Source of the DNA: Pandoraea oxalativorans
GTDB lineage: Bacteria > Pseudomonadota > Gammaproteobacteria > Burkholderiales > Burkholderiaceae
Direction: 5' to 3'
Assembly (NCBI RefSeq): GCF_000972785.3
Contig: NZ_CP011253.3
Span: 3,472,001-3,536,000 of the forward strand
DNA length: 64,000 bases
The notes below the pieces were generated by a model, which worked only from the letters and a program-made list of their open reading frames with translations, did not search any database and was not told the DNA's origin. This document shows, piece after piece, positions 1-64,000 of this stretch (within the stretch, counting starts at the first letter, position 1; each line of letters starts with the position of its first letter). The translations under genes and the position numbers were made by a program.

Positions 1-628
1 CCGCGCCGATCAGGCCGGCGTGCGAGTGGCAGACGCCCTTCGGTTTGCCCGTCGTGCCGGAGGTGTAGAGGATGGTGGCGGTGTCGTCCGGCGCGACGGC
101 GGCGACGGCATCGTCGAAGTAGCGCGGATGCTGCGCGTTGAAGGTACGCCCCTGCTCCAGCGCCGAGGCGTACGATTGCAACCCGGCGGCATCGTAATTA
201 CGCAAGCCCCGCGGGTCTTCGTAGATGATGTGCGACAGGTGCGGCACGCGCTCTCGCAACTCCAGCAGCTTGTCGACCTGCTCCTGATCTTCGGCGACGA
301 CGAAATCGATCTCGGCGTCTTCGAGCACGTGGGCCATTTCGGCAGCGACGGCGTCCTGATACAGCGGCACGGCCACGCCCCCGAGGGCTTGCGCGGCCGT
401 CATCGCCCAATACAGGCGCACCCGGTTATTGCCGACGATGGCCAGATTGTCGCCACGTTTGAACCCGGCGGCGGCGAGCGCGCAGGCGAGCATGCGCACT
501 TCATGCGCGGCCTCCTGCCAGCTCCAGCTCTGCCAGATCCCGAGATCTTTTTCCCGATACGCCGTGCGGGCGCCCCGTGTCGCGGCATGGGCCAACAACA
601 ATCGCGGGAAGGTAGTCCGCTCCTGCAT
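1..628 (-). CDS. AMP-dependent acyl-CoA synthetase, C-terminus cut by window edge
   Basis: An ATP-dependent acyl-CoA ligase of the long-chain fatty-acid CoA ligase type, expected to activate a carboxylic acid through an acyl-adenylate. About 209 residues are visible, beginning MQERTTFPRLLLAHA. The adenylation P-loop motif LYTSGTTGKPKG followed by VCHSH lies near residues 186-203, close to the window edge, so the C-terminal two thirds are missing. The ATG at 628 is chosen because GGAG stands about 8 nt upstream. The gene is divergent from the Crp/Fnr regulator gene at 966, which could control it, although nothing in the sequence proves that. Substrate chain length cannot be told from this part. 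Confidence 0.85.
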   Translation of the reverse strand, partial: MQERTTFPRLLLAHAATRGARTAYREKDLGIWQSWSWQEAAHEVRMLACALAAAGFKRGDNLAIVGNNRVRLYWAMTAAQALGGVAVPLYQDAVAAEMAHVLEDAEIDFVVAEDQEQVDKLLELRERVPHLSHIIYEDPRGLRNYDAAGLQSYASALEQGRTFNAQHPRYFDDAVAAVAPDDTATILYTSGTTGKPKGVCHSHAGLIGA

Positions 629-654
629 GCCAGTCTCCTGTGTCTCGCCACGTT

Positions 655-668
655 TCGACATCTGTCGA
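655..668. promoter_or_regulatory. Short inverted repeat upstream of the acyl-CoA synthetase gene
   Basis: TCGACA-TC-TGTCGA is a perfect 6-bp inverted repeat 27 bp upstream of the acyl-CoA synthetase ATG, where a repressor could bind. The rest of the 337-bp divergent intergenic region (629-965) shows no other structure that I can support. The operator role is an inference from position. Confidence 0.25.
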
Positions 669-965
669 GGGGGAGTGGCGTGGCTCGGTCGGCGTGCGTG
701 CTCGTGGCACGCTCCTTACTGCTCGCAGCGCCTTCGATCGGCGCTATTTTTGCTTTGGAATGCCATACAGCGTCTGCAGCGACTGCGGTGAAACGACTAC
801 GGCGACTACCGATATGCCGGGTAACGGTCAGCTTCTATACTTGTGCTTCGGCGTCGTGTTCAGACCGCCATGAATGCTTGTCTCGCCGTTGCCAGGCAAG
901 GCGAAGATACCTCATGGCTCACGGCGGATTTGTCACCAGGATGACAATCAAGGGAAAGTCCCTAT

Positions 966-1637
966 ATGTCGCTCGAAACCTTGTTGCAGCGCAGCGTCTG
1001 GGCGCAAGGACTGACGCCCGATCAGCGCGCACGCGTGGTGGCGGAGATTCAGGTGCGTCCGGTCGAGAACGGCGGATATGTCTGCCGCAAGGGCGACCCG
1101 ACCCATGCGTGGTTCGGGGTGATCGAGGGGTTGGTGAAGATCACGACGGCGTCCGCCAGCGGCAAGTCGGTGACGTTTACGGGCGTACCGGCGGGCGCGT
1201 GGTTCGGCGAAGGCTCGGTGCTCAAGCACGAGATCCGGAAATATGACGTCATGGCGCTGCGTGACTCGGTGCTCGCGCATATGCCCATCGCCACCTTCGA
1301 CTGGCTGCTGGACACGAGCATTCCGTTCAATCGCTTTCTGACGCTGCAACTCAACGAACGGTTGGGGCAATTCATTGCGGCCGTCGAGCACGAGCGTCTG
1401 CTCGATACCGATGCCCGCGTCGCCCGTTCGCTGTCGTCGATGTTCAATCCGAACCTGTATCCGTCCGACGACAACACCGTGCAGATCTCTCAAGAGGAAC
1501 TGAGTTACCTTGCGGGGGTTTCGCGTCAGCGGGTGAACCTTGCGTTGAAGGTGCTGGAGCAGGCGGGATTGGTCAAGGTCGATTACGGCGTGCTGACCAT
1601 TCTCGATCTCGAAGGGCTGCGCGAGTTCGGCATGTAA
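966..1637 (+). CDS. Crp/Fnr-family transcriptional regulator
   Basis: A 223-residue cytoplasmic DNA-binding regulator. The N-terminal cyclic-nucleotide-binding fold (about residues 15-115) is followed by a long dimerisation helix and a C-terminal winged helix (about 150-223). The recognition segment ISQEELSYLAGVSRQRVNLA is near residue 175. No N-terminal cysteine cluster of the Fnr type is visible, so an oxygen-sensing Fe-S cluster is unlikely, and the ligand is unknown. The gene is divergent from the acyl-CoA synthetase gene and is followed 86 bp later, on the same strand, by an acetyltransferase gene. Family confidence is high and targets are unknown. Confidence 0.9.
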   Translation: MSLETLLQRSVWAQGLTPDQRARVVAEIQVRPVENGGYVCRKGDPTHAWFGVIEGLVKITTASASGKSVTFTGVPAGAWFGEGSVLKHEIRKYDVMALRDSVLAHMPIATFDWLLDTSIPFNRFLTLQLNERLGQFIAAVEHERLLDTDARVARSLSSMFNPNLYPSDDNTVQISQEELSYLAGVSRQRVNLALKVLEQAGLVKVDYGVLTILDLEGLREFGM

Positions 1638-1723
1638 AACCCCTGGTCGAAGCCTTGCCGGAGCGCCGGAGTGGGCGCAGAATCGTTATTTTGCAGGCTC
1701 CCCCTCACGACCGCGCCCTTCCC

Positions 1724-2341
1724 ATGTCTATCCATGCAAGGCCTGCCGACGCGCTGCGACCCACGCTGCTCGGCAACAGTGTCGAACTCCATCCGCTGGA
1801 ACGTCATCACGCACAGGCGCTGGTTGCTGCGGCGGCCGATGGCGAGCTGTGGAATCTGAAAGTGACCGTCGTGCCGAACGCCGATACCGGCGATGCCTAC
1901 ATCGACCGGGCCTTGAAGGGGCGCGATGAAGGCACCGTCATCCCTTTCGTCATCGTTTCGACGGCCACGGGCAACGTGGTCGGTCACACCCGTTTCTGGA
2001 AGGTGGACCGCGCGAACCGGAAACTGGAAATCGGCCACACGTGGGTGAGCGCGTCGGCGCAGCGCTCCAGCATCAACACCGAAGCGAAGTCCCTGTTGCT
2101 CACTTATGCGTTCGAGACGATGCAGTGCGTGCGCGTGCAATTCACGACGGATGAACTCAATGAGAAGTCGCGCGCCGCGATCCTGCGTATCGGCGCGAAG
2201 CAGGAGGGCATCGTCCGTCACGAGCGGATCATGCCCGACGGACGCAAGCGCAATTCCGTCCGGTTCAGCATCATCGACGACGAATGGCCGCAAGTGAAGG
2301 CTGCCCTGGCCGAGCGCCTTGCGCGGGGCGCGTCGGGCTGA
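1724..2341 (+). CDS. GNAT-family N-acetyltransferase (RimJ/RimL type)
   Basis: A 205-residue acyl-CoA-dependent N-acetyltransferase. The GNAT fold is seen in the central strands (VVGHTRFWKVD and KLEIGHTWVS) and the C-terminal segment ELNEKSRAAILRIGAKQEG, which is typical of RimJ/RimL proteins where the acetyl-CoA-binding turn is followed by the paired helix. The ATG at 1724 (MSIHARPADALRP) starts the conserved part; a start at 1655 would add 23 residues unlike the family. The end is 18 bp from the convergent gene at 2360. Substrate is unknown, and there is no sign that it belongs to the siderophore locus. Confidence 0.85.
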   Translation: MSIHARPADALRPTLLGNSVELHPLERHHAQALVAAAADGELWNLKVTVVPNADTGDAYIDRALKGRDEGTVIPFVIVSTATGNVVGHTRFWKVDRANRKLEIGHTWVSASAQRSSINTEAKSLLLTYAFETMQCVRVQFTTDELNEKSRAAILRIGAKQEGIVRHERIMPDGRKRNSVRFSIIDDEWPQVKAALAERLARGASG

Positions 2342-2359
2342 CGTTGCGTGCCCATGCGC

Positions 2360-2680
2360 TCAGGCCACGGCGGTGACCGCCGCGCACGGTCCGGCGCAAT
2401 ACAGCACCAGACACGGGCACACCATGCGCCGGGCGATATCGAGGGCTTCGGTTTTCGTCTCAAGAAACGCGGCTTCCCACGGATTGCGGACGTGGTCGCA
2501 CACATACGCCTTCGCTTGCTTGTCGAATTGCGATCCGAAGAATTCGTTTCTGAAGTAGAACCAGACGACATACCCGCGTCGCGGCAACCGGTCCGGGAGC
2601 GGATGCACGGGATATTCGTTCGCGGGCACCCGCCGTCTGAGCGAAATCCAGCGTTGATAGTCCACACGTGTCGCGGTCAT
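2360..2680 (-). CDS. Small protein of unknown function
   Basis: A 106-residue protein that I do not recognise. It is rich in aromatic residues in the middle (YVVWFYFRNEFFG) and has the C-terminal run ARRMVCPCLVLYCAGPC, containing four cysteines within about 14 residues, which could bind metal or form disulfides. It has no signal peptide or clear membrane segment. Coding status is supported by a perfect ribosome-binding site, AAAGGAGG, at proper distance from the ATG at 2680. It converges on the acetyltransferase gene. Confidence 0.6.
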   Translation of the reverse strand: MTATRVDYQRWISLRRRVPANEYPVHPLPDRLPRRGYVVWFYFRNEFFGSQFDKQAKAYVCDHVRNPWEAAFLETKTEALDIARRMVCPCLVLYCAGPCAAVTAVA

Positions 2681-2701
2681 GTCGAGCCTCCTTTAACGAA
2701 G

Positions 2702-2719
2702 TCGCCCCGGGCGGGGCGA
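2702..2719. other. GC-rich hairpin ahead of the small unknown gene
   Basis: TCGCCCC-GGGC-GGGGCGA forms a 7-bp perfect stem 22-39 bp upstream of the ATG at 2680, directly ahead of its ribosome-binding site. No T-run follows on either strand, so it is not a standard terminator. It may shape the leader of that mRNA. The rest of 2681-2885 holds no gene that I can support. Confidence 0.3.
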
Positions 2720-2885
2720 TTCGACATGATGGGCAGGAACACGCGACAAGAGTTACAGAAACTTCCGCTTCACCGCCATCGATGATGCGTCAATCGACAA
2801 TGGCGTGACCAGATCCGACAATCAGGCGGGTTTTGGCACGCAGATATCGGCGTGTCGGCATCGGCAACCGCCAGACACGGCAATA

Positions 2886-3227
2886 TCACGACACACTCGG
2901 ATGCTCGGCAATGAATTGCTTGAGTACGGCATCGATTCGCGTCTGCCATCCATTGCCCGATGCTTTGAAGTACTCGAGAACTTCCGGCGACAACCGAATG
3001 TTGATTCGCTCCTTCGGATGCTCGGATCTGGGCCGCCCACGCGGTCTGAGCAACTTTTCTGCAGCCTCATCCCCCACGATTTCGTGAAGTACCTTCGACG
3101 CAGGTTTCGCCTTCGCGAAGCGCTTCTTCGTCCACTCGGGATTCTCGGAATCCTGAGCCGATTGCTTTTTGATCTTTGCGTCCTCAGCCGGCGTAGGGAG
3201 GACAGTTCCCGGCTTAAGTCTCGGCAT
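2886..3227 (-). CDS. brnA: BrnA-like antitoxin
   Basis: A 113-residue antitoxin of a type II toxin-antitoxin pair. The C-terminal part carries the BrnA/CopG-like ribbon-helix-helix: RINIRLSPEVLEYFKASGNGWQ followed by TRIDAVLKQFIAEH, with the GWQTRID motif typical of BrnA. The basic N-terminal half (many K/R) probably wraps the toxin. Its start overlaps the end of the toxin gene by 14 nt, the usual brnT-brnA order with translational coupling. In known systems BrnA neutralises BrnT and represses the operon, and the palindromes upstream of brnT fit that. Confidence 0.88.
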   Translation of the reverse strand: MPRLKPGTVLPTPAEDAKIKKQSAQDSENPEWTKKRFAKAKPASKVLHEIVGDEAAEKLLRPRGRPRSEHPKERINIRLSPEVLEYFKASGNGWQTRIDAVLKQFIAEHPSVS

Positions 3228-3480
3228 AGCGTTTCACCTCTCGAGAATTCGCCTTGCGCAAGCTGATGACATGTATTTTTCCTGCGCGGGGCGTAAAGAC
3301 CAAAGCAAACAGCCGCACCGCAATGTACCCGAAGGCGCAGTAGCGGCGTTCACCATAGTCCACGCGGACATCCTCCTCGATCACGGCGCTGTCCCACTCA
3401 AATTCGCGGGCCATCGTGAACGGTAACCCCCGTTCTCTCACATTCCGTTCACTTTTCGCCGGGTCGAAACTGATTTCCAT
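3214..3480 (-). CDS. brnT: BrnT-like ribonuclease toxin
   Basis: An 88-residue BrnT-family toxin (RelE-like RNase fold in the characterised family). The start MEISFDPAKSERN, the segment ERRYCAFGYIAVRLFALVFTPR and the ending HVISLRKANSREVKRYAE match the family, including the conserved ISLRKAN(S/R)RE stretch. The ATG at 3480 is preferred; a TTG two codons upstream is possible. A TACAAT -10-like element ends only about 9 bp before the ATG, so the mRNA would have a very short leader. It overlaps brnA by 14 nt. Confidence 0.87.
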   Translation of the reverse strand: MEISFDPAKSERNVRERGLPFTMAREFEWDSAVIEEDVRVDYGERRYCAFGYIAVRLFALVFTPRAGKIHVISLRKANSREVKRYAET

Positions 3481-3484
3481 GGGC

Positions 3485-3506
3485 AATTATTGTACCCACA
3501 ATAATT
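3485..3506. promoter_or_regulatory. Palindromic operator candidate 1 of brnTA
   Basis: AATTATTGT-ACCC-ACAATAATT is a perfect 9-bp inverted repeat with a 4-bp spacer. It covers the predicted brnT -10 (TACAAT on the minus strand, 3489-3494), with TTGATG (3513-3518) as -35 at 18-bp spacing. A ribbon-helix-helix antitoxin bound here would block its own promoter. The palindrome is read directly; the binding is an inference. Confidence 0.6.
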
Positions 3507-3518
3507 AACGCCCATCAA

Positions 3519-3544
3519 TTATTTTTTGTGGCGACAAAAAATAA
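3519..3544. promoter_or_regulatory. Palindromic operator candidate 2 of brnTA
   Basis: TTATTTTTTGT-GGCG-ACAAAAAATAA is a perfect 11-bp inverted repeat with a 4-bp spacer, immediately upstream of the predicted brnT -35. It shares the TTGT-N4-ACAA core with the palindrome at 3485-3506, with centres 36 bp apart. It also lies 25 bp past the stop of the acetyltransferase gene, so a weak A/T-stem terminator role is an alternative. Confidence 0.5.
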
Positions 3545-3568
3545 GGACATATCACACGCAGCCCGGCG

Positions 3569-4696
3569 TCACCACGGCGCGTATTGCTCGAACACCGTCT
3601 GACGTTCGAAGGCGATCAGCACGGCGCGCTTGTGCGGAAAATCGAACTCGCGCAGGCGGGCCGCGCCCTGCCCCTGCATATAGGCGATCCAGCGGTCGTG
3701 ATCGATGCGCGGCTCGCCGACGATGCGCTGCGTACGCGGATCGTCGAGGAAGATGTAGTGGACGATAGACCGCAGCCATGCTTCGGTGCGCCCGGGTGAG
3801 CGAAAACGCGTCGAACCCACCAGCAAATGGAAACCTCGGTCGTAGTCGGCCGCCTCGCAAAACGGCGCAATGCGGTCTTCCTTCGCCCAATACACCTCGA
3901 AGTAGGCAAACGGCTCGTCGTCGAAACACGCGAACAACGTGACGGTGTGGGGATCGGCCTGCATCTTCGCCAAGTACTCGGCATGTTCCTCCAGCGTGCC
4001 CGTCTGCTCCCAAAAGTGCGCCACGCTGTCGAGGTTCATCCACTCGTGAAAGCGTTCGACGTCGCCCGGCTGATCGATGGCACGCAGGCTGAAGCTCGTG
4101 CCGAGTCGAGCGATGTGACGCCGATACACCTCGCCCACCGGCTTCGGTGCGCGCAACGGATGGCGCTTGCCGTCCGACACACGGTACTGCTGCGCCATGC
4201 CGGCCGACGACGGTCCCTGGAGCCACTGCGCCGGGTGCTGCCAGAACGTCTGACGCGAGACGTGTAACGTACTCGTACCATCGGCTTGCGAAAACTGCTC
4301 CCCCACCCCGTCACGAACCGCTGCGACGAGCCACGCCGCCAGCGCCGGGTCGGCGTCCGTTCCCGGCCACGCCACGCTGGCCCGCTTGCACGCCTTGTGA
4401 TGACAGAACACAGCCGCCAGCACCGGCAACAACGCCTGAACCGGCAGATGGGCGTCATACGGCGTGCTCGCCCGCAGCGCTATCGCGCCGTCAGCTTCGC
4501 TCACCTTGAACACGGCGACGGCACGCGCGTCGCACCAGAGCATGAGGTCCTGACCGGCGCGGGCGACGCCATCGTCCGGCCCGCTCGCGTGATATCGATG
4601 ACCGTCGGCCAGCGTGACGCCGTAGGGATCATGGGGCGCAGCACGCCCGGCTTGCGCAGCGGACGATTCAACAGGGGCAGTCATTGCAATTGACAC
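3569..4696 (-). CDS. Siderophore N-hydroxyornithine acyltransferase (AlcB/IucB-like GNAT)
   Basis: A 375-residue acyl-CoA-dependent acyltransferase expected to acetylate the N5-hydroxyl amine of ornithine to give the hydroxamate iron ligand. The C-terminal ~190 residues are of the siderophore acyltransferase type, with blocks such as LDSVAHFWEQTGTLEEHAEY, PFAYFEVYWAKEDRIAPF and YIFLDDPRTQRIVGEPR. A GTG start at 4696 is preferred because AGGAG sits 8 nt upstream; the ATG at 4684 has no such site. It is the last gene of the fhuCBD operon, 85 bp after fhuD. In ornibactin clusters, OrbK and OrbL have related roles. No formyltransferase gene is present in the window, so this is the only candidate for hydroxamate acylation. 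Confidence 0.85.
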   Translation of the reverse strand: MSIAMTAPVESSAAQAGRAAPHDPYGVTLADGHRYHASGPDDGVARAGQDLMLWCDARAVAVFKVSEADGAIALRASTPYDAHLPVQALLPVLAAVFCHHKACKRASVAWPGTDADPALAAWLVAAVRDGVGEQFSQADGTSTLHVSRQTFWQHPAQWLQGPSSAGMAQQYRVSDGKRHPLRAPKPVGEVYRRHIARLGTSFSLRAIDQPGDVERFHEWMNLDSVAHFWEQTGTLEEHAEYLAKMQADPHTVTLFACFDDEPFAYFEVYWAKEDRIAPFCEAADYDRGFHLLVGSTRFRSPGRTEAWLRSIVHYIFLDDPRTQRIVGEPRIDHDRWIAYMQGQGAARLREFDFPHKRAVLIAFERQTVFEQYAPW

Positions 4697-4781
4697 GATT
4701 CGATCTCCTCTCAGCCAAGCCGGACGCCGCCACGGCATCCGTCAAAATTCAGACGCCGTTCATGCGCCGTTCATACGCCGC

Positions 4782-5789
4782 TCATACACCGGACGCGGCC
4801 CTCGCACGCATGGCGGGCGCCATCGATGCGAACGCCGTGCCGACGAGACCGGTAATCCGGTCGAGCGATACCGGGCCGCCAAAACCCCACGATGGCGGCA
4901 GAAACGCGACACGTCCGTCGCGCACGGCAGGCAACGCCCGCCAGACCGGCAGTTGATACGCGGGCGCAGCGCCGTTGTCGACAACGATCAGCGACCACTC
5001 GGGATGCCGCGCCAGATCGCCCAGCGACAGATTGACCATCGACTGACGCTCGTCGAGCCATCCGAGTGCGTTGCGCGCCCCCAGATGCCCGATCAGCGCG
5101 CCGATCATGTCCTTGTTGTCGTACGCCCAGAAGTTGCCGCCACCCGCGTTGGCGTTGAGCAGCGCAATCGGCGCGTCGCGAAAACCGTCGCGCAACGCAC
5201 TCGCACGCGCCTCGGCAATGCGTGCCTGGCTATCGGCGACGATTTGCGCTGCCGCGTCGACACGCCCCGTCATGCCGCCCAGGGATCGGAAGATGGCCAG
5301 CATGCGGTCGAGAGCGTCCCCCTCGCCCTCGGCGGGCTGGACGTTGAAGACAACGGTCGGTGCGATACGCGCCAATGCGTCGAACAACCGTTCGTGCCGA
5401 TACGCATACGCGACGATCAGATCGGGACGCAACGCCGCAATCGCTTCGAGATTCGGTTGCTCGCGCGTGCCCACGGCGCTGTCCGCGCGCAACCGGTCCG
5501 CACGATATTTGACCCACTGCGTGTAGCCACGCGGATCGGCCACCCCGATTGGCGTGACGTCGAGCGCCAGCAGCGACTCGGTAAACAGAAACTCCAGCGA
5601 GACGACCCGGCGGGCGGGCGTCGGCAAGACAGGCGACGCGCGGTTGAACAAGCCGCGATAGTTCTGCGCGTGCACATCGAGCGGCACCGCACCGGTCATC
5701 GCGACCGCGCCGGCGGCGAGGTATTTCAGGCAGCGGCGGCGTGCCGGGTGAGCCGGCGCGCCTGCATCAGATTTAGCCGGCATGCGCAT
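4782..5789 (-). CDS. fhuD: Ferric-siderophore periplasmic binding protein, FhuD-like
   Basis: A 335-residue periplasmic solute-binding protein for a ferric hydroxamate (class III fold of the FhuD/BtuF type). The N-terminus has a twin-arginine-like motif (RRRCLK, residues 17-22) before a hydrophobic stretch ending VHAQ, so Tat export is likely. Two lobes follow, with PARRVVSLEFLFTESLLAL and the helical linker typical of these proteins, and YDNKDMIGALIGHLGARNA in the second lobe. It overlaps fhuB by 17 nt. It would hand the ferric complex to FhuB/FhuC. Confidence 0.9.
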   Translation of the reverse strand: MRMPAKSDAGAPAHPARRRCLKYLAAGAVAMTGAVPLDVHAQNYRGLFNRASPVLPTPARRVVSLEFLFTESLLALDVTPIGVADPRGYTQWVKYRADRLRADSAVGTREQPNLEAIAALRPDLIVAYAYRHERLFDALARIAPTVVFNVQPAEGEGDALDRMLAIFRSLGGMTGRVDAAAQIVADSQARIAEARASALRDGFRDAPIALLNANAGGGNFWAYDNKDMIGALIGHLGARNALGWLDERQSMVNLSLGDLARHPEWSLIVVDNGAAPAYQLPVWRALPAVRDGRVAFLPPSWGFGGPVSLDRITGLVGTAFASMAPAMRARAASGV

Positions 5790-7899
5790 GCGACCTCAGG
5801 AAAGTGCGGGAGAGCAGCCAAAGGAAGAGCGGCGTGCCGACGGCAGCGGTGACGATGCCCAGCGGGAAATCGAGCGGCGCGAACAGCGTACGTCCGAACA
5901 AGTCGGCCACGCCGAGTAACAACGCGCCCGCCAGCGCCGCCGTGACGATACGGTCGCGGGTGCCGGTCAGCGGTAGCGATCTCAGCGCGTTCGGGACGAT
6001 CAATCCGACGTAAGCCACCGGACCGACCGTCGCCACCGCCGCCGCCGCCATCGCGCTCGCTAGCACCAGCAATCCGAGACGGGCACGCACGACCGGCACG
6101 CCCAGCGCCTCGGCCGTCTCGTCGCCGAGACTCAACAAGTCGAGCCACCGCCCCGCATACACCGCGAGCGGCAGGCAGATCGCCAGCCAGGGCAGCAACG
6201 CCCGCACGCCGTGCCACGATTGCCCGTAACTGCTGCCGACGAGCCATACCAGCGCCTGCGTGGCATGCACGTGGAATTGCAGCACGAGCAGGTTCGCCAA
6301 CGCTGCGAGCAGACCGGCCAACGCCATGCCCGTCAGAATCACTCGCATTGGCGCGAGTCCCCAGCGCGCGTTCACGCCGAGCACGATCGCCAGCACCCCG
6401 GCGCTCGCCGCCCACGCGGCGGGCATCGACCAGCGTGCAGCGGCATCTGGCGACACCAGCAGCAGCGCAAGCACCGCCAGTCCTGCCGCCTGATTCACGC
6501 CCAGCAATTCCGGCCCGGCCAGCGGATTCCGGCACGCCCCCTGAAGCAACACGCCGCTGCCTGCGAGCAGTGCCCCGGCGCCCATCGCGATCAGACTGCG
6601 CGGCAGACGCAGGTCGACCAGCATGCCGGCCGCCGTGTGCGGATCGACAACGTCGCGCCATTGCCATGCCGACGGCCACGACAGCACACCCATCGTCAGC
6701 GTCAGGCCGGTGACGGCGATCAGCGCGATGACGACCAGCGCGGCGATCACGGCCATCGGACGCCGGTTGGACGCACGATGGCCAGCCGCCATCGGGGCGG
6801 TCATCTCCGCAGTGCTCGCGGGCAGGCCGTAGCGAAGCAACAGCAGCAGCACCGGTGCGCCGATGACGGCGCTCATCACGCCGACCGGCAGCGCACCGAA
6901 CGTCAGGAGCGCGCGCGCAATGGCGTCGGTGACGATGAGCATTGCGCCGCCCCACAACGCCGAGAGCGGAATTAGCCATGCGGGCCGGTGAACGCCCATT
7001 AGCCGCACCAGATTCGGCGCGGCCAGCCCGACGAAGCCGACCGGCCCCGCCAGCGCAATGGCAATCGCAGACAGAGCGGCCGCGAGCAGAATCGTCCCCA
7101 CACGCACCGCGCCGACACGCTGTCCTAAAGCCGACGCCTGCGCTTGGCCGAAGCGCGCCAGTCCGAGCGGATGCAGTAACGCCAGCAAGGCCACACCCGC
7201 CGGGAGCAGCAACCACATCGCTTCGTCCGCCCCGCGTTTGCCGAACTGCTGCAACGACCCCGTACTCCACTGCACAACGCCCACGGCCGCACGGGTGTAG
7301 AGCGTCAGCGCAAGCATGCATAACGCCGAGAGCGCGAGCGCATTCGCCGCCCCGGCCAATGTGAGACGCAGCGGTGTCGTGCGCGTGCCGCCCGCGAGCG
7401 CGAACGTGAAAAGCGCCGCCAGCACGCCGCCCGCCAGCATCATCGGCAGGACGGCGAGGCCCGGCACGAGCAACGCAACGATGAGCCCCATCTGCGCACC
7501 CGCCGACACGCCGAGCAATTCGCCGGACGCGAGCGGATTCTGCGTGATGGTCTGGAGCAACGCACCGGCGAGTCCAAGGCACGCCCCGGCGGCAAGGCCC
7601 GCACGAATCTGCGGCATCCATGCGTCCACGAACAGCAACCAGCCGAGCGTGGCGTCGCGACTCATGCCGCTCGGCCCCCCTCGCATCGCCTGAGCGATCG
7701 TGGCCGCCCCCGGCCATGCGTCGTTAGCGAGCGCGTGGACGACGACGGCGAGCACGAGCGCCAGCCATCCCCCCCATAGCGCGCGTGTGCGGCGCGCGTA
7801 CTGACGTGGTGCGGCGTGCGCGGGCAACGTGAGCCGGCGGGCGAGGTGCAAGGTCGCCACCGTACGCTCAGCCGCCATGTCGGCCACCGTTCGGTCCAT
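5773..7899 (-). CDS. fhuB: Ferric-siderophore ABC transporter permease, fused FhuB type
   Basis: An inner-membrane permease of about 708 residues made of two FecCD-type halves in one chain, as in E. coli FhuB. Each half repeats the signature of an early segment with QNPLASGELLGVSAGAQ (first) or RNPLAGPELLGVNQAAG (second) and a late GPVGFVGLAAPNLVRL / GPVAYVGLIVPNALR segment that contacts the ATPase. It probably has 18-20 membrane helices. The start is uncertain: the ATG at 7899 has GAAGG upstream, while the ATG at 7878 would give an 11-nt overlap with fhuC. The end overlaps fhuD by 17 nt, so the import genes are translationally coupled. Confidence 0.92.
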   Translation of the reverse strand: MDRTVADMAAERTVATLHLARRLTLPAHAAPRQYARRTRALWGGWLALVLAVVVHALANDAWPGAATIAQAMRGGPSGMSRDATLGWLLFVDAWMPQIRAGLAAGACLGLAGALLQTITQNPLASGELLGVSAGAQMGLIVALLVPGLAVLPMMLAGGVLAALFTFALAGGTRTTPLRLTLAGAANALALSALCMLALTLYTRAAVGVVQWSTGSLQQFGKRGADEAMWLLLPAGVALLALLHPLGLARFGQAQASALGQRVGAVRVGTILLAAALSAIAIALAGPVGFVGLAAPNLVRLMGVHRPAWLIPLSALWGGAMLIVTDAIARALLTFGALPVGVMSAVIGAPVLLLLLRYGLPASTAEMTAPMAAGHRASNRRPMAVIAALVVIALIAVTGLTLTMGVLSWPSAWQWRDVVDPHTAAGMLVDLRLPRSLIAMGAGALLAGSGVLLQGACRNPLAGPELLGVNQAAGLAVLALLLVSPDAAARWSMPAAWAASAGVLAIVLGVNARWGLAPMRVILTGMALAGLLAALANLLVLQFHVHATQALVWLVGSSYGQSWHGVRALLPWLAICLPLAVYAGRWLDLLSLGDETAEALGVPVVRARLGLLVLASAMAAAAVATVGPVAYVGLIVPNALRSLPLTGTRDRIVTAALAGALLLGVADLFGRTLFAPLDFPLGIVTAAVGTPLFLWLLSRTFLRSHAHAG

Positions 7900-8776
7900 C
7901 CGGGACCTTCGACACGTTCGAGACGCTCGCCCCGCCGACCTCAACCGGCTCGCAGACGTCACGACGTCCCACCTGCCCGCCCAGCACCGGCAAGCACATC
8001 GGCAAGCCCTGAAAGTCGATGCGCTGCATCGGCGTGGCGAACACCGCCATCAGACGGTCCGGGTCCATCGTCTCGTCGGGTGTGCCCGAGAAGACAAGCT
8101 TGCCGTCGCGCATGAGCAGCATGGCGTCGGAGAAGGCGGCGGCCTGATTGAGGTCGTGCAGCACCCACACGACGGTCATGCCCGTCTCGCGATTGAGTTC
8201 GCGAATACGCGCAAGAATGTCGATCCGGTGGCGCACGTCGAGATACGTCGTCGGCTCGTCGAGCAACAGCACGTTGCCCTCCTGCGCCAGCGCCATGGCG
8301 ATGAACGCGCGCTGACGCTCCCCGCCGGACAACGCCGTGACGTCGCGCGTGCACAGCGTGTCCAGTTCCATGAGATGCAGGGCGCGCTCGATGGCGAGGT
8401 TGTCGCGCTCGCCAAGGCGTCCACCCATGCCGGTATGGCTGTAGCGGCCGCAAGCGACGAGTTCGGCGACGGTCATGCCGAACGGCATGCCGGGCGTCTG
8501 CGCGAGCAGCGCGATGCGACGCGCACGCTCACGTGCACGCAGCGAGTCGAGCGGCGTGTCGTCGAGCCATACGCGGCCCGACACGGGTTTGAGCAGGCCG
8601 CCCAGGGTGCGCAGCAGCGTGCTCTTGCCGCAGCCGTTCGGGCCGCACAGTGCGCTCACACGGCCTGCGGCGAAGGTCACATCGACCTGAGTGAGGACGT
8701 TGCGGGCCCCCACAGCAACATTAAGGCCTTCCGCACGCAACGACGCGCCTGCGGCAGGCGTCAGAAATTCGGTCAT
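7868..8776 (-). CDS. fhuC: Ferric-siderophore ABC transporter ATPase, FhuC-like
   Basis: A 302-residue cytoplasmic ATPase that powers FhuB. Walker A is GPNGCGKST, the ABC signature LSGGERQRAFIAMALAQ, Walker B VLLLDEPTTYLDV, and the switch histidine is in VLHDLNQAA. After residue ~260 it carries a 40-residue tail not needed for the fold. The ATG at 8776 begins MTEFLTPAAG; a GTG at 8830 is possible but has a poorly placed ribosome-binding site. It is the first gene of fhuC-fhuB-fhuD-acyltransferase, downstream of a minus-strand TAAA-N17-CGTC promoter (8900-8924) with a leader of roughly 115 nt. Confidence 0.92.
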   Translation of the reverse strand: MTEFLTPAAGASLRAEGLNVAVGARNVLTQVDVTFAAGRVSALCGPNGCGKSTLLRTLGGLLKPVSGRVWLDDTPLDSLRARERARRIALLAQTPGMPFGMTVAELVACGRYSHTGMGGRLGERDNLAIERALHLMELDTLCTRDVTALSGGERQRAFIAMALAQEGNVLLLDEPTTYLDVRHRIDILARIRELNRETGMTVVWVLHDLNQAAAFSDAMLLMRDGKLVFSGTPDETMDPDRLMAVFATPMQRIDFQGLPMCLPVLGGQVGRRDVCEPVEVGGASVSNVSKVPDGPNGGRHGG

Positions 8777-8866
8777 GTTGAATGCCGGTCTGGCGGCTGC
8801 TGGACCGGTGGAAATACGGGTATCGGGCACCCCTCGTCTCGACGGCCTGCGTGAGCGCGCGCCGCC

Positions 8867-8891
8867 TAAACTCCGGAAGTGGTGGTTCGTC
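8867..8891 (+). promoter_or_regulatory. Iron-starvation sigma promoter for the acylase gene
   Basis: TAAA (8867-8870), 17 nt, CGTC (8888-8891). This is the -35/-10 form recognised by OrbS/PvdS-type ECF sigma factors. It faces the minus-strand copy at 8900-8924, leaving 8 bp between the two -10 elements. The expected start of transcription is only about 30 nt before the acylase ATG. Confidence 0.75.
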
Positions 8892-8899
8892 GCTCAAAA

Positions 8900-8924
8900 G
8901 ACGTATCACCAACCGGCATATTTA
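8900..8924 (-). promoter_or_regulatory. Iron-starvation sigma promoter for fhuCBD-acyltransferase
   Basis: Read on the minus strand: TAAA (8924-8921), 17 nt, CGTC (8903-8900). It drives the import operon leftwards. The -35 lies 4 nt before the acylase start codon on the other strand, so this promoter and the acylase leader share the same DNA. Confidence 0.75.
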
Positions 8925-8927
8925 CCC

Positions 8928-11552
8928 ATGTCCCGATCGCCCCAGCCGTCGCGCCTTCGTTTTGCTCCCCCTGCCTGTCCAGCCTTACCCGATCTGCCTT
9001 CCTCCCCGACATCGCCAAGGCCCGTGCGGACCGGACTGGTCATCGTCGTCCTGTGCCTTGCAGCATGCACTTCACCTACGTCGCCGACGCATCAGATCGC
9101 CGAAGCGCCCAAACCCCCGGCATCCCGCGTCTCGTCCATTACCGCGCATTACACCGCCGACGTCCGTCGCACGACCGACGGCACCGCCCATGTCCGCGCG
9201 GACAACTGGGGCAGCCTCGGTTATGGCTTCGGTTACGCGCAGGCGCAGGACAATCTCTGCACGCTCGCCGAGAGCATCGTGACGTTTCGCGGCGAACGCT
9301 CGCTGGCCTTCGGGGCGGACGGTCGGGTTGTGCGACGTGCGACCTTCGGTCAGCCGAACAACCTGGATGCGGACGTCTTCTTTCGTATGACGTTCGACAC
9401 CAACACCCTCGACCGGTATCGCGCCGCCCAGTCGCCGCGCGGACGTGAACTGGCACAGGGCTTCGCGGACGGTGTGACGCGCTATCTGCAAGACATGCGC
9501 GCGGGTACGGACGCCGCTCGGCACACCGCCTGCCGCAACGCCGACTGGATGCGCCAGGTAGGCACCGTGACGGAGGACGACGTCTACCGCCGCCTCTACG
9601 CCGCCGCACTCGCTGCGAGCGCCGCCACGCAGATCACCGCCATCGCGACGGCACGGCCGCCATCGGCCAGCGCCGCGATCGATGAACGATCACGCCCGGC
9701 GCGCAAGGTCGCAACCGCGTCGCCCGCCGCAGGGTCCCCAACCTCGCTGGCCTCGATCAACGATGCGGGCGTCGGCAGCAACGCCTTCGCCTTCGGGGCG
9801 TCGCTGAGTGCCGATGGCCAGCCGATTCTGTACGGCAGCCCGCACTGGTACTGGGAAGGTCCCGACCGGCTGTACCCTGCGCATCTCACGATCCCCGGCC
9901 AGTTCGACGTCTCGGGTGTCGGCATGCTCGGCGCGCCGTTCATCATGATCGGCTTCACGCAGAACGTCGCGTGGACGCATACGGTATCGAGTGCGCGACG
10001 CTTCGGCCTCATCGCCCTCACGCTCGATCCGACGGACCCGACCCGCTACCGGCTCGACGGCCGAACCGAAGCCATGCAGCGCGTTTCCGTCACCGTCCCC
10101 GTGCGCGATGCGCAAGGCAAGACGTCGACCGTCTCGCGAACGCTGTATCGCACGACCGACGGGCCAGTCGTCAATCTCTCGGCCATGTCCCCGGCGCTCG
10201 GCTGGACGACGCGTCAGGCACTGGTCCTGCGCGACGCCAACGCCAACAACTTCGGCCTGCTCGATCACTATCTGCGCATGGCGCAGGCCGACTCGCTCGA
10301 CGCGTTCGCGTCGGGCATGCGCACCGACGCGGCCAATCCGTGGGTCAACACCGTGGCCATCGGCCGACGCGACCCGCGCGTGTGGTTCGGCGATATTGGC
10401 CCGGTGCCGGGCGTGCCGGACGCGTTGTCGGCCGCTTGCACCGCCAAGCCCGCAGGACTGGCCTTCGCGAAGGCCGCGCCGGGTCTGCCTGTCCTGGACG
10501 GCAGCCGCAGCGCCTGCGCATGGCAAACCGCGCCGGACAGCCCGTTACCCGGCACGCTCGGACGCGGCGAGATGCCGGACATCATGAGCGACACGGTCGT
10601 CGCCAACATGAACGACAGTGCGTGGCTGGCCGCACCGGATGCGCCCCTCACCCATCTAAGCCGTGTGCTCGGCCAAAGCAACGCACCGCTTTCGCTGCGC
10701 AGCCGCGAGGGCTTGCAACGCATCGCCGCCTTGCGCGCCGCCGGTCCGGTCACGCAGCAGGCAGTGCGCGAGTCCGTGCTGCGCGCCACGCCCTTGTCCG
10801 CCAATCTCGCGCGCAAGTCGTTCCTCGCGCGCGCGTGCCCCTCTGAAGCCGAGCGCAAAGACAAACGCTTCGACGTGCGAGTCACACAAGATCCGCTCGA
10901 CGGCAAACCGTTGAAGTCGTCACAGACTGTCGATCTGGCGCCCGCCTGCCGCGTGCTGGCCGCCTGGGACGGCACGGGCGAGCGCAGCGCTCGGGGCGCG
11001 AACTTGTGGGATGCCGTCTGGATCCGGCTCGCAGGCGTCGATGCCACCGGACGTCGGGCGTTCGCCGAGCCGTTCGATGCCACGCACCCCGTCGCGTCGC
11101 CCGCCGGACTCGCCGCAGACGGCACGTCGCTCGCACAGACGCTGGGCGCGGCCGTGCTGGAGATGCAGCGCATGGGACTGGCGCTCGACAGCCGACGCGA
11201 CGAAGCGCTCTTCGCCACGCGCGGCGGACGCCGCATCGGACTGTCGGGCGGCTGCGACATCGCGGGCTACTTCTCGATCATGTGCGCCGACGCCCGCATG
11301 GGCACCGACCGCTATGGCATGGACACGGTTGCGCGCGGCGACACGTATCTCCAGGTCGTCTCCTTCCCCGACGATCCGGCGCGGCGCGTCGCTGCCTCGA
11401 CGCTCGACGCATCCGGCCCCTCGGACGACCGCGCCGATCCGCGCAATGCAACAGCCCTGCAAGCGTGGGCCGACAAACGCTGGCAGGCCGCGCCGTTCAC
11501 GCAGGCCGACGTCGATGCAGCCACCGTCAGCGTGCTGCATCTCTCGCAATGA
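8928..11552 (+). CDS. PvdQ-like penicillin-acylase-family hydrolase, lipoprotein
   Basis: An 874-residue N-terminal-nucleophile amidohydrolase. A lipoprotein signal (LVIVVLCLAAC, lipobox cysteine about residue 46) follows a basic N-terminus. The alpha chain begins near ITAHYTADVRRTTDGTAHV. The autocatalytic cleavage site is G-Ser284 in GVGSNAFAFGAS, whose serine should become the beta-chain nucleophile, followed by GSPHWYWEGPDRLYP. The family includes aculeacin, penicillin and acyl-homoserine-lactone acylases and PvdQ, which removes the fatty acid from the pyoverdine precursor. Here the first NRPS starts with a FAAL and the gene has a siderophore-type promoter, so deacylation of the siderophore is the likely role. 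Quorum quenching is an alternative. No clear ribosome-binding site precedes the ATG. Confidence 0.85.
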   Translation: MSRSPQPSRLRFAPPACPALPDLPSSPTSPRPVRTGLVIVVLCLAACTSPTSPTHQIAEAPKPPASRVSSITAHYTADVRRTTDGTAHVRADNWGSLGYGFGYAQAQDNLCTLAESIVTFRGERSLAFGADGRVVRRATFGQPNNLDADVFFRMTFDTNTLDRYRAAQSPRGRELAQGFADGVTRYLQDMRAGTDAARHTACRNADWMRQVGTVTEDDVYRRLYAAALAASAATQITAIATARPPSASAAIDERSRPARKVATASPAAGSPTSLASINDAGVGSNAFAFGASLSADGQPILYGSPHWYWEGPDRLYPAHLTIPGQFDVSGVGMLGAPFIMIGFTQNVAWTHTVSSARRFGLIALTLDPTDPTRYRLDGRTEAMQRVSVTVPVRDAQGKTSTVSRTLYRTTDGPVVNLSAMSPALGWTTRQALVLRDANANNFGLLDHYLRMAQADSLDAFASGMRTDAANPWVNTVAIGRRDPRVWFGDIGPVPGVPDALSAACTAKPAGLAFAKAAPGLPVLDGSRSACAWQTAPDSPLPGTLGRGEMPDIMSDTVVANMNDSAWLAAPDAPLTHLSRVLGQSNAPLSLRSREGLQRIAALRAAGPVTQQAVRESVLRATPLSANLARKSFLARACPSEAERKDKRFDVRVTQDPLDGKPLKSSQTVDLAPACRVLAAWDGTGERSARGANLWDAVWIRLAGVDATGRRAFAEPFDATHPVASPAGLAADGTSLAQTLGAAVLEMQRMGLALDSRRDEALFATRGGRRIGLSGGCDIAGYFSIMCADARMGTDRYGMDTVARGDTYLQVVSFPDDPARRVAASTLDASGPSDDRADPRNATALQAWADKRWQAAPFTQADVDAATVSVLHLSQ

Positions 11553-11586
11553 GACGCCCGGCAGGACTGGCCGACGATGGCCCGCC

Positions 11587-11611
11587 TAAATATCCCGTGG
11601 GTTGATTCGTC
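11587..11611 (+). promoter_or_regulatory. Iron-starvation sigma promoter for the receptor gene
   Basis: TAAA (11587-11590), 17 nt, CGTC (11608-11611), which also reads as TAAAT-N16-CGT, the PvdS form. It lies in the 139-bp gap between the acylase and receptor genes and predicts a leader of about 70 nt ending in the AGGAG site near 11680. Confidence 0.78.
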
Positions 11612-11691
11612 CACTACTCGATAGGTGCCGTCGCCCGGGGATTCGAGTGCGCACGTCGCCTCAGTCGTCGATAAAAACCTAGGAGTCTTAG

Positions 11692-13914
11692 ATGAAGCAC
11701 TACGGGAGCGTCCGTGGCCGGGGGGCCAGACGCCTGCAATCGAGCCATCGCCCGATCCGACCAATCCACCGTCGCATCGCGCTGGCGGCAAGTCTGACCT
11801 TCGCGCCGCTGGCGTTCTCCCACGGCGCGTGGGCACAGACGAGCAGCCAGCAAGGCGACGTCGCGCTTGCGCCCACGCAGGTGAGCGCCGAGCGCGCACC
11901 GGAGAACGGCGCAGGGCCGGTCGACGGGATCGTCGCCAAGCGCAGTACCACGGGCACCAAGACGGATACCCCGCTCATCGAGAATCCGCAATCGGTGTCG
12001 GTCATTCCGAAGGAGATGATTCAGGATCTGGGCGCGCAGTCGGTCAGTCAGGCCATGCGTTACAGCGCCGGTGTGCTGCCGGACAACGCGGGCTTCGAGA
12101 CGCGCTTCGACTGGATCAACATTCGCGGCTTCTCGGCGTCCACGCTCGGCCTGTTCATGGATGGCACGCGTCTGCAATCGGCGACCGAATTCCAGTTGGA
12201 TCCGTATGGCCTCGAGCGTATCGAAATCCTGCGTGGACCTTCGTCGGTGCTATACGGGCAGAACACGCCCGGCGGGCTGATCAACATGGTGACGAAGAAG
12301 CCGCTGGAGACACCGCTTCACGAAATCCAGCTCTCGGCGGGTTCGTTCAAGAACAAGCAGGCGGCCTTCGACTTCAGTGGCCCGCTGGACGCCGACGGCA
12401 AGGTGCTCTACCGCCTCGTCGGCCTGTTCCGCGACAGCAACACGCAGGTCGACTACACCCCGAACGATCGCATCTACATCGCGCCGTCGCTCACCTGGAA
12501 GGCCACCGACAAGACCACGATCACGTTCGAGGCGAGCTACCAGCGCGACAAGCTCGGCTTCGGCCAGTTCCTGCCCGCGTCCGGCACGGTGCTGCCGAAC
12601 CCGAACGGCCAGATTCCGGTCGGCCGCTTCGTGGGCGACCCGAACTACGACAACATCAAGCGTGAGCAGGTTTTCGCCGGTTACCAGCTCGAACACCGCT
12701 TCAACGATCAGGTATCGTTCAAGCAGGCCGCACGCTATTCGTACTTCGACTACAAGGTCGACACGGATGCCTACGGTCTGGGCTTCGCGCCGGGCAGCAC
12801 ACGACTGATCAACCGGTTGCCGTTTGCCGACTACCGTCAGACGGACGTGCTCACCATCGATAATCAATTGCAGACGAAATTCACCACGGGCCCGCTCTCG
12901 CACGTGGCGCTGTTCGGCTTCGACTATTACTACGACAACGAGCATCGCAGCATGCGTCAGGGCGTGGCGAGCGCATCGAATCAGCTCGACGTCTTCTCGC
13001 CCAACTACGGCGCGGCCGTGTTCGGTCTGACGCGTCAGGCGGCGGACTCCGATTCGCGCTTCACGCAAGGCGGCCTCTACTTCCAGGATCAGATCAAGTA
13101 CGAGAAGTGGTTGCTCACGCTGGGCGTGCGTCAGGACTGGGTGGCACAGAACGTCTACAACCGGCTGACGAACCGTTCGTCGAATCAAGCGGATCAGCAA
13201 GCGACCTATCGTGCTGGACTGACGTATCTGTTCGACATGGGGCTGGCACCGTACTTCAGCTACTCCGAGTCGTTCCAGCCCAACGTCGGCGTAGACCGCA
13301 ACGGTAACCAGTTCAATCCGTCGAAGGGCAAGCAGTACGAAGTCGGTGTGAAGTACCAGCCGAAGGGCTACAACAGCTTCGTCACGCTGTCGTTGTTCGA
13401 CATCCGCATGACGAACGTGCTCACGCCCGACCCGGCCAACACGGCGTTCTCGATCACGACGGGCGAGCAGCACTCGAAGGGCTTCGAACTCGAAGCCGTC
13501 GGCGAAGTCACCGACAACCTGAAGGTGATCGGCTCGTACACGAATACGAACATCACCAATTCGAAGACCACCGACCCGACGCTGCTCGGCAAGGTACCGC
13601 CGCAGCAACCGCGCACGGCCGCCGCCCTGTGGGCCGACTACACGTTCCACGCGGGTGTACTCAAGGGCTTCGGCTTTAATGGCGGCATTCGTTACGTCGG
13701 ACCGACCTTCATCGACGCGACCAACACCGCCGGACAAGCGCCCTCGCGCACGCTGGTCGACCTGGGTCTGCACTACCAGTTGGACAAGCACTGGCGCTTC
13801 CAGCTCGACGGCAGCAACATCTTCGACAAGACCTACGTCGTGTGTGTGACGACCTCTCAGTGCGCCTATGGTGCACGCCGCACAATTCTCGGGACGGCGA
13901 AGTACAGCTGGTAA
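11692..13914 (+). CDS. TonB-dependent ferric-siderophore receptor
   Basis: A 740-residue outer-membrane receptor of the FhuA/FpvA-like siderophore class. A basic N-terminus and signal peptide end at GAWA-QT (about residue 48). There is a TonB-box-like segment (LAPTQVSAE), then the plug domain (IENPQSVSVIPKEMIQDLGA ... LERIEILRGPSSVLYGQN.PGG, about 95-205) and a 22-strand beta barrel ending in the aromatic ILGTAKYSW. AGGAG stands 9 nt before the ATG. There is no N-terminal signalling extension of the FpvA type, so it should not signal to the sigma factor through an anti-sigma. It takes up the ferric form of the product of this locus (inferred from context and promoter). Confidence 0.93.
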   Translation: MKHYGSVRGRGARRLQSSHRPIRPIHRRIALAASLTFAPLAFSHGAWAQTSSQQGDVALAPTQVSAERAPENGAGPVDGIVAKRSTTGTKTDTPLIENPQSVSVIPKEMIQDLGAQSVSQAMRYSAGVLPDNAGFETRFDWINIRGFSASTLGLFMDGTRLQSATEFQLDPYGLERIEILRGPSSVLYGQNTPGGLINMVTKKPLETPLHEIQLSAGSFKNKQAAFDFSGPLDADGKVLYRLVGLFRDSNTQVDYTPNDRIYIAPSLTWKATDKTTITFEASYQRDKLGFGQFLPASGTVLPNPNGQIPVGRFVGDPNYDNIKREQVFAGYQLEHRFNDQVSFKQAARYSYFDYKVDTDAYGLGFAPGSTRLINRLPFADYRQTDVLTIDNQLQTKFTTGPLSHVALFGFDYYYDNEHRSMRQGVASASNQLDVFSPNYGAAVFGLTRQAADSDSRFTQGGLYFQDQIKYEKWLLTLGVRQDWVAQNVYNRLTNRSSNQADQQATYRAGLTYLFDMGLAPYFSYSESFQPNVGVDRNGNQFNPSKGKQYEVGVKYQPKGYNSFVTLSLFDIRMTNVLTPDPANTAFSITTGEQHSKGFELEAVGEVTDNLKVIGSYTNTNITNSKTTDPTLLGKVPPQQPRTAAALWADYTFHAGVLKGFGFNGGIRYVGPTFIDATNTAGQAPSRTLVDLGLHYQLDKHWRFQLDGSNIFDKTYVVCVTTSQCAYGARRTILGTAKYSW

Positions 13915-13938
13915 GGCATTGGACGTCTGACGTGTCGT

Positions 13939-13974
13939 AAAAAAGCGAGGCCAATGTACCGGCCTCGCTTTTTT
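13939..13974. terminator. Bidirectional terminator between receptor and last NRPS gene
   Basis: AAAAAAGCGAGGCC, an 8-nt loop, and GGCCTCGCTTTTTT form a perfect 14-bp stem flanked by A and T runs on both sides. It ends the receptor transcript from the left and the NRPS operon from the right. Confidence 0.92.
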
Positions 13975-14001
13975 TCGAGCTTAACGTCCGTCGCCGCAAT
14001 G

Positions 14002-17000
14002 TCACGCGGCGACGCTCACCCCGAGAGTACTCACTTCGCTCACCTCCCGCACCGCCCGTGCGACGTCGTCGATCCACGCCTTCGTGCGAGGCAGTTGCAT
14101 GTGACTCGATGCGACCGTGCCCTCATACACAGGCGCCGCAGCCATCGCGCGCGACAGCCGCTCGCGATCGTCCGACGCACGTCGCTCGATCCACCACGCA
14201 TGCACGGGCACGACTGTCGGACGCAGACGATGAACGTCCGCCAATGCGCGCAAGTGCGCCGTCACCCGGAACATATGCGCGAGTTCGTCGCGACCGAGCG
14301 ACGCGTAGTCGCCTGTAGCGGCCACCGGCGTACCGCCCTGCCCCTGCATCGTCAATGCGGCATCGACGGCGGCCGCCAGCACGCCCTCGTCCAGCGGCTT
14401 CCCCGCGTGCGGTGCGAGCGACGCGCGCAACGTCCCGGCATCGACCTGCGGCAGAATCGTGACGAGATAGTCGAGCAGATCGCCCGTCCAGTCGCGCGAC
14501 GACGCGACGGGTGGCGCATCACCTTGTTGGGCTGGGACGAACGTATCCGCGAGCCCGAGGAACGCCACCGTCTGACCGCTGGCACGCAGACGCTCGGCCA
14601 TCGCCATCGCAATCGGTCCACCGAGCGACCAGCCGAGCAGGTGGTACGGGCCGCTCGGTTGTGCTGTCCGTACGGCGTCGACATATCGCCCCGCCATTTC
14701 ATCGAGCGACGTGTCCGACCATGCGGGGTCGATCAGCATGCGCGACTGAATGCCGATCACCGGGCGTTCGTCGGCCAGGGCCTGCGCAAGCGGACGATAG
14801 TCGAAGACGGTGCCCACCGCCGGATGAACGCAAAACAGCGCGGGCGCCGACGACTTGCTGGCGTTCAACCGCACCAGCAGGTCGCCACCGGTCGATGGCG
14901 CAGTCTCCGAAGGCGTGAGCGCGGCGGCCAGGCGCGCCACCGTGCCGTGCTGCATCAGTTCGCGCAGGCTGATCTTGAGCGGCGGCGTCCCGCGCTTGAG
15001 GCGCGCAATCACTTGCAACGCCAGAATCGAATCGCCGCCGATCTCGAAGAAATTCGCGTCGCGGCCCACCTGCTCCGTCTTGAGGACCGTCTTCCAGACG
15101 TCCGCGATGCGCGCTTCGAGCGCGCCGATCTCGCCTGACGGTCCCGCCTGCGCCTTCGCTTCCCCCGCGGACCTGTCGGTCGACATCGCCGCCAGCAACG
15201 CGCGACGATCCACTTTGCCGTTCGCCGTGAGCGGTAGTGCGGCAAGACGCACGAGCCGCGACGGCACCCAGGCCGACGGCAATGCCGACGTGAGCGCTGC
15301 CTTCGCATCGGCCTCGGTCAGCTCACCCGTGTAGCCGCCGAGCAATTGCGGTTGCCCGCGCGCGTCGCGCTCCACGAGAACGACGGCATCCTGCACGCCG
15401 TCCAGCGCGCGCAGCGCGTGCGCCACCTCGCCCGGCTCCACGCGATAGCCGCGAATCTTCACCTGATCGTCGGCGCGTCCGAGATAGACGATTTCGCCGT
15501 CCGCACGCCGCTTCACCCGATCGCCCGTGCGATACATCCGCGCGCCCGGGCGCCACGGATCCGGCACAAAGCGCTCCGCCGTCTTGCCCGGCTCGCCGAG
15601 ATAGCCGCGTGCGAGCGCGGCACCCCCGATGTAAAGCTCGCCGCCCACGCCCGGCGGCACCGCATTGAGATCGTCGTCGAGGACGTAGGCACTCACGTTG
15701 GGCAACGGCAGGCCAACAGGCAGCAACGCATCGTTCGATGCCGCGCGGTGAGTGAGCACACCCACGGTCGTTTCCGTCGGTCCATAGTGATTGAGCACAC
15801 GCAGCGACGGACGATGGGTGTGAAGCAACGTCAGCAACTCGGCGTCGGCCGCTTCCCCGCCCACGATCAGCCAGTCGTTCGGCAGCACGTCCGGTCCTGC
15901 GGCCAGCATCAACCCCTTCAGATGGCTCGGCACGATCTTCGTCGCCCCGATGCGGCGTGCGCGCATCCACTCGGCGAAGCGTCCGGCGTCGAAGGCATCC
16001 TCCTGGGGCATGAGATGCAGCGGCCGCCCCATCGCGAGCGCGCCGAACAGCACCGTGTGCCCGAGATCGGCTGCGACGGTCGAAACCATCGCCATTCCAG
16101 CGTCTTCCGGGAAATCGTGCAGTCTGGACGTCACACCCTGTACATAGTTATGCAACGCCGCCCGACTCACCACGACACCCTTCGGCTGTCCCGTGGACCC
16201 CGACGTGTAGATGACGTAGGCGGCCTGCGCCGGATGCACGCTGCGATTGACGAAGCGCACTTCGTCCCCTGCCAGCAGATCGGCGACGGCCAGCGTCACG
16301 CACCCGTCGACGTGAGGGACCGACGCAACGTCCGGCGCGACGATCAGCGCCTTTGCACCGCTCGCGGCGATGAGCTGTGCCAGACGTGCGGACGGCTGCG
16401 TCGGATGCAGCGGCACATGAGCCGCCCCCAGCTTCCACACACCGAGCATCGCAGCGACCCAACTAGCGCTGCGCGGCATCAGCAACGCAACGCGATCCTC
16501 CGCACCGATGCCTCGCGTCGCGAGCGCCTGCGCCACGCGATCGGCATGCGCGTCGAGCGTGCGACGCGACCACGCACCATCCCCGCCTTCGACGGCAAGC
16601 GCATCCCCCTGCTGAGCGACGCGCGACGCCCATGTCTGCATCCAGTCGCGCGTCTCCCACACGTGCCGTTCACCGTCGGTCGTGACCGGCACGTCGGCAT
16701 GCAGCGCGATATCGGCGAGCCGGTCGTCCGGGGCTTGCGCCAGTTGCGCCAGCAAACGGGGAAATGCACGCGCCAGCGGCTCGACGGTCGTGGCGTCGAA
16801 CAGGTCCGTCGCGTACGTCAACGCGATCTGCAACGTGTCGCCGCGCTCCAGCGTATCGAGCGAAAGATCGAAGTGCGAGCTTTGTCCGGCGACGACCAGC
16901 GGTTCAATGCGCAGACCGGCCATCTCCGGTACCGCGTCGCGTGCGATCTCGTGATTGAACTTCGCCTGAAACAGCGCGTTGACGGACGCGTCGCGCGCCG

Positions 17001-18225
17001 GTTGCAGCGCTTCGACCAGCTTGTCGAACGGCACATCGGCATGCGCTTGCGCTTCGATGGCCCGCGCGCGCATCGTCGCGACAAGCCTGTCGAACGATGC
17101 CTTCGGATCGAGCGGCACACGCATGACCTGCGTGTTGACGAAGAAACCGATCAGCGGCTCCGTTTCCAGCTTCGCGCGCCCGGCCACCGGCACGCCGACG
17201 CAGACGCTGCGCACACCGGCAATCCGCCCGAGCCACACGCCATACGCCGCCAGCAACACGGTGTAGAGCGTGGTCTCGTGAGTCCGCGCCAACTCACGCA
17301 GCCGTGTGGTGAGCGCTGCGTCGGCGTCCATGACATAGGTTGCGCCGCGTCCGCTCGGCACCGCCGGACGCGGGCGATCCGTCGGTAACGGCAGCACCGG
17401 ATGATCGTCACCGAGTTGCGCACGCCAGTAGGTCAATTGGCGCTCCAGTTCACCGGCTTCCAGCCAGCCACGTTGCCAGATGGCGTAGTCGGCGTACTGC
17501 ACCGGCAACGCAGGCAGCGGTGCGACGTGAGTCCCCGCTCCGCCGGTCCCGATGAATTGGGCATAGCCACGCGTGCACTCCTCGACCAGACGCGTCATCG
17601 ACCATGCATCCGCCACGATGTGATGCAGTGTGAGCAGCAGCACGTGTTCGTCCGCCGCCACACGAATCAGCCGCGCGCGCATCAGCGGCGCAACGTCCAG
17701 TGCGAAGGGTCGGACCGCCTCGGCACGCGCGCACGCTTGCACGCGCGCGTCCCGATCGGCAACGGCCGTGCCGTCGCCTTGCCAGTCTTCATAGTCCACG
17801 GTGAACGGCACGTCGTCATGCACGCGCTGCACGGCCCCGTTCGGACCTTCGTGAAAGCTGGTGCGCAGCGCTTCATGGCGCGCAACGATGACCGCAAACG
17901 CCTGCGACAGCGCTACAACGTTTAGCGTCCCTTTCAGGCGCACTGCGGCCGGAATGTTGTACGCGCCAGTGCCCGGATGCAGTTGCTCCACGACCCAGAG
18001 ACGTTGCTGTGCATACGACAGCGGCGCATCGGCCCCGTCACGCCCGTCACGTCCGTCACGCAGCCCGCCGGGAATCGGCAGACTGCCCAGATCGACGCCC
18101 TGCTCGCGGGCGCGCGACTGAAACACGCGGCGCTTGTCGACCGGCAGGGCGAGGAAGCGTCGCATCAATGCCGAGTCGTCAGCCTTGGGGACATTGGCCA
18201 CGTTGGCCGAATTGACGAGAGACAT
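14002..18225 (-). CDS. NRPS 3: C-A(Asp)-PCP-TE, terminal module
   Basis: A 1,407-residue single-module synthetase that adds the last residue and releases the peptide. The condensation domain has LHHIVADAWS near residue 200 (LCL type). The adenylation domain has YTSGSTGQPKG near 675, with pocket residues read as D-L-T-K-I-G-H-V-G, close to the known Asp code. The carrier domain has IGGDS with Ser1066. A C-terminal thioesterase has GWSLGG with nucleophile Ser1200. It starts with AAGGA 8 nt before the ATG, 98 bp after the second NRPS gene. Whether TE hydrolyses or cyclises is not readable. A run of 9-bp repeats codes for DGRDGRDG in the N-terminal linker. The aspartate may be beta-hydroxylated by the TauD-type enzyme at 39729. 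Confidence 0.95.
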   Translation of the reverse strand: MSLVNSANVANVPKADDSALMRRFLALPVDKRRVFQSRAREQGVDLGSLPIPGGLRDGRDGRDGADAPLSYAQQRLWVVEQLHPGTGAYNIPAAVRLKGTLNVVALSQAFAVIVARHEALRTSFHEGPNGAVQRVHDDVPFTVDYEDWQGDGTAVADRDARVQACARAEAVRPFALDVAPLMRARLIRVAADEHVLLLTLHHIVADAWSMTRLVEECTRGYAQFIGTGGAGTHVAPLPALPVQYADYAIWQRGWLEAGELERQLTYWRAQLGDDHPVLPLPTDRPRPAVPSGRGATYVMDADAALTTRLRELARTHETTLYTVLLAAYGVWLGRIAGVRSVCVGVPVAGRAKLETEPLIGFFVNTQVMRVPLDPKASFDRLVATMRARAIEAQAHADVPFDKLVEALQPARDASVNALFQAKFNHEIARDAVPEMAGLRIEPLVVAGQSSHFDLSLDTLERGDTLQIALTYATDLFDATTVEPLARAFPRLLAQLAQAPDDRLADIALHADVPVTTDGERHVWETRDWMQTWASRVAQQGDALAVEGGDGAWSRRTLDAHADRVAQALATRGIGAEDRVALLMPRSASWVAAMLGVWKLGAAHVPLHPTQPSARLAQLIAASGAKALIVAPDVASVPHVDGCVTLAVADLLAGDEVRFVNRSVHPAQAAYVIYTSGSTGQPKGVVVSRAALHNYVQGVTSRLHDFPEDAGMAMVSTVAADLGHTVLFGALAMGRPLHLMPQEDAFDAGRFAEWMRARRIGATKIVPSHLKGLMLAAGPDVLPNDWLIVGGEAADAELLTLLHTHRPSLRVLNHYGPTETTVGVLTHRAASNDALLPVGLPLPNVSAYVLDDDLNAVPPGVGGELYIGGAALARGYLGEPGKTAERFVPDPWRPGARMYRTGDRVKRRADGEIVYLGRADDQVKIRGYRVEPGEVAHALRALDGVQDAVVLVERDARGQPQLLGGYTGELTEADAKAALTSALPSAWVPSRLVRLAALPLTANGKVDRRALLAAMSTDRSAGEAKAQAGPSGEIGALEARIADVWKTVLKTEQVGRDANFFEIGGDSILALQVIARLKRGTPPLKISLRELMQHGTVARLAAALTPSETAPSTGGDLLVRLNASKSSAPALFCVHPAVGTVFDYRPLAQALADERPVIGIQSRMLIDPAWSDTSLDEMAGRYVDAVRTAQPSGPYHLLGWSLGGPIAMAMAERLRASGQTVAFLGLADTFVPAQQGDAPPVASSRDWTGDLLDYLVTILPQVDAGTLRASLAPHAGKPLDEGVLAAAVDAALTMQGQGGTPVAATGDYASLGRDELAHMFRVTAHLRALADVHRLRPTVVPVHAWWIERRASDDRERLSRAMAAAPVYEGTVASSHMQLPRTKAWIDDVARAVREVSEVSTLGVSVAA

Positions 18226-18323
18226 CGCGAAATCCTTCTATCGAATCACCAAAAATCGAATGGAGATGGCCTCGCATTGCCCATGACTCGAAGCGAGCAC
18301 GCGCGACGCGAGGCCTTAACACA

Positions 18324-21300
18324 TCAAGCTGCATCGGCCTCCAGATCGCCGAGCAGATCGTCCAGCGCGTTGCGCGTCTGCGCATCGAGCGCTGCGGGCG
18401 CCGCGACCGCCCACGCAGCGCAGAAGTCCGACAGCACCGGCGTCTCGAACAACTGACGCAACGCCACCGGCCGCCCCGACGCCGCTTGCAAACGTGCCAC
18501 CATCTGCGTCGCCAGCAGCGAGTGGCCGCCCAGCGCGAAGAAGTTGTCGTGACGCCCCACGCGCTCGACGCCGAGGACCGATTGCCAGACCTGCGCGACG
18601 TCCGTCTCCACACCGTCCTGCGGCGCGACGAAGCGCGCGGCGGCCGCCTGCGGCGCTGGCAGCGCACGACGGTCGAGCTTGCCGTTCGGTGTGAGCGGCA
18701 GCGCGTCCAGACGCAGCCACTGCCCGGGCATCATGAACACCGGCACGCGCGTGGCGAGATGCTCGCGCAGACGCTCCCACAGCGCGTCGTCTTCGGCACT
18801 CGCGACGACATACGCCACCAGTTGTTCGTCGGCGCCCTCGCCTCGCACCAGCACGGCGGCATCGCGCACTTGTGCGTGCGTCAGCAACTGCGCCTCGATC
18901 TCGCCCGGCTCGATGCGAAAACCCCGCAGCTTGACCTGCCGATCGCCGCGCCCGAGGTAATCGAGCGTGCCGTCCGGCAGTCGCCGCACGCGGTCGCCCG
19001 TCCGATACATGCGCGCACCGGCTGGCCCCCAGGGATCGGGGACGAAGCGCTCGGCGCTCAAGTCCGGACGTCCCAGGTAGCCGCGCGCCAACCCGTCGCC
19101 TCCGACGTACAGCTCGCCCGGCACCCCCATCGGCACCTCGGCGAGCGATGCGTCGAGCACTCGCCAGCCGATATCCGGCAGCGCCTCACCGATCGGCGAG
19201 TGACCGATGCCTGCCTCAGCCGCCTCCGGCGTCACGACGCCATAGCTCACATAGACGGTCGTCTCCGTCGGCCCGTACATGTTGACGATGCGGGTTTGCG
19301 TGCCGAAGTGCGACCACCACGGCGCGAGTCGGCGCGGTGTGAGCGCTTCGCCCGCCAGCACGATATGGCGCAACGTCGTTTGCGAGGCGTCCGGCGGCAG
19401 GGCCGCAAGCATCTGATAGAACGCGGACGGTGTCTGGCACAGCACCGTCACCCGTTGCTGCTCGAGCATCGCCCACAGCGCCTGCGGTTCGCGGCTCGTG
19501 TAGTACGGCACGACGACCAGTCGCCCGCCGTGCGACAACGCGCCGAAAATCTCCCACACCGACACGTCGAACGCATACGAGTGAAACATCGTCCAGACGT
19601 CGTCCGGACCGAAGCCGAACCAATCCTGCGTCGAATGCAGCAGACGCATCAACTGACGATGCGCGACCTGCACCCCCTTCGGCCTGCCCGTCGAACCGGA
19701 CGTGTAAATCACATAGGCCAACTGGTCGACGTGAATACGCACTTCGGGCGACGTGGTCGGCAGCGCCGTGTCGCGCGACAGCGCATCGATGCTCACACTG
19801 TCCTTCGGCAACCACGCAGGCGCGCCGAGGGCGGCGTCCGTGACCACAACCTCGATGTCGGCGTCCTGCACGATATAGCCGAGGCGTTCGTCGGGATACG
19901 CGGGGTCGAGCGGCACGTAGGTCGCGCCCGCCTTGAGCACGCCGAGCATGGCGACGATCAGCTCGACGCGGCGCGTCAGTGCGATGCCGACACGATCCTC
20001 GCTCGCTACACCCCGGCGCAGCAGCGCGTGCGCCATACGATTCGCTTGCACGTCGAGTTCCGCGTAGGTCAGCGAGCGCTCGCCATCGGTGACGGCGATG
20101 GCATCCGGTTGCGTGATCGCAAAGGCGGCAATCGTCCGGTCGACGGTCGTCGTGACATCGAACGTCCGTCGTGGTCCACGCTGCGTCGGCCATGCGGCGT
20201 CGCTGTCGTGCAAGACGACGTCTGCAACACGTGCAGCACGCTGTGCATTCGATGTCTGCGGCGCGCACAACTGCGCCAGCAGGTCGTGCAACTGCGTCCA
20301 CAACCGTTCCACCGCACCGTCATCGAAATGCTGACGGTCGTAGCTCATGCGCACATCGATGGTCTCGCCCGACGCGATGCCGATCGTGAGCGGATAATGC
20401 GTGGTCTCCACGTTCACGATGTCGCCGAAGTGCAGCGCCTGCGCGCCCTGCGCCCGCAGCGCACGATCCACCGGATAGTTCTCGAAGACGATGAGCGAGT
20501 CGAACAGCGCCTGCCCCGGCCAGCCGACCCAGCGCTGAATGTCGTAGAGCGGCGTGCTCTCGGCCTCGCGCAGCGCCAGGTTGTCTTCCTGCAATCGATG
20601 CAGCCAGTCGTCGAGTCCTTCCGAAGGCGACGGACCTTGCACTACTGGCAACGTGTTGATGAAGAGCCCCATCATGCGCTCGGCCCCCGGCAGTTCCGCC
20701 GGACGACCGGAGACGGTCACACCGAAGCACACGTCGCGCTTGCCCGTGTAACGCTGAAGCAGCAGCGTCCACGCGCCTTGCACCAACGTATTGACGGTCA
20801 GACGGCGGCTGCGCGCGGCGCGCTGCCACGCTTGTGCGCTCGTTGCGTCGACCCGGAACGTGCGCTCGCCGTGGCCTTGTGCCGCGGCCATTGTCCGCAG
20901 CACGGCCTCGTGCAACTGCGTTGGCGATTCGAAGGCGGCCAGCCGCTCGCGCCAGAACGACTCGCCGTTCTGCGGCGCATGTTCCTCAAGCCACGCAATG
21001 TAGTCGCGAAAACGCGGCGCAGTGCCTTCCACCGCCGGTGTACCGGACAGATACGCCTGAAGGATTTCACCGATCAGTCGTGCGCTGCTCCAGCCGTCGA
21101 GCAGCACGTGGTGCAGCGTCCAGATCAGTTGCCACGCGTCGTCGTCCACACGCACGAGCGCCACACGCTGTAACGGCGCAACCGCGAGGTCGAAGCCCTG
21201 TGCGCGTTCCTGCTGCGCCAGTTCCGTCAGGACACCCGCACCGTGCTGCGCGACACGCTCTCGCCAGTCGAGCAGGCGCAGCGCTTGCGGCACTTCGCGG

Positions 21301-24300
21301 TGCACGAGTTGCAGCGGCGGCGCGCCGTCTCGCCACACGAAGCTCGTACGCAGGATCGCGTGACGTTTGACGGCGGCCTGCCACGCGGCGGCAAAGGCGT
21401 CGGCCTGTAATCCTTCGAGATGGATCTGAAGCTGGTTGACGTACGACGCGCTGTCCGGTGCGAGTCGTGCATGAAACACCATCCCCTGCTGCATGGGCGA
21501 GAGTGGATAGGCGTCTTCGAGATCGGCGGCGGGCACCGGCAACGCAGCCAGCGCGGCTTCGGTCAGCCCTGCCAGCGGGAAATCGGCCGCGCTTGTGACC
21601 TGTGCGTCGGCGCTGGCCGTGACGAGCGTGCCAAGCGCCGCTTGCATACGAGCGGCCACAGCGGCAATCGTCGCCTCGTGGAAACGCTGGCGCGAGAAGC
21701 GCCAGTAGAGACGCAGGCAGCCATCGGCAATCGCGCCGTCGACGCACAACCAGTTGCCCAGCGGGGCGGATGCGTCGCGGGCGGCCCCTGCGGGCGCGTC
21801 GCTCGGCGCGAACCGCCCTTCCCCGAAGCCTGCGTCGACGCGACCGAGGTAGTTAAACGTGATGCGTCCTTGCGGCAACGCCGCCATCGCTTCGCGCACT
21901 TCGTCACTGCCGTGATACCGCAAAGCGCCGAATCCGAGTCCGGCACGTGGCACCGCCCGCCACATCCGCTTGAGCGCGAACAGCGTTTCGCGCGGCGATG
22001 CCGAAACGTCGACGGCCAACGGATAGACCGACGTGAACCAGCCGAGCGTGCGCGTCAGATCGAAAGCTTCGGTGCCCGGCACGTCGTCACGGCCGTGGCC
22101 CTCGACGCACAACGCCACGCGCCCTGCCCCGGCCCACTCGCCGACGGCCTGCGCAAGTGCGGCAACGAGCAGTTCATGGATCCGTGCACGGTCGTTCGCG
22201 GCGTCGAGCAACCGCTGGGTGGCGCCCGCGTCGAGCGCCACGGTTACTTCCGCTGCATCGGCCTGACGGTCGCCCTCGGCGGGCGTGGCATCGACGGGCA
22301 GCGTGTTGTGCGCGCCTTGTAGTGCGTCCGTCCAGAAAGTCGCTTCCTGCTCTGCCTCGGACGACGACGCCCAATCGCGCCAGTAAGTCGCCCAAGCGCC
22401 GTATGACGTGCCGTTGTCCGCCAGCGCGACGGGTTGCCCTGCTTCGCATTGGTCAAGCGCTCGCTGCAAATCGCTCAGCAACACCCGCCACGACACACCG
22501 TCGACGGCAACGTGATGACAGACAAGCAACAGACGCTGACGCCCCCCTGTCAGATTGACGAGCACCGCGCGCAGCAACGGACCGTTTGCCAGCGACAGAG
22601 CGCGTTGTGCACGCTCGGCAGCGGCAAGCGCCTGCGCGTCGTCGGCAGCGTCCACGACATCCAGTGCGACGAGCGATGCGTCGGACGAAGCGCGCAGTTG
22701 TCGCCACCCGTCATCGCCTTGGACGTAGCGCATTTGCAGGGCTTCGTGATGCGCGGCGACCGACTGCAACGCCTCGCGCAGTGTGCCGCCATCGAGCGGA
22801 CGTCCAGCGTCGCGTACGTCCACCTGGATCCATTGATTCCAATGGTCGCGCTGAGGGATCGGCTCGTCAAAGAACCAGGACTGGATCGGCAGCAACGGCG
22901 TCTCGCTCGCGTCACGCGTAGCCGTCTGCGACACCGTACCGGCCATCGTCTGCGCAGGCGTCGCTACAGCGGCCAGTTCCGCGAGCGTCTGATGGCGAAA
23001 CACGTCGCGCACCGTGATGCGCCAGTGCGCCTCGCGCGCGCGACTCACCAGTTGCAGCGCGATGATCGAGTCCCCGCCGAGCGAGAAGAAGTTGTCAACC
23101 CGGCCGACTTGCGTAGCGCCGAGCAATTGCGTCCAGATGGCTGCGAGATCCGCTTCGGCCCCGGCGCGCGGCGCTTGCGCGCTCGAGCTCTGCCATACAG
23201 GCGCCGGCAGTCGCTTGCGGTCGAGCTTGCCGTTGACGAGCTTGGGCAGTGCGTCGAGCACCAGAATCTGTGCGGGCACGAGATACGCGGGCAGTCGCGC
23301 GGCGAGTGCTTGTCGCAACTGCTCGCCAAAGCCCGCCGGGTCGACGCCCTCCGGCGGCGTCGCGCTCACGTGCGCCACGAGTTGCCCCCCCGCCGGTCCC
23401 TGCGCCGTGCCCACGACGGCTTCGCGCACGCGCGTCTGCGCCAGCAATTGCGCCTCGACTTCGCCCGGCTCGATGCGAAAACCGCGCACCTTGAGTTGCT
23501 GATCGCGACGGCCGAGGTACGCCAGCGTACCGTCGTCCAGCCAGCGAACGCGGTCGCCGGTGCGGTACATGCGCGTACCCGGCGCGCCCCACGGGTCGGG
23601 CACGAACCGCTCGGCGCTCTGTCCGGGACGGGACAGATACCCGCGCGCCACGCCCTCACCGCCGAGATACAACTCACCGGCCACACCGACCGGCACGGGT
23701 TGCAGACGCTTGTCCAGCACATACGCGCGGCGCTCGCCGACGAGCGAGCCGATGGGAGCGTACGGCGTCGGGCTCTGCATGCCTGCATGGACCGTCCAGT
23801 TCACGGGCGTGACGACCGTCTCCGTCGGCCCGTACCCGTTGAGCAACCGCGCCGGTTGCAGCGTGCGCATGACGAGCGCCAGCGTGTCTCGGGACAGCGC
23901 CTCGCCGCCGCACGAGTAGATGAGGCCCGGCGGTACGGCGTCCGGATGCGCTTCGACCCATTGCGCCACGTGTCGTAAGAGCGCAGTCGGCAGCCCGGCG
24001 TTGGTCACGCGACGGCGCACGATCTGCTCGCAGATTTCCTCCGGCGTCCATTGAAGCGGGCCGCGCAGCACCACGCACGCGCCCTGCGACAGCAGCGTCA
24101 GCCAGCGCTCGTGCGCACCGTCGAACGAGAGCGACGCCACATGCAGTTCGCGGAAGTCCGGCGTCATGCCGAACAGCCCCGCAATGGCGCGGCAATGCAT
24201 GGCAATCGGCCCGTGCGGCACAGCAACGCCCTTCGGCCGCCCCGTCGAGCCGGACGTAAAGATCACATAGGCCAGTTGCGCGGGATGCAGTGCAGGCAGC

Positions 24301-26282
24301 ACCGCCGTCGTAGCAGACGTGTCGGCCTCGGAAATGTCCAGCGCCACCACGCCGGGCGGCACACGTGCGAGCCCCGGCGCGTCGGCGATCACCAGCGCAA
24401 TGGCTGCATCGGCGCACAACTCGGCGACGCGCCCGGCAGGATGTTCTACATCCAGCGGGACATAGGCACCGCCCGCGCGCAGCACAGCGACCATCGCGAC
24501 GAACACGTCTGTCGAGCGCGGCAATAACACGCCGACACGCGTCTCAGGTGTCAGACCGTTCGCGAGCAAGCGCGCGGCCAGCGTGTCCGCGCGACGCAGC
24601 AGTTCACCGTACGTCAGCACGTCGTCATCGCATTCGACGGCGATGGCCTCCGGGCGACGGGTCGCATGCTCCGCGATCATGTCCGGCAGCAGGCGCGTGT
24701 CGTTCGTTGCCGTGCGAGCGTCGTTTGCTGGACTGCCCCAACGTCGGATATCGCTCAGTTCGTCTGCACCGGCGAGCGGCAGGTCCTGCAACGGCGACGA
24801 CGGTTGCGCGACGAGCGCGGTGAGCAACGTCTGCCAGTGCGCGCAGATACGCTGCGCCGTTGGCTGCGAGATGACGTCGCAGGCGTAACCCAGCCCGCCG
24901 CCAAGCGCACCGTCGGGCGACTCCACGATGCCCAGATCGAGGTCGAACTTTGCCTGCGTGGTCTCGCCGTCGAGCACCGTCGCGGTGACGCCCGGCAACT
25001 GCAACGCCGACGCCGCATGACGCCGCTGATGGTTCACCATCACCTGAAACAACGGGCTATGACTCAGACTGCGCGCGGGCGCAAGGCGCTCGACTACCTG
25101 TTCGAACGGCACATCCGCATGACGCTGCGCGTCGAGCAACGTGTCGCGCACCTGTGCGAGCAAGGCGTCGAACCCGTCCGACAAATCGACGCGCGCGCGC
25201 ACGACCACCGTGTTGACGAAACATCCGACCACGCGCTCCAGCGCCGTGCGGCTGCGATGACTCACCGGCACACCGACACGCACATCGACGGGGGCGGCAT
25301 CCGTGTCCTCGTCGCTCTGGCCCACCGCGTATCGGGCCAGCAGCGCCTGAAACGACGCCAGCAACACCGCGAACGGCGTGGTGCGGGCGTCACGCGCCAG
25401 GGCGCGAATGCGCTCCGCCAGGGACGCTGGCAGCGAGAATCCAACGCGCCCGCCTTCGGCATCGCGCTGCGCCGGTCGATGACGGTCGAGCGGCAGCGCC
25501 AGCAAGTCGTCGGCATCGGCGAGTTGCGTCGCCCAGTAATCCAGTTGCCCCGCCAGCGCGTCGCCGCCCAGCCGCAGCCGTTGCCAGATGGCGTAATCGC
25601 CGTAGGTCGGGCCGGTCGACTGGTTCGCGGGCGTCTGTCCGTTGCGCACGACGGCGTAGTCGCAAGCAATCTCGCCGATGAGAACGTCTAGCGAACCACC
25701 GTCGGAGATCAGGTGATGCATCGTCAGCACCAGCACATGACACGTCGGCGTGACTCGCAGCAACGTCGTGCGCACCAGCGGGCCGAGCGCCAGGTCGAAT
25801 GCGCGGCGGCTGACGTCCGCCACTGCGTCGCGAACCTCGGCCTCGGTCGCCCCTTCGGGCAGCGTCAGGATGTCCAGCGGCACATCGACGCGGGCGTGCA
25901 CGTGCTGCATGAGCTTGCCGTCCGCCACATCGAACGTCGTGCGCAGCGCGGCGTGACGCGCCACGGCAGCGGCGAAGGCTTGCGCCAGTGCCGCCGTATC
26001 GAGATCGCCCTCCAGTTGTACCGCGCCGGTGATGTGATACGTGTCGTGGCGCTCGTCCAGTTGCAACAGCGTCCACATGCGTTGCTGCGCGAACGAAGCG
26101 GCGGCGCGCTCGACGTCCTGTCCTTGCGCGCGGGACACCCAGCCGTCGAGCGGCAAGTGCTCGCGCACGTCGACGCCCTTGCGTTCGAGCAGCGCGATCA
26201 TCGCCTGCCGTTGCGCCGGGGCCAGACGGGCGAGCGTCGTTTGAATGTCGTCTTTCGTATCAGCCATGCTTAGTTTGCCCAT
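18324..26282 (-). CDS. NRPS 2: C-A(hydroxyOrn?)-PCP-E-C-A(unknown)-PCP
   Basis: A 2,652-residue two-module synthetase. Module 4: condensation (MHHLISDGGS ~190), adenylation (FTSGSTGRPKG ~680; pocket D-G-E-G-S-G-G-V-T), carrier Ser1072, epimerisation (HHVAVDGVSW ~1260), so a D residue. Module 5: DCL-type condensation (YPLSPMQQGMVFH; HHVLLDGWS ~1725), adenylation (YTSGSTGRPKG ~2195; pocket D-V-W-C-V-A-M-V-Y, which I cannot assign), carrier Ser2588. The module 4 code nearly equals that of module 1 (DGEGSGGMT), so both should load the same unusual residue, most likely an N5-hydroxyornithine derivative. The ATG at 26282 has GGAGG 7 nt upstream and lies inside the end of the first NRPS gene (23-nt overlap). 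Confidence 0.95.
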   Translation of the reverse strand: MGKLSMADTKDDIQTTLARLAPAQRQAMIALLERKGVDVREHLPLDGWVSRAQGQDVERAAASFAQQRMWTLLQLDERHDTYHITGAVQLEGDLDTAALAQAFAAAVARHAALRTTFDVADGKLMQHVHARVDVPLDILTLPEGATEAEVRDAVADVSRRAFDLALGPLVRTTLLRVTPTCHVLVLTMHHLISDGGSLDVLIGEIACDYAVVRNGQTPANQSTGPTYGDYAIWQRLRLGGDALAGQLDYWATQLADADDLLALPLDRHRPAQRDAEGGRVGFSLPASLAERIRALARDARTTPFAVLLASFQALLARYAVGQSDEDTDAAPVDVRVGVPVSHRSRTALERVVGCFVNTVVVRARVDLSDGFDALLAQVRDTLLDAQRHADVPFEQVVERLAPARSLSHSPLFQVMVNHQRRHAASALQLPGVTATVLDGETTQAKFDLDLGIVESPDGALGGGLGYACDVISQPTAQRICAHWQTLLTALVAQPSSPLQDLPLAGADELSDIRRWGSPANDARTATNDTRLLPDMIAEHATRRPEAIAVECDDDVLTYGELLRRADTLAARLLANGLTPETRVGVLLPRSTDVFVAMVAVLRAGGAYVPLDVEHPAGRVAELCADAAIALVIADAPGLARVPPGVVALDISEADTSATTAVLPALHPAQLAYVIFTSGSTGRPKGVAVPHGPIAMHCRAIAGLFGMTPDFRELHVASLSFDGAHERWLTLLSQGACVVLRGPLQWTPEEICEQIVRRRVTNAGLPTALLRHVAQWVEAHPDAVPPGLIYSCGGEALSRDTLALVMRTLQPARLLNGYGPTETVVTPVNWTVHAGMQSPTPYAPIGSLVGERRAYVLDKRLQPVPVGVAGELYLGGEGVARGYLSRPGQSAERFVPDPWGAPGTRMYRTGDRVRWLDDGTLAYLGRRDQQLKVRGFRIEPGEVEAQLLAQTRVREAVVGTAQGPAGGQLVAHVSATPPEGVDPAGFGEQLRQALAARLPAYLVPAQILVLDALPKLVNGKLDRKRLPAPVWQSSSAQAPRAGAEADLAAIWTQLLGATQVGRVDNFFSLGGDSIIALQLVSRAREAHWRITVRDVFRHQTLAELAAVATPAQTMAGTVSQTATRDASETPLLPIQSWFFDEPIPQRDHWNQWIQVDVRDAGRPLDGGTLREALQSVAAHHEALQMRYVQGDDGWRQLRASSDASLVALDVVDAADDAQALAAAERAQRALSLANGPLLRAVLVNLTGGRQRLLLVCHHVAVDGVSWRVLLSDLQRALDQCEAGQPVALADNGTSYGAWATYWRDWASSSEAEQEATFWTDALQGAHNTLPVDATPAEGDRQADAAEVTVALDAGATQRLLDAANDRARIHELLVAALAQAVGEWAGAGRVALCVEGHGRDDVPGTEAFDLTRTLGWFTSVYPLAVDVSASPRETLFALKRMWRAVPRAGLGFGALRYHGSDEVREAMAALPQGRITFNYLGRVDAGFGEGRFAPSDAPAGAARDASAPLGNWLCVDGAIADGCLRLYWRFSRQRFHEATIAAVAARMQAALGTLVTASADAQVTSAADFPLAGLTEAALAALPVPAADLEDAYPLSPMQQGMVFHARLAPDSASYVNQLQIHLEGLQADAFAAAWQAAVKRHAILRTSFVWRDGAPPLQLVHREVPQALRLLDWRERVAQHGAGVLTELAQQERAQGFDLAVAPLQRVALVRVDDDAWQLIWTLHHVLLDGWSSARLIGEILQAYLSGTPAVEGTAPRFRDYIAWLEEHAPQNGESFWRERLAAFESPTQLHEAVLRTMAAAQGHGERTFRVDATSAQAWQRAARSRRLTVNTLVQGAWTLLLQRYTGKRDVCFGVTVSGRPAELPGAERMMGLFINTLPVVQGPSPSEGLDDWLHRLQEDNLALREAESTPLYDIQRWVGWPGQALFDSLIVFENYPVDRALRAQGAQALHFGDIVNVETTHYPLTIGIASGETIDVRMSYDRQHFDDGAVERLWTQLHDLLAQLCAPQTSNAQRAARVADVVLHDSDAAWPTQRGPRRTFDVTTTVDRTIAAFAITQPDAIAVTDGERSLTYAELDVQANRMAHALLRRGVASEDRVGIALTRRVELIVAMLGVLKAGATYVPLDPAYPDERLGYIVQDADIEVVVTDAALGAPAWLPKDSVSIDALSRDTALPTTSPEVRIHVDQLAYVIYTSGSTGRPKGVQVAHRQLMRLLHSTQDWFGFGPDDVWTMFHSYAFDVSVWEIFGALSHGGRLVVVPYYTSREPQALWAMLEQQRVTVLCQTPSAFYQMLAALPPDASQTTLRHIVLAGEALTPRRLAPWWSHFGTQTRIVNMYGPTETTVYVSYGVVTPEAAEAGIGHSPIGEALPDIGWRVLDASLAEVPMGVPGELYVGGDGLARGYLGRPDLSAERFVPDPWGPAGARMYRTGDRVRRLPDGTLDYLGRGDRQVKLRGFRIEPGEIEAQLLTHAQVRDAAVLVRGEGADEQLVAYVVASAEDDALWERLREHLATRVPVFMMPGQWLRLDALPLTPNGKLDRRALPAPQAAAARFVAPQDGVETDVAQVWQSVLGVERVGRHDNFFALGGHSLLATQMVARLQAASGRPVALRQLFETPVLSDFCAAWAVAAPAALDAQTRNALDDLLGDLEADAA

Positions 26283-29200
26283 GAGTAGCCTCCGGCCCGA
26301 GCAGCGCCTGCAGCGCCTCGGGGGAAAGGGATTCCATTTCGCGCAGGGCGGCTTGCAGGTCGTCGTCGGCGACCGCCTGACTGGCGTGTGATGTGCCGGT
26401 CAAGGCGTCAACCGCCTCGGCCAGCGCCGTCAATCGGCTCGCTTCGAAGAGGGTGCGCAGCGGTACGTCGAGCGACAACGCGTCGCGCAGCCGCGAGGCG
26501 ACCTGCGTCGCGAGCAGCGAATGGCCGCCGAGCGCAAAGAAGTCGTCGTGACGCCCCACGCGCGGCACGCCCAGCACGTCCTCCCAGATCGAGGCGATGC
26601 GCGCTTCGGTGCCGTCGTGCGGTGCCTCGAACTGCGAGGCACCGGCGGCTTCGGGCACCGGCAACGCGCGCCGGTCGAGCTTGCCGTTCGGGGTGAGCGG
26701 CAGCGCATCCAGACGCAGCCACTGGCCCGGCACCATGTAGGCTGGCAACGCCCCGCCCAGATGGGCGCGCAGACGCGACCACAGCGCGGCGGCATCGACC
26801 TCGGCGACGCGCTCAGGCGGCGATACCACGTACGCCACCAGTTGCTCGCCTGCGCCGTCGTCCCGCACGAGGACGGCCGCGTCCATCACGTCTTCATGAC
26901 GCAGCAGTTGCGACTCGATTTCGCCCAGTTCGATGCGAAAGCCTCTTAGCTTGACCTGTGCGTCGCCCCGACCGAGGTAGTCGAGCGTGCCGTCCGCCCG
27001 CCGACGCGCACGGTCGCCGCTGCGGTACATGCGCTCGCCCGGTGCGCCCTTCGGGTCCGGCACGAAGCGCTCGGCCGTGAGGCCCGCCTGTCCCAGATAC
27101 CCACGCGCCAGCCCGTCGCCGCACACGTACAGATCGCCTGCGACACCCGGCGGCACTTCGTTGAGCCCCGCGTCCAGCACCCGCCAGTCGAGGTCGGCAA
27201 TCGGCGCGCCGATGGGTGAACCGGTCACGTCGTTCGCACGCAACACATGACGACTGACGTGCACCGTCGTCTCCGTGATGCCGTACATATTGGTCAGGCG
27301 CGTAGCGTCACCGAAGCGCTGCCGCCACGCAGCCAGTCGCGCAGGCGTGAGCGCTTCGCCGCCAAAGACGATGTGGCGCAGCGTGGTCGACGTCGCATCC
27401 GACGGCATCGCGCCGAGCCACTGATAGAACGCCGAAGGCGTCTGATTGAGCACCGTCACGCCTTCGCTGGCGACGAGTGCCCACATGGCGGCCGGATCAC
27501 GCGCCGTGTCCTGCGACACGACCACGAGCCGCGCGCCGTGCGCGAGCGCACCGAAGATTTCCCAGACCGAGAAGTCGAAGGCGTACGAATGGAACATCGT
27601 CCAGACGTCGTTCGCGTCGAAGGCGAAGTCCTGCGACGTACCCGTGAGCAATCGCATCAGGTTGCGATGCGTCAGTTGCGCGCCCTTCGGACGCCCCGTC
27701 GACCCGGACGTATAGATCACATAAGCCAGTTGATCGACGTGAACGTCGCGCGCCGGGGCATCGTCCGGTAGCGTCGCGTCTGCGAGCATCGATTCGAGGG
27801 TCATCGCCTCGCCCGGCAGCCACGACGCCCCGGCCAGCGACGCCTGCGTGATCGCATGCGTCACCCCGGCGTCTTCCACCATGTAGCTCAGACGTTCGGC
27901 TGGATAAGCAGGGTCGAGCGGCAGATACGCCGCGCCCGCCTTGAGAATGCCGAGCATGGCGACGATCAGGTCCGTGCTGCGCGACATGGCCAGCCCGACA
28001 CGCGCCTCGGGCGCGACGCCCGCGCGAATGAGCGCATGCGCGATGCGGTTCGCGCGGGTGACGAGGTCGCGGTATAAGACGCGAGTGTTGGCGTCGCACA
28101 CGGCAATCGCGTCACCCCGCACGGCGGCCTGCGCGTCGATCACGGCATGCACGGGCAGCGGCACGGCGATGCTCACCCGCGTATGGCCGTTACCGTTGCG
28201 CTGCCCCGCCGCGCCGCCAGTCGTCATTGCAAGCCGCGCGACGGGCGTCGTTGCCTGCGTCATGGCGACGTCCAGCAGCGCCAGCCATTGCTCGCCGAGG
28301 CGGCGCACCGTCGGCGCGTCGAACACGTCGCAGGCGTACGTCAGCCAGCCGCGCAGTGCGCCCGCTTCGTCCTCTTCCGTATCGAGTGAAAGGTCGACTT
28401 GCGCATGATGTGCGCGTCGCTCGATGGCCTGCATCGTCACACCGGCCAGATCGCTCAGTGGTGCGAAGGCACGCTTCTGGTGATTGATGGACACCTGAAA
28501 CAACGGGTGCCGTGACACGCTGCGCACCGGGGCGAGGTGCTCGACCAACCGCTCGAACGGAACGTCGGCGTGCTGTTGCGCCCCCAGCAGTTGATCTCGG
28601 ACCTGCGTGACGAGCGAAGCAAACGTCGTCGGCGATTCGATCCGTGAGCGCAACACCTGCGTGTTGACGAAGAAGCCCACCACCGCTTCGACGGCCTCAA
28701 ACGCGCGCCCCGCCACGGGCATCCCTGTGCGCACATCGCCCTCGCCGGTGACGCGATGCATCAGCAGATGGAAAGCGGCGGCCATGACCATGAAGCGGGT
28801 GACGCCGTGCTCCCGCGCGAAACGCTCGAGTCGCGCGGGCAAGCCCGGCGGTATCGTGAGGTCGACGCTGGCCCCCGCGCCGTCGCGAACGACGGGGCGC
28901 GCCCGGTCAAACGGCAAGGCCAGTTCCGGATGCGTCGTGCCAAGCTGCTGACGCCAGTACGCGAGCTGTGCGGCTTGCGCGGGACCGGCCAGTTGTTCGC
29001 GCTGCCACGCGGCATAGTCACCGTAGCGCGGCGATAAATGCAGCGGCGAAGCCGACGCGTCGCGCAGTGGCTGATGCCCGCCCGCATGCGCCCGATAGGC
29101 GCGCGCCAGATCCGCGACCAGCAGATTCATCGACCAGCCGTCCGAGATCAGGTGATGCATTACCAGCATCAGCACGTGCGACTGGTCGCCAAGCTGCATG

Positions 29201-32200
29201 AGATGGACGCGCCAGAGCGGCCCGTTGGTCAGATCGAACGGCGCCAGCGTCAGCGCCTCAAGACGCGCTTGCACAGCCGCGTCCGCAGCGTCGGCCGGGG
29301 TTCCCGGGGCGACGGCGTCGCGCGTGAACGCAAGTGGCAGCACGGCCTGTACGCGTTGCGCCGGTGCCCCGCCTCCAGCGGCATCGACCGCGATGGTCGT
29401 GCGCAACACGTCATGCCAGTCCGACAGCGTCTGCAAGGTGCGCTCAAGCGCGTCGGCTTGCAGCGGTCCATTCAGACGCAACGCACCGGCGATGTGATAC
29501 GCCCCGGCGCGCGGCGCCATCTGCGTTTCCAGCCACACGCGCATCTGCGACGACGACAGCGGGAACGTACTGCGATGCTCGTCCCCGCGCGTCGGGCCGG
29601 TGACGGCCAGTGGCGTTTGCGCGGGCTTCGCGTCGGCAGGCACTGCCAGCGTCGCCAGTCGCGCCACCGTCGGATGCGATGCCAGATGCTGCGGCCCGAC
29701 CTTGATGCCGCGCTTGCGCAGTCGCGCAATCACCTGTAACGCCAGAATCGAGTCGCCACCGATGTCGAAGAACGCATCGTGACGGCCGACCTGCTCGCGC
29801 TTGAGTACCTGACACCAGACGGCGGCGATGTCGGCTTCCGCACCGACGTGCGGCAATTCCATCGACACCGCGCCCGCGCTGTCCTTCGAAGCATCGATGC
29901 GCCCGGTCAGCGCCAACAAGGAGCGACGATCCACCTTCCCATTTGCAGTCAGCGGCAGCTTGTCGACACCGTCGAATCGCGCTGGCACCCACGCCGATGG
30001 CAGCGCCTCGGTCAGCGCCGTGCGCACGACGTCGAGCGTTGCATCGCCAGTGAAGACACCGTGCAACCATGCGCCACCGGGCCCGTCGTGACGTGCAACG
30101 ACCACGGCATCGATCACGCCGGGCACGCGACGCATCGCCTGCGCCACTTCCGCCGGTTCGACGCGATAGCCGCGAATCTTGACCTGATCGTCCATGCGAC
30201 CGAGATAGACGACCGCACCGTCGGCGCGCTGCACTACGCGGTCGCCGGTGCGATACATCCGTGCACCCGCGCGCCACGGGTCCGGCACGAAGCGCTCGGC
30301 CGTCTGCGCAGGTGCGCCGAGATACCCGCGGGCCAATCCGGCGCCGCCCAGATAAAGCTCACCGGCCACACCCGGCGGCAACGGGTTCAGGTCGGCATCG
30401 AGGACATGCGCATGCAGGTTCGCCAGCGGACGACCGACCGGGACTGGCACCTCCGGCACCTCTGCCACGCCCCCGACATCATGCGTCAGCGCCCCGACAG
30501 TCGTCTCCGTCGGGCCGTAATGGTTGAGGACAGCCAGCGCCGGACGCGCCGCACGGATCTGTGCGACGAACGACGGATCGAGCGATTCGCCGCCGGTCAC
30601 CAGCACAGCGCGCGGCAACACCGCCGCGCCCGCCGCGTCGAGGAGCCCTTTTAGATGCCCCGGCACGATCTTGAGCACGTCGATCGGACGCGCGGCACAC
30701 CACTCGGCAAAGCGCTGTGCATCGAATGCGCACGCTTGCGGCACGAGATACAGCGCACGGCCGAGCGCCAGTGCGCCGAACAACGTCGTGTGACCGAGAT
30801 CCGCAGCGACCGTCGACGCCATCGCGAATCCGCCCGCGTTGCTCGCCGCATCGACACCGCGGACACCGCGGACACCACGCTCACGCAGCCGTGCGGCCAC
30901 CGCTTGCACGTAGTTGTGCAGCGCACCGCGACTGACGACAACGCCCTTCGGCTCGCCTGTCGACCCCGAGGTGTAGATGACGTATGCCGCCTGCGCCCGA
31001 TGGATGCGGACCGGTGTCGGAGCTTTCGTCCAGACGCTGGTGTCTGCGATGTCGCGCCAGCGAATCAGCGAGGCCTGCGTGATCGCTGGTGCCTGATCGT
31101 CGACGATCACCGCGTTGGCACCACTGGCACTCACCAACTTTTCCAGACGCGCCACCGGTTGCGTGGGGTCGAGCGGCACGTACGCTGCACCGGCCTTCCA
31201 CACGCCCAGAATCGCGCCAACCAACGCCGCGCTACGCGGCAGACAGATGGCGACACGGTCCTCCGGGCCGATCCCCTGCGCCTGCAACGTGGCTGCCAGA
31301 CGGTTCGCGAGCGCGTCGAGTTCATCCCGGCGATAGGCCGCGTCCTCACCTTCGGCGGCCAGTGCCGCGCCGTCGCTCGCGACGTACGCCGTCCAGTCGT
31401 CCAGCAAGTCCTGCGACGGCCAGCCAACGTTCTCCACAGTCGGTGGCGCGTCGTTCATGAGTCCGATTTGCCCCAACGACGTGTCGGACGTGCCAAGGCT
31501 GTCCGCCACCGCGCCGAGCAACGCCACGAACTGCTCGCCAAGGGCTTGCACGGCAGCATCGTCGAAGCGCTCACGGGCGAACGCCAGCACGAGACGCAAG
31601 CCGTCGTGCTGTTCGACGATCAGCGACAGCGGATAGTTATTGCGCGCCTGCGTGCCGCGCGCCAGCAGCGACAGCCGCAGACCATCGTCGCGTTGGCCGA
31701 GCAACGCAGCATCGAGCGGATAATTTTCGAAGACGACAATGCTCTCGAACAGGGCACCGTCGGCGCTTTCGCCTTCGCGCTCATTGGCCCGCTGCGCTTC
31801 ACGCGTGATCGCGGACAGCGCGACATGCTCATGCTCACGCGACTGCGCCGTTTGCGTCTGAAGCTCGCGCAGCCAGTCGGCGACCGGACGACGCGCGTCG
31901 AGTGTGGCGCGCACGGGCAGCGTGTTGATGAACAGACCTGCCATGCGTTCGATGCCCGGCACGGCTGCGGAGCGGCCCGACGCCGTCACGCCGAACACCA
32001 CGTCGCGCAGTCCGGCATGACGCGCCAGCAGCAGCGCCCATGCGCCCTGACACAGCGTGCCCGGGGTCACGCCAACGCGACGGGCTGCGTCGCACCATGT
32101 CTGCCACTGCGCGGGGGCGAGCGTCCATGCGGCTTCACCGTGCCCTGCCGCTTCAGTGGTCGTACGATCCTGACGCGCAGCCGGTAGCGGCGTCGGCGCG

Positions 32201-35200
32201 CCCACGCCGTTCAGCAATTGCCGCCAATGCGCGAGCGATACGGACGATAAGGACGATAAGGAGGCGTCCAGTTCGCGTTGCCACACCGCAAACTCGGCAA
32301 ACGACGGCGCGGCCTGCACTTCGCCGTCCGTCGACACTTCGCCGCTCGCCAGTGCGGCATAGCGCGACATCACGTCGCCCAGAATCAGGCCGGTACTCCA
32401 GCCGTCGAGCGTCACGTGGTGGCTGCTCCATAACAGCCACCAGCGCGACTCACCCACGCGAAGCAGCGCCAGACGCGGACGATGCGCCTGCACGAACGAG
32501 AAACCGGCGGCGCGCTCGGCTGCGAAACGCGCGTCCAGACGCGCGTGTTGGTCCGCCTCGCTCAATTCGCGCCAGTCTTCCTGCGGCAGCAGGTCCCCCG
32601 CCGTGGCCACCGTCTCGGGACCGTGCACGAGCAGCAGTGGCAGGTCGCCGACGTCGCTCACATAGGCCGTGCGCAACGCGGCATGACGCATGACTGCCTC
32701 GCGCCAAGCCTGTGCAAACGCGTTCGTATCGAGTGCGCCGTCGATGACGAAGCCCTTTTGATAGAAGTACGGGTCGGCGTTACCTTGCTGCTGCGAGTAG
32801 AACAGCAGGCCTTGCTGCATCGACGTTGCGGGTACCACGGCTTCGATCTGCTGCACCGACGCGGGCAATGCCCCGAGTTGAGCGCGCGTGAGGCCCGCGT
32901 ACGGGAAGTCTTCGGCGATGACCGGTTCGTGACCGGGCAGCGTCTCGGCCAGTGCACGCAACGTCGCCCCGATCTCGTCGACGAGCGTCCGAACGTCGTC
33001 GCCTGCGAAGCGTGTGCGGTCGTAACGGCACACGAGCCGCAACGTGTCTGCGCGCTGCCAGACGTCAAGTGTCAGCCAGTTCGGCGGCGCAACGTCGGGC
33101 TCGTGCGACAGGCCCCCGTCGACGATGCCATCCGTGTCGGTGCGTCCGAGGAAGTTGACGGTGACGTGGCCTGCGGGCAACGCGTCGAGCGTCCGACGGG
33201 CATGCGGCGTGCCCAGGTAACGCAGCGCGGCGTAGCTCGCGCCGTCGTGCGGCACGCGTCGCCAGGCTTCGCGCGCAGCGGCCACTGTGCCTTCGGGCGT
33301 CGCGCCGACCGGGATGGCGAGCGGCCACGCCGCCGTGAACCAGCCGAGCGTGCGTGAAAGGTCGCCCTGCTCGCCGCCGCGTCCATGACCTTCGACGTGG
33401 ACGACATAACGCTGTGCCCGCGCACGCTGCCCCAGCGTGTGCGCGACGGCAGCACTCAAGGCCTCATGCATTCGCACACGGCGCAGTTGTGTGAGCGGCA
33501 CGGCGATGTCTGCGGGCCACGTGTCTTCGATCTCGCCCGTCCCCGCCGTTGCGTTCGTCGGCTTCGCAACGTCCACCGCATCCACGGCACCGGTCAGCGC
33601 CTGCTGCCAGACGTCCAGCGCGGCCGCTGCGGCGTCGCTTTGTGTCCAGTCGTGCCAACGCTGCGCCCACGCGCGCATCGATTGGCCGACGGCGGGTAAT
33701 ACCCGCTGCGCCCGGACGGCCCGCGCTCCTCGCGCATTCCCGAGCGCCGTTTGCAAATCGTCCAGCAGGATGCGCCACGACACGCCATCGATCACTAGAT
33801 GGTGCGCGACAAGGAAACAGCGCAACTCGCCCACCTCCGTGCGCACCAGCAGCGCACGCAACAGCGGTCCGTTGGCCAGCGACAGACTCCGTTGGGCCTG
33901 AGCGAGGGCATCGGCGAGTTGCGCGTCGTCGCACATCGCCGCGTGCCAGAGAAGATCGTCGGCGGCATGTGGCGCGACGTAGCGTGCCTGCCATTGGCCG
34001 TCATGCTCCGCGAACCGCAGCCGGAGCGCATCGTGATGCTTCACGACGGTGCCCAACGCTTCACGAAGCGCCGTCATTTCCGTGCCTTCGGGCAACGTCA
34101 CTTCGATCCACTGGTTCCAATGATCGCGGCACGCGATGGGCTGACGGAAGAACCACGCCTGCACTGGCGTGAGCGGCACATCACCTTCTAGGGGTTCGGG
34201 CGCTTGCGTTGCGCCGTCTCCTTCACCGACTGCCCGCGCCTGCGCCGCGAGACGTGCGAGCGTCTGGTGACGGAAGACGTCTTGCGACCCGACTTGCCAA
34301 CCCGCCAGACGTGCGCGCCCGACCATCTGCAACGCAACGATGGAGTCGCCGCCCAGCGCGAAGAAGTTGTCGTCGCGGCTCACCGAAGGCAGGTGCAGCA
34401 GCGCCTGCCAGACGGCCCCCAGCGCACACTCCGCCTCGCCCTGCGGTGCCTGTCCGCCAGCACTGCCCCAGACCGGCGCAGGCAGCGCCGCCCGGTCGCG
34501 TTTGCCGTTGGGCAGCTTCGGCAACGTATCCAGCACGATCACGAGCGACGGCACCAGATAGTCCGGCAGGCGATGCGACAGCGCCACACGCAGCGCTTCG
34601 CCATCGAGTTCCTTGCCTGCGACATAGGCGACGAGTTGATCGCCCGCAGGCCCCGCCGCCACGACCGCCAGTGCGTCGTCGACGTGCGGTTCGCGCAGCA
34701 ATTGCGTCTCGACTTCGCCCGGCTCGATACGGAAGCCGCGCACCTTCACTTGCTGATCGAAACGACCGAGATAGACGAGCGTGCCGTCGGCCAGTCGACG
34801 CACCCGGTCGCCGGTGCGATACATGCGCGCGCCCGGCTCACCGCGCGGGTCCGGTACGAAGCGCTCGGCCGTCAGCGCTGCGCGTCCGAGATACCCGCGC
34901 GCCACGCCCTCGCCACCGAGGTACAGTTCGCCCACCGCGCCCAGCGGCACTTCGCCCAGCCACGGATCGAGTACCCACGCGCGGCGGCGTCCCACCGGCT
35001 TGCCGATCGGCGCATACGCCTGACCCGCAATCTGCGCCGCCGGTTGCGCGTCCAGCGCCCCATCGATGGACCAGGCGACCGGCGTCATCACGGTCTCGGT
35101 CGGCCCATATCCGTTGATCGTCTGCACCGGACGGAACATCGCCTGTGCCGCGCGCAGCGCGGGCCACGCCATCGCTTCGCCACCGAACGAGAGCAAACGC

Positions 35201-38200
35201 AGCGCCGGTGCGCCCGTCGCCCCGCTCGTGGCGAGACGGCACAGATAGGCCGTCGGGAAACCGGCGTTCGTCACGCCGTGACGACGCATCGCGTCGACCA
35301 TCGTCTGCGGCGCCCAGTGACGTTCGTCCGCAATGAACAACGACGCGCCGCAGATCATCGGCGCCATCCATCGCTCATGCGCACCGTCGAAGTTGATCGA
35401 AAGCACGTGCAGCTCGCAGACGTCTGGCGTGAGTCGGTATTGCGCACCGGTTGCCACGCAGTGCATGGCGAGCGGACCGTGCGCCACTGCGACGCCTTTC
35501 GGCGTGCCGGTCGAGCCGGACGTGTAAATCAGATAAGCCAGTTGATCGGGATGCAGCGAGAGCACGGGCGGATGTTCGGGCAGCGAGGCATCCGCCATCA
35601 GGTCGGCAACCACGGCGCGACGCGTGGGGAGCCACGCCGCGTCGGCCAGAGAGACCTCGGTGAGCGCCAGCGAAATGTCCGCGTCATCGATGATCTGCGC
35701 CAGCCGTTCGGCCGGGTAAGACGGATCGAGCGGCACGAATGCGCACCCGGCCTTCATGATGCCGAGCAGTCCTGCGATCATGCCCGTCTGACGCGACATC
35801 GCCAGTCCGATGCGCGCCTCCGGCGCAACGCCCTGTGCGAGCAACCAATGCGCGATGCGGTTCGCCCCGCGCGCGAGTTCGGCATACGTGAGCGTGCCGG
35901 ATTCGTCGCGCAAAGCAATGGCGGACGGTTGCTGCTGTGCCTGCGTGTCGATCAGCGATGGGACACTTCGAAACGACGGCTGTGCTTCGGCGAGCGCAAC
36001 GCGATGCCCGCCGTCCAACGCACTTTCAAAGGCCACGTCGAGCGACGCAAGTGGCTGCGTCGGGAGCGCCAGCAGCGTCGCCAGCCCGGCGCACCAGTCC
36101 GCCCCCAGGCGCTCGATGGTTGGCGCATCGAACAAATCCGTCGGGAAAGTGAGCCGGGCGCGCAGCGTCACGCCATCAAGCGGATCTGCGCCGTTGCCAG
36201 CCGTCGCCTCGTGAAGCTCGTCGATGTCGAGCGCGAGATCGTACTGAGCCCCGCCGGTGAGCGGCTGTGCGACCACGTTCAGGCCCTCAGGCCAGCCCGT
36301 CGCGGTGCGCGACGCAGCAGCGTTCGCCACATGATGGTTCAACATCACCTGAAACAGCGGCGATTGTCCGAGGCTGCGCTGCGGTGCGATGCGCTCCACC
36401 ACCCGCTCGAACGGGGCTTCGCGGTGCGCCTGCGCGTCCAGCGCCCCGTCGCGCACGTGCATCACCAACCGGTCGAAGTCGGCCGCCGGGTCGATCTGTG
36501 CGCGCCACACTTGCGTGTTGACGAGACACCCGAGCATGCGCTCCAGCCCTGCCACGTCACGCTGCGCAATCGGCACGCCCACGCGGATATCCGTCTCGCC
36601 AGCATAACGATGAAGCAGCCATTGGAACGACGCGGCCAGCACGACGAACGGCGTCGCCTTGCGTTGTGCGGCGTAGGTCAACACGTCGCGCGTGAGACCC
36701 GCCGGGAATTCGAACGCGAGCGTTTGCCCCGCGCCGCAGCGCAAGGCGCCGCGCGCGCGGTCGACCGGCAACGCGAGCACCGGCGACGGTTCCGGCAGAC
36801 GCGTCTGCCACCAGTCGAGCTGACGACCGAGCGCCTCGCCATCGACGCGGTCATGCTGCCAATGGGCATGATCGCCAGGCTGAACAGGCACCGGAGCCAG
36901 CACAGGCGTCTCGCCGCTGGCGAATCCGCTGTAGGCCCGGGCCAACTCGTCGATCAGCAGGGTCATGGACCACGCGTCCGTCAACAGATGATGCAGGACG
37001 AAGACGATTCGATGCGCCTCGTCCGACATGCGGATCGACGCCACCCGCCACGGTGCACAGGCGTCCAGGGAAAACGGCTGTGCCAGCAACGCATCGGTCA
37101 GCCGGGACGCTGCGGCGTCGGGGTTCGCGTCGCCCGACACATCGTGGCTGACAAACGGGACATTGGCCTTCGCATGCACGATCTGGACAGCGACGCCGTC
37201 GCGCTCGTCGAACGTCGTGCGCAAGGCGTCGTGTCGAGCCGTGATCGCTTCAAGCGCGCGGGAGAACGCGTTCGCGTCGAAGCGTCCCTTGACGAGCAAC
37301 TGGCCGCCCACGTGATACGCCGCGCTGTTCGCCGGATCGAGACGGTGGACGAACCACAGCCGGGACTGCGCAAAGGACTGACGGAAAACACGGGTGTCCG
37401 GGGTTTGCGCGAAGGGTGTCGCGGGCGGGATTTGCGACGCGGCGTCGATGGCCAGCGCACCCGAGGCAGGCGTGAGCTTCGCCAGTTCTCGCACCCACTC
37501 GCCCAGTCGCGCATGTTCGTACAACGAGGCGGGCGTCGCCTTCACGCCGAGACGCTCATGCACACGCGCCAGCACCTGCATGGCGAGCAACGAACTGCCG
37601 CCGCACAGGAAGAAATGATCGTCGGCACGGATCTGCTCGCGCCCCAACACTTCGCGCCAGATCTGCGCGACGGCGTCGAAGGTGGCGTCGAAGGTGGCGT
37701 CGGCTGTAGCGACGGATGTAGCGTTTTGGGTCGGCGCGTTGCCGGTCCTGTCGTTCAACGATGCCTTGGCCGCACCGTCCCCGACGATCGCACCGTTCTG
37801 CCAGGTCGCCCATGCATCGAGTGATCCGTCTCGCCAGCCCTTCGCACAGGCACTGCGCTGCAACTTGCCGCTCGAGGTTTTGGGCAGTGCGCCGGGATTG
37901 AGCAGCACCACGAACGACGCGGCTTGCTGGCAAACGTCGGAGACCGCGACGGCGATCGCTTCGGCGAGCGTCTGCGGCGGCACCATCTTCTGCACGCCGC
38001 GACCGACTTCCGCCGCGATGCCGATACCCGGCTCGCCGTCGATGTCGACGGCAAACGCCGTCACGCGGCCCTTGCGCACCAGTTCGACGTCGGCCTCAAC
38101 CGCCTTTTCGAGATCCTGCGGATACAGATTGTGACCGCGCACGATGATGACGTCCTTGCAGCGGCCCGTGACGTACAACTGATCGTCGTGCACAAAGCCG

Positions 38201-39612
38201 AGGTCGCCCGTGCGCAGCCAGCGCTTGCCGTCCGCCTGCACGAAAGTTCGCGCGCTCGCCTCGTCGTTGCGCCAGTAGCCCTGTGCCACGCTCGGCCCGC
38301 TCACCCAGATCTCGCCCACGCCGCCCGCCTCCACCACGGACGCAGCGACATCGGGCGAATCGTTCCACGTCATCAGACGCACTTCGTGATCGAGCGGCGT
38401 GGCGCCGCATCCGACCAGCATCGCGTGGTCGTCCCCGTGATCGTCCGATGCCTCGGCCCGTTGCCGAGCCAGGGCGCTGCGCGCGAAGTTGGCGGCCGTC
38501 ATGCCTGCGCCGCGCTGTCCACCGGTGACGAACAGTGTCGCCTCGGCCAGTCCATAGCAGGGATAGACCGCTTTCGGATCGAAACCCGCAGGTGCGAACG
38601 TCTCGCAGAAATCGACCAGCGTGTCGTGTCGCACCGGTTCCGAACCCGAGAACGCCAGCCGCCAGCCGCTCAGGTTCAGGGCGCCGATGGTGGCGGCGTC
38701 GATGCGCTGCGCGCACAGGCGATAGGCGAAATCGGGGCCACCGCTGACGGTGCCGCCGAATTTGTCGATGGTGCGCAGCCAGCGCACCGGCCGCTCCAGA
38801 AAGAACTGCGGCGACATCAGCACGAGACGGGCCCCTCGGTAAATCGGCGAAAGCAGCCCGCCGATCAGCCCCATGTCGTGATACAGCGGTAGCCAGCTCA
38901 CCATGGTGTCGTCGCGCGTCATGCCCAGTCCTGCGACGATGGCGGCTTCGTTGGCCATCAGATTCGCATGACTGACCATCACGCCCTTCGGTGTGGACGT
39001 CGAGCCCGAGGTGTATTGCAGGAACGCCAGATCGCCCGGCGCGACGCTCGTCTCCTGCCACTCGGTCGCGAGCGCATCGTCGATCTCATCGATCACCACG
39101 ATCTCGACACCGCGCAACTCGGGCACGGCGTCGCCGAATGCGAGCATGGCGTCGCGATGCTGACGGTCGGTCAGCACGAAGCGTGCGCGCGCGTCGTGCA
39201 GGATCGAGCGCACGCGCGCCAGATGCTGCGGACGCGCCGACTCCGGCGGAAACGCCGGCACGGCAATTGCTCCGGCGTACAGGCAGCCGAAGAATCCCGC
39301 TACGTAATCCAGTCCCGTCGGCATGAGCAGCAATCCGCGCTCGCCGTGTGCACCGTCCTTACCACGACCGGCGAGACGTTGCAGCGTGGCGGCCACCGCA
39401 CGGGCGCGCGTGTCGAGCCCCGCACAGGTCAGGGCCCGACCGTCGCCCTCATCGCTGGATACGGCGCGCAGCGCCTCGCGGTCCGGCTCAAGCCGGGCGC
39501 GGGCGCGCAGAAGATCGACGATGTGTTCGATAGGAGCGCCAGGCGCTCCCTGAGAGGGCGCCGTCGACGAGACAGGGCCGAAGGGGACGGGCAAGCGAAG
39601 AGCGTCGTTCAT
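26260..39612 (-). CDS. NRPS 1: FAAL-PCP-C-A-PCP-E-C-A(Asp)-PCP-C-A(Thr)-PCP
   Basis: A 4,450-residue synthetase that starts the chain. Residues 1-~600 are a fatty acyl-AMP ligase (YTSGSTSTPKG ~200, SWLPLYHDMGLIGG). It loads a carrier domain whose site is CGGSS with Ser674. Module 1: condensation (HHLLTDAWS ~875), adenylation (YTSGSTGTPKG ~1365; D-G-E-G-S-G-G-M-T), carrier Ser1757, epimerisation (HHLVIDGVSW ~1938). Module 2: DCL condensation (HHVTLDGWS ~2397), adenylation (~2877; D-L-T-K-V-G-H-V-G, Asp), carrier Ser3288. Module 3: LCL condensation (HHLISDGWS ~3486), adenylation (~3967; D-F-W-N-V-G-M-V-H, Thr), carrier Ser4365. The pocket codes were read by hand alignment to the Phe-activating reference. 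The start at 39612 has only a weak ribosome-binding site. Catalytic motifs are intact throughout. Confidence 0.95.
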   Translation of the reverse strand: MNDALRLPVPFGPVSSTAPSQGAPGAPIEHIVDLLRARARLEPDREALRAVSSDEGDGRALTCAGLDTRARAVAATLQRLAGRGKDGAHGERGLLLMPTGLDYVAGFFGCLYAGAIAVPAFPPESARPQHLARVRSILHDARARFVLTDRQHRDAMLAFGDAVPELRGVEIVVIDEIDDALATEWQETSVAPGDLAFLQYTSGSTSTPKGVMVSHANLMANEAAIVAGLGMTRDDTMVSWLPLYHDMGLIGGLLSPIYRGARLVLMSPQFFLERPVRWLRTIDKFGGTVSGGPDFAYRLCAQRIDAATIGALNLSGWRLAFSGSEPVRHDTLVDFCETFAPAGFDPKAVYPCYGLAEATLFVTGGQRGAGMTAANFARSALARQRAEASDDHGDDHAMLVGCGATPLDHEVRLMTWNDSPDVAASVVEAGGVGEIWVSGPSVAQGYWRNDEASARTFVQADGKRWLRTGDLGFVHDDQLYVTGRCKDVIIVRGHNLYPQDLEKAVEADVELVRKGRVTAFAVDIDGEPGIGIAAEVGRGVQKMVPPQTLAEAIAVAVSDVCQQAASFVVLLNPGALPKTSSGKLQRSACAKGWRDGSLDAWATWQNGAIVGDGAAKASLNDRTGNAPTQNATSVATADATFDATFDAVAQIWREVLGREQIRADDHFFLCGGSSLLAMQVLARVHERLGVKATPASLYEHARLGEWVRELAKLTPASGALAIDAASQIPPATPFAQTPDTRVFRQSFAQSRLWFVHRLDPANSAAYHVGGQLLVKGRFDANAFSRALEAITARHDALRTTFDERDGVAVQIVHAKANVPFVSHDVSGDANPDAAASRLTDALLAQPFSLDACAPWRVASIRMSDEAHRIVFVLHHLLTDAWSMTLLIDELARAYSGFASGETPVLAPVPVQPGDHAHWQHDRVDGEALGRQLDWWQTRLPEPSPVLALPVDRARGALRCGAGQTLAFEFPAGLTRDVLTYAAQRKATPFVVLAASFQWLLHRYAGETDIRVGVPIAQRDVAGLERMLGCLVNTQVWRAQIDPAADFDRLVMHVRDGALDAQAHREAPFERVVERIAPQRSLGQSPLFQVMLNHHVANAAASRTATGWPEGLNVVAQPLTGGAQYDLALDIDELHEATAGNGADPLDGVTLRARLTFPTDLFDAPTIERLGADWCAGLATLLALPTQPLASLDVAFESALDGGHRVALAEAQPSFRSVPSLIDTQAQQQPSAIALRDESGTLTYAELARGANRIAHWLLAQGVAPEARIGLAMSRQTGMIAGLLGIMKAGCAFVPLDPSYPAERLAQIIDDADISLALTEVSLADAAWLPTRRAVVADLMADASLPEHPPVLSLHPDQLAYLIYTSGSTGTPKGVAVAHGPLAMHCVATGAQYRLTPDVCELHVLSINFDGAHERWMAPMICGASLFIADERHWAPQTMVDAMRRHGVTNAGFPTAYLCRLATSGATGAPALRLLSFGGEAMAWPALRAAQAMFRPVQTINGYGPTETVMTPVAWSIDGALDAQPAAQIAGQAYAPIGKPVGRRRAWVLDPWLGEVPLGAVGELYLGGEGVARGYLGRAALTAERFVPDPRGEPGARMYRTGDRVRRLADGTLVYLGRFDQQVKVRGFRIEPGEVETQLLREPHVDDALAVVAAGPAGDQLVAYVAGKELDGEALRVALSHRLPDYLVPSLVIVLDTLPKLPNGKRDRAALPAPVWGSAGGQAPQGEAECALGAVWQALLHLPSVSRDDNFFALGGDSIVALQMVGRARLAGWQVGSQDVFRHQTLARLAAQARAVGEGDGATQAPEPLEGDVPLTPVQAWFFRQPIACRDHWNQWIEVTLPEGTEMTALREALGTVVKHHDALRLRFAEHDGQWQARYVAPHAADDLLWHAAMCDDAQLADALAQAQRSLSLANGPLLRALLVRTEVGELRCFLVAHHLVIDGVSWRILLDDLQTALGNARGARAVRAQRVLPAVGQSMRAWAQRWHDWTQSDAAAAALDVWQQALTGAVDAVDVAKPTNATAGTGEIEDTWPADIAVPLTQLRRVRMHEALSAAVAHTLGQRARAQRYVVHVEGHGRGGEQGDLSRTLGWFTAAWPLAIPVGATPEGTVAAAREAWRRVPHDGASYAALRYLGTPHARRTLDALPAGHVTVNFLGRTDTDGIVDGGLSHEPDVAPPNWLTLDVWQRADTLRLVCRYDRTRFAGDDVRTLVDEIGATLRALAETLPGHEPVIAEDFPYAGLTRAQLGALPASVQQIEAVVPATSMQQGLLFYSQQQGNADPYFYQKGFVIDGALDTNAFAQAWREAVMRHAALRTAYVSDVGDLPLLLVHGPETVATAGDLLPQEDWRELSEADQHARLDARFAAERAAGFSFVQAHRPRLALLRVGESRWWLLWSSHHVTLDGWSTGLILGDVMSRYAALASGEVSTDGEVQAAPSFAEFAVWQRELDASLSSLSSVSLAHWRQLLNGVGAPTPLPAARQDRTTTEAAGHGEAAWTLAPAQWQTWCDAARRVGVTPGTLCQGAWALLLARHAGLRDVVFGVTASGRSAAVPGIERMAGLFINTLPVRATLDARRPVADWLRELQTQTAQSREHEHVALSAITREAQRANEREGESADGALFESIVVFENYPLDAALLGQRDDGLRLSLLARGTQARNNYPLSLIVEQHDGLRLVLAFARERFDDAAVQALGEQFVALLGAVADSLGTSDTSLGQIGLMNDAPPTVENVGWPSQDLLDDWTAYVASDGAALAAEGEDAAYRRDELDALANRLAATLQAQGIGPEDRVAICLPRSAALVGAILGVWKAGAAYVPLDPTQPVARLEKLVSASGANAVIVDDQAPAITQASLIRWRDIADTSVWTKAPTPVRIHRAQAAYVIYTSGSTGEPKGVVVSRGALHNYVQAVAARLRERGVRGVRGVDAASNAGGFAMASTVAADLGHTTLFGALALGRALYLVPQACAFDAQRFAEWCAARPIDVLKIVPGHLKGLLDAAGAAVLPRAVLVTGGESLDPSFVAQIRAARPALAVLNHYGPTETTVGALTHDVGGVAEVPEVPVPVGRPLANLHAHVLDADLNPLPPGVAGELYLGGAGLARGYLGAPAQTAERFVPDPWRAGARMYRTGDRVVQRADGAVVYLGRMDDQVKIRGYRVEPAEVAQAMRRVPGVIDAVVVARHDGPGGAWLHGVFTGDATLDVVRTALTEALPSAWVPARFDGVDKLPLTANGKVDRRSLLALTGRIDASKDSAGAVSMELPHVGAEADIAAVWCQVLKREQVGRHDAFFDIGGDSILALQVIARLRKRGIKVGPQHLASHPTVARLATLAVPADAKPAQTPLAVTGPTRGDEHRSTFPLSSSQMRVWLETQMAPRAGAYHIAGALRLNGPLQADALERTLQTLSDWHDVLRTTIAVDAAGGGAPAQRVQAVLPLAFTRDAVAPGTPADAADAAVQARLEALTLAPFDLTNGPLWRVHLMQLGDQSHVLMLVMHHLISDGWSMNLLVADLARAYRAHAGGHQPLRDASASPLHLSPRYGDYAAWQREQLAGPAQAAQLAYWRQQLGTTHPELALPFDRARPVVRDGAGASVDLTIPPGLPARLERFAREHGVTRFMVMAAAFHLLMHRVTGEGDVRTGMPVAGRAFEAVEAVVGFFVNTQVLRSRIESPTTFASLVTQVRDQLLGAQQHADVPFERLVEHLAPVRSVSRHPLFQVSINHQKRAFAPLSDLAGVTMQAIERRAHHAQVDLSLDTEEDEAGALRGWLTYACDVFDAPTVRRLGEQWLALLDVAMTQATTPVARLAMTTGGAAGQRNGNGHTRVSIAVPLPVHAVIDAQAAVRGDAIAVCDANTRVLYRDLVTRANRIAHALIRAGVAPEARVGLAMSRSTDLIVAMLGILKAGAAYLPLDPAYPAERLSYMVEDAGVTHAITQASLAGASWLPGEAMTLESMLADATLPDDAPARDVHVDQLAYVIYTSGSTGRPKGAQLTHRNLMRLLTGTSQDFAFDANDVWTMFHSYAFDFSVWEIFGALAHGARLVVVSQDTARDPAAMWALVASEGVTVLNQTPSAFYQWLGAMPSDATSTTLRHIVFGGEALTPARLAAWRQRFGDATRLTNMYGITETTVHVSRHVLRANDVTGSPIGAPIADLDWRVLDAGLNEVPPGVAGDLYVCGDGLARGYLGQAGLTAERFVPDPKGAPGERMYRSGDRARRRADGTLDYLGRGDAQVKLRGFRIELGEIESQLLRHEDVMDAAVLVRDDGAGEQLVAYVVSPPERVAEVDAAALWSRLRAHLGGALPAYMVPGQWLRLDALPLTPNGKLDRRALPVPEAAGASQFEAPHDGTEARIASIWEDVLGVPRVGRHDDFFALGGHSLLATQVASRLRDALSLDVPLRTLFEASRLTALAEAVDALTGTSHASQAVADDDLQAALREMESLSPEALQALLGPEATHGQTKHG

Positions 39613-39728
39613 GACGGTAGCGACTCACGAAGCAGGAACGGAATCAAAGACTGGCGCGTGGCGGCCGACGGGCCGCGACGCGTGGTAAATGACGCAGAGA
39701 AGATGTATCGACGGTCGGGGCAGACCCG

Positions 39729-40703
39729 TCAGCGGTCGGCCCCGTGCGCCTGCGCCATCGCGACGACGACCTTGCGCGGCCCCTTGAACGGCGAACGCGC
39801 GTGCGCGGCGAGCATGTTGTCGAGCATCAGCACATCGCCGTTCTGCCACGGGAAGCTGATCTTCTCTGCTTCAAGCACGTGACGAATCGTAGCGAGCGCG
39901 TCTTCTTCGATGGGACTGCCGTCGCCGTAGTACACATTGCGTGGCAGATCCTCTTCGCCGACGACGTCGAGCAGCGTTTCGCGTACGTCGGGTTCGAGGT
40001 TGGAGATATGGAACAGGTGCGCCTGATTGAACCAGACCCAGTCGCCCGTCACGGGATGTTGCGCGACGGCCTGACACAGCTGGCGCGTACGCAGCTCGCC
40101 ATCGTCTTTCCATTCGCAGGCAATGCGGTGGGCACGGCAATACGCTTCGACTTCGGCGCGGTCTTCGGTGTTGAAGACCTGCGTCCACGGTACGTCGAAG
40201 CCGTTACCGAAGTTGCGCACGTACATCAGCCGCTTGGAGGCGAAACGCTCGCGTAGGTCTTGCGGCACACGGGCATAAATGCGGCGGCTGTCGGCAATCG
40301 GCGTCTCACCGCCTTCCTGCGCCGTGAGCACGCTGTAGAACCAGATCTTCATGGGCCAGTCGCGCGTGTACGACTGTTCGTTGTGCAACGGAATGTGCTG
40401 GTGCGGCGGATATTCGGTGGACGTATAAACGCCTTGCGCGACTTTGCTGCGCGGCGTCGAGCCGAACTCATAGGTCAGCAGCGAATGACCGAAAGACGCG
40501 GCGAACTCGCGGAAGGCCGCATCCCCGTCGACCTTGAACCCCCGGAACAAGACGCCGCCGTGGGTCGGGAGATATTCGTCCACCAGTGCATGCAGGGCAC
40601 TGGCGGCGGCCTCGATCGGCACACCGGCATCGCGCGGTTCGACCACCATCGGGAGGTCGCCATTGGTGCGCAGGGCGCGCACATCGAGCATCGTATCGAG
40701 CAT
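39729..40703 (-). CDS. TauD/SyrP-like Fe(II)/2-oxoglutarate dioxygenase (aspartate beta-hydroxylase candidate)
   Basis: A 324-residue non-haem iron dioxygenase. The facial-triad start H-x-E is in IPLHNEQSY and the distal histidine with the 2-oxoglutarate arginine is in NMLAAHARSPFKGPR. In ornibactin synthesis OrbG of this family beta-hydroxylates aspartate, and SyrP does so for syringomycin. With two Asp modules next to it, beta-hydroxyaspartate formation on the carrier protein is the likely role. The ATG at 40703 is chosen with GAGG 9 nt upstream; an ATG at 40751, also with GAGG, would add a basic 16-residue extension. It lies between the exporter gene (79-bp gap) and the first NRPS gene (116 bp). 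Confidence 0.88.
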   Translation of the reverse strand: MLDTMLDVRALRTNGDLPMVVEPRDAGVPIEAAASALHALVDEYLPTHGGVLFRGFKVDGDAAFREFAASFGHSLLTYEFGSTPRSKVAQGVYTSTEYPPHQHIPLHNEQSYTRDWPMKIWFYSVLTAQEGGETPIADSRRIYARVPQDLRERFASKRLMYVRNFGNGFDVPWTQVFNTEDRAEVEAYCRAHRIACEWKDDGELRTRQLCQAVAQHPVTGDWVWFNQAHLFHISNLEPDVRETLLDVVGEEDLPRNVYYGDGSPIEEDALATIRHVLEAEKISFPWQNGDVLMLDNMLAAHARSPFKGPRKVVVAMAQAHGADR

Positions 40704-40752
40704 GGTTGGATCCTCAACGAAACCGCGGCGCCACACGCGCCGCACTTTCATT

Positions 40753-40776
40753 GACGATCCTCGTGCCCGCAATTTA
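40753..40776 (-). promoter_or_regulatory. Weak candidate internal sigma promoter before the dioxygenase gene
   Basis: On the minus strand TAAA (40776-40773), 16 nt, CGTC (40756-40753). The spacing is one short of the other five sites in the window. If real, it would start a dioxygenase-NRPS transcript and support the ATG at 40703. Confidence 0.35.
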
Positions 40777-40782
40777 AGGGCT

Positions 40783-42483
40783 TTACGCGGACGATTGCGG
40801 TTTTTCTACATTCGCTGTCGTCACCACCGGATTTGCAGACGTCGGGGTGACAGATGTCGGTTCGCCGTCCGCGATCAACTGACCGTTTTCCATCTTCACC
40901 AGCCGGTCGGCCAGCGAGAAGTAACGGTCGTCGTGCGAGATCACCAGCACGGTTTTCCCCTGCGCCTTCAGCTCGGGCAGGATTTCCCGGTAGAACACTT
41001 CCTTGAACACCGGGTCCTGGTCGGCCGCCCATTCGTCGAACACGAGGAACGGTCGATCCTCCACGCACGCCGCCACGAGGGCGAGACGCTTGCGCTGCCC
41101 CTGAGAGAGATCGCGCGTCGAGAAGGCACCATTCGTCACGCTGACCTTGTGTTGAAGGTGCAGGCGCGCGAGCCAGCGCGCGGCGAACGCGTCGATCCGT
41201 GCGGGATCGGTTTGCACGTCGTCCGCCCCCAGCAGCGTTTCGAACAGATGGAAATCGAAGAATATCGCCGAGAACAACTGACGGTAGCGATCGCGATTCC
41301 TGACGTCGACCGACTGACCGTTCCACACGATTTCGCCGCTCTCCGGCACATAAAGCCCGGTGAGCAGCTTGGCCAGCGACGTTTTGCCGCTGCCGTTGCC
41401 CCCGATCAGGAAAGTGATCTCGCCCGGACGGAACGTCAGATCGATCGGCCCCATGCGGAAGATTTCGTCCTGCTGCTCATGGTAGTAGCTATGCGTGATG
41501 CCATGCAGCCTCACCAGCGGCGCACCGGTCGTCGACGTATCCGACGACGTGACGTCCTCGGTACGCATCGACTCCGTCACCTTCTGGATGCGCTCGCTCG
41601 CGACACGCGCCATCGTCAACAACGGAATGTTGTTGAGCATGGCTTCGAGCGGCGTGACCATGTACAGGAACACGATGGCGTAGCCCGTCGCCACGTGCGC
41701 ATTGCTCGACGTCGCACCAACCAGCACGAACAGCACCAGCCCGATGAGGGCGAAGAACAGGAAACGCACCCAACTGACCGAGAAGATGAACAGCGTCAGG
41801 CCGCGTGAGCGATTCTCGCGCACCGCCTCGATGGCGGCGCCGAGCACGCGCGCGAGGAAGGCGTCGGCACGACGGCGGTTGAGTTTCAGCTCCTTGGCAC
41901 CGGATGCCAGTGTCTGGAAGTGCCCGAACAACTCATCCTGACGCTGCCCCGCCGTGCGCAGATACCGAATCACTTTGGTATGACTGATGTGATAGCCCAG
42001 CGCACCCAGACCGATCGCCACGCAGGCCATCAGGAAGATCGGCCAAGAGAGGATCGCCAGGTACAGGAAGCATCCCATCACAATCGCGCCATTCATGACG
42101 AGCGTCGGCAGGCCGATGAAGAAGTTGGCGACGTGGTTGGCGTCGTCGGCCAGCACCGACTGCACGCGCGCGCCGCCCGTCGATTCGACGACGCGCAGCG
42201 GCGCGTTGACGATGATGCGCGACACGTGCCGACGCAGTTCGGCCAGCGTGCGCTGCCCCAACCGTGTGAAGAGCGCTCCGGCACACATCTGCGCGAGCAT
42301 GGAGAGCACGGCCAGCGCGGCGAAGCGCCACGCCTGCGCGCCCAGTTCCGCCGCTGGCGCACCGAGCGCGCGATTGATCGATGCGATCAGCATGACGTTC
42401 GCCACGCCGCAGGCGAGCGAGGCAACTACAGCGGCCGCAAGCAGCCAGCGTGAAGCACGCAACAGGAACAGAAACAGGAACAC
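40783..42483 (-). CDS. PvdE/SyrD-type siderophore-peptide export ABC transporter
   Basis: A 566-residue half-transporter with fused membrane and ATPase domains, of the cyclic-peptide-export class. About six helices lie in residues 1-310 (first LLAAAVVASLACGVANVML). The nucleotide-binding part has Walker A GGNGSGKTS, signature LSQGQRKRLALVAA and Walker B FLVFDEWAADQDP, the DEWAADQDP form typical of PvdE-like exporters. PvdE moves the acylated pyoverdine precursor to the periplasm, and the same step is expected here before the acylase acts. A GTG start at 42483 is used, with GGAG 6 nt upstream. First gene of the minus-strand biosynthetic block. Confidence 0.9.
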   Translation of the reverse strand: MFLFLFLLRASRWLLAAAVVASLACGVANVMLIASINRALGAPAAELGAQAWRFAALAVLSMLAQMCAGALFTRLGQRTLAELRRHVSRIIVNAPLRVVESTGGARVQSVLADDANHVANFFIGLPTLVMNGAIVMGCFLYLAILSWPIFLMACVAIGLGALGYHISHTKVIRYLRTAGQRQDELFGHFQTLASGAKELKLNRRRADAFLARVLGAAIEAVRENRSRGLTLFIFSVSWVRFLFFALIGLVLFVLVGATSSNAHVATGYAIVFLYMVTPLEAMLNNIPLLTMARVASERIQKVTESMRTEDVTSSDTSTTGAPLVRLHGITHSYYHEQQDEIFRMGPIDLTFRPGEITFLIGGNGSGKTSLAKLLTGLYVPESGEIVWNGQSVDVRNRDRYRQLFSAIFFDFHLFETLLGADDVQTDPARIDAFAARWLARLHLQHKVSVTNGAFSTRDLSQGQRKRLALVAACVEDRPFLVFDEWAADQDPVFKEVFYREILPELKAQGKTVLVISHDDRYFSLADRLVKMENGQLIADGEPTSVTPTSANPVVTTANVEKPQSSA

Positions 42484-42722
42484 GACGCTCTCCGCGTTTG
42501 ATCAGCCGCCACGTCCGCACGCCGCAGTGTGCTCGCGGGCGCCAGGCGACGAATCGCGATGAAGGGACCAACAAAGACAAACCGGAACCAACGAAATCAA
42601 CGAGCGATGGCAGAAATCTGCGATCGCCTGGACGGGGAGGCTCTGACGCCGCCTTTGCGCCCGTTGATGGCTCCTTCGCTCAAAGACGATTCAGGACACC
42701 AAAAATTCTCCCGTCGCATTTA

Positions 42723-42747
42723 CCCGAATTTCGCCGGGGTAAATTTA
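42723..42747 (-). promoter_or_regulatory. Candidate sigma promoter for the exporter-NRPS operon
   Basis: On the minus strand TAAA (42747-42744), 17 nt, CGGG (42726-42723): the -35 is perfect and the -10 matches only CG of CGTC. A second GGTAAAT -35-like copy (TAAA 42722-42719) lies just downstream, but with TGGT at the -10 position. One of these should serve the largest operon of the locus, as no better site is visible between 42484 and 42848. Confidence 0.4.
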
Positions 42748-42764
42748 TAGAAAAGCTCATCGTC
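42740..42764 (+). promoter_or_regulatory. Iron-starvation sigma promoter for the ornithine hydroxylase gene
   Basis: TAAA (42740-42743), 17 nt, CGTC (42761-42764). TAAATTTA (42740-42747) is palindromic, so it supplies a -35 to both strands. The start of transcription falls near 42772, which fixes the translation start downstream at 42849. Confidence 0.75.
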
Positions 42765-42848
42765 TTCTGGGAAACGGATGCTTTGTATCGCATTCCCCCC
42801 CGATCCCGGGTCCGGGTGAATTCACCTGATGACCTTGCCGAGGCCCTC

Positions 42849-44225
42849 ATGCACGCAAGTACCGAACCGTCCACGACGACCAACACTGCCCCTCATTCCG
42901 TGACACACGACCTGATCGGCGTTGGCTTCGGCCCGTCCAATCTCGCTCTGGCCATCGCCCTCGAAGAGCACTGCGGGCAGCGCCTCGGCCCCGCCCGCTT
43001 CCTGTTTCTGGAGAAGCAGCCCGAGTTCACCTGGCACGGCAACATGCTGCTCTCTAACAGCCGCATGCAGATCGCCTATCTCAAGGATCTCGCGACGCTG
43101 CGCAATCCGCGCAGCCGCTTCACCTTCATCAACTATCTGCATGAGAAAGCGCGGCTGTCCGCGTTCATCAACCTGCAAAGCCACTACCCGACCCGGCGCG
43201 AGTACAACGACTATCTGCGCTGGGCCGCGTCGCACTTTCACGGGCAATGCGCCTATGGCGAAACGGTGACAGGCATCGAGCCCGTGCTGGAGCGCGATGA
43301 AGTCGTAGCGTTGCAAGTTCATTCGCGCGACGGGCAAGGCGAGACGCAGACGCGGCGCACGGGCAACGTGATTCTCGGCGCGGGCGGCACCCCCCATGTG
43401 CCGCCAGTGTTCACCCCGCTGCATCGCACGTCCCATGCGCGCTTGTTCCATTCGTCCCAATATCTGGCCCGCGTGGCGTCGCTCAGCGAGACGACACCGC
43501 GTCGGGTCGCCGTCGTCGGCGGCGGACAGAGTGCCGCGGAAATCTTCCTCGACCTCGCGGAGCAATGGCCGCAGGCGCAGGTCGATCTCATCATGCGAGG
43601 CCGCGCCCTCAAACCCGCAGACAGCAGCCCGTTCGTCAACGAAATCTTCGATCCGCAATTCACCGACTTCGTCTATGCGCAGCCGGTGGAACAACGCGAG
43701 CGGATTCTCGATGAGTTTCGCAATACGAACTATGCCGTGGTCGACGACGATCTTATCGCGCGCATTTACGACGTGTTGTATCAGCAGCGCGTGGGCGGAC
43801 ACGGGCATCACGCCTTGCTGGCTTGCCATGAGATCCGCGAGGCGAGCGCCGACGGGGACCAGATCATGCTGCATATGCACGAGCGGCTCGCCGGACGGCC
43901 AGTGACGCAGCATTACGACGTCGTGGTGCTTGCCACCGGTTACGAGCGCCGCACGCATGAAGCCCTGTTGTCGGACCTCGCACCGTGGCTCGACGGCCTC
44001 GAAGGCGAGCGGGACTACCGTCTGCGTACTCGCGAGAGCTTCCAGCCCGGCATCTATCTGCAAGGCTATTGCGAGCCGACGCACGGACTGTCCGACACGC
44101 TGCTCTCGATTCTGGCCACGCGCTCATCCGAAATCGCAACGTCGCTGCTCTCGCGCGCGCCCTTGCAGACCGATGCACCGGCCCAGACAACCCAAGCATC
44201 GCGCGTCGCCGCACTGGCCGGATGA
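42849..44225 (+). CDS. pvdA: L-ornithine N5-monooxygenase
   Basis: A 458-residue FAD- and NADPH-dependent hydroxylase that converts ornithine to N5-hydroxyornithine, the first step to the hydroxamate. The FAD site is GVGFGPSNLALAIAL (near residue 23), the NADPH site VAVVGGGQSAAEIFLDL (near 220) and the C-terminal ATGYERR motif (near 363). PvdA, MbaC and SidA are the characterised relatives. The ATG at 42849 has GAGG 5-6 nt upstream and lies after the predicted promoter; the open frame continues upstream for 133 codons but would include the promoter itself. It converges on the reductase gene through a strong terminator. It is the only plus-strand biosynthetic gene between the minus-strand blocks. 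Confidence 0.95.
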   Translation: MHASTEPSTTTNTAPHSVTHDLIGVGFGPSNLALAIALEEHCGQRLGPARFLFLEKQPEFTWHGNMLLSNSRMQIAYLKDLATLRNPRSRFTFINYLHEKARLSAFINLQSHYPTRREYNDYLRWAASHFHGQCAYGETVTGIEPVLERDEVVALQVHSRDGQGETQTRRTGNVILGAGGTPHVPPVFTPLHRTSHARLFHSSQYLARVASLSETTPRRVAVVGGGQSAAEIFLDLAEQWPQAQVDLIMRGRALKPADSSPFVNEIFDPQFTDFVYAQPVEQRERILDEFRNTNYAVVDDDLIARIYDVLYQQRVGGHGHHALLACHEIREASADGDQIMLHMHERLAGRPVTQHYDVVVLATGYERRTHEALLSDLAPWLDGLEGERDYRLRTRESFQPGIYLQGYCEPTHGLSDTLLSILATRSSEIATSLLSRAPLQTDAPAQTTQASRVAALAG

Positions 44226-44243
44226 ACGGGCACCCTCGATGCA

Positions 44244-44282
44244 AAAACGGCACCGCAGCGATTTGGCCTGCGGTGCCGTTTT
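44244..44282. terminator. Bidirectional terminator between ornithine hydroxylase and reductase genes
   Basis: AAAACGGCACCGCAG, 9-nt loop, CTGCGGTGCCGTTTT: a perfect 15-bp stem with A and T runs on the two sides. It can stop both converging transcripts. Confidence 0.92.
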
Positions 44283-44306
44283 CCACGGTCGAGTCGGATG
44301 CGTGGG

Positions 44307-45206
44307 CTATTGCGGTGCGCCGCCCGCCTGCATCGCCAGTTGCCGCTGAAGCTGCACGGGCGTCATGGTCAGGATCAGCGGACACGATCCGCATAGCAGC
44401 GCTTCGTCACAGCGCGTGCCCTTGCCCGCCAATTGATAACGCAGACAACACACACGACGCGCGCGCATCGGCGCGGGCATCGCCGTCGACGGCGGCGTGA
44501 CATAACGCACCGTGCGATAGAGCGGATTGTCGGACGTCTCACCGAAACCGGCGTCGCCATCGAAAAGCCACGCGTAATCGCTGGCGGCACGCGCGCCGAG
44601 CGACGGCACCTTGCGCATCTCGCCGACGATGAACTCCAGCAAGTTGCCTGCATTGCTCCAGAGCACACGGGTCGAAACGCCCGCCGCCCGTTGCATCGCT
44701 GCCATGGCAGCAGGCAGGTGCTCCTGAAGCAGCGACGAAAAGCGCACTTGCGGCGGCTCGGCCACGGTATCGCCCTCGCCTTCGCGCGGCGGCGTCCAAC
44801 TGGATTCGGGAAAACGAACCTGCACGGGCAATCCGCCGCGCAGCACGATGCCACAGGCATCCGGGTCGAGCGTCAGCGTACGGCCATGCACGACGGTGAT
44901 CGCCAGCGCCGCCGGCGCCACCGCCCGGAAATAGAACTTGCTCCACTGCGACATGAGCGCGCGTGGCTCGACCCCGGGCACGAGGCGACGAACGCCGTCG
45001 AACATGGCGGGCATGTGGCGATCGAGATCGGCCAGACCGATGACCGTATCGCCGGGGCGAAGGTCGTCGGGCACGCGCGCGCCGAAGGCCAGCCCGGCAC
45101 ACAGCGGCCCTAGCTCGGGCCGCACCGGTGCGGGCAGACTCGCCGCGAGGTCGAACTGCGCTGCGCCCGCGAACCGCTGTGCACGCATCTCGGCACGCTC
45201 GCTCAT
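44307..45206 (-). CDS. fhuF: FhuF-like ferric-siderophore reductase
   Basis: A 299-residue cytoplasmic [2Fe-2S] reductase that frees iron from the imported ferric siderophore. The cluster ligands are at the C-terminus: CC, 11 residues, then C and the CGSCP element, close to the FhuF CC-x10-C-x2-C pattern although spaced a little differently. The start at 45206 overlaps the thioesterase stop by 4 nt (ATGA), so translation is coupled. It is the last gene of mbtH-thioesterase-fhuF. OrbF is the ornibactin counterpart. Confidence 0.85.
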   Translation of the reverse strand: MSERAEMRAQRFAGAAQFDLAASLPAPVRPELGPLCAGLAFGARVPDDLRPGDTVIGLADLDRHMPAMFDGVRRLVPGVEPRALMSQWSKFYFRAVAPAALAITVVHGRTLTLDPDACGIVLRGGLPVQVRFPESSWTPPREGEGDTVAEPPQVRFSSLLQEHLPAAMAAMQRAAGVSTRVLWSNAGNLLEFIVGEMRKVPSLGARAASDYAWLFDGDAGFGETSDNPLYRTVRYVTPPSTAMPAPMRARRVCCLRYQLAGKGTRCDEALLCGSCPLILTMTPVQLQRQLAMQAGGAPQ

Positions 45207-45964
45207 CGCGCCGACGCCAGCGCGCACGCCGAGGGCGGCGCATGCATCGTCGGGGCCAGGCGATTGGCCATGACTGCGAGCAGATGGGCTGGATCGTCAC
45301 GCACGAAGAAATGGTCACCGTCGAAATCGGTGCGCGTATAGCCGCCGGTCGTCTCGCAACGCCAGTCGTCAAGGACTTCCGGCGCGAACGCATCGCTGCG
45401 TCCGGCCAATGCATGAATCGGCATGGATAGCGGTGCGCGCGCCTGTGGCGACGGACGCCGGTAATGCCCGCACAACTGAAAATCCGCCTTGATGACCGGC
45501 AGCACCATCGCCATCAGTTCAGGCTCGGCGAGCAGGGCTTCCGGCGTGCCGCCGAGCGCGCGCATCTCGGCCAGTACCTCGGCGTCGTCGCGCAACGCAG
45601 CATAGCGACTGTCGTCGCGCGTGGCGGGCGGACGGCTCGCCGCCACGAACAGCGCAGCAGGCGACCAACCCCGCGCGTGCAGCCGATGCGCGATCTCGAA
45701 CGCCAGCAGACCGCCGAGACTGTGACCGAACAAGGCGAAGCGCGCGCCAGACCTTATGTGCTGCTCAAGACACTCCGCGGTCAGTTGGTCTGCCAGCACG
45801 TGCGGGTCGTGTTGCAACGGTTCGTGATGACGCGTACCGCGCCCCGGCAGTTCAAGCGGGCGCACTGCCAGCCATGACGGCGCGGCCTGCGCCCAGCGCG
45901 TATACACCGTGGCGCTCCCCCCTGCACAGGGCAGGCACAGCAGACGACACGCCTCAAACGCCAT
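45203..45964 (-). CDS. Type II thioesterase for NRPS editing
   Basis: A 253-residue alpha/beta-hydrolase that removes wrong or stalled acyl groups from carrier domains. LLCLPCAGGSATVYTRWA near the start and the nucleophile elbow GHSLGG are typical of GrsT/RifR-like proteins; the catalytic histidine is in DGDHFFV. The ATG at 45964 gives an 11-nt overlap with mbtH; a GTG at 45976 is possible. Placed between mbtH and fhuF in one operon. The NRPS has its own C-terminal TE, so this one is auxiliary. Confidence 0.9.
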   Translation of the reverse strand: MAFEACRLLCLPCAGGSATVYTRWAQAAPSWLAVRPLELPGRGTRHHEPLQHDPHVLADQLTAECLEQHIRSGARFALFGHSLGGLLAFEIAHRLHARGWSPAALFVAASRPPATRDDSRYAALRDDAEVLAEMRALGGTPEALLAEPELMAMVLPVIKADFQLCGHYRRPSPQARAPLSMPIHALAGRSDAFAPEVLDDWRCETTGGYTRTDFDGDHFFVRDDPAHLLAVMANRLAPTMHAPPSACALASAR

Positions 45965-46181
45965 TGCGCCCGTCACCCTGCGTAGCCAGATGCTCGCGCA
46001 GGCTGCGCGGGCGCATGTCCGTCCAGACCGCCTCGATATGGGCCAGACATGTTGCCTTGTTACCGGTCACCCCGACTTCGCGCCAGCCAGCGGGCACGGG
46101 CCGGTAGTCCGGCCAGATGGCGTATTGCTCTTCGTCGTTGATGACCACATGGAACATGCCATTCTCGTCGTCGAAACTCAT
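45954..46181 (-). CDS. MbtH-like protein
   Basis: A 75-residue partner that activates or stabilises NRPS adenylation domains. The family signature is complete: NDEEQYAIWPDYRPVPAGW and CLAHIEAVWTDMRP, including the conserved tryptophans. AAGGAG stands 7 nt before the ATG. First gene of a three-gene operon with its own TAAA-N17-CGTC promoter. OrbH is the ornibactin counterpart. Confidence 0.97.
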   Translation of the reverse strand: MSFDDENGMFHVVINDEEQYAIWPDYRPVPAGWREVGVTGNKATCLAHIEAVWTDMRPRSLREHLATQGDGRNGV

Positions 46182-46258
46182 CGATCACTCCTTAAGCGTC
46201 CAGCCCACCGGGGGGCGAAGGCTGCAAGGGCACGGTGTGTGCCCTCCTCTGGCTAAAA

Positions 46259-46283
46259 GACGGTCCAGCGCCGACGCAATTTA
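46259..46283 (-). promoter_or_regulatory. Iron-starvation sigma promoter for mbtH-thioesterase-fhuF
   Basis: On the minus strand TAAA (46283-46280), 17 nt, CGTC (46262-46259). The first three bases of the -35 are the TAA stop codon of the PPTase gene, so the two share bases. The leader to the mbtH ATG would be about 70 nt. Confidence 0.75.
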
Positions 46284-47024
46284 CCCCTGCGGCAGCCAGG
46301 CCAATGCCGCCGAATAGCCCGGTGGCGCAGGCAACAGCCTCAGTTCCAGCCCGCGCAACGCGTCGGCCAACGCCGGGTCGTCCGCCCGCCAAGCAATCGC
46401 GTGACCGGCGGTGGCCGACGGGATCGCGGCATCGAATTTGCCCTCGAGCGCCGACACCTCACGCGCGACGGAGTCCACGTCCACGCTCAGCGCCGTGAGG
46501 CTGTCCTGCAACCCGGTGCCAAGCGCCTTGAAGATGGCCTCCTTGAGGCTCCAGATCCAATGGAATATCTCGTCCGCGCGCGGTCCATGCCCCGGCAGTG
46601 TGAAACTCAGCATCAGTAAGGCACGCTGTTCTTCCGCGTGAAGGCAGACGTCCCACGACGAACGCGGATCGGCAAGGGCGTTCAGTCGTTCGATATCCAC
46701 ACCGACGCGCACATCGGGCGAATAGGCCAGTAGCCCCCAATGCCCGGAATGGCTGACGTTGAAATCCGGCGGCCCGCCCCCGATCAGGCGCGGACGGCCG
46801 CGCGCGTCGACCTCGAACGCTACCCGATCCGGCGGCACACCCAACTCGCGGCCCAACGCGTCGCGCAACGTGGCCCGAACGACCGCGAAGCGCGCCCGAT
46901 CCTCTTCTTTGTGCAGCGCACCGAGCCGCAATCGCTCATCCGCAGACAGCCGCTGCGCCAGGCGCGCCGGGGCACTCGCAGCATCGGTAATCCTGATGAA
47001 TTGCAAAGCTAAGCTCATTGGCAT
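46281..47024 (-). CDS. 4'-phosphopantetheinyl transferase, Sfp type
   Basis: A 247-residue enzyme that moves phosphopantetheine from CoA to the carrier-domain serines. The Sfp-class motifs are present: VGVDIERL (Mg2+ ligands D and E) and FHWIWSLKEAIFKALG with the catalytic K-E-x-x-x-K. The start is uncertain among ATGs at 47057, 47024 and 47018; 47024 is used because the family fold begins just after it. It is upstream of mbtH on the same strand and divergent from the sigma gene, with the Fur-box-like site 56-74 bp upstream, so it may also be iron-regulated. Confidence 0.9.
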   Translation of the reverse strand: MPMSLALQFIRITDAASAPARLAQRLSADERLRLGALHKEEDRARFAVVRATLRDALGRELGVPPDRVAFEVDARGRPRLIGGGPPDFNVSHSGHWGLLAYSPDVRVGVDIERLNALADPRSSWDVCLHAEEQRALLMLSFTLPGHGPRADEIFHWIWSLKEAIFKALGTGLQDSLTALSVDVDSVAREVSALEGKFDAAIPSATAGHAIAWRADDPALADALRGLELRLLPAPPGYSAALAWLPQG

Positions 47025-47077
47025 AACGAAATGACGCGCTCCCCAATCGGTCGACATCTTGCATATCAAAATATTAA

Positions 47078-47106
47078 TTGCAAACCATTCTCATTTTCAC
47101 TATCGT
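47078..47106 (+). promoter_or_regulatory. Housekeeping-type promoter of the ECF sigma gene
   Basis: TTGCAA (47078-47083), 17 nt, TATCGT (47101-47106), a fair sigma-70 pair. It predicts a leader near 190 nt before the sigma ATG at 47305. The Fur-box-like site lies between and over these elements. Confidence 0.5.
47080..47098. promoter_or_regulatory. Fur-box-like operator
   Basis: GCAAACCATTCTCATTTTC matches 12 of 19 positions of the classical Fur consensus, with the right half (TCATT-TC) nearly complete. It covers the spacer of the predicted sigma-gene promoter, where Fe-Fur would block RNA polymerase. This agrees with Fur control of orbS/pvdS in relatives; binding here is an inference. Confidence 0.65.
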
Positions 47107-47304
47107 TTACGTCAAATTTAGCGCATCCCCTGTAGAAAGTGGTAACCCCATTGTCTGTCATGGCGATGCAACAGAAGTTCTGCAGTCCTGTCGTTTCTCC
47201 CTGCACCGTTGTGTCGGAATGCGCGCCAAGCGTCGTTCCCGGCGGCGTTCGTCCGTCGCTTTGTCACACAGCTGTGCGTTCGATGCCGATCTGGAGGCAA
47301 AAGC

Positions 47305-47877
47305 ATGAGCGAGCAGTTGAGTTACGCCGGGTGCCCCGGCTGGACGCCAATGGGCACCGACACGGAGGACGGTCTCGTGGGTCAGATCTTCGTGACGCAC
47401 CGGCGGGCGCTGGTGGGACTGGCGATGCGCATTCTCGGATGTCCCTGCCGTGCCGAAGACGTCGTGCAAGACGCCTACATCAAGCTTTGCGACGCGCGTA
47501 GCGCCTGCCCGGTCCGGCATCCGGCCAGCTACGTGATGCAAGTCGTGCGCAATCTGGCGCTGGACGGCTACCGCCGTCAGCAAATCGAGAATCGGGTGTT
47601 TACGGTGGAAGACGAAGCCATCGACATGCCCGATCGTGCCGCCTCGCCGGAAGCGCAGGTCACGGCGCGCCAGATGATCGGCGGCATGCTCGAGCGGCTC
47701 AAGACACTTCCCGAGCGCACCCGCACGGTGTTCGAGATGTATTACTTTCAGGATTGCACGCAGCGCGAGATCGCTCAGTCGCTGGGGGTCTCCACGACGC
47801 TCGTGAACTTCATGATGCAGGACGCCCGTCAGGCTCTCACGCCGTGGATCAGCGGCACGACCGAAGAGCCTGCCTGA
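47305..47877 (+). CDS. OrbS/PvdS-type iron-starvation ECF sigma factor
   Basis: A 190-residue ECF sigma factor. Region 2 (residues ~24-95) has RILGCPCRAEDVVQDAYIKL and SYVMQVVRNLALDGYRR; region 4 (~125-180) has LPERTRTVFEMYYFQDCTQR and the helix-turn-helix REIAQSLGVSTTLVNFMM. These are the hallmarks of PvdS/OrbS/MbaS. The ATG at 47305 has GGAGG 7 nt upstream. No anti-sigma gene follows, as in orbS-type loci where Fur alone controls the sigma. It should read the five TAAA-N17-CGTC promoters in this window. Confidence 0.92.
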   Translation: MSEQLSYAGCPGWTPMGTDTEDGLVGQIFVTHRRALVGLAMRILGCPCRAEDVVQDAYIKLCDARSACPVRHPASYVMQVVRNLALDGYRRQQIENRVFTVEDEAIDMPDRAASPEAQVTARQMIGGMLERLKTLPERTRTVFEMYYFQDCTQREIAQSLGVSTTLVNFMMQDARQALTPWISGTTEEPA

Positions 47878-47913
47878 GTGGCGACGCCGCTGCGCCGGTA
47901 AGCCACGATACCG

Positions 47914-49014
47914 CTAGCGCAACAAGACCCCGTCCAGGCCCACGTCGATATCGGCAATCACGATCCGGTCCTTCCCCGAGCGCTTGGCGGTGTACAACGC
48001 GTGGTCGGCCATCGCCAGCCACGCCGTGGGCGAAACGAGATTCACTGTGTAGTTCGCCACGCCTGCGCTCAATGTCACGGTGCGCACCGAATCCAGTCCC
48101 TCGGTCGCGCCTGAAAACACCGCGCACACTTTTTCCAGCTTCCGGCGCGCCTTCTCGGCGGATTGCCCGTCGAACAACACGCAGAATTCGTCGCCGCCAT
48201 AGCGGCCGCTGATGTCGTGACTGCCCAGTTCGGTCGCCAGCACGTCGGAGAGAATCCGGATCAGCGAGTCGCCCTGAAGATGGCCGTGCAGGTCGTTGAT
48301 TTCCTTGAACCCGTCGATATCGATAAGCGCGATGCTCGCGGTCCCCGTGCGCCCCAGCCGCTTCTGCGCGAAGCAATTCGTGAGCGCGCGCATCCATGAG
48401 CGGCGGTTGAGCAGCGACGTCAGATCGTCCTGATCGCTGATCCGGCGCAGCGTCCGCTCGCTCCTTGAGAGCCGCTTCGCCAGACGATAGCTCGTGAGTC
48501 CGACCAGTGTTGGATAGATCAGCAACAACGGCAGGCTCGCGACCAGCTCCGAGAAAGGAATGTCCGTTCGGATCGTGAAGCCCAGCACTGTCCCCGTCAG
48601 AATGCCGCCGACCAGCATGGCCAGAATGCCATCGCGTAACAGCCGGTATCCGCCTGCGGACGCGTTGTGCATCAGCAGCACCGACACCAGCACGGCCGAC
48701 GGCACGCCGCCGAATTGCATCGCCACCACCCAGCCACCGCCGAAAGCCGAGTCGCACAGCAGATTTCGTCGCTCGGCAGATACCGGATCGGCCGACGACA
48801 TGGCGATGGCGTGGGCGAATGTCGGCCAGAGAAACGCATTGAGCGCCCAGATCCCATAACCGATATGCGAAGCGCCCGTATGCCGGATGGCCGTAAAGAC
48901 GGCGATGGCGCTCAGCGCGCATCCCAGACTGCGCAACCCCAACACGCGACGAGAGAAGTCCCGCCCCCTCTGGGCCTGGGATCGCGTGATCTGCTCGCTC
49001 GATGGATCCGTCAT
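47914..49014 (-). CDS. MASE2-GGDEF diguanylate cyclase
   Basis: A 366-residue membrane-bound enzyme that makes cyclic di-GMP from GTP. The N-terminal ~180 residues form a multi-helix MASE2-type sensor (LGCALSAIAVFTAI, SELVASLPLLLIYPTLVGLT). The catalytic domain starts at DQDDLTSLLNRRSW and has an intact active site, RYGGDEF near residue 270, and metal-binding DIDGFKEIND. No RxxD inhibitory site is obvious ahead of GGDEF. It converges on the sigma gene with a 36-bp gap and is likely unrelated to the siderophore locus. Confidence 0.92.
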   Translation of the reverse strand: MTDPSSEQITRSQAQRGRDFSRRVLGLRSLGCALSAIAVFTAIRHTGASHIGYGIWALNAFLWPTFAHAIAMSSADPVSAERRNLLCDSAFGGGWVVAMQFGGVPSAVLVSVLLMHNASAGGYRLLRDGILAMLVGGILTGTVLGFTIRTDIPFSELVASLPLLLIYPTLVGLTSYRLAKRLSRSERTLRRISDQDDLTSLLNRRSWMRALTNCFAQKRLGRTGTASIALIDIDGFKEINDLHGHLQGDSLIRILSDVLATELGSHDISGRYGGDEFCVLFDGQSAEKARRKLEKVCAVFSGATEGLDSVRTVTLSAGVANYTVNLVSPTAWLAMADHALYTAKRSGKDRIVIADIDVGLDGVLLR

Positions 49015-49879
49015 GTCGCCAACGTCTGAGGCGGTTGGGGTGAAATTGCGGTGAACAACTACGGAGATACCGTCTTGCCCGTCAAGCGATTGCGACGTAG
49101 TTCGCCCGATAAGGCTGTCGTGTCTTCAGAACGCCGAAACACAGATGCACAAGCTTACGCATTGCAGCGCCGAGTATAGACATGGTGGATTTGCCACGCG
49201 CTGCCAAGCGTTCACACAATGCCTTGATGTGGGGGTTATAGCGTTTAGCGACGACGGCCGCCATGTAGAGAGTTGCCCGTACCTTGGGCGGCCCGGCCTT
49301 CGATAAACGTGAAGGGCCCTGGATCGACGATCCCGACTGCCTCTGCACCGGCACCAGGCCGAGATACGCCGCAAGTTGTTCTGCAGAATCGAAGTGGCGC
49401 GCGTGCATGATGGCAAGCAGCGTGCGGCCTACCTGAGGGCCAACTGCCGGGATACTTTGCAGCAGCATCAAGTTTGCTTTAAGGCCCGGATGGGCAGCAA
49501 TGTGATCATCGATCTCGCGTTGCAGGCTGGCTAAATGGCGCTCCAAAAACTCGATCGTCTCGAGAATCGAATGCAGGACTAGCGCCGTTGGAGCCGTGAT
49601 TTCCGCTTTCTCATGCCGGTTGCGCTCACGCTGAAGATCTTGTGCAAGCGCTTCACGGCGCGCCATCAGTGCTTGAAGTATGCGAGCCTCGGGCGCTGGA
49701 GGACTCCAGCGCATTGGCTGTGCGTGCATCGCAAAGCGCGCTAACACGTGGCTGTCTACCATGTCGTTCTTCGTGCGCACGCCCATTCCCGTCGCAAAAG
49801 CACGCACCTGCGCAGGATTAACGACAGACACGGAGAGCCCGGCATCGTGCAGGCCACACGCGGCCATCTCGTGATAGAC

Positions 49880-49884
49880 GCCGG
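49880..49884. repeat. Target-site duplication, left copy
   Basis: GCCGG, identical to 51221-51225 on the other side of the IS3-family element. Confidence 0.85.
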
Positions 49885-49978
49885 TGGAGCGGCCCCATGA
49901 AACACCGGACACAGCGACCCACTTACAATAACGGGTAGGCATAAGACTGTGTTTTTGACTAACACCAAGCAGGAAGTG

Positions 49979-50344
49979 ATGGAAGTGTTGACGGGCCCAG
50001 AGCGCCGGCGTCGCTGGACGGCGGAGCAGAAACTGTCGATGGTTCGCGAGAGTTTCGAACCGGGAAAATCGGTTTCAATGGTCGCGCGCCATTACGGCGT
50101 GAACCCGAACCAGCTATTCCACTGGCGCAAGCTGTACCAGGACGGTAGCCTGTCAGCGGTCAAGGCTGGCGAAGAAGTGGTTCCGGCATCGGAGTTGGCT
50201 GATGCGCTCAAGCAGATTCGCGAGCTGCAACGGATGCTCGGCAAAAAAACAATGGAGAACGAGATTCTCCGGGAAGCAGTTGAATACAGCCGAGCAAAAA
50301 AATGGATAGCGCACTCGCCCTTGCTGCCGGAGGACGGCCAGTGA
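49979..50344 (+). CDS. IS3-family OrfA, helix-turn-helix DNA-binding protein
   Basis: 121 residues. [16 protein letters not shown] and [19 protein letters not shown] form the helix-turn-helix that binds the IS ends. The leucine-rich helix [18 protein letters not shown] is the leucine-zipper for OrfA/OrfAB multimers. The ATG at 49979 has AGGA close upstream; a GTG at 49949 is possible. It ends 43 nt inside orfB. Confidence 0.9.
50296..50302 (+). other. A7 slippery site for -1 frameshifting
   Basis: Seven A residues at the orfA/orfB overlap; orfB is in the -1 frame relative to orfA. IS3-family elements make the OrfAB transposase by slippage at such runs. The orfB ATG begins on the last A. Confidence 0.7.
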
Positions 50345-51189
50345 AACTGGTCTGTGAAGTTCTCGGCGTGTCGCGCTCGAACGTATCGGCACGACTGTCG
50401 CGTCCGGCGACGTGGCGCGATGGCCGGCAATCAAGGCCGACCGACGACGAAACTGTAGTCGAGGAAATCCGCCGTGTCGTCGGCGATTTGCCCAGCTATG
50501 GCTACCGGCGGGTTTGGGGCACGTTGCGCAACGAGCGCGTTGCAGTTGGACTGGCGCCGTTCAATGCCAAGCGCATTTATCGCATCATGCGAACGCATGG
50601 GCTGCTGACGCAGCGCCGACCGATTGCGCCGCGAGCCCACCGTCGACATGATGGCAAAGTGGCCGTCGCGCGCAGCAATCAGCGATGGTGCTCGGACGGC
50701 TTCGAGTTCCGCTGCGACAACGGCGAGCCGCTGCGTGTGACGTTTGCGCTGGATTGCTGCGACCGAGAAGCGATGAGCTGGGCGGCGACGACAGCAGGCC
50801 ACAGCGGCGACATTGTGCGCGACGTGATGCTGGCCGCAGTGGAAAATCGGTTCGGCAACGAGGTGCATACGCCGTCCGAAATCGAGTGGCTGAGCGACAA
50901 TGGTTCGGGCTATACGGCTGACGATACGCGCCGGTTTGCGATGAACATCGGACTAAAGCCATTGACCACGCCCGTGTGCAGTCCGCAAAGTAACGGCATG
51001 GCCGAGAGCTTCGTGAAAACGATGAAGCGCGACTACGTCGCCTTCATGCCGAAGCCGGATGCTGCAACCGCTGCTCACAATCTGGCCATTGCATTTGAGC
51101 ATTACAACGAGAAGCACCCCCATAGCGCGCTGAAATACCGCTCGCCTCGCGAGTTCCGGCGCTCGATGGATTCAGCAACCTTAGTGTGA
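50302..51189 (+). CDS. IS3-family OrfB, DDE transposase domain
   Basis: 295 residues, normally made as the C-terminal part of an OrfAB fusion. The catalytic triad is visible: D in [11 protein letters not shown] in [10 protein letters not shown] in [14 protein letters not shown]. The N-terminal part has the HTH_21-like segment [13 protein letters not shown]. No stop or frameshift interrupts it. Confidence 0.95.
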
Positions 51190-51220
51190 TGGTGTGTCCG
51201 GTTTTACAGGGTCAACTCCA

Positions 51221-51225
51221 GCCGG
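51221..51225. repeat. Target-site duplication, right copy
   Basis: GCCGG, identical to 49880-49884. Confidence 0.85.
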
Positions 51226-51406
51226 TACCTTCGAGCGCGACATGTACGTGGCTCGGCTCGGTGTGTCTCTTGCCCAACCAGCCCAACAGATCGGTTAGGC
51301 CGGCGCGGCTATTGGCAACAACCTTCGTACTACGCTTGCCGTTTGTCATGTCCAGCAGGCAGCAATCCAGCTTGGCTTTGGCAACATCAATACCGAGGTA
51401 GAACAT

Positions 51407-51823
51407 CAATTTGATCCTTAATCGAGGAATCAATACCAACTCACCCACTTGCCTTGTACATACAGGGTCCACGCCCTTGGCTACCGTTCAGTGTCTGTGC
51501 TGGTGAGGGCGAGGCGAAGGGCATTATCTCCACAGCAAGGTCCAAGCCTTCAGGCTCCAAACATGCTCACTTCACCTCATGTGACGGTAGCTAACCATCA
51601 CGAAGACGAAGATACAAGGCTCTGACTTGCCACATGCAACCTGCCGACCCGCGCATTATGCCTGCGCGACACCGCTTCCAGACACGCATAGGGATCAATC
51701 CACAGACGCAACAAATTCACCAGTGCGTTGATTTGGGCCTGATTGCGGCTCCAAGAAAAAAGGCCCGCAACGACTGGCGGGCCTTTCTCCTGAACGCGGT
51801 ACGGTCAGCCGCGGTCTTTCAAC
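51407..51823. other. Non-coding stretch between IS110 remnant and ridA
   Basis: 417 bp without a supportable gene. The left part (to about 51630) is probably the upstream non-coding end of the IS110 element, since it precedes the transposase start, but no repeat marks the boundary. The right part holds the operon terminator at 51759-51786. Confidence 0.5.
51759..51786 (-). terminator. Terminator of the oxidase/ABC/ridA operon
   Basis: AAAGGCCCGC, 8-nt loop, GCGGGCCTTT; on the minus strand the stem is followed by a run of six T. It lies 38 bp past the ridA stop codon. Confidence 0.9.
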
Positions 51824-52180
51824 TTAATTCGCTGCCGCAATCACGGCGATTTCGACGAGCAGGTCCGGCGCAGCCAGACGCGACTCCACCGTCGCACGCG
51901 TCGGCGTGTTGCCCGGGCTCGTCCACGCATCCCACATGGCGTTCATACCGGCGAAATCCGACTCGATGTCCTTGAGCCACACCTGCGCCGACAGCAACCG
52001 CGACTTGTCGATGCCAGCGTCCTTCAGATAACCGTCGATCTTGGCCAGCACCTGCTGCGTCTGGCCGGTGATGTCCTGGCTACGGTCGTCGGCCGTCTGG
52101 CCGCCGATGTAGACCGTGCCGTTATGCACCACGACACGGCTCATCCGTGCATTCGTGTGATGGCGTTGAATGTCGCTCAT
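51824..52180 (-). CDS. ridA: RidA-family enamine/imine deaminase
   Basis: A 118-residue YjgF/YER057c/UK114-family protein, normally a trimer that hydrolyses reactive imines or enamines to keto acids and ammonia. Recognisable parts are VVHNGTVYIGGQTADD, TQQVLAKIDGYLKDAGIDKS and the ending TRATVESRLAAPDLLVEIAV with the conserved arginine and E. The ATG at 52180 has GGAG 8 nt upstream. It follows the FAD oxidoreductase gene by 69 bp, where amino-acid oxidation would create imines, so detoxifying the neighbour's product is the likely job. Confidence 0.92.
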   Translation of the reverse strand: MSDIQRHHTNARMSRVVVHNGTVYIGGQTADDRSQDITGQTQQVLAKIDGYLKDAGIDKSRLLSAQVWLKDIESDFAGMNAMWDAWTSPGNTPTRATVESRLAAPDLLVEIAVIAAAN

Positions 52181-52249
52181 TACTGCGTCTCCCAAAAGGA
52201 ATAAGAAGCGGAATAAAAAGTAGCAGGCGTGAGGTGCGAGCCGTCTCGC

Positions 52250-53683
52250 CTACTTGGGGAAACCTGCTCGTTCGCTCAGGAATTCGGGGGCGTCGACGGC
52301 CGAGGCGAGTTCGCCCAGCGTGACCGGCTTGATCGGCGCACGGATGCGGTAGTAGCCCACTTCCGGCACCGCGCAGCCTTGCGCCTGCGCCAGCAACTCG
52401 GCGACGGTCATACCGCAGAGGCGGCCCTGACACGGGCCCATGCCGCAGCGCGAGAAGCTCTTGGTCTGGTTCGGGCCGACGCAACCCAGGCCCGCCATAC
52501 GACGCACGTCGCCCGCCGTCACCTCCTCGCAACGGCACACAATGGTGCTGTCGTCGGCCGGGGCACGGAAACCGTCTGCCGGTCGGTAAAGCGCGTCGAG
52601 GAACGGACGAATCGACGTGTGCGACGCCAGCTCGCGGCGCAACGACAGCGCACGCGAATCGCGCTTTGCCGTGTCGAGTTTGCCGAGCATCGCAGCGGCC
52701 TGCGTGGCCGCGAGACGCCCGGACGGCTCAGCCGCCAGCGCACCGCCGATGCCCGCACCGTCCCCCGCGACAAAAATGCCTGACACACTCGTCTCGCCCC
52801 ATGGATCGGTCTTTGGCCGCCAGCACAACTGCGCTTCGTCCCACTCATGTTCGCAACCGATCGAGCGCGTGACCTGCGTGTTCGGAATCACGCCCTGATG
52901 CAGCAGCACCAGTGCCGTATCGATGCGTTGCGCCTTGCCGTCCACAACGTATTCGATGGCCTCGGCCTGCGTCGCGCCGAGCACGCGCAGCGACGTCACA
53001 TGCTTCACGTGTTGAACGCCCGCAGCACGAATCGCACGCAGCAGCTTGAGGCCCTTCATCAGATAGGACGGTGCACGTAATGCCCCGCCCGCGTGACGCA
53101 GGGCCTCACGGCGTGCGCCCGGCTCGGCGGTATCGAGAATGGCGCGCACCGGCACACCGGCGTTGATCAACTGCCACGCGAACAGATACAACAGCGGCCC
53201 GCACCCGGCCAGCACCGCCGGTGTATCCGGCACGAGCGCCGACGCTTTGAGCAACGTCTGCGCCGCCCCCACGCCCATCACGCCGGGCAACGTCCACCCC
53301 GGAATCGGGAATGGGCGCTCCTGCGCACCGCTTGCCAGCACGATGGCCCCCGCTTCGATCTGCAATGTCCCGCCGCCCGCGCTCTGCCGCGTCACCGAGA
53401 CACGCTTGTCGGTGCTGATCTGCCACGCAAGCGTTTGCGGCCAATAGGCAATGCCTGCTTCCGTAAAGGCATCGACGAGTGCGCGTCCGCGCAGGTAGTC
53501 CGGACCGAGGACGCCCGGATCGGCCAGCGGCGAGCGGCTCACACTACGGTAAATCTGCCCGCCGGGCAGGCTGTTCTCATCGACGACGAGCGGCGTCAGA
53601 CCATGACGCTTCGCTTCAAGCGCAGCCGCGAGTCCCGCAGGACCGGCGCCGACGACCAACAAATCCACACGCATCGAACTCAT
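52250..53683 (-). CDS. FAD-dependent oxidoreductase, HcnB/opine-oxidase A-like subunit
   Basis: A 477-residue flavoprotein with VGAGPAGLAAALEAKRHG at the N-terminus, the second dinucleotide-binding region with ASGAQERPFPIPGWTLPGV, and FVAGDGAGIGGALAAEPSG before the end. The C-terminal ~90 residues contain a BFD-like cysteine set (CRCEEVT...CVGPNQTKSFSRCGMGPCQGRLCG), an Fe-S site. The set-up of two flavoproteins and a small ferredoxin is that of HcnABC and of Agrobacterium opine oxidases. The start at 53683 overlaps the ferredoxin gene by 4 nt and has GAGGAG upstream. Confidence 0.88.
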   Translation of the reverse strand: MSSMRVDLLVVGAGPAGLAAALEAKRHGLTPLVVDENSLPGGQIYRSVSRSPLADPGVLGPDYLRGRALVDAFTEAGIAYWPQTLAWQISTDKRVSVTRQSAGGGTLQIEAGAIVLASGAQERPFPIPGWTLPGVMGVGAAQTLLKASALVPDTPAVLAGCGPLLYLFAWQLINAGVPVRAILDTAEPGARREALRHAGGALRAPSYLMKGLKLLRAIRAAGVQHVKHVTSLRVLGATQAEAIEYVVDGKAQRIDTALVLLHQGVIPNTQVTRSIGCEHEWDEAQLCWRPKTDPWGETSVSGIFVAGDGAGIGGALAAEPSGRLAATQAAAMLGKLDTAKRDSRALSLRRELASHTSIRPFLDALYRPADGFRAPADDSTIVCRCEEVTAGDVRRMAGLGCVGPNQTKSFSRCGMGPCQGRLCGMTVAELLAQAQGCAVPEVGYYRIRAPIKPVTLGELASAVDAPEFLSERAGFPK

Positions 53684-53988
53684 GCCACACTCCTCGCGCC
53701 ATCCATGCGGCGCACTCGCATTCCCTCGCGCACGGGCGTCATGCAGCCCTGCCGGTTCGGGACACCGTCGATCTCCACGAGGCAATCGAAGCACACACCC
53801 ATCATGCAGAACGGTGCGCGCTCGCTGCCCGTCACGGGCGTGGTGCGGCACGCCGTCACGCCGCAGAAGAGCAAGGCGGCCGCCACGTTCATATCCGTCG
53901 GTACATCGACCGGCATGTCGTCGATAAACATCCGCACCGTCGCGCTATCCTTGCGCGCCAGCGACTTAAGCAGCGAAACGTTTGGCAT
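53680..53988 (-). CDS. (2Fe-2S)-binding subunit, HcnA-like
   Basis: A 102-residue ferredoxin-like protein. The ligands are in FCMMGVCFDC (C-x4-C-x2-C) with a fourth cysteine in NRQGCMTP. In HcnA-like proteins it carries electrons between the two flavoproteins. The start at 53988 overlaps the upstream FAD gene by 23 nt and the stop overlaps the next gene by 4 nt, so three genes are coupled. Confidence 0.88.
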   Translation of the reverse strand: MPNVSLLKSLARKDSATVRMFIDDMPVDVPTDMNVAAALLFCGVTACRTTPVTGSERAPFCMMGVCFDCLVEIDGVPNRQGCMTPVREGMRVRRMDGARSVA

Positions 53989-55069
53989 AGAAATGGTCCA
54001 GAAGCGCGGGGCGCTCAGCGCCGAGAATCCACGGCGCGATGGTTTCACAATGCGCGGCGGCAAGCGTCACGCCGCTGTGGCAGGTCGCGAGGAACGCCCC
54101 CGGACAAGATTCCGAGGCCTCGTAGATCGGCAGGCCGTCGCCCGTCATCACACGCAACGCGCCCCACGCGCGCACGACGCGCACATTCTTGAGAATGGGG
54201 AACGGCGCAATGCCGCGTCGCGCGATGTCGGCGAGTACGTCCGGCGTCACGCCGTCGTTGAAGCCGACGTCCTCCGCCGAGTCGCCGAGCATGACCGAGC
54301 CTTCGACGGTCTGGCGCACGTAAATCGTCGGATAGTCGAGGAACGGTTTGACCCGCTCCGTCACGACGATCTGTCCGCGCAGCGGCTTGACCGGCGCACT
54401 CAGCCCCACCATCGGCGCGAGATCGCGATTGCCCAGCCCGGCGGCAAGCACGACGCGCCCGGCTTCGAACGACGTATCGCCCATGCTCACGCGAAACGCA
54501 CCGCTGCCCAGTTGACGGATGTCCGTCACCCGCTGATTCGGCGCGTACTCGCCGCCGACCTGCTCGAACGCCGCGAACAGCGCGCGCAGCGTGTACAAGG
54601 GGCTCACATGCCCGTCGTTCGGCGAATAGATCGCACCAAACACGTCGGGGCCGATGGCGGGCAGACGTTCGGCCAATGCGTCGTGATCGAGGACTTCATA
54701 GACCAGCGCAGGCTCGGCTTCCTTGAGCTGGCGCATGCTCTGCACCTTGACGGCCAGTTCCTCGGCCGTCTGTGCGATGTTGAAACCGCCGGGACGTTGA
54801 AAGCCGACGTCCACACCGGTGCGCGCGAACAACTCGTCGGCCATGCCCTGCCAGGTGTTCGCCGAGTGCAGCGACCAGCGTGCATAGTCGGTGCAGGTGC
54901 CTCCCTTGCCCTGTACCCAGACCAACCCGAAGTTGCCGCGCGCGGCTCTGAGCGAGTTGTCTTCGCCATCGCAAACGACGACGCGTTGTCCGCGCTTGGC
55001 AAGCCCGTAGGCGATTGCCATCCCGACGAGGCCACCGCCGATGACAGCGATATCGTATGTCTTTTGCAT
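53966..55069 (-). CDS. FAD-dependent amino-acid/opine oxidase subunit, DadA/HcnC-like
   Basis: A 367-residue DAO-fold flavoprotein. The N-terminus has VIGGGLVGMAIAYGLAKRG (FAD), then GNFGLVWVQGKGG, and the C-terminus has VRAWGALRVMTGDGLPIYE and CHSGVTLAAAHCE. These fit glycine/D-amino-acid oxidases, HcnC and opine oxidase B. It should hold the substrate site of the three-subunit enzyme. It starts 3 bp after the permease stop. HCN synthesis is possible by homology alone, but the adjoining uptake system speaks for catabolism of an imported amine or opine. Confidence 0.86.
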   Translation of the reverse strand: MQKTYDIAVIGGGLVGMAIAYGLAKRGQRVVVCDGEDNSLRAARGNFGLVWVQGKGGTCTDYARWSLHSANTWQGMADELFARTGVDVGFQRPGGFNIAQTAEELAVKVQSMRQLKEAEPALVYEVLDHDALAERLPAIGPDVFGAIYSPNDGHVSPLYTLRALFAAFEQVGGEYAPNQRVTDIRQLGSGAFRVSMGDTSFEAGRVVLAAGLGNRDLAPMVGLSAPVKPLRGQIVVTERVKPFLDYPTIYVRQTVEGSVMLGDSAEDVGFNDGVTPDVLADIARRGIAPFPILKNVRVVRAWGALRVMTGDGLPIYEASESCPGAFLATCHSGVTLAAAHCETIAPWILGAERPALLDHFYAKRFAA

Positions 55070-55072
55070 GTT

Positions 55073-55888
55073 TTAGTGATTTCCGACCAGAACCTTGTTC
55101 AATCCGTAGATGCGGTCGAGGATCAGCATGACCGCCAGCGTCACCCCGATGAGCAACGTGGAAATTGCGGCCACGCTCGGATCGACCGTCTCGCTCATGT
55201 TCATGTAGATGCGCACGGGTAACGTGATCGTCTCCGGCGACGTGACGAAAATCGTCGCCGTCAGTTCGTCGAAGCTGTTGATGAACGCCAGCACCCAGCC
55301 ACCCGCCACGCCCGGCACAATCGCGGGCAGCGTGACGCGGCGGAACGTCGTCCACCGCCCTGCACCCAGCGAGCGCGCAGCACGCTCGCCCTCGTCTGCC
55401 TGCCCCACGAGCGCCGCCATGATCAGGCGCAGCGCATACGGGAAGATCAGCAACGCGTGGCATGCCACCAGACTCTCGAACGAGCCGCCCATGTCGAGCA
55501 GCGTGAACAGACGCAGGAACGCGATACCCAGCACCACCGGCGGAATCATCAGCGGCGAGAGCAGAAACGAGTTGATCGCGTCGCGCCCCGGAAACCGATA
55601 GCGCGCCAGTCCCATGGCGGTGGGCACGGCAAGCGCCGTCGACACCGTCGCCGACATCACGCCCAGCCACAGACTCGTGCGCAAAGCCGACTGAAAGTCC
55701 TCGTCGCTCATGAGCGATTCGAACCAGCGCAGCGAGAAGTGCTTCGTCGGAATCGAGAGGAAGTTGTCCGGCGTGAACGCCACCAGACACACGACGACCA
55801 GCGGCGCGAGGATAAAGACCAGAAACAGCACGTGGAACGCCAACGCGCCCGCGCCGTTGCGATCGTACTGGGAGTCGAGCTGATTCAT
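55073..55888 (-). CDS. ABC transporter permease, PotC-like
   Basis: A 271-residue inner-membrane permease with about six helices (first LAFHVLFLVFILAPLVVVCL) and the EAA-type loop EGERAARSLGAGRWTTFRRV, which docks on the ATPase. The ATG at 55888 has GGGAGG 7 nt upstream. It is in the order usual for polyamine/amino-acid importers: ATPase, permease B, permease C. Separated by 14 bp from the previous permease gene. Confidence 0.92.
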   Translation of the reverse strand: MNQLDSQYDRNGAGALAFHVLFLVFILAPLVVVCLVAFTPDNFLSIPTKHFSLRWFESLMSDEDFQSALRTSLWLGVMSATVSTALAVPTAMGLARYRFPGRDAINSFLLSPLMIPPVVLGIAFLRLFTLLDMGGSFESLVACHALLIFPYALRLIMAALVGQADEGERAARSLGAGRWTTFRRVTLPAIVPGVAGGWVLAFINSFDELTATIFVTSPETITLPVRIYMNMSETVDPSVAAISTLLIGVTLAVMLILDRIYGLNKVLVGNH

Positions 55889-55902
55889 GTGATGGCCTCC
55901 CG

Positions 55903-56841
55903 TCAGCCGAGACGACGCGTGAAGCGCTTCTCGAGTGCGCGGTTGTATCCGCTGATGATGAGCACGTTGACGACGAGCAGCACGATGGCAATCGCCGCGC
56001 CCAGCGGCCAGTTCAGCGTGCCGAGGAATTCGTCGTACGCGGTGGTCGCCACGACTTTCAGACGGCGTCCGCCAATGAGCGCGGGCGTCGCGAAGGCGCT
56101 CGCCGTGAGCGCGAACACGATCAGGCTGCCCGAGAGAATGCCCGGCGTAATCTGGGGCAGCACCACGCGCCACATCACCGTCGCACGTCCGGCGCCGAGC
56201 GAGCGTGCCGCATGCGCCACGGCAGGGTCCAGCCGCGTGAGCGACGTCCACACCGACAGCACCAGCAACGGCACGAGCACATGCACCAGCGCCACCGTGA
56301 CCGCCCCCATCGTGAACAGCATTTGCAACGGATGGTCGATCAGGCCGAGCTTCGTGAGCACGGCATTGATCAGCCCTTCCCGGCCCAGCAGAATCGACCA
56401 GCCGAGCGTGCGGACGACGACCGAGATCAGCAGCGGACCGAGCACGAGCACCAGACAGAGCGAGCGCCACGGATCGCGCATGCGGAACAGGAAATACGCT
56501 TCCGGCACGCCGATCAGCACACACAGCAGCGTCACGCCGACCGACAGCAGCAACGTGCGCAGGAAGATCTCGTAGAAGTAACTGTCCGTGAGAATGTCGA
56601 CGTAATGCTGCAACGACACCGTCGGCAGAATACCGCCCGAATTCGGGTCGAAACCGTGCAGGCTGAGAACGAACGTCAGCACGAGCGGCACGGCCAGCAG
56701 CACGAGGAAGTACAGCGTTGCGGGGGCGACCAGCGTCCATGCCGAGCGACGCTGAGCGGCGACCTCAGGCGATACCGATGTCGCGGGCTTCGCAGTCTCC
56801 ACGCTCGGCACACCCGGTGGCGTAGACGTCGCGGCGTTCAT
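55903..56841 (-). CDS. ABC transporter permease, PotB-like
   Basis: A 312-residue inner-membrane permease. A 30-residue Ser/Thr/Pro-rich cytoplasmic N-terminus precedes the first helix (TLYFLVLLAVPLVLTFVLSL). The EAA loop is in HAARSLGAGRATVMWRVVLP. The start overlaps the ATPase stop by 4 nt (ATGA). It forms the channel with the permease at 55073. Confidence 0.92.
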   Translation of the reverse strand: MNAATSTPPGVPSVETAKPATSVSPEVAAQRRSAWTLVAPATLYFLVLLAVPLVLTFVLSLHGFDPNSGGILPTVSLQHYVDILTDSYFYEIFLRTLLLSVGVTLLCVLIGVPEAYFLFRMRDPWRSLCLVLVLGPLLISVVVRTLGWSILLGREGLINAVLTKLGLIDHPLQMLFTMGAVTVALVHVLVPLLVLSVWTSLTRLDPAVAHAARSLGAGRATVMWRVVLPQITPGILSGSLIVFALTASAFATPALIGGRRLKVVATTAYDEFLGTLNWPLGAAIAIVLLVVNVLIISGYNRALEKRFTRRLG

Positions 56842-57923
56842 GCGCTCTCCTGCACGAGACGCAGGGCGTCGTCGGCCCAGTCGAGACCGACGGCGTCACC
56901 GTCGTTGGCCGCGACCGCACCGTCGTTCGACACGAGCACACGCAACTCACCCAGCGCGGTCGAGACGGTGAGCACCCAGTGATTGCCGTGGAAGCTGCGC
57001 TGTGCGACACGTCCCGGCACACGTCCGGCGCTCGCCGACGTCAGTCGGATTCGCTCGGGACGCAGACAGAACGTGACCGACGCGTTCGCGGCCTCCGACG
57101 CCGCGAGACCTGCCTGCGCCGGCGACACCACCAGCCGCAGTCCCTGCACTTCCAGCAGCGCCACGCCGCCGCGCACATCGAGCTGGCCGGTGATGAGATT
57201 GGTCTGCCCGATGAAGTTGGCGGCGAACGTCGCACGCGGGTCTTCGTACACTTCGTGTGGCGTGTCGATGCGAACCACACGCCCCGCGTTGAGCAACACC
57301 ACGCGATCGCTGATCGCGAGCGCTTCGGCCTGATCGTGCGTAACCATGATCGTGGTCGTGCCGACCTTGCGCTGAATCGAACGCAATTCGTCTTGCATCT
57401 GTTCGCGCAGCTTGGCGTCGAGATTCGAGAGCGGTTCGTCGAGCAGCAGCACGGGCGGTGCGATGACCATCGCCCGCGCCAGCGCCACGCGCTGACGCTG
57501 TCCGCCCGAGAGTTCGCGGGGATAGCGTTGGGCATGCGCACCGAGATGCACCAGCTCCAGCGCGTCCTTCACGCGGCGTTGCTTGTCGGCGGCGTCCACG
57601 CGTCGCATGTCCAGACCGAACGCCACGTTCTGCGCTACCGTCATGTGCGGAAACAGCGCGTAGCTCTGGAAGACGATGCCCAGCCCGCGCTTTTCCGGCG
57701 GCACAGGCGTGAGGTCGCGGCCTTCGAGCACAATCCGCCCGGACGTCGGGGCAACGAAACCCGCGATCATCTGCAACGTGGTGGTCTTGCCGCAGCCCGA
57801 CGGACCCAGCAGGGAAATAAATTCGCCCTGCGCAATCGCGAGATCGACGCCTTCGACCGCCACCGTGTCGCCAAAGCGCTTGCCGAGATTTTCAACGCGT
57901 AAGTAGGGGGTGCTGGTGCTCAT
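56838..57923 (-). CDS. ABC transporter ATPase, PotA-like
   Basis: A 361-residue ATPase. Walker A GPSGCGKTT, signature LSGGQRQRVALARA, Walker B VLLLDEPLSNLDAKLR, switch VTHDQAEALAISD, then a C-terminal TOBE-type domain (~280-361) typical of the spermidine/putrescine and Fe(III) importers. The ATG at 57923 is 47 bp after the binding-protein stop, with AAGGAG 12 nt upstream. It powers the two permeases that follow. Confidence 0.93.
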   Translation of the reverse strand: MSTSTPYLRVENLGKRFGDTVAVEGVDLAIAQGEFISLLGPSGCGKTTTLQMIAGFVAPTSGRIVLEGRDLTPVPPEKRGLGIVFQSYALFPHMTVAQNVAFGLDMRRVDAADKQRRVKDALELVHLGAHAQRYPRELSGGQRQRVALARAMVIAPPVLLLDEPLSNLDAKLREQMQDELRSIQRKVGTTTIMVTHDQAEALAISDRVVLLNAGRVVRIDTPHEVYEDPRATFAANFIGQTNLITGQLDVRGGVALLEVQGLRLVVSPAQAGLAASEAANASVTFCLRPERIRLTSASAGRVPGRVAQRSFHGNHWVLTVSTALGELRVLVSNDGAVAANDGDAVGLDWADDALRLVQESA

Positions 57924-57970
57924 GTCGCTTGTGGTCTCCTTGCCGCTCGACTCCGAATTCACTTGATCGC

Positions 57971-59035
57971 TTAGCGCTCGATCTGACGATTCCAGCGCTG
58001 CGTCCATTCGGCGCGCTTGGCGTTCACGACATCCCAGTCGACCCGCACGAGCTTGTCGATCTGTGCGGGTGACGGGACGCGCGCGGCGATGGCCATCGAC
58101 AACTGGGTCTTCTTGTTGGACGGTGCGACGCCCTGACTTTCGGCCAGAACGGCCTGCGTCTGCGGCGAGAGAATCATCTGGATGAACTTCTGCGCGAGCG
58201 CATCGTTGGCCGACTTGTCGACCGCACACATGCCCATGCCCAGCGCGACCGCGCCTTCCTTCGGGTAGACGAATTCCACCGGAATGCCCTGCTGACGCAG
58301 CGCCTGCACGCGGCCGTTACCCCACACGGCCAGCGCAACTTCGTCGGCCTGGAACAGTTCGGCGATCTTGCCGGGCGACGGATCGAACGACAGCACGTTC
58401 GGTGCGATCTTCTCCATCTCCTTGAAGCCCGGATCGATGTTGCTGTCGCTGCCGCCGTTAAGCTTCGATTCGACGAGCAGCGCATGCAGGCCGTACGTGT
58501 TCTTGATGCTCGGCATCACGAGCTTGCCCTTGTACTTCGGGTCGGAGAGTTCCTTCCACGACGTCGGCGCGGTCCATCCCTTCGCCTGGAACAGGCGCGT
58601 GTTGTAGGCGATACCAGTCGCAATCAGACCGGCCGCCACGGCGTTGCCGTTCTTGAACTTCGCGATGTCGTAGAGATCCTGATAGACCGGCGCGTCGGCG
58701 AGCTTGCCGCAAAAGCCCATCTGGATGGCCTGATACATCGGGCCGTCGTCGAGGAAGACCACATCCATGCCAGCCTTGCCCTTTTGCGCCTGAAGCTTCG
58801 CGAGTGTCGTCGTCGAGTCGCCCGGCACGATCACAACCTTGGTGCCTGGGTTAGCCCGCTCGAAGCCGGGAATGACGTCTTTCTTCAGCATCTGTTCGAA
58901 CGAACCGCCATACGCGCCGACGTACAGCGTCGTATCGGCATGCGCGGCGGAAGCACCAAAAACCAGTCCCGCACCGACAGAAATCGCGGCGGCACGGCCA
59001 AGCTTGCGAAGCGTTTGGGGGACGACAGTCTTCAT
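57971..59035 (-). CDS. Periplasmic solute-binding protein, PotD-like
   Basis: A 354-residue type II binding protein. Signal peptide ends SAAHA-DTT (about residue 33). Segments LYVGAYGGSFEQML, VPGDSTTTLAKLQAQKGKAG and MDVVFLDDGPMYQA match the PotD/AfuA-like group. AAGGAG stands 7 nt before the ATG. First gene of an eight-gene operon down to ridA, and divergent from a LysR regulator. The ligand cannot be told; an opine, polyamine or related amine would fit the oxidase genes. Confidence 0.9.
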   Translation of the reverse strand: MKTVVPQTLRKLGRAAAISVGAGLVFGASAAHADTTLYVGAYGGSFEQMLKKDVIPGFERANPGTKVVIVPGDSTTTLAKLQAQKGKAGMDVVFLDDGPMYQAIQMGFCGKLADAPVYQDLYDIAKFKNGNAVAAGLIATGIAYNTRLFQAKGWTAPTSWKELSDPKYKGKLVMPSIKNTYGLHALLVESKLNGGSDSNIDPGFKEMEKIAPNVLSFDPSPGKIAELFQADEVALAVWGNGRVQALRQQGIPVEFVYPKEGAVALGMGMCAVDKSANDALAQKFIQMILSPQTQAVLAESQGVAPSNKKTQLSMAIAARVPSPAQIDKLVRVDWDVVNAKRAEWTQRWNRQIER

Positions 59036-59085
59036 CGGGAAGCTCCTTGCATGATGCAGTTTTATGTGATGTTATGGCCCGGCAT

Positions 59086-59121
59086 TACGAAAAAAACTGA
59101 AACTATTGCGTGGTTTTCGTA
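59086..59121. promoter_or_regulatory. Inverted repeat in the binding-protein/LysR intergenic region
   Basis: TACGAAAA (59086-59093) and TTTTCGTA (59114-59121), 8-bp arms 20 bp apart, in the 172-bp divergent gap. The copy ATGTTATGG also occurs twice nearby (from 59069 and 59177). This is where the LysR protein should bind, though the match to T-N11-A sites is not clean. Confidence 0.4.
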
Positions 59122-59207
59122 GGGTCATTTTCGACACACGCACGGTCAAATCACATTTTTTTGCTCAGCCATACGTAAATGTTATGGGGTAGCGGAGACA
59201 AGCTTCG

Positions 59208-60098
59208 ATGAAGATCCGGCAGTTGGAGGCATTTCGCGCGCTGATCCTGCGTCAGACGGTCACCCGCGCGGCGGACATGCTCCACATCTCGCAACCCGCC
59301 GTCACGCGTCTGATCAACGATCTGGAAGCCGACGTAGGGTTTTCCTTATTCGACCGGAGCAACGGCCGCCTGAACCCCACCCCCGAGGCGATGGTGCTGT
59401 TCGAGGAAGTGGAGCGCTCGTTTGCGGGCATCGACCGCATCGCGCAGACTGCCGAGCAGATCAAATCGCTGCGACGCGGCTCGCTGCACATCGCAGGCGC
59501 ACCTGCGCTGGCGCTGGAGTTCTTGCCCACCACGCTGACGGGCTTCATGCGCGAGCATCCCGGCGTGAGCACGACGCTGCTGATTCATGCGTCGAGCATC
59601 GTGGTGGATATGGTGGTCGGGCGACGTTGCGATGTCGGATTCATCGCGCACCCGCTCACGCACGCGGGCGTCAATGTCGAGACGCTGCACCGCGCGCCCA
59701 TGCGCTGCATCCTGCCGCTAGGTCATCGCCTTGCGGACCGCGACGTGATCCGCCCCGAAGACCTGCGCGACGAGTCGTTCATTTCCTATCCGAAGGAATT
59801 CGATAACCGGATGTATATCGACCGGCTCTTCGCAGAGCGGCAGATCGACCGGGTGATGAGCGCAGAATCCCAGCTGTCGGCAGCGATATGCGTGCTAGTT
59901 CAGCATGGCGCTGGGGTGGCGATCATCGACCAGGTCACGGCCCGCTATGCGGCCGGTCGGGTGCTGGTCAAACCGTTCGAGCCGGTCGTCATGTCCGGCT
60001 TCTCGCTGGTCACCTCCACGCAGCATCCGCCCTCAAGGCTCGCACAGGCGTTCGTCGACTACACGAAGCAGCGCATGGTCGAACTGCTGGCCGACTGA
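59208..60098 (+). CDS. LysR-family transcriptional regulator
   Basis: A 296-residue regulator. The N-terminal winged helix reads MKIRQLEAFRALILRQTVTR then AADMLHISQPAVTRLINDLE (HTH ~18-37), followed by the two-lobed effector domain. The N-terminus resembles the NocR/OccR opine regulators. It is divergent from the ABC/oxidase operon and probably activates it when the imported substrate is present. A GGAG lies 11 nt before the ATG. Confidence 0.92.
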   Translation: MKIRQLEAFRALILRQTVTRAADMLHISQPAVTRLINDLEADVGFSLFDRSNGRLNPTPEAMVLFEEVERSFAGIDRIAQTAEQIKSLRRGSLHIAGAPALALEFLPTTLTGFMREHPGVSTTLLIHASSIVVDMVVGRRCDVGFIAHPLTHAGVNVETLHRAPMRCILPLGHRLADRDVIRPEDLRDESFISYPKEFDNRMYIDRLFAERQIDRVMSAESQLSAAICVLVQHGAGVAIIDQVTARYAAGRVLVKPFEPVVMSGFSLVTSTQHPPSRLAQAFVDYTKQRMVELLAD

Positions 60099-60414
60099 GC
60101 CCATCTGAGCGCGCCTGAGCCCACTTGCGCCCGATGTACCAATGGCACATGGCGGCGGAGATCGCCCCGCCCCAAATCGAAGCGCATTGCCCCAACGTTG
60201 GGCGTCGACTTTAGGACTTTCCGTTTACGTCAACTAGCATCCGCACGCATTGCGTCTCGATGCAGCAAGCCCTCAACAGGCCGATGCAAATTCCTCAAGT
60301 TTCTTTTGCCGGACTGAAGTGTTTTAAGCATGACAACGCGATTCCCGACAATTTTGCGCTCGGGCGCGCCAGATGCATGAAACAACGAATTCGAGTTCGG
60401 CACAGGAGCATGAA
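60099..60414. other. Intergenic stretch before the OmpR-type regulator
   Basis: 316 bp with no gene that I can support. It contains the perfect 12-bp palindrome CCCAACGTTGGG (60191-60202), which could be an operator, and an AT-richer part from about 60220 that may hold the promoter. Confidence 0.4.
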
Positions 60415-61182
60415 GTGAAGTTTGCAGTTCTTACGTCAGACATCGGGCTCTTCGAGGCCATTCGCCAACGCCTCAGCGCCGACGGCGACTGCCAGCGCTT
60501 TGACGACGCCGCCCAGTATCTTGTGGCCGCCTCACGCATTCCCTACACGGCGGCACTCGTCGATGCCGCACTCGGCCCTCTCGACTTGCAGGGCGTTCTC
60601 GCCCGCCGCCGCGGCACGCGCAGCGTCGGCGCGCTGGTCATCGGCTTCGGCACGCCGTCGTGGATGCTCGACCTGTCGTTCCGCGCCGGGTGCGACGACG
60701 TGCTGCCCTTCCCCGTGGACGTGGCCGAGTTGCAGACGCGTCTGGCGACCACGCTGCACCGGCGTGCGTCGGCCAACGCGGCACGCAGCGACGACCTGCT
60801 CGAAGTCGGGGCCTATCGGCTCGACCGTGGCCGCGACACGGTGTCGGTCGGCGGCATCGACGTCGAACTGACGGCCCGAGAGTTCGCGCTGGCGTGGCTG
60901 CTCTTCTCGGCCCCGGACATGCGGGTGAGCCGCGCGCGCATCGCCTCTCTGATCTGGCGCAGCGACGAAGCCTCGGCGGCGCGCAGCATCGAGCAGCATG
61001 TCTATCTCCTGCGTAACCGGCTTGGCCTGCGCGGCGAACACGGTCTGGTGCTGCGCGCCGTGTACGGTGGCGGCTACTGCCTTGGCGCACGCCCTCAGCG
61101 CTCGCGAAGCCCGGTCCGTAGTACGCGCGCCACAGGCGTCGCCTCGCTCACACAGTCCTTGCCTGAAGTCTCTCGCGATTGA
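60415..61182 (+). CDS. OmpR-type response regulator with an atypical receiver
   Basis: A 255-residue protein: receiver-like domain (1-~115) and winged-helix DNA-binding domain (~125-225, with ELTAREFALAWLLFSAP and ARSIEQHVYLLRNRLGL). Asp50 is at the phospho-acceptor position and Asp9 at the acidic pocket. The usual Lys of the K-P motif is replaced (LPFPV, Phe99), and the second pocket acid is missing, so normal phosphorylation is doubtful. A GTG start at 60415 has GGAG 6 nt upstream; an ATG at 60373 is less likely. No histidine kinase gene is near. Serine-arginine-rich tail. Confidence 0.82.
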   Translation: MKFAVLTSDIGLFEAIRQRLSADGDCQRFDDAAQYLVAASRIPYTAALVDAALGPLDLQGVLARRRGTRSVGALVIGFGTPSWMLDLSFRAGCDDVLPFPVDVAELQTRLATTLHRRASANAARSDDLLEVGAYRLDRGRDTVSVGGIDVELTAREFALAWLLFSAPDMRVSRARIASLIWRSDEASAARSIEQHVYLLRNRLGLRGEHGLVLRAVYGGGYCLGARPQRSRSPVRSTRATGVASLTQSLPEVSRD

Positions 61183-61280
61183 TAAGCTCTCGCCCGGCCC
61201 GCTGGCGGACGCCCGACGTCCGGCAGCGCACGCGCCATTCAGGGCAGACGAAAATCGATAACGACAACAGAGACAACGAT

Positions 61281-61769
61281 ATGCTGCAACGCAGGACCCA
61301 TGGAACGGCACGCAAGGCCGCCGTCGCGCTGATGATGTTTGCGCTGTATTTCGCGATTTATGCCGGTGACGCAAACGCCGCAGCGCTCCACCCCGTCAAG
61401 GTGAACAAGCAGGAACTGGCTGGCCCGGTCTTCGAGCGCGACGATGCCGTGCATGAAAACGAAGACGGCAACGACACCGTCGACGTCACCACTTTCACCT
61501 CGCCCGACAAGGCGTTCCAGACCGGTGTGTTCAAGTCCGGCCCCGTACGCGAAGAGATCCGCTCGGCCCCCGGCTATCCCTACACCGAGCTGCTGGTGTT
61601 CCTGAGCGGCGGCGCGAAGTTCACCTCAAGCGACGGCACGGTCGTGGAAGCCGGTCCAGGCGAAGCGGTCACCCTGCCCAAGGGCTGGACGGGCGTGTTC
61701 GAATCGAAGGGCTACACCAAGCTCTACGCCGTGTACGACACGGACGCACCTTCGCACATCGACCCGTAA
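61281..61769 (+). CDS. Secreted cupin-domain protein
   Basis: 162 residues. A hydrophobic signal segment (AVALMMFALYFAIYAGDANA, ending near residue 36) suggests export. A single small cupin barrel follows, with YTELLVFLSGGAKFTSSDGT and EAGPGEAVTLPKGWTGVFES, of the cupin_3/DUF861 type. Typical metal-binding histidines are not obvious. 98 bp after the OmpR-type gene on the same strand and followed by a terminator, so the two may form a unit. Function unknown. Confidence 0.8.
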   Translation: MLQRRTHGTARKAAVALMMFALYFAIYAGDANAAALHPVKVNKQELAGPVFERDDAVHENEDGNDTVDVTTFTSPDKAFQTGVFKSGPVREEIRSAPGYPYTELLVFLSGGAKFTSSDGTVVEAGPGEAVTLPKGWTGVFESKGYTKLYAVYDTDAPSHIDP

Positions 61770-61796
61770 CCGCGTCCGAACCGGCATCACAGGACA

Positions 61797-61833
61797 AAGC
61801 GGCCCATCACCGGAGTGAGGTGACGGGCCGCTT
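61797..61833 (+). terminator. Terminator after the cupin gene
   Basis: AAGCGGCCCATCACC, 7-nt loop, GGTGACGGGCCGCTT: a 15-bp stem with one A/C mismatch, followed by CGCTTTT. It lies 27 bp after the cupin stop. Confidence 0.85.
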
Positions 61834-61888
61834 CGCTTTTGACGACCGGACCGAGACCGTAGAGCGGTCGCGGCCAGTGCGTCCGTCT

Positions 61889-62174
61889 TCAGTAATCCGC
61901 CATCAACGACGCCACGCCGCGCAGGCTATGACGGCGGTGCCAGCGCAGGTCGTCCAGACCGGTGATCGTCAGGTTCGGGAAGCTGCTGAGCAGCTTGTCG
62001 AGCGCGATTTGCAGCGTCGCCGTCGCGAGCCGTGCGCCGAGACAGTGGTGGATGCCCGCACTGAACGAGATCAACCGGCCGTGGTTCTCGCGCCGGATAT
62101 CGAACCGGTCGGGGTTAGATGGGATAAGGGTTATCGAAGAAAAATGCAGGGGACGAAAAATCAGCGAGATTCAT
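61889..62174 (-). pseudogene. Cytochrome P450 remnant with large internal deletion
   Basis: The first 19 codons of a P450 (62174-62118, MNLADFSSPAFFFDNPYPI) are followed at once by a TAA stop and, in another frame, by the last ~75 codons of a P450 (PDRFDIRRENHGRL, the haem-ligand loop FSAGIHHCLGARLA and the end). A full P450 has about 400 residues, so roughly 300 codons including the I-helix and ExxR are gone. The junction is close to 62115. The start overlaps the anti-sigma stop by 14 nt, so the intact gene was the third member of this operon. It cannot make an active enzyme. Confidence 0.88.
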
Positions 62175-63324
62175 AAGTCTTTGAAAGGGGGGCGTCCGCC
62201 ATCGCGTCGGTGAACGGCTGCAAGACCCCGTTGGCTTGCAGCCCCGGCGGCGTGGTGCCGCCGTCGTAAAGCACCGGCACGACGTCGTTGGCGAGCGCGC
62301 GGGCAATCGGCAGCAGATCGCTCGACCCGGCCTGGGAAACCAGCGCGAACATTTGCCCGTCGCGGCGCCAGGTCACCGTATCCATGGGGGGAATGGTCTG
62401 TGCGGAGGGGCCGTGCGCCAGACGCGTGTCCTTCACGACGTAGATTGCCACGGGCGGCCCTTCGCGGGGCAGATAAGCCATCTGAACGACGGCACGGCCG
62501 TCGAACTGCAAGCGCTGCAAGCGCTTGAACTCCATCCCGGCGCGGCGCAGATCGGGCACGACCAGTGGAATGTCGTCGCGGTGGCGGATGGCGCGCACCG
62601 TGGCGATGGCCTCGGCCGCTTCGTCGTCGAGCGGATCGAGGGTCGCTCTGGCAAAGAGCGATTGATACGAAACAAAAGCGCGCACCCACGGCTCGTACGA
62701 ACCGTGCCACGCGTTGGCGGCCTCAGGCGGCGACACCGCCACGCTGTCGACGTCCAGATTGCCCGCGACGGACATGGCGCGCGAGATGGGCATCTGGGGC
62801 ATGGGCGTCGGCGCAGAGCCTTCGGTCAGAAAGCGCGCACCGGCACTGGCAACCAGCACGGCGAACGCGGTCGCGCCCGCTGCAAACCCACCGATCTGCC
62901 ACCAGATGACGCGTGGGCGCTGACTGTCGAACGACGTCGACTCATCGAACTCGCGATCGAGCAAACTGCGGCGCGGAACCGTGCCCGGACTGCGAACATG
63001 CACTCGTCGCCCTGCCCGCCCGTCACGCCCATTGCGCCCAGTCCTCATAAAGCGCGCATCGTTGGCGCTGGCGACATGCGACGGCACATCCAGCGTCGTG
63101 CGTCCGCGCACCAGCGTGCGCACCGTCGACACCAGTTCCGGCGGGACTGGCGCAGTGAAACAGGCCTCGTATGCGTCCTGGAACGGCAGATCGGACGCGT
63201 ACAACGCCTCCACGCGCGCGGCGATGTCCGGCGAAGTCGCGATCGCAGCTTCGACCTTGGACGCAGCCTCCTCGGTCAGGCTGCCGTCCACATAGGAGAG
63301 AAGAATCTGATCGGAGATCACCAT
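62161..63324 (-). CDS. Membrane-anchored anti-sigma factor
   Basis: 387 residues. The N-terminal cytoplasmic part (SDQILLSYVDGSLTEEAASK) is like the zinc-less anti-sigma domains that bind region 2/4 of an ECF sigma. A long basic linker (GRNGRDGRAGRR) precedes one membrane helix (IGGFAAGATAFAVLVASAGA, ~142-162). The C-terminal ~220 residues are periplasmic (DTVTWRRDGQMFALVSQAG near the end is the best-conserved-looking part). It starts 13 bp after the sigma stop, with GAGG upstream. Signal unknown. Confidence 0.82.
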   Translation of the reverse strand: MVISDQILLSYVDGSLTEEAASKVEAAIATSPDIAARVEALYASDLPFQDAYEACFTAPVPPELVSTVRTLVRGRTTLDVPSHVASANDARFMRTGRNGRDGRAGRRVHVRSPGTVPRRSLLDREFDESTSFDSQRPRVIWWQIGGFAAGATAFAVLVASAGARFLTEGSAPTPMPQMPISRAMSVAGNLDVDSVAVSPPEAANAWHGSYEPWVRAFVSYQSLFARATLDPLDDEAAEAIATVRAIRHRDDIPLVVPDLRRAGMEFKRLQRLQFDGRAVVQMAYLPREGPPVAIYVVKDTRLAHGPSAQTIPPMDTVTWRRDGQMFALVSQAGSSDLLPIARALANDVVPVLYDGGTTPPGLQANGVLQPFTDAMADAPLSKTYESR

Positions 63325-63337
63325 CGGGTCGTCACCC

Positions 63338-63895
63338 TCAAGTCGGCGTTTCGCCAATGGCGGCAGTGCCGCGACGACGCGGCGTCACGTCGAACTGCAC
63401 GCCCAGCCGCTGACGTGCAGCCGACAAGCGACCCATGACAGTGGCAACCGGTACGTCCAGAATCTGCGCCGCTTCGCGATAGCTGAAGCCTTCGACGGCG
63501 ACCAGCAGCAGCGCCACGCGTTGCGGCGCGGGCAGACGCTCGACGGCATCGACGATCTGGCGGTGCCCGACATGCTCGTCCGGCAATCCCGACACGGAAT
63601 CGGCAATGTTCTCGAGCAATGCGTCGTCCCACGCGACACCGCCGCGATTGCGCACGTTACGCGCCCGCAGTTCGTTGAGCCACAGGGAATGGACGATGGA
63701 ATAGAGCCAGTTCAGCGGTGCACTATCGGGGCGCAACTGGGCGTCGGCACGCTCCAGTGCGCGCACACAGGCGCGCTGCACGAGGTCTTCGGCGTCGTGA
63801 CGGTCGCCGGTGAGCCGCAACGCGAACGTCCACAGCTTCGGCAGCATGGGGAGCAGCAGCCGCGCAAACCCCGAATCGTGCTCGAACTGCATCAT
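63338..63895 (-). CDS. ECF sigma factor paired with the anti-sigma
   Basis: 185 residues. Region 2 has FALRLTGDRHDAEDLVQRAC and SIVHSLWLNELRAR; region 4 has LPAPQRVALLLVAVEGFSYR and EAAQILDVPVATVMGRLSAA. It belongs to the RpoE-like ECF group and is different from the iron-starvation sigma at 47305. The ATG at 63895 is used. The region upstream to the window end is AT-rich and may hold the promoter. Regulon unknown; the P450 remnant downstream was probably part of it. Confidence 0.92.
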   Translation of the reverse strand: MMQFEHDSGFARLLLPMLPKLWTFALRLTGDRHDAEDLVQRACVRALERADAQLRPDSAPLNWLYSIVHSLWLNELRARNVRNRGGVAWDDALLENIADSVSGLPDEHVGHRQIVDAVERLPAPQRVALLLVAVEGFSYREAAQILDVPVATVMGRLSAARQRLGVQFDVTPRRRGTAAIGETPT

Positions 63896-64000
63896 GTTCA
63901 CTCACCACTACGGCGACGGGCCGAAAGATTCGCATTATTCACACGTCGATATCGCGAAAGCATAAAAATCTCTGCAAATCCGTCTCAATACGGGCCTCAA

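Follow-up and report, generated by a model that had tools for sequence, protein, structure and literature searches.

We conclude with good confidence that the siderophore locus in the window, the 64,000-nucleotide stretch of Pandoraea oxalativorans DNA analysed here, is the pandorabactin (pan) cluster of strain DSM 23570T. The acylase encoded within it would most likely belong to the uptake or turnover side of the pathway and would not be a step toward the secreted product. The cluster is already known and its product has been published. The acylase is puzzling in this setting because the known product keeps its fatty tail. We weakly favour a role in uptake-side processing, and our leading reading, which we hold at somewhat less than an even chance, is that the enzyme cleaves the N-acyl amide of the lipidated siderophore in the periplasm.

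The locus encodes the pandorabactin pathway

Pandorabactins A and B were isolated from P. oxalativorans DSM 23570T, a strain placed in risk group 1 (PMC12144892), and the host strain of the window agrees with this producer. A genome-wide domain search placed 8/8 condensation-family domains of the whole genome inside the window, and since this is the sole NRPS locus found in the genome, the delta-panI mutant of the literature must correspond to the present locus. Pan gene letters were assigned by counting against the main text of PMC12144892, in which the 17 genes run from A to Q; domain order, adenylation codes and the 17-gene order all agree with the cluster as described there.

The NRPS is distributed over three genes on the minus strand: PanI by position (26260..39612), with four each of AMP-binding, condensation-family and T domains by Pfam; PanJ by position (18324..26282), with two A, two T and three condensation-family domains; and PanK by position (14002..18225), which reads C-A-T-TE. 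Motif positions order the assembly line as FAAL-T / C-A-T-E / C-A-T / C-A-T // C-A-T-E / C-A-T // C-A-T-TE, that is, six modules (1 to 3 in PanI, 4 and 5 in PanJ, 6 in PanK) with epimerases in modules 1 and 4 and a terminal thioesterase, as in the pan cluster. The fatty acyl-AMP ligase (FAAL) loading domain was located at 37800..39612 (minus strand) by domain model search; the best match here is an NRPS/PKS model, with fatty acid-AMP ligase models next, all of them below the whole-protein cut-offs. The adenylation codes are, in order, DGEGSGGMTK, DLTKVGHVGK (Asp), DFWNVGMVHK (Thr), DGEGSGGVTK, DVWCVAMVYK and DLTKIGHVGK (Asp), the Asp and Thr readings following the standard codes. The hydroxyornithine-type (hOrn) and Ala assignments are taken from PMC12144892, and the resulting order, hOrn-Asp-Thr-hOrn-Ala-Asp, is that of pandorabactin. 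All six codes are constant up to I/V exchanges across eight pan-type clusters, with one domain unread.

A preliminary description of this DNA had proposed a lipid-primed hexapeptide siderophore with the backbone acyl-X1(D)-Asp-Thr-X4(D)-X5-Asp, and the FAAL start, six modules, codes and epimerase positions reproduce it. Its hunch that pandorabactins were involved proved right, the gene order and codes fitting the pan cluster (PMC12144892), and the identity with a cluster of known product, which it had named as grounds for refuting its proposal, is thereby established.

The remaining genes complete the pathway. PanQ by position, the last of the 17, is an N-delta-hydroxyornithine acyltransferase (3569..4738, minus strand; Acetyltransf_8). 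Next to it on the same strand lie the importer genes, encoding a ferri-siderophore periplasmic binding protein (4782..5789; Peripla_BP_2), a fused FecCD permease of 729 aa (5773..7962; PF01032 in two stretches) and an ABC importer ATPase (7868..8830; ABC_tran). PanL by position, a TonB-dependent siderophore receptor (11692..13914, plus strand), was recognised by domain and model matches. Beyond the NRPS genes follow PanH by position, a TauD-type aspartate beta-hydroxylase (39729..40772, minus strand; TauD), a cyclic peptide export ABC transporter (40783..42483, minus strand; TIGR01194, 464 bits against a cut-off of 286) and PanF by position, an L-ornithine N5-hydroxylase (42849..44225, plus strand; PF13434). 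Further along come a FhuF-type siderophore-iron reductase (44307..45227; TIGR03951, above cut-off), a type II thioesterase (45203..45976; domain match), a putative MbtH-like protein whose translation was judged by eye (45954..46181) and a 4'-phosphopantetheinyl transferase (46281..47024; ACPS), all on the minus strand, and an ECF sigma factor (47209..47877, plus strand; domain and model matches) with a siderophore role suggested by context.

The FAAL start, the order of modules and epimerases, the substrate order and the order of the named genes are shared with the pan clusters of P. oxalativorans DSM 23570 and P. sputorum DSM 21091 (PMC12144892); this comparison, which is by description, yielded zero differences from the published text. 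That the locus directs synthesis of something other than pandorabactin is scarcely conceivable: we found no point in its favour, the genome search turned up no second NRPS locus, the adenylation codes are common to the eight pan-type clusters, and the published delta-panI mutant contradicts it if the strain is identical.

The structure of pandorabactin and the requirement for panI and panQ are established for DSM 23570; the N-terminal acyl group is retained and the macrolactone is closed through the acyl chain (PMC12144892). Adding up the building blocks gives C35H58N8O19, the formula in print. In the authors' model (PMC12144892) the FAAL would load a 3-hydroxy-C6 or -C8 acid, the six modules would add D-N5-(3-hydroxybutyryl)-hydroxyOrn, 3-OH-Asp, Thr, D-N5-hydroxyOrn, Ala and 3-OH-Asp. 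Closure of the lactone onto the hydroxyl of the acyl chain would fall to the thioesterase.

In C35H58N8O19 the second hydroxyornithine (Orn4) is unacylated, and PanQ acylates free hydroxyornithine in vitro (PMC12144892), which would be consistent with an acylase that trims the N-delta acyl group from Orn4. The Orn1 and Orn4 codes differ in a single residue, and the acylase locus of an Azoarcus (L072) likewise carries a hydroxylase (49%) together with a homologue of PanQ (50%). We nonetheless regard such trimming as highly improbable and have rejected it, since the difference between modules 1 and 4 is constant, with M in 8/8 module-1 domains and V in the seven module-4 domains recovered of eight, making a choice at loading the simpler explanation, and the hOrn-type code occurs in 0/13 other acylase clusters read. 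A hydroxylase homologue was found in 0/13 other acylase stretches. The same search gave 0/4 for FAAL clusters without acylase, among them three with the code, and the absence is therefore weakly informative.

The acylase is a relative of MacQ

By gene count the acylase corresponds to PanM. It is a MacQ/PvdQ-type Ntn-hydrolase of 874 aa (8928..11552, plus strand) and sits within the block of uptake genes. Pfam recognised Penicil_amidase (E 4.4e-95) in the open reading frame at 8691-11552, of which 8928 is the likely start rather than 8691. The protein has a candidate lipobox, LAAC, and a predicted beta chain beginning at Ser284; the domain, together with the conserved beta-chain residues Ser1, His23 and Val70, places it among the PF01804 Ntn hydrolases. 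An Asn motif, NMND, at position 277 is read as equivalent to PvdQ Asn269. PvdQ, of the Pseudomonas aeruginosa pyoverdine pathway, has in common with the pan acylase the family, the nucleophile Ser, His23, Val70 and a siderophore cluster; the lipid is removed from pyoverdine, however, whereas pandorabactin retains it.

In comparison with structure-database sequences the acylase scored 600 bits against PDB 5c9i, presumably MacQ of Acidovorax sp. MR-S7, with most of the enzyme aligned (query 153-942 of 953), and 330 bits against PvdQ. It reached 468 bits with the NCBIfam PvdQ equivalog NF051460, for which the cut-off is 950. As judged by sequence comparison, the pan acylase is nearer to MacQ than to PvdQ, which corrects the earlier label of a PvdQ-like Ntn-hydrolase. 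MacQ, the closest solved relative, accepts acyl chains of C6 to C14, a range that covers the C6/C8 chains of pandorabactin (PMC5478981). It is described for N-acyl homoserine lactones (AHLs, C6-C14) and beta-lactams in a paper that is without siderophores (PMC5478981), whereas the pan acylase lies in a siderophore cluster. The main text of PMC12144892 makes no mention of any acylase.

Promoter-like sites

The pattern TAAA-N15..18-CGTC matches nine times in the window, two of the matches overlapping at one place, compared with 2.36 ± 1.45 in 100 shuffles (largest 6). A TAAA-N17-CGTC site lies just upstream of the acylase ATG at 8928 (8867..8891, plus strand) and is interlocked with that of the uptake operon (8900..8924, minus strand). 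Both are kept in 6/6 other Pandoraea loci examined (L002, L003 and L005-L008; L004 was left out as its sequence begins too late), in keeping with the siderophore-type promoter previously proposed for the acylase. Further TAAA-N17-CGTC sites, also found by motif search, precede the genes for the receptor (11587..11611, plus strand) and the ornithine hydroxylase (42740..42764, plus strand).

Co-occurrence of acylase and lipid-primed NRPS

Among 32 Pandoraea genomes, the acylase is present in 17/17 with a siderophore-type FAAL-NRPS and in 0/15 others, and in 15 of those 17 it shares a contig with the FAAL. Linkage of the acylase to a lipid-primed siderophore NRPS is thus stable within Pandoraea, but outside this genus it is loose. 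A 200-genome sample of the family contains FAAL in 39 genomes, acylase in 40 and both in 21, and we therefore reject a general rule that FAAL always comes with an acylase. Outside Pandoraea, 8/26 FAAL genomes of this sample have the acylase, five of them on one contig within 50 kb, and 18/26 are without such an acylase at E 1e-130; in one genus (g3) it occurs in 1 of 14 FAAL genomes. FAAL-acylase distances were read in 40 loci hand-chosen out of 80. In the Variovorax and Acidovorax genomes read (L047, L052, L063, L066) both are present, either on separate contigs or at a distance of 276 kb.

Pairings of an acylase with a lipid-primed siderophore have been published before, for pyoverdine, marinobactin and tistrellabactin. 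Unlike pandorabactin, marinobactins are linear. The Marinobacter enzymes BntA and MhtA are PvdQ homologues that act on marinobactins in producers of lipopeptide siderophores, according to Kem et al. 2015 as cited in PMC6562741, and marinobactin hydrolysis also appears in PMC11800396; their likeness to the pan acylase is one of description. The tistrellabactin cluster combines a siderophore NRPS with the Ntn hydrolase MobM, as the pan cluster combines NRPS and acylase, but a fatty acyl group went undetected in its product (PMC10391617), whereas pandorabactin has one. Our literature search found no acylase in the gramibactin, variochelin, cupriachelin or taiwachelin clusters, and PMC6771848, on gramibactin relatives, makes no mention of a hydrolase.

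An alternative is a PvdQ-like maturation, in which the acyl group would be a temporary tag that tethers the precursor to the membrane until the periplasmic enzyme strips it off ahead of export. PvdQ acts in this way in pyoverdine synthesis (PMC5474475), and for tistrellabactin a transient acyl group is inferred from MobM by its authors (PMC10391617). The complete co-occurrence in Pandoraea fits such a role, as does an exporter that stays with the acylase in three loci lacking an NRPS (see below). We consider it improbable for pandorabactin, however, and the temporary lipid tag of the preliminary description is left unsupported, because the pandorabactins A and B isolated from DSM 23570 retain the acyl group as part of the ring (PMC12144892). 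The FAAL genomes without acylase and the persistence of acylase relatives in loci without NRPS also speak against it. A switch after secretion or on the uptake side may nonetheless operate; the main text of PMC12144892 reports no search for a deacylated pandorabactin. The PvdQ and MobM clusters thus give lipid-free siderophores whereas the pan cluster, with a related acylase, gives a lipidated one, and an acylase gene in a siderophore cluster is not a predictor of an acyl-free product.

Acylase relatives elsewhere and the uptake-side reading

In Paraburkholderia metrosideri, P. ginsengisoli and P. tropica an acylase relative lies in a cassette of TonB receptor, ATPase, binding protein, permease and exporter genes without adjoining NRPS genes. 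Genome-wide, P. metrosideri has no condensation match, P. ginsengisoli one weak match and P. tropica three, in both cases elsewhere in the genome. Of 144 genomes from the genus to which P. metrosideri belongs, 41 contain the acylase. Thirty of these were read, the remaining 11 coinciding in coordinates with named loci already read: 15 lack NRPS and uptake genes alike within reach (G333 being cut by a contig end), six have both, four have NRPS only, one a single uptake gene and four uptake genes without NRPS. One of the last four (G312) breaks off within an NRPS fragment at the edge of its contig, leaving three. In 49/80 of the named loci, homologues of TonB, binding protein, permease and NRPS are all missing from the locus; L050 was classed as uptake only, though a FAAL lies about 40 kb away on the same contig. 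A search of 18 loci for remnants found a cassette remnant beside the acylase in L044 and L010, an exporter with part of a permease at a contig end in G337, and nothing in 15.

The lone acylases in half of the genomes read indicate that the enzyme can serve purposes that have nothing to do with siderophores. It may accordingly be a general N-acyl amidohydrolase, for quorum quenching or detoxification of foreign or own lipopeptides, placed by chance under an iron-starvation sigma factor; we hold this possible but doubtful. The activities of MacQ and the lone relatives in the named loci are in its favour, as is GdnD from a Burkholderiales strain, a PvdQ-like acylase that strips lipopeptides and is encoded far from its target cluster (PMC10587159). 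The complete co-occurrence with the FAAL-NRPS in Pandoraea and the conserved promoter sites argue against it. So does an acylase tree on which siderophore-linked members cluster, with 8 changes compared with 24.5 in shuffles (0/500 as low), a result helped by near-copies. The siderophore labels used there follow a looser reading (30 rows) that differs from the later locus classes, and the tree includes, without siderophore label, L066, L067, L035, L025 and L030 on a branch of length 5, probably wrong-frame ORFs.

For the uptake-side reading that we favour, the evidence is the complete co-occurrence with the FAAL in Pandoraea, the position of the acylase gene among the uptake genes, the interlocking of the acylase and importer promoter sites, conserved across the other loci examined, the chain-length range of MacQ, and the three Paraburkholderia species that keep an acylase relative with uptake genes and no NRPS beside it. 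Against it, such loci number only three, none of them in Pandoraea, and all three retain the exporter, which pure uptake does not explain. The separation of FAAL and acylase in the Variovorax and Acidovorax genomes also counts against it. Among Pandoraea, moreover, a PanL receptor at least 85% identical is limited to 12 of the 32 genomes, all pan-type, and the wider genus survey, with its acylases that have neither NRPS nor uptake genes, weakens the argument from uptake-only loci. If the uptake-side reading holds, the lipidated siderophore would act outside first and PanM would cut the N-acyl amide afterwards, in the periplasm, and would not be a step toward the secreted product. More speculatively, the pan acylase may be an import-side siderophore amidase: the lipidated macrolactone would be exported and recaptured, and the periplasmic lipoprotein would sever the acyl amide of the incoming molecule, letting the head group pass the FecCD importer or release its iron. 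The NRPS-less cassette might then let some Paraburkholderia exploit the lipopeptide siderophores of others.

The siderophore locus is the pandorabactin gene cluster

The region from 3569 to 47877 in the window is a single siderophore locus of 17 genes. Read from the sigma-factor side, these encode an ECF sigma factor, a phosphopantetheinyl transferase, an MbtH protein (recognized by eye), a type II thioesterase, a FhuF reductase, an ornithine hydroxylase, a cyclic-peptide ABC exporter, a TauD hydroxylase, three NRPSs, a TonB receptor, an acylase, an ABC ATPase, a FecCD permease, a periplasmic binding protein and an acyltransferase. The NRPS domains are arranged as FAAL-T / C-A-T-E / C-A-T / C-A-T // C-A-T-E / C-A-T // C-A-T-TE, where FAAL is a fatty acyl-AMP ligase loading domain; this string and the gene content bear out the preliminary description of a lipid-primed, six-residue siderophore and its predicted backbone. 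At the border on the sigma-factor side are an IS110-type transposase and an integrase-core transposase (49082-51189), and the genes at 52250-60098, apparently unrelated, encode FAD oxidoreductases resembling amino-acid oxidase and sarcosine oxidase, together with a solute-binding protein, components of an ABC importer and a regulator of the LysR type.

Both the cluster and its product are already published (PMC12144892). Pandorabactins A and B are produced by Pandoraea oxalativorans DSM 23570 and P. sputorum DSM 21091, and have the structure acyl-N5-OH-Orn-OH-Asp-Thr-N5-OH-Orn-Ala-OH-Asp, with an N-terminal 3-hydroxyhexanoyl or 3-hydroxyoctanoyl group that forms a lactone with the final OH-Asp; the first ornithine bears a 3-hydroxybutyryl hydroxamate (PMC12144892). 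Deletion of either panI or panQ abolishes production, and the lipidated macrolactone, the requirement for these two genes and iron chelation are all in print for DSM 23570 (PMC12144892).

The locus in the window is this pandorabactin (pan) cluster. All eight condensation-family matches in the genome fall inside the window, and the published NRPS must therefore be the one described here. Its adenylation codes agree with published pandorabactin, and are constant across eight pan-type clusters except for I/V exchanges and one unread domain. The gene order also fits the published lettering from A to Q, in which F is the hydroxylase, H the dioxygenase, I to K the NRPS genes, L the receptor and Q the acyltransferase (PMC12144892); since exactly M to P then remain for the genes of the acylase, the ATPase, the permease and the binding protein, counting makes the acylase PanM. 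We note that, in the pan clusters read, a single position, either M or V, separates the module 1 adenylation code from that of module 4 (18324-39612). In the published formula, the first hydroxyornithine is the only acylated one.

The acylase PanM and its promoter

PanM (8928-11552, plus strand; the start codon at 8928 is probable) is an 874-residue precursor with the Ntn-hydrolase residues present and a candidate lipobox, LAAC, with cysteine at that position in eight of nine aligned sequences, the window included. Among solved structures it matches 5c9i best (600 bits), which we take to be MacQ, as compared to 330 bits for PvdQ, and it scores below the NCBIfam PvdQ equivalog cut-off. MacQ takes acyl chains of C6 to C14 (PMC5478981). 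A term search of the main text of PMC12144892 finds no mention of an acylase, and no publication on the pan acylase was found in a search of the open-licence literature that covered the text of one of the two pandorabactin papers. The closest acylases are those of other Pandoraea, and one relative, 91% identical, carries a source name beginning 'pandorabactin biosynthesis'.

A TAAA-N17-CGTC site, presumably the consensus of an ornibactin-type sigma factor, ends 36 bases upstream of the PanM start codon. It is interlocked with a like site on the opposite strand facing the importer genes, the pair spanning 8867-8924, such that each lies within the other's predicted leader. Both sites are kept in all six other Pandoraea loci examined, with varying spacers in the acylase site.

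Linkage of acylase and FAAL within Pandoraea

A siderophore-type FAAL (E below 1e-170) is present in 17 of 32 Pandoraea genomes and the acylase in the same 17, counts that are inflated by the relatedness of the genomes. The acylase is absent from the other 15, two of which have a weak FAAL match of 37%. FAAL and acylase share a contig in 15 of the 17, the remaining two (G024, G026) being fragmented drafts; the distance between them is 26 to 29 kb in the ten pan-type genomes and 46 kb in five others. These five (G016, G006, G014, G015 and G022) encode a second FAAL-primed NRPS type, whose frame has 9,426 to 9,490 codons and which is accompanied by an acylase of its own, 45-46% identical to PanM; the named loci of P. 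iniqua (L048) and P. horticolens (L059) have this second type. The NRPS of G016, the one of the five examined in detail, has two codes of the type DVHRTGLVAK, named a graminine code in PMC10391617, which suggests a diazeniumdiolate siderophore in Pandoraea. One Pandoraea genome has a second receptor gene (G002, contig C11, 22195-24372) with 81% identity to the pan receptor.

Distribution beyond Pandoraea

Among 200 Burkholderiaceae genomes, the FAAL is present in 39 and the acylase in 40, with 21 having both. Of the 26 FAAL genomes outside Pandoraea, eight also have the acylase; in five of these the two lie within 50 kb of each other on a single contig. We also chose 40 genomes from among those behind named acylase loci; with the FAAL threshold set at E below 1e-140, 22 contain it, in ten cases on one contig within 50 kb of the acylase. 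Both are present in Variovorax and Acidovorax (L047, L052, L063, L066), but apart. A graminine code occurs in 10 of 13 other acylase-bearing clusters, within the part of each that was examined.

For the best 80 among 213 named acylase loci, taken as up to 10 kb either side of the acylase, NRPS and uptake genes are both found in 22, uptake genes only in four (one with a FAAL further off), an NRPS only in four, a single uptake gene in one, and neither in 49.

Role of the acylase

The preliminary description offered a temporary lipid tag as one explanation for an acylase beside a lipid-primed NRPS. This reading fails against the published structure, which retains the acyl group; only a further acyl group, so far unseen, could rescue it. 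The analysis shows the identity of the locus and the conservation, promoter sites and linkage of PanM; beyond that, we propose that PanM would act in the periplasm, hydrolysing the N-acyl amide of siderophore that is being imported or is returning to the cell. The pairing of acylases with lipid-primed siderophores is itself already in print, for PvdQ (PMC5474475), BntA and MhtA of Marinobacter (PMC6562741), and MobM (PMC10391617).

Three Paraburkholderia loci, those of P. metrosideri (L028), P. ginsengisoli (L054) and P. tropica (L019), keep the receptor, ATPase, binding protein, permease, exporter and acylase, and a search of 40 kb at each acylase revealed no NRPS. Condensation matches genome-wide number zero, one and three, respectively, none on the acylase contig. 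Compared one protein at a time, the P. metrosideri and P. ginsengisoli cassettes share 69 to 89% identity with their P. aspalathi counterpart, whose contig also has a FAAL; the P. tropica cassette is less similar. That cassettes lacking the NRPS keep the acylase points to its use outside synthesis, and exploitation of foreign lipopeptide siderophores is possible for these three.

This evidence should not be pressed too far, as the acylase is solitary in 15 of the 30 Paraburkholderia loci read. Two solitary acylases, L044 (P. fynbosensis) and L010 (C. udeis), lie directly behind remnants of exporter or ATPase genes (9517-9747, 9631-10008), and here the acylase has apparently survived the loss of its cluster. 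Since solitary acylases are common and two stand beside cassette remnants, the enzyme may just have a use of its own, by analogy with GdnD of Schlegelella, which acts on lipopeptides (PMC10587159).
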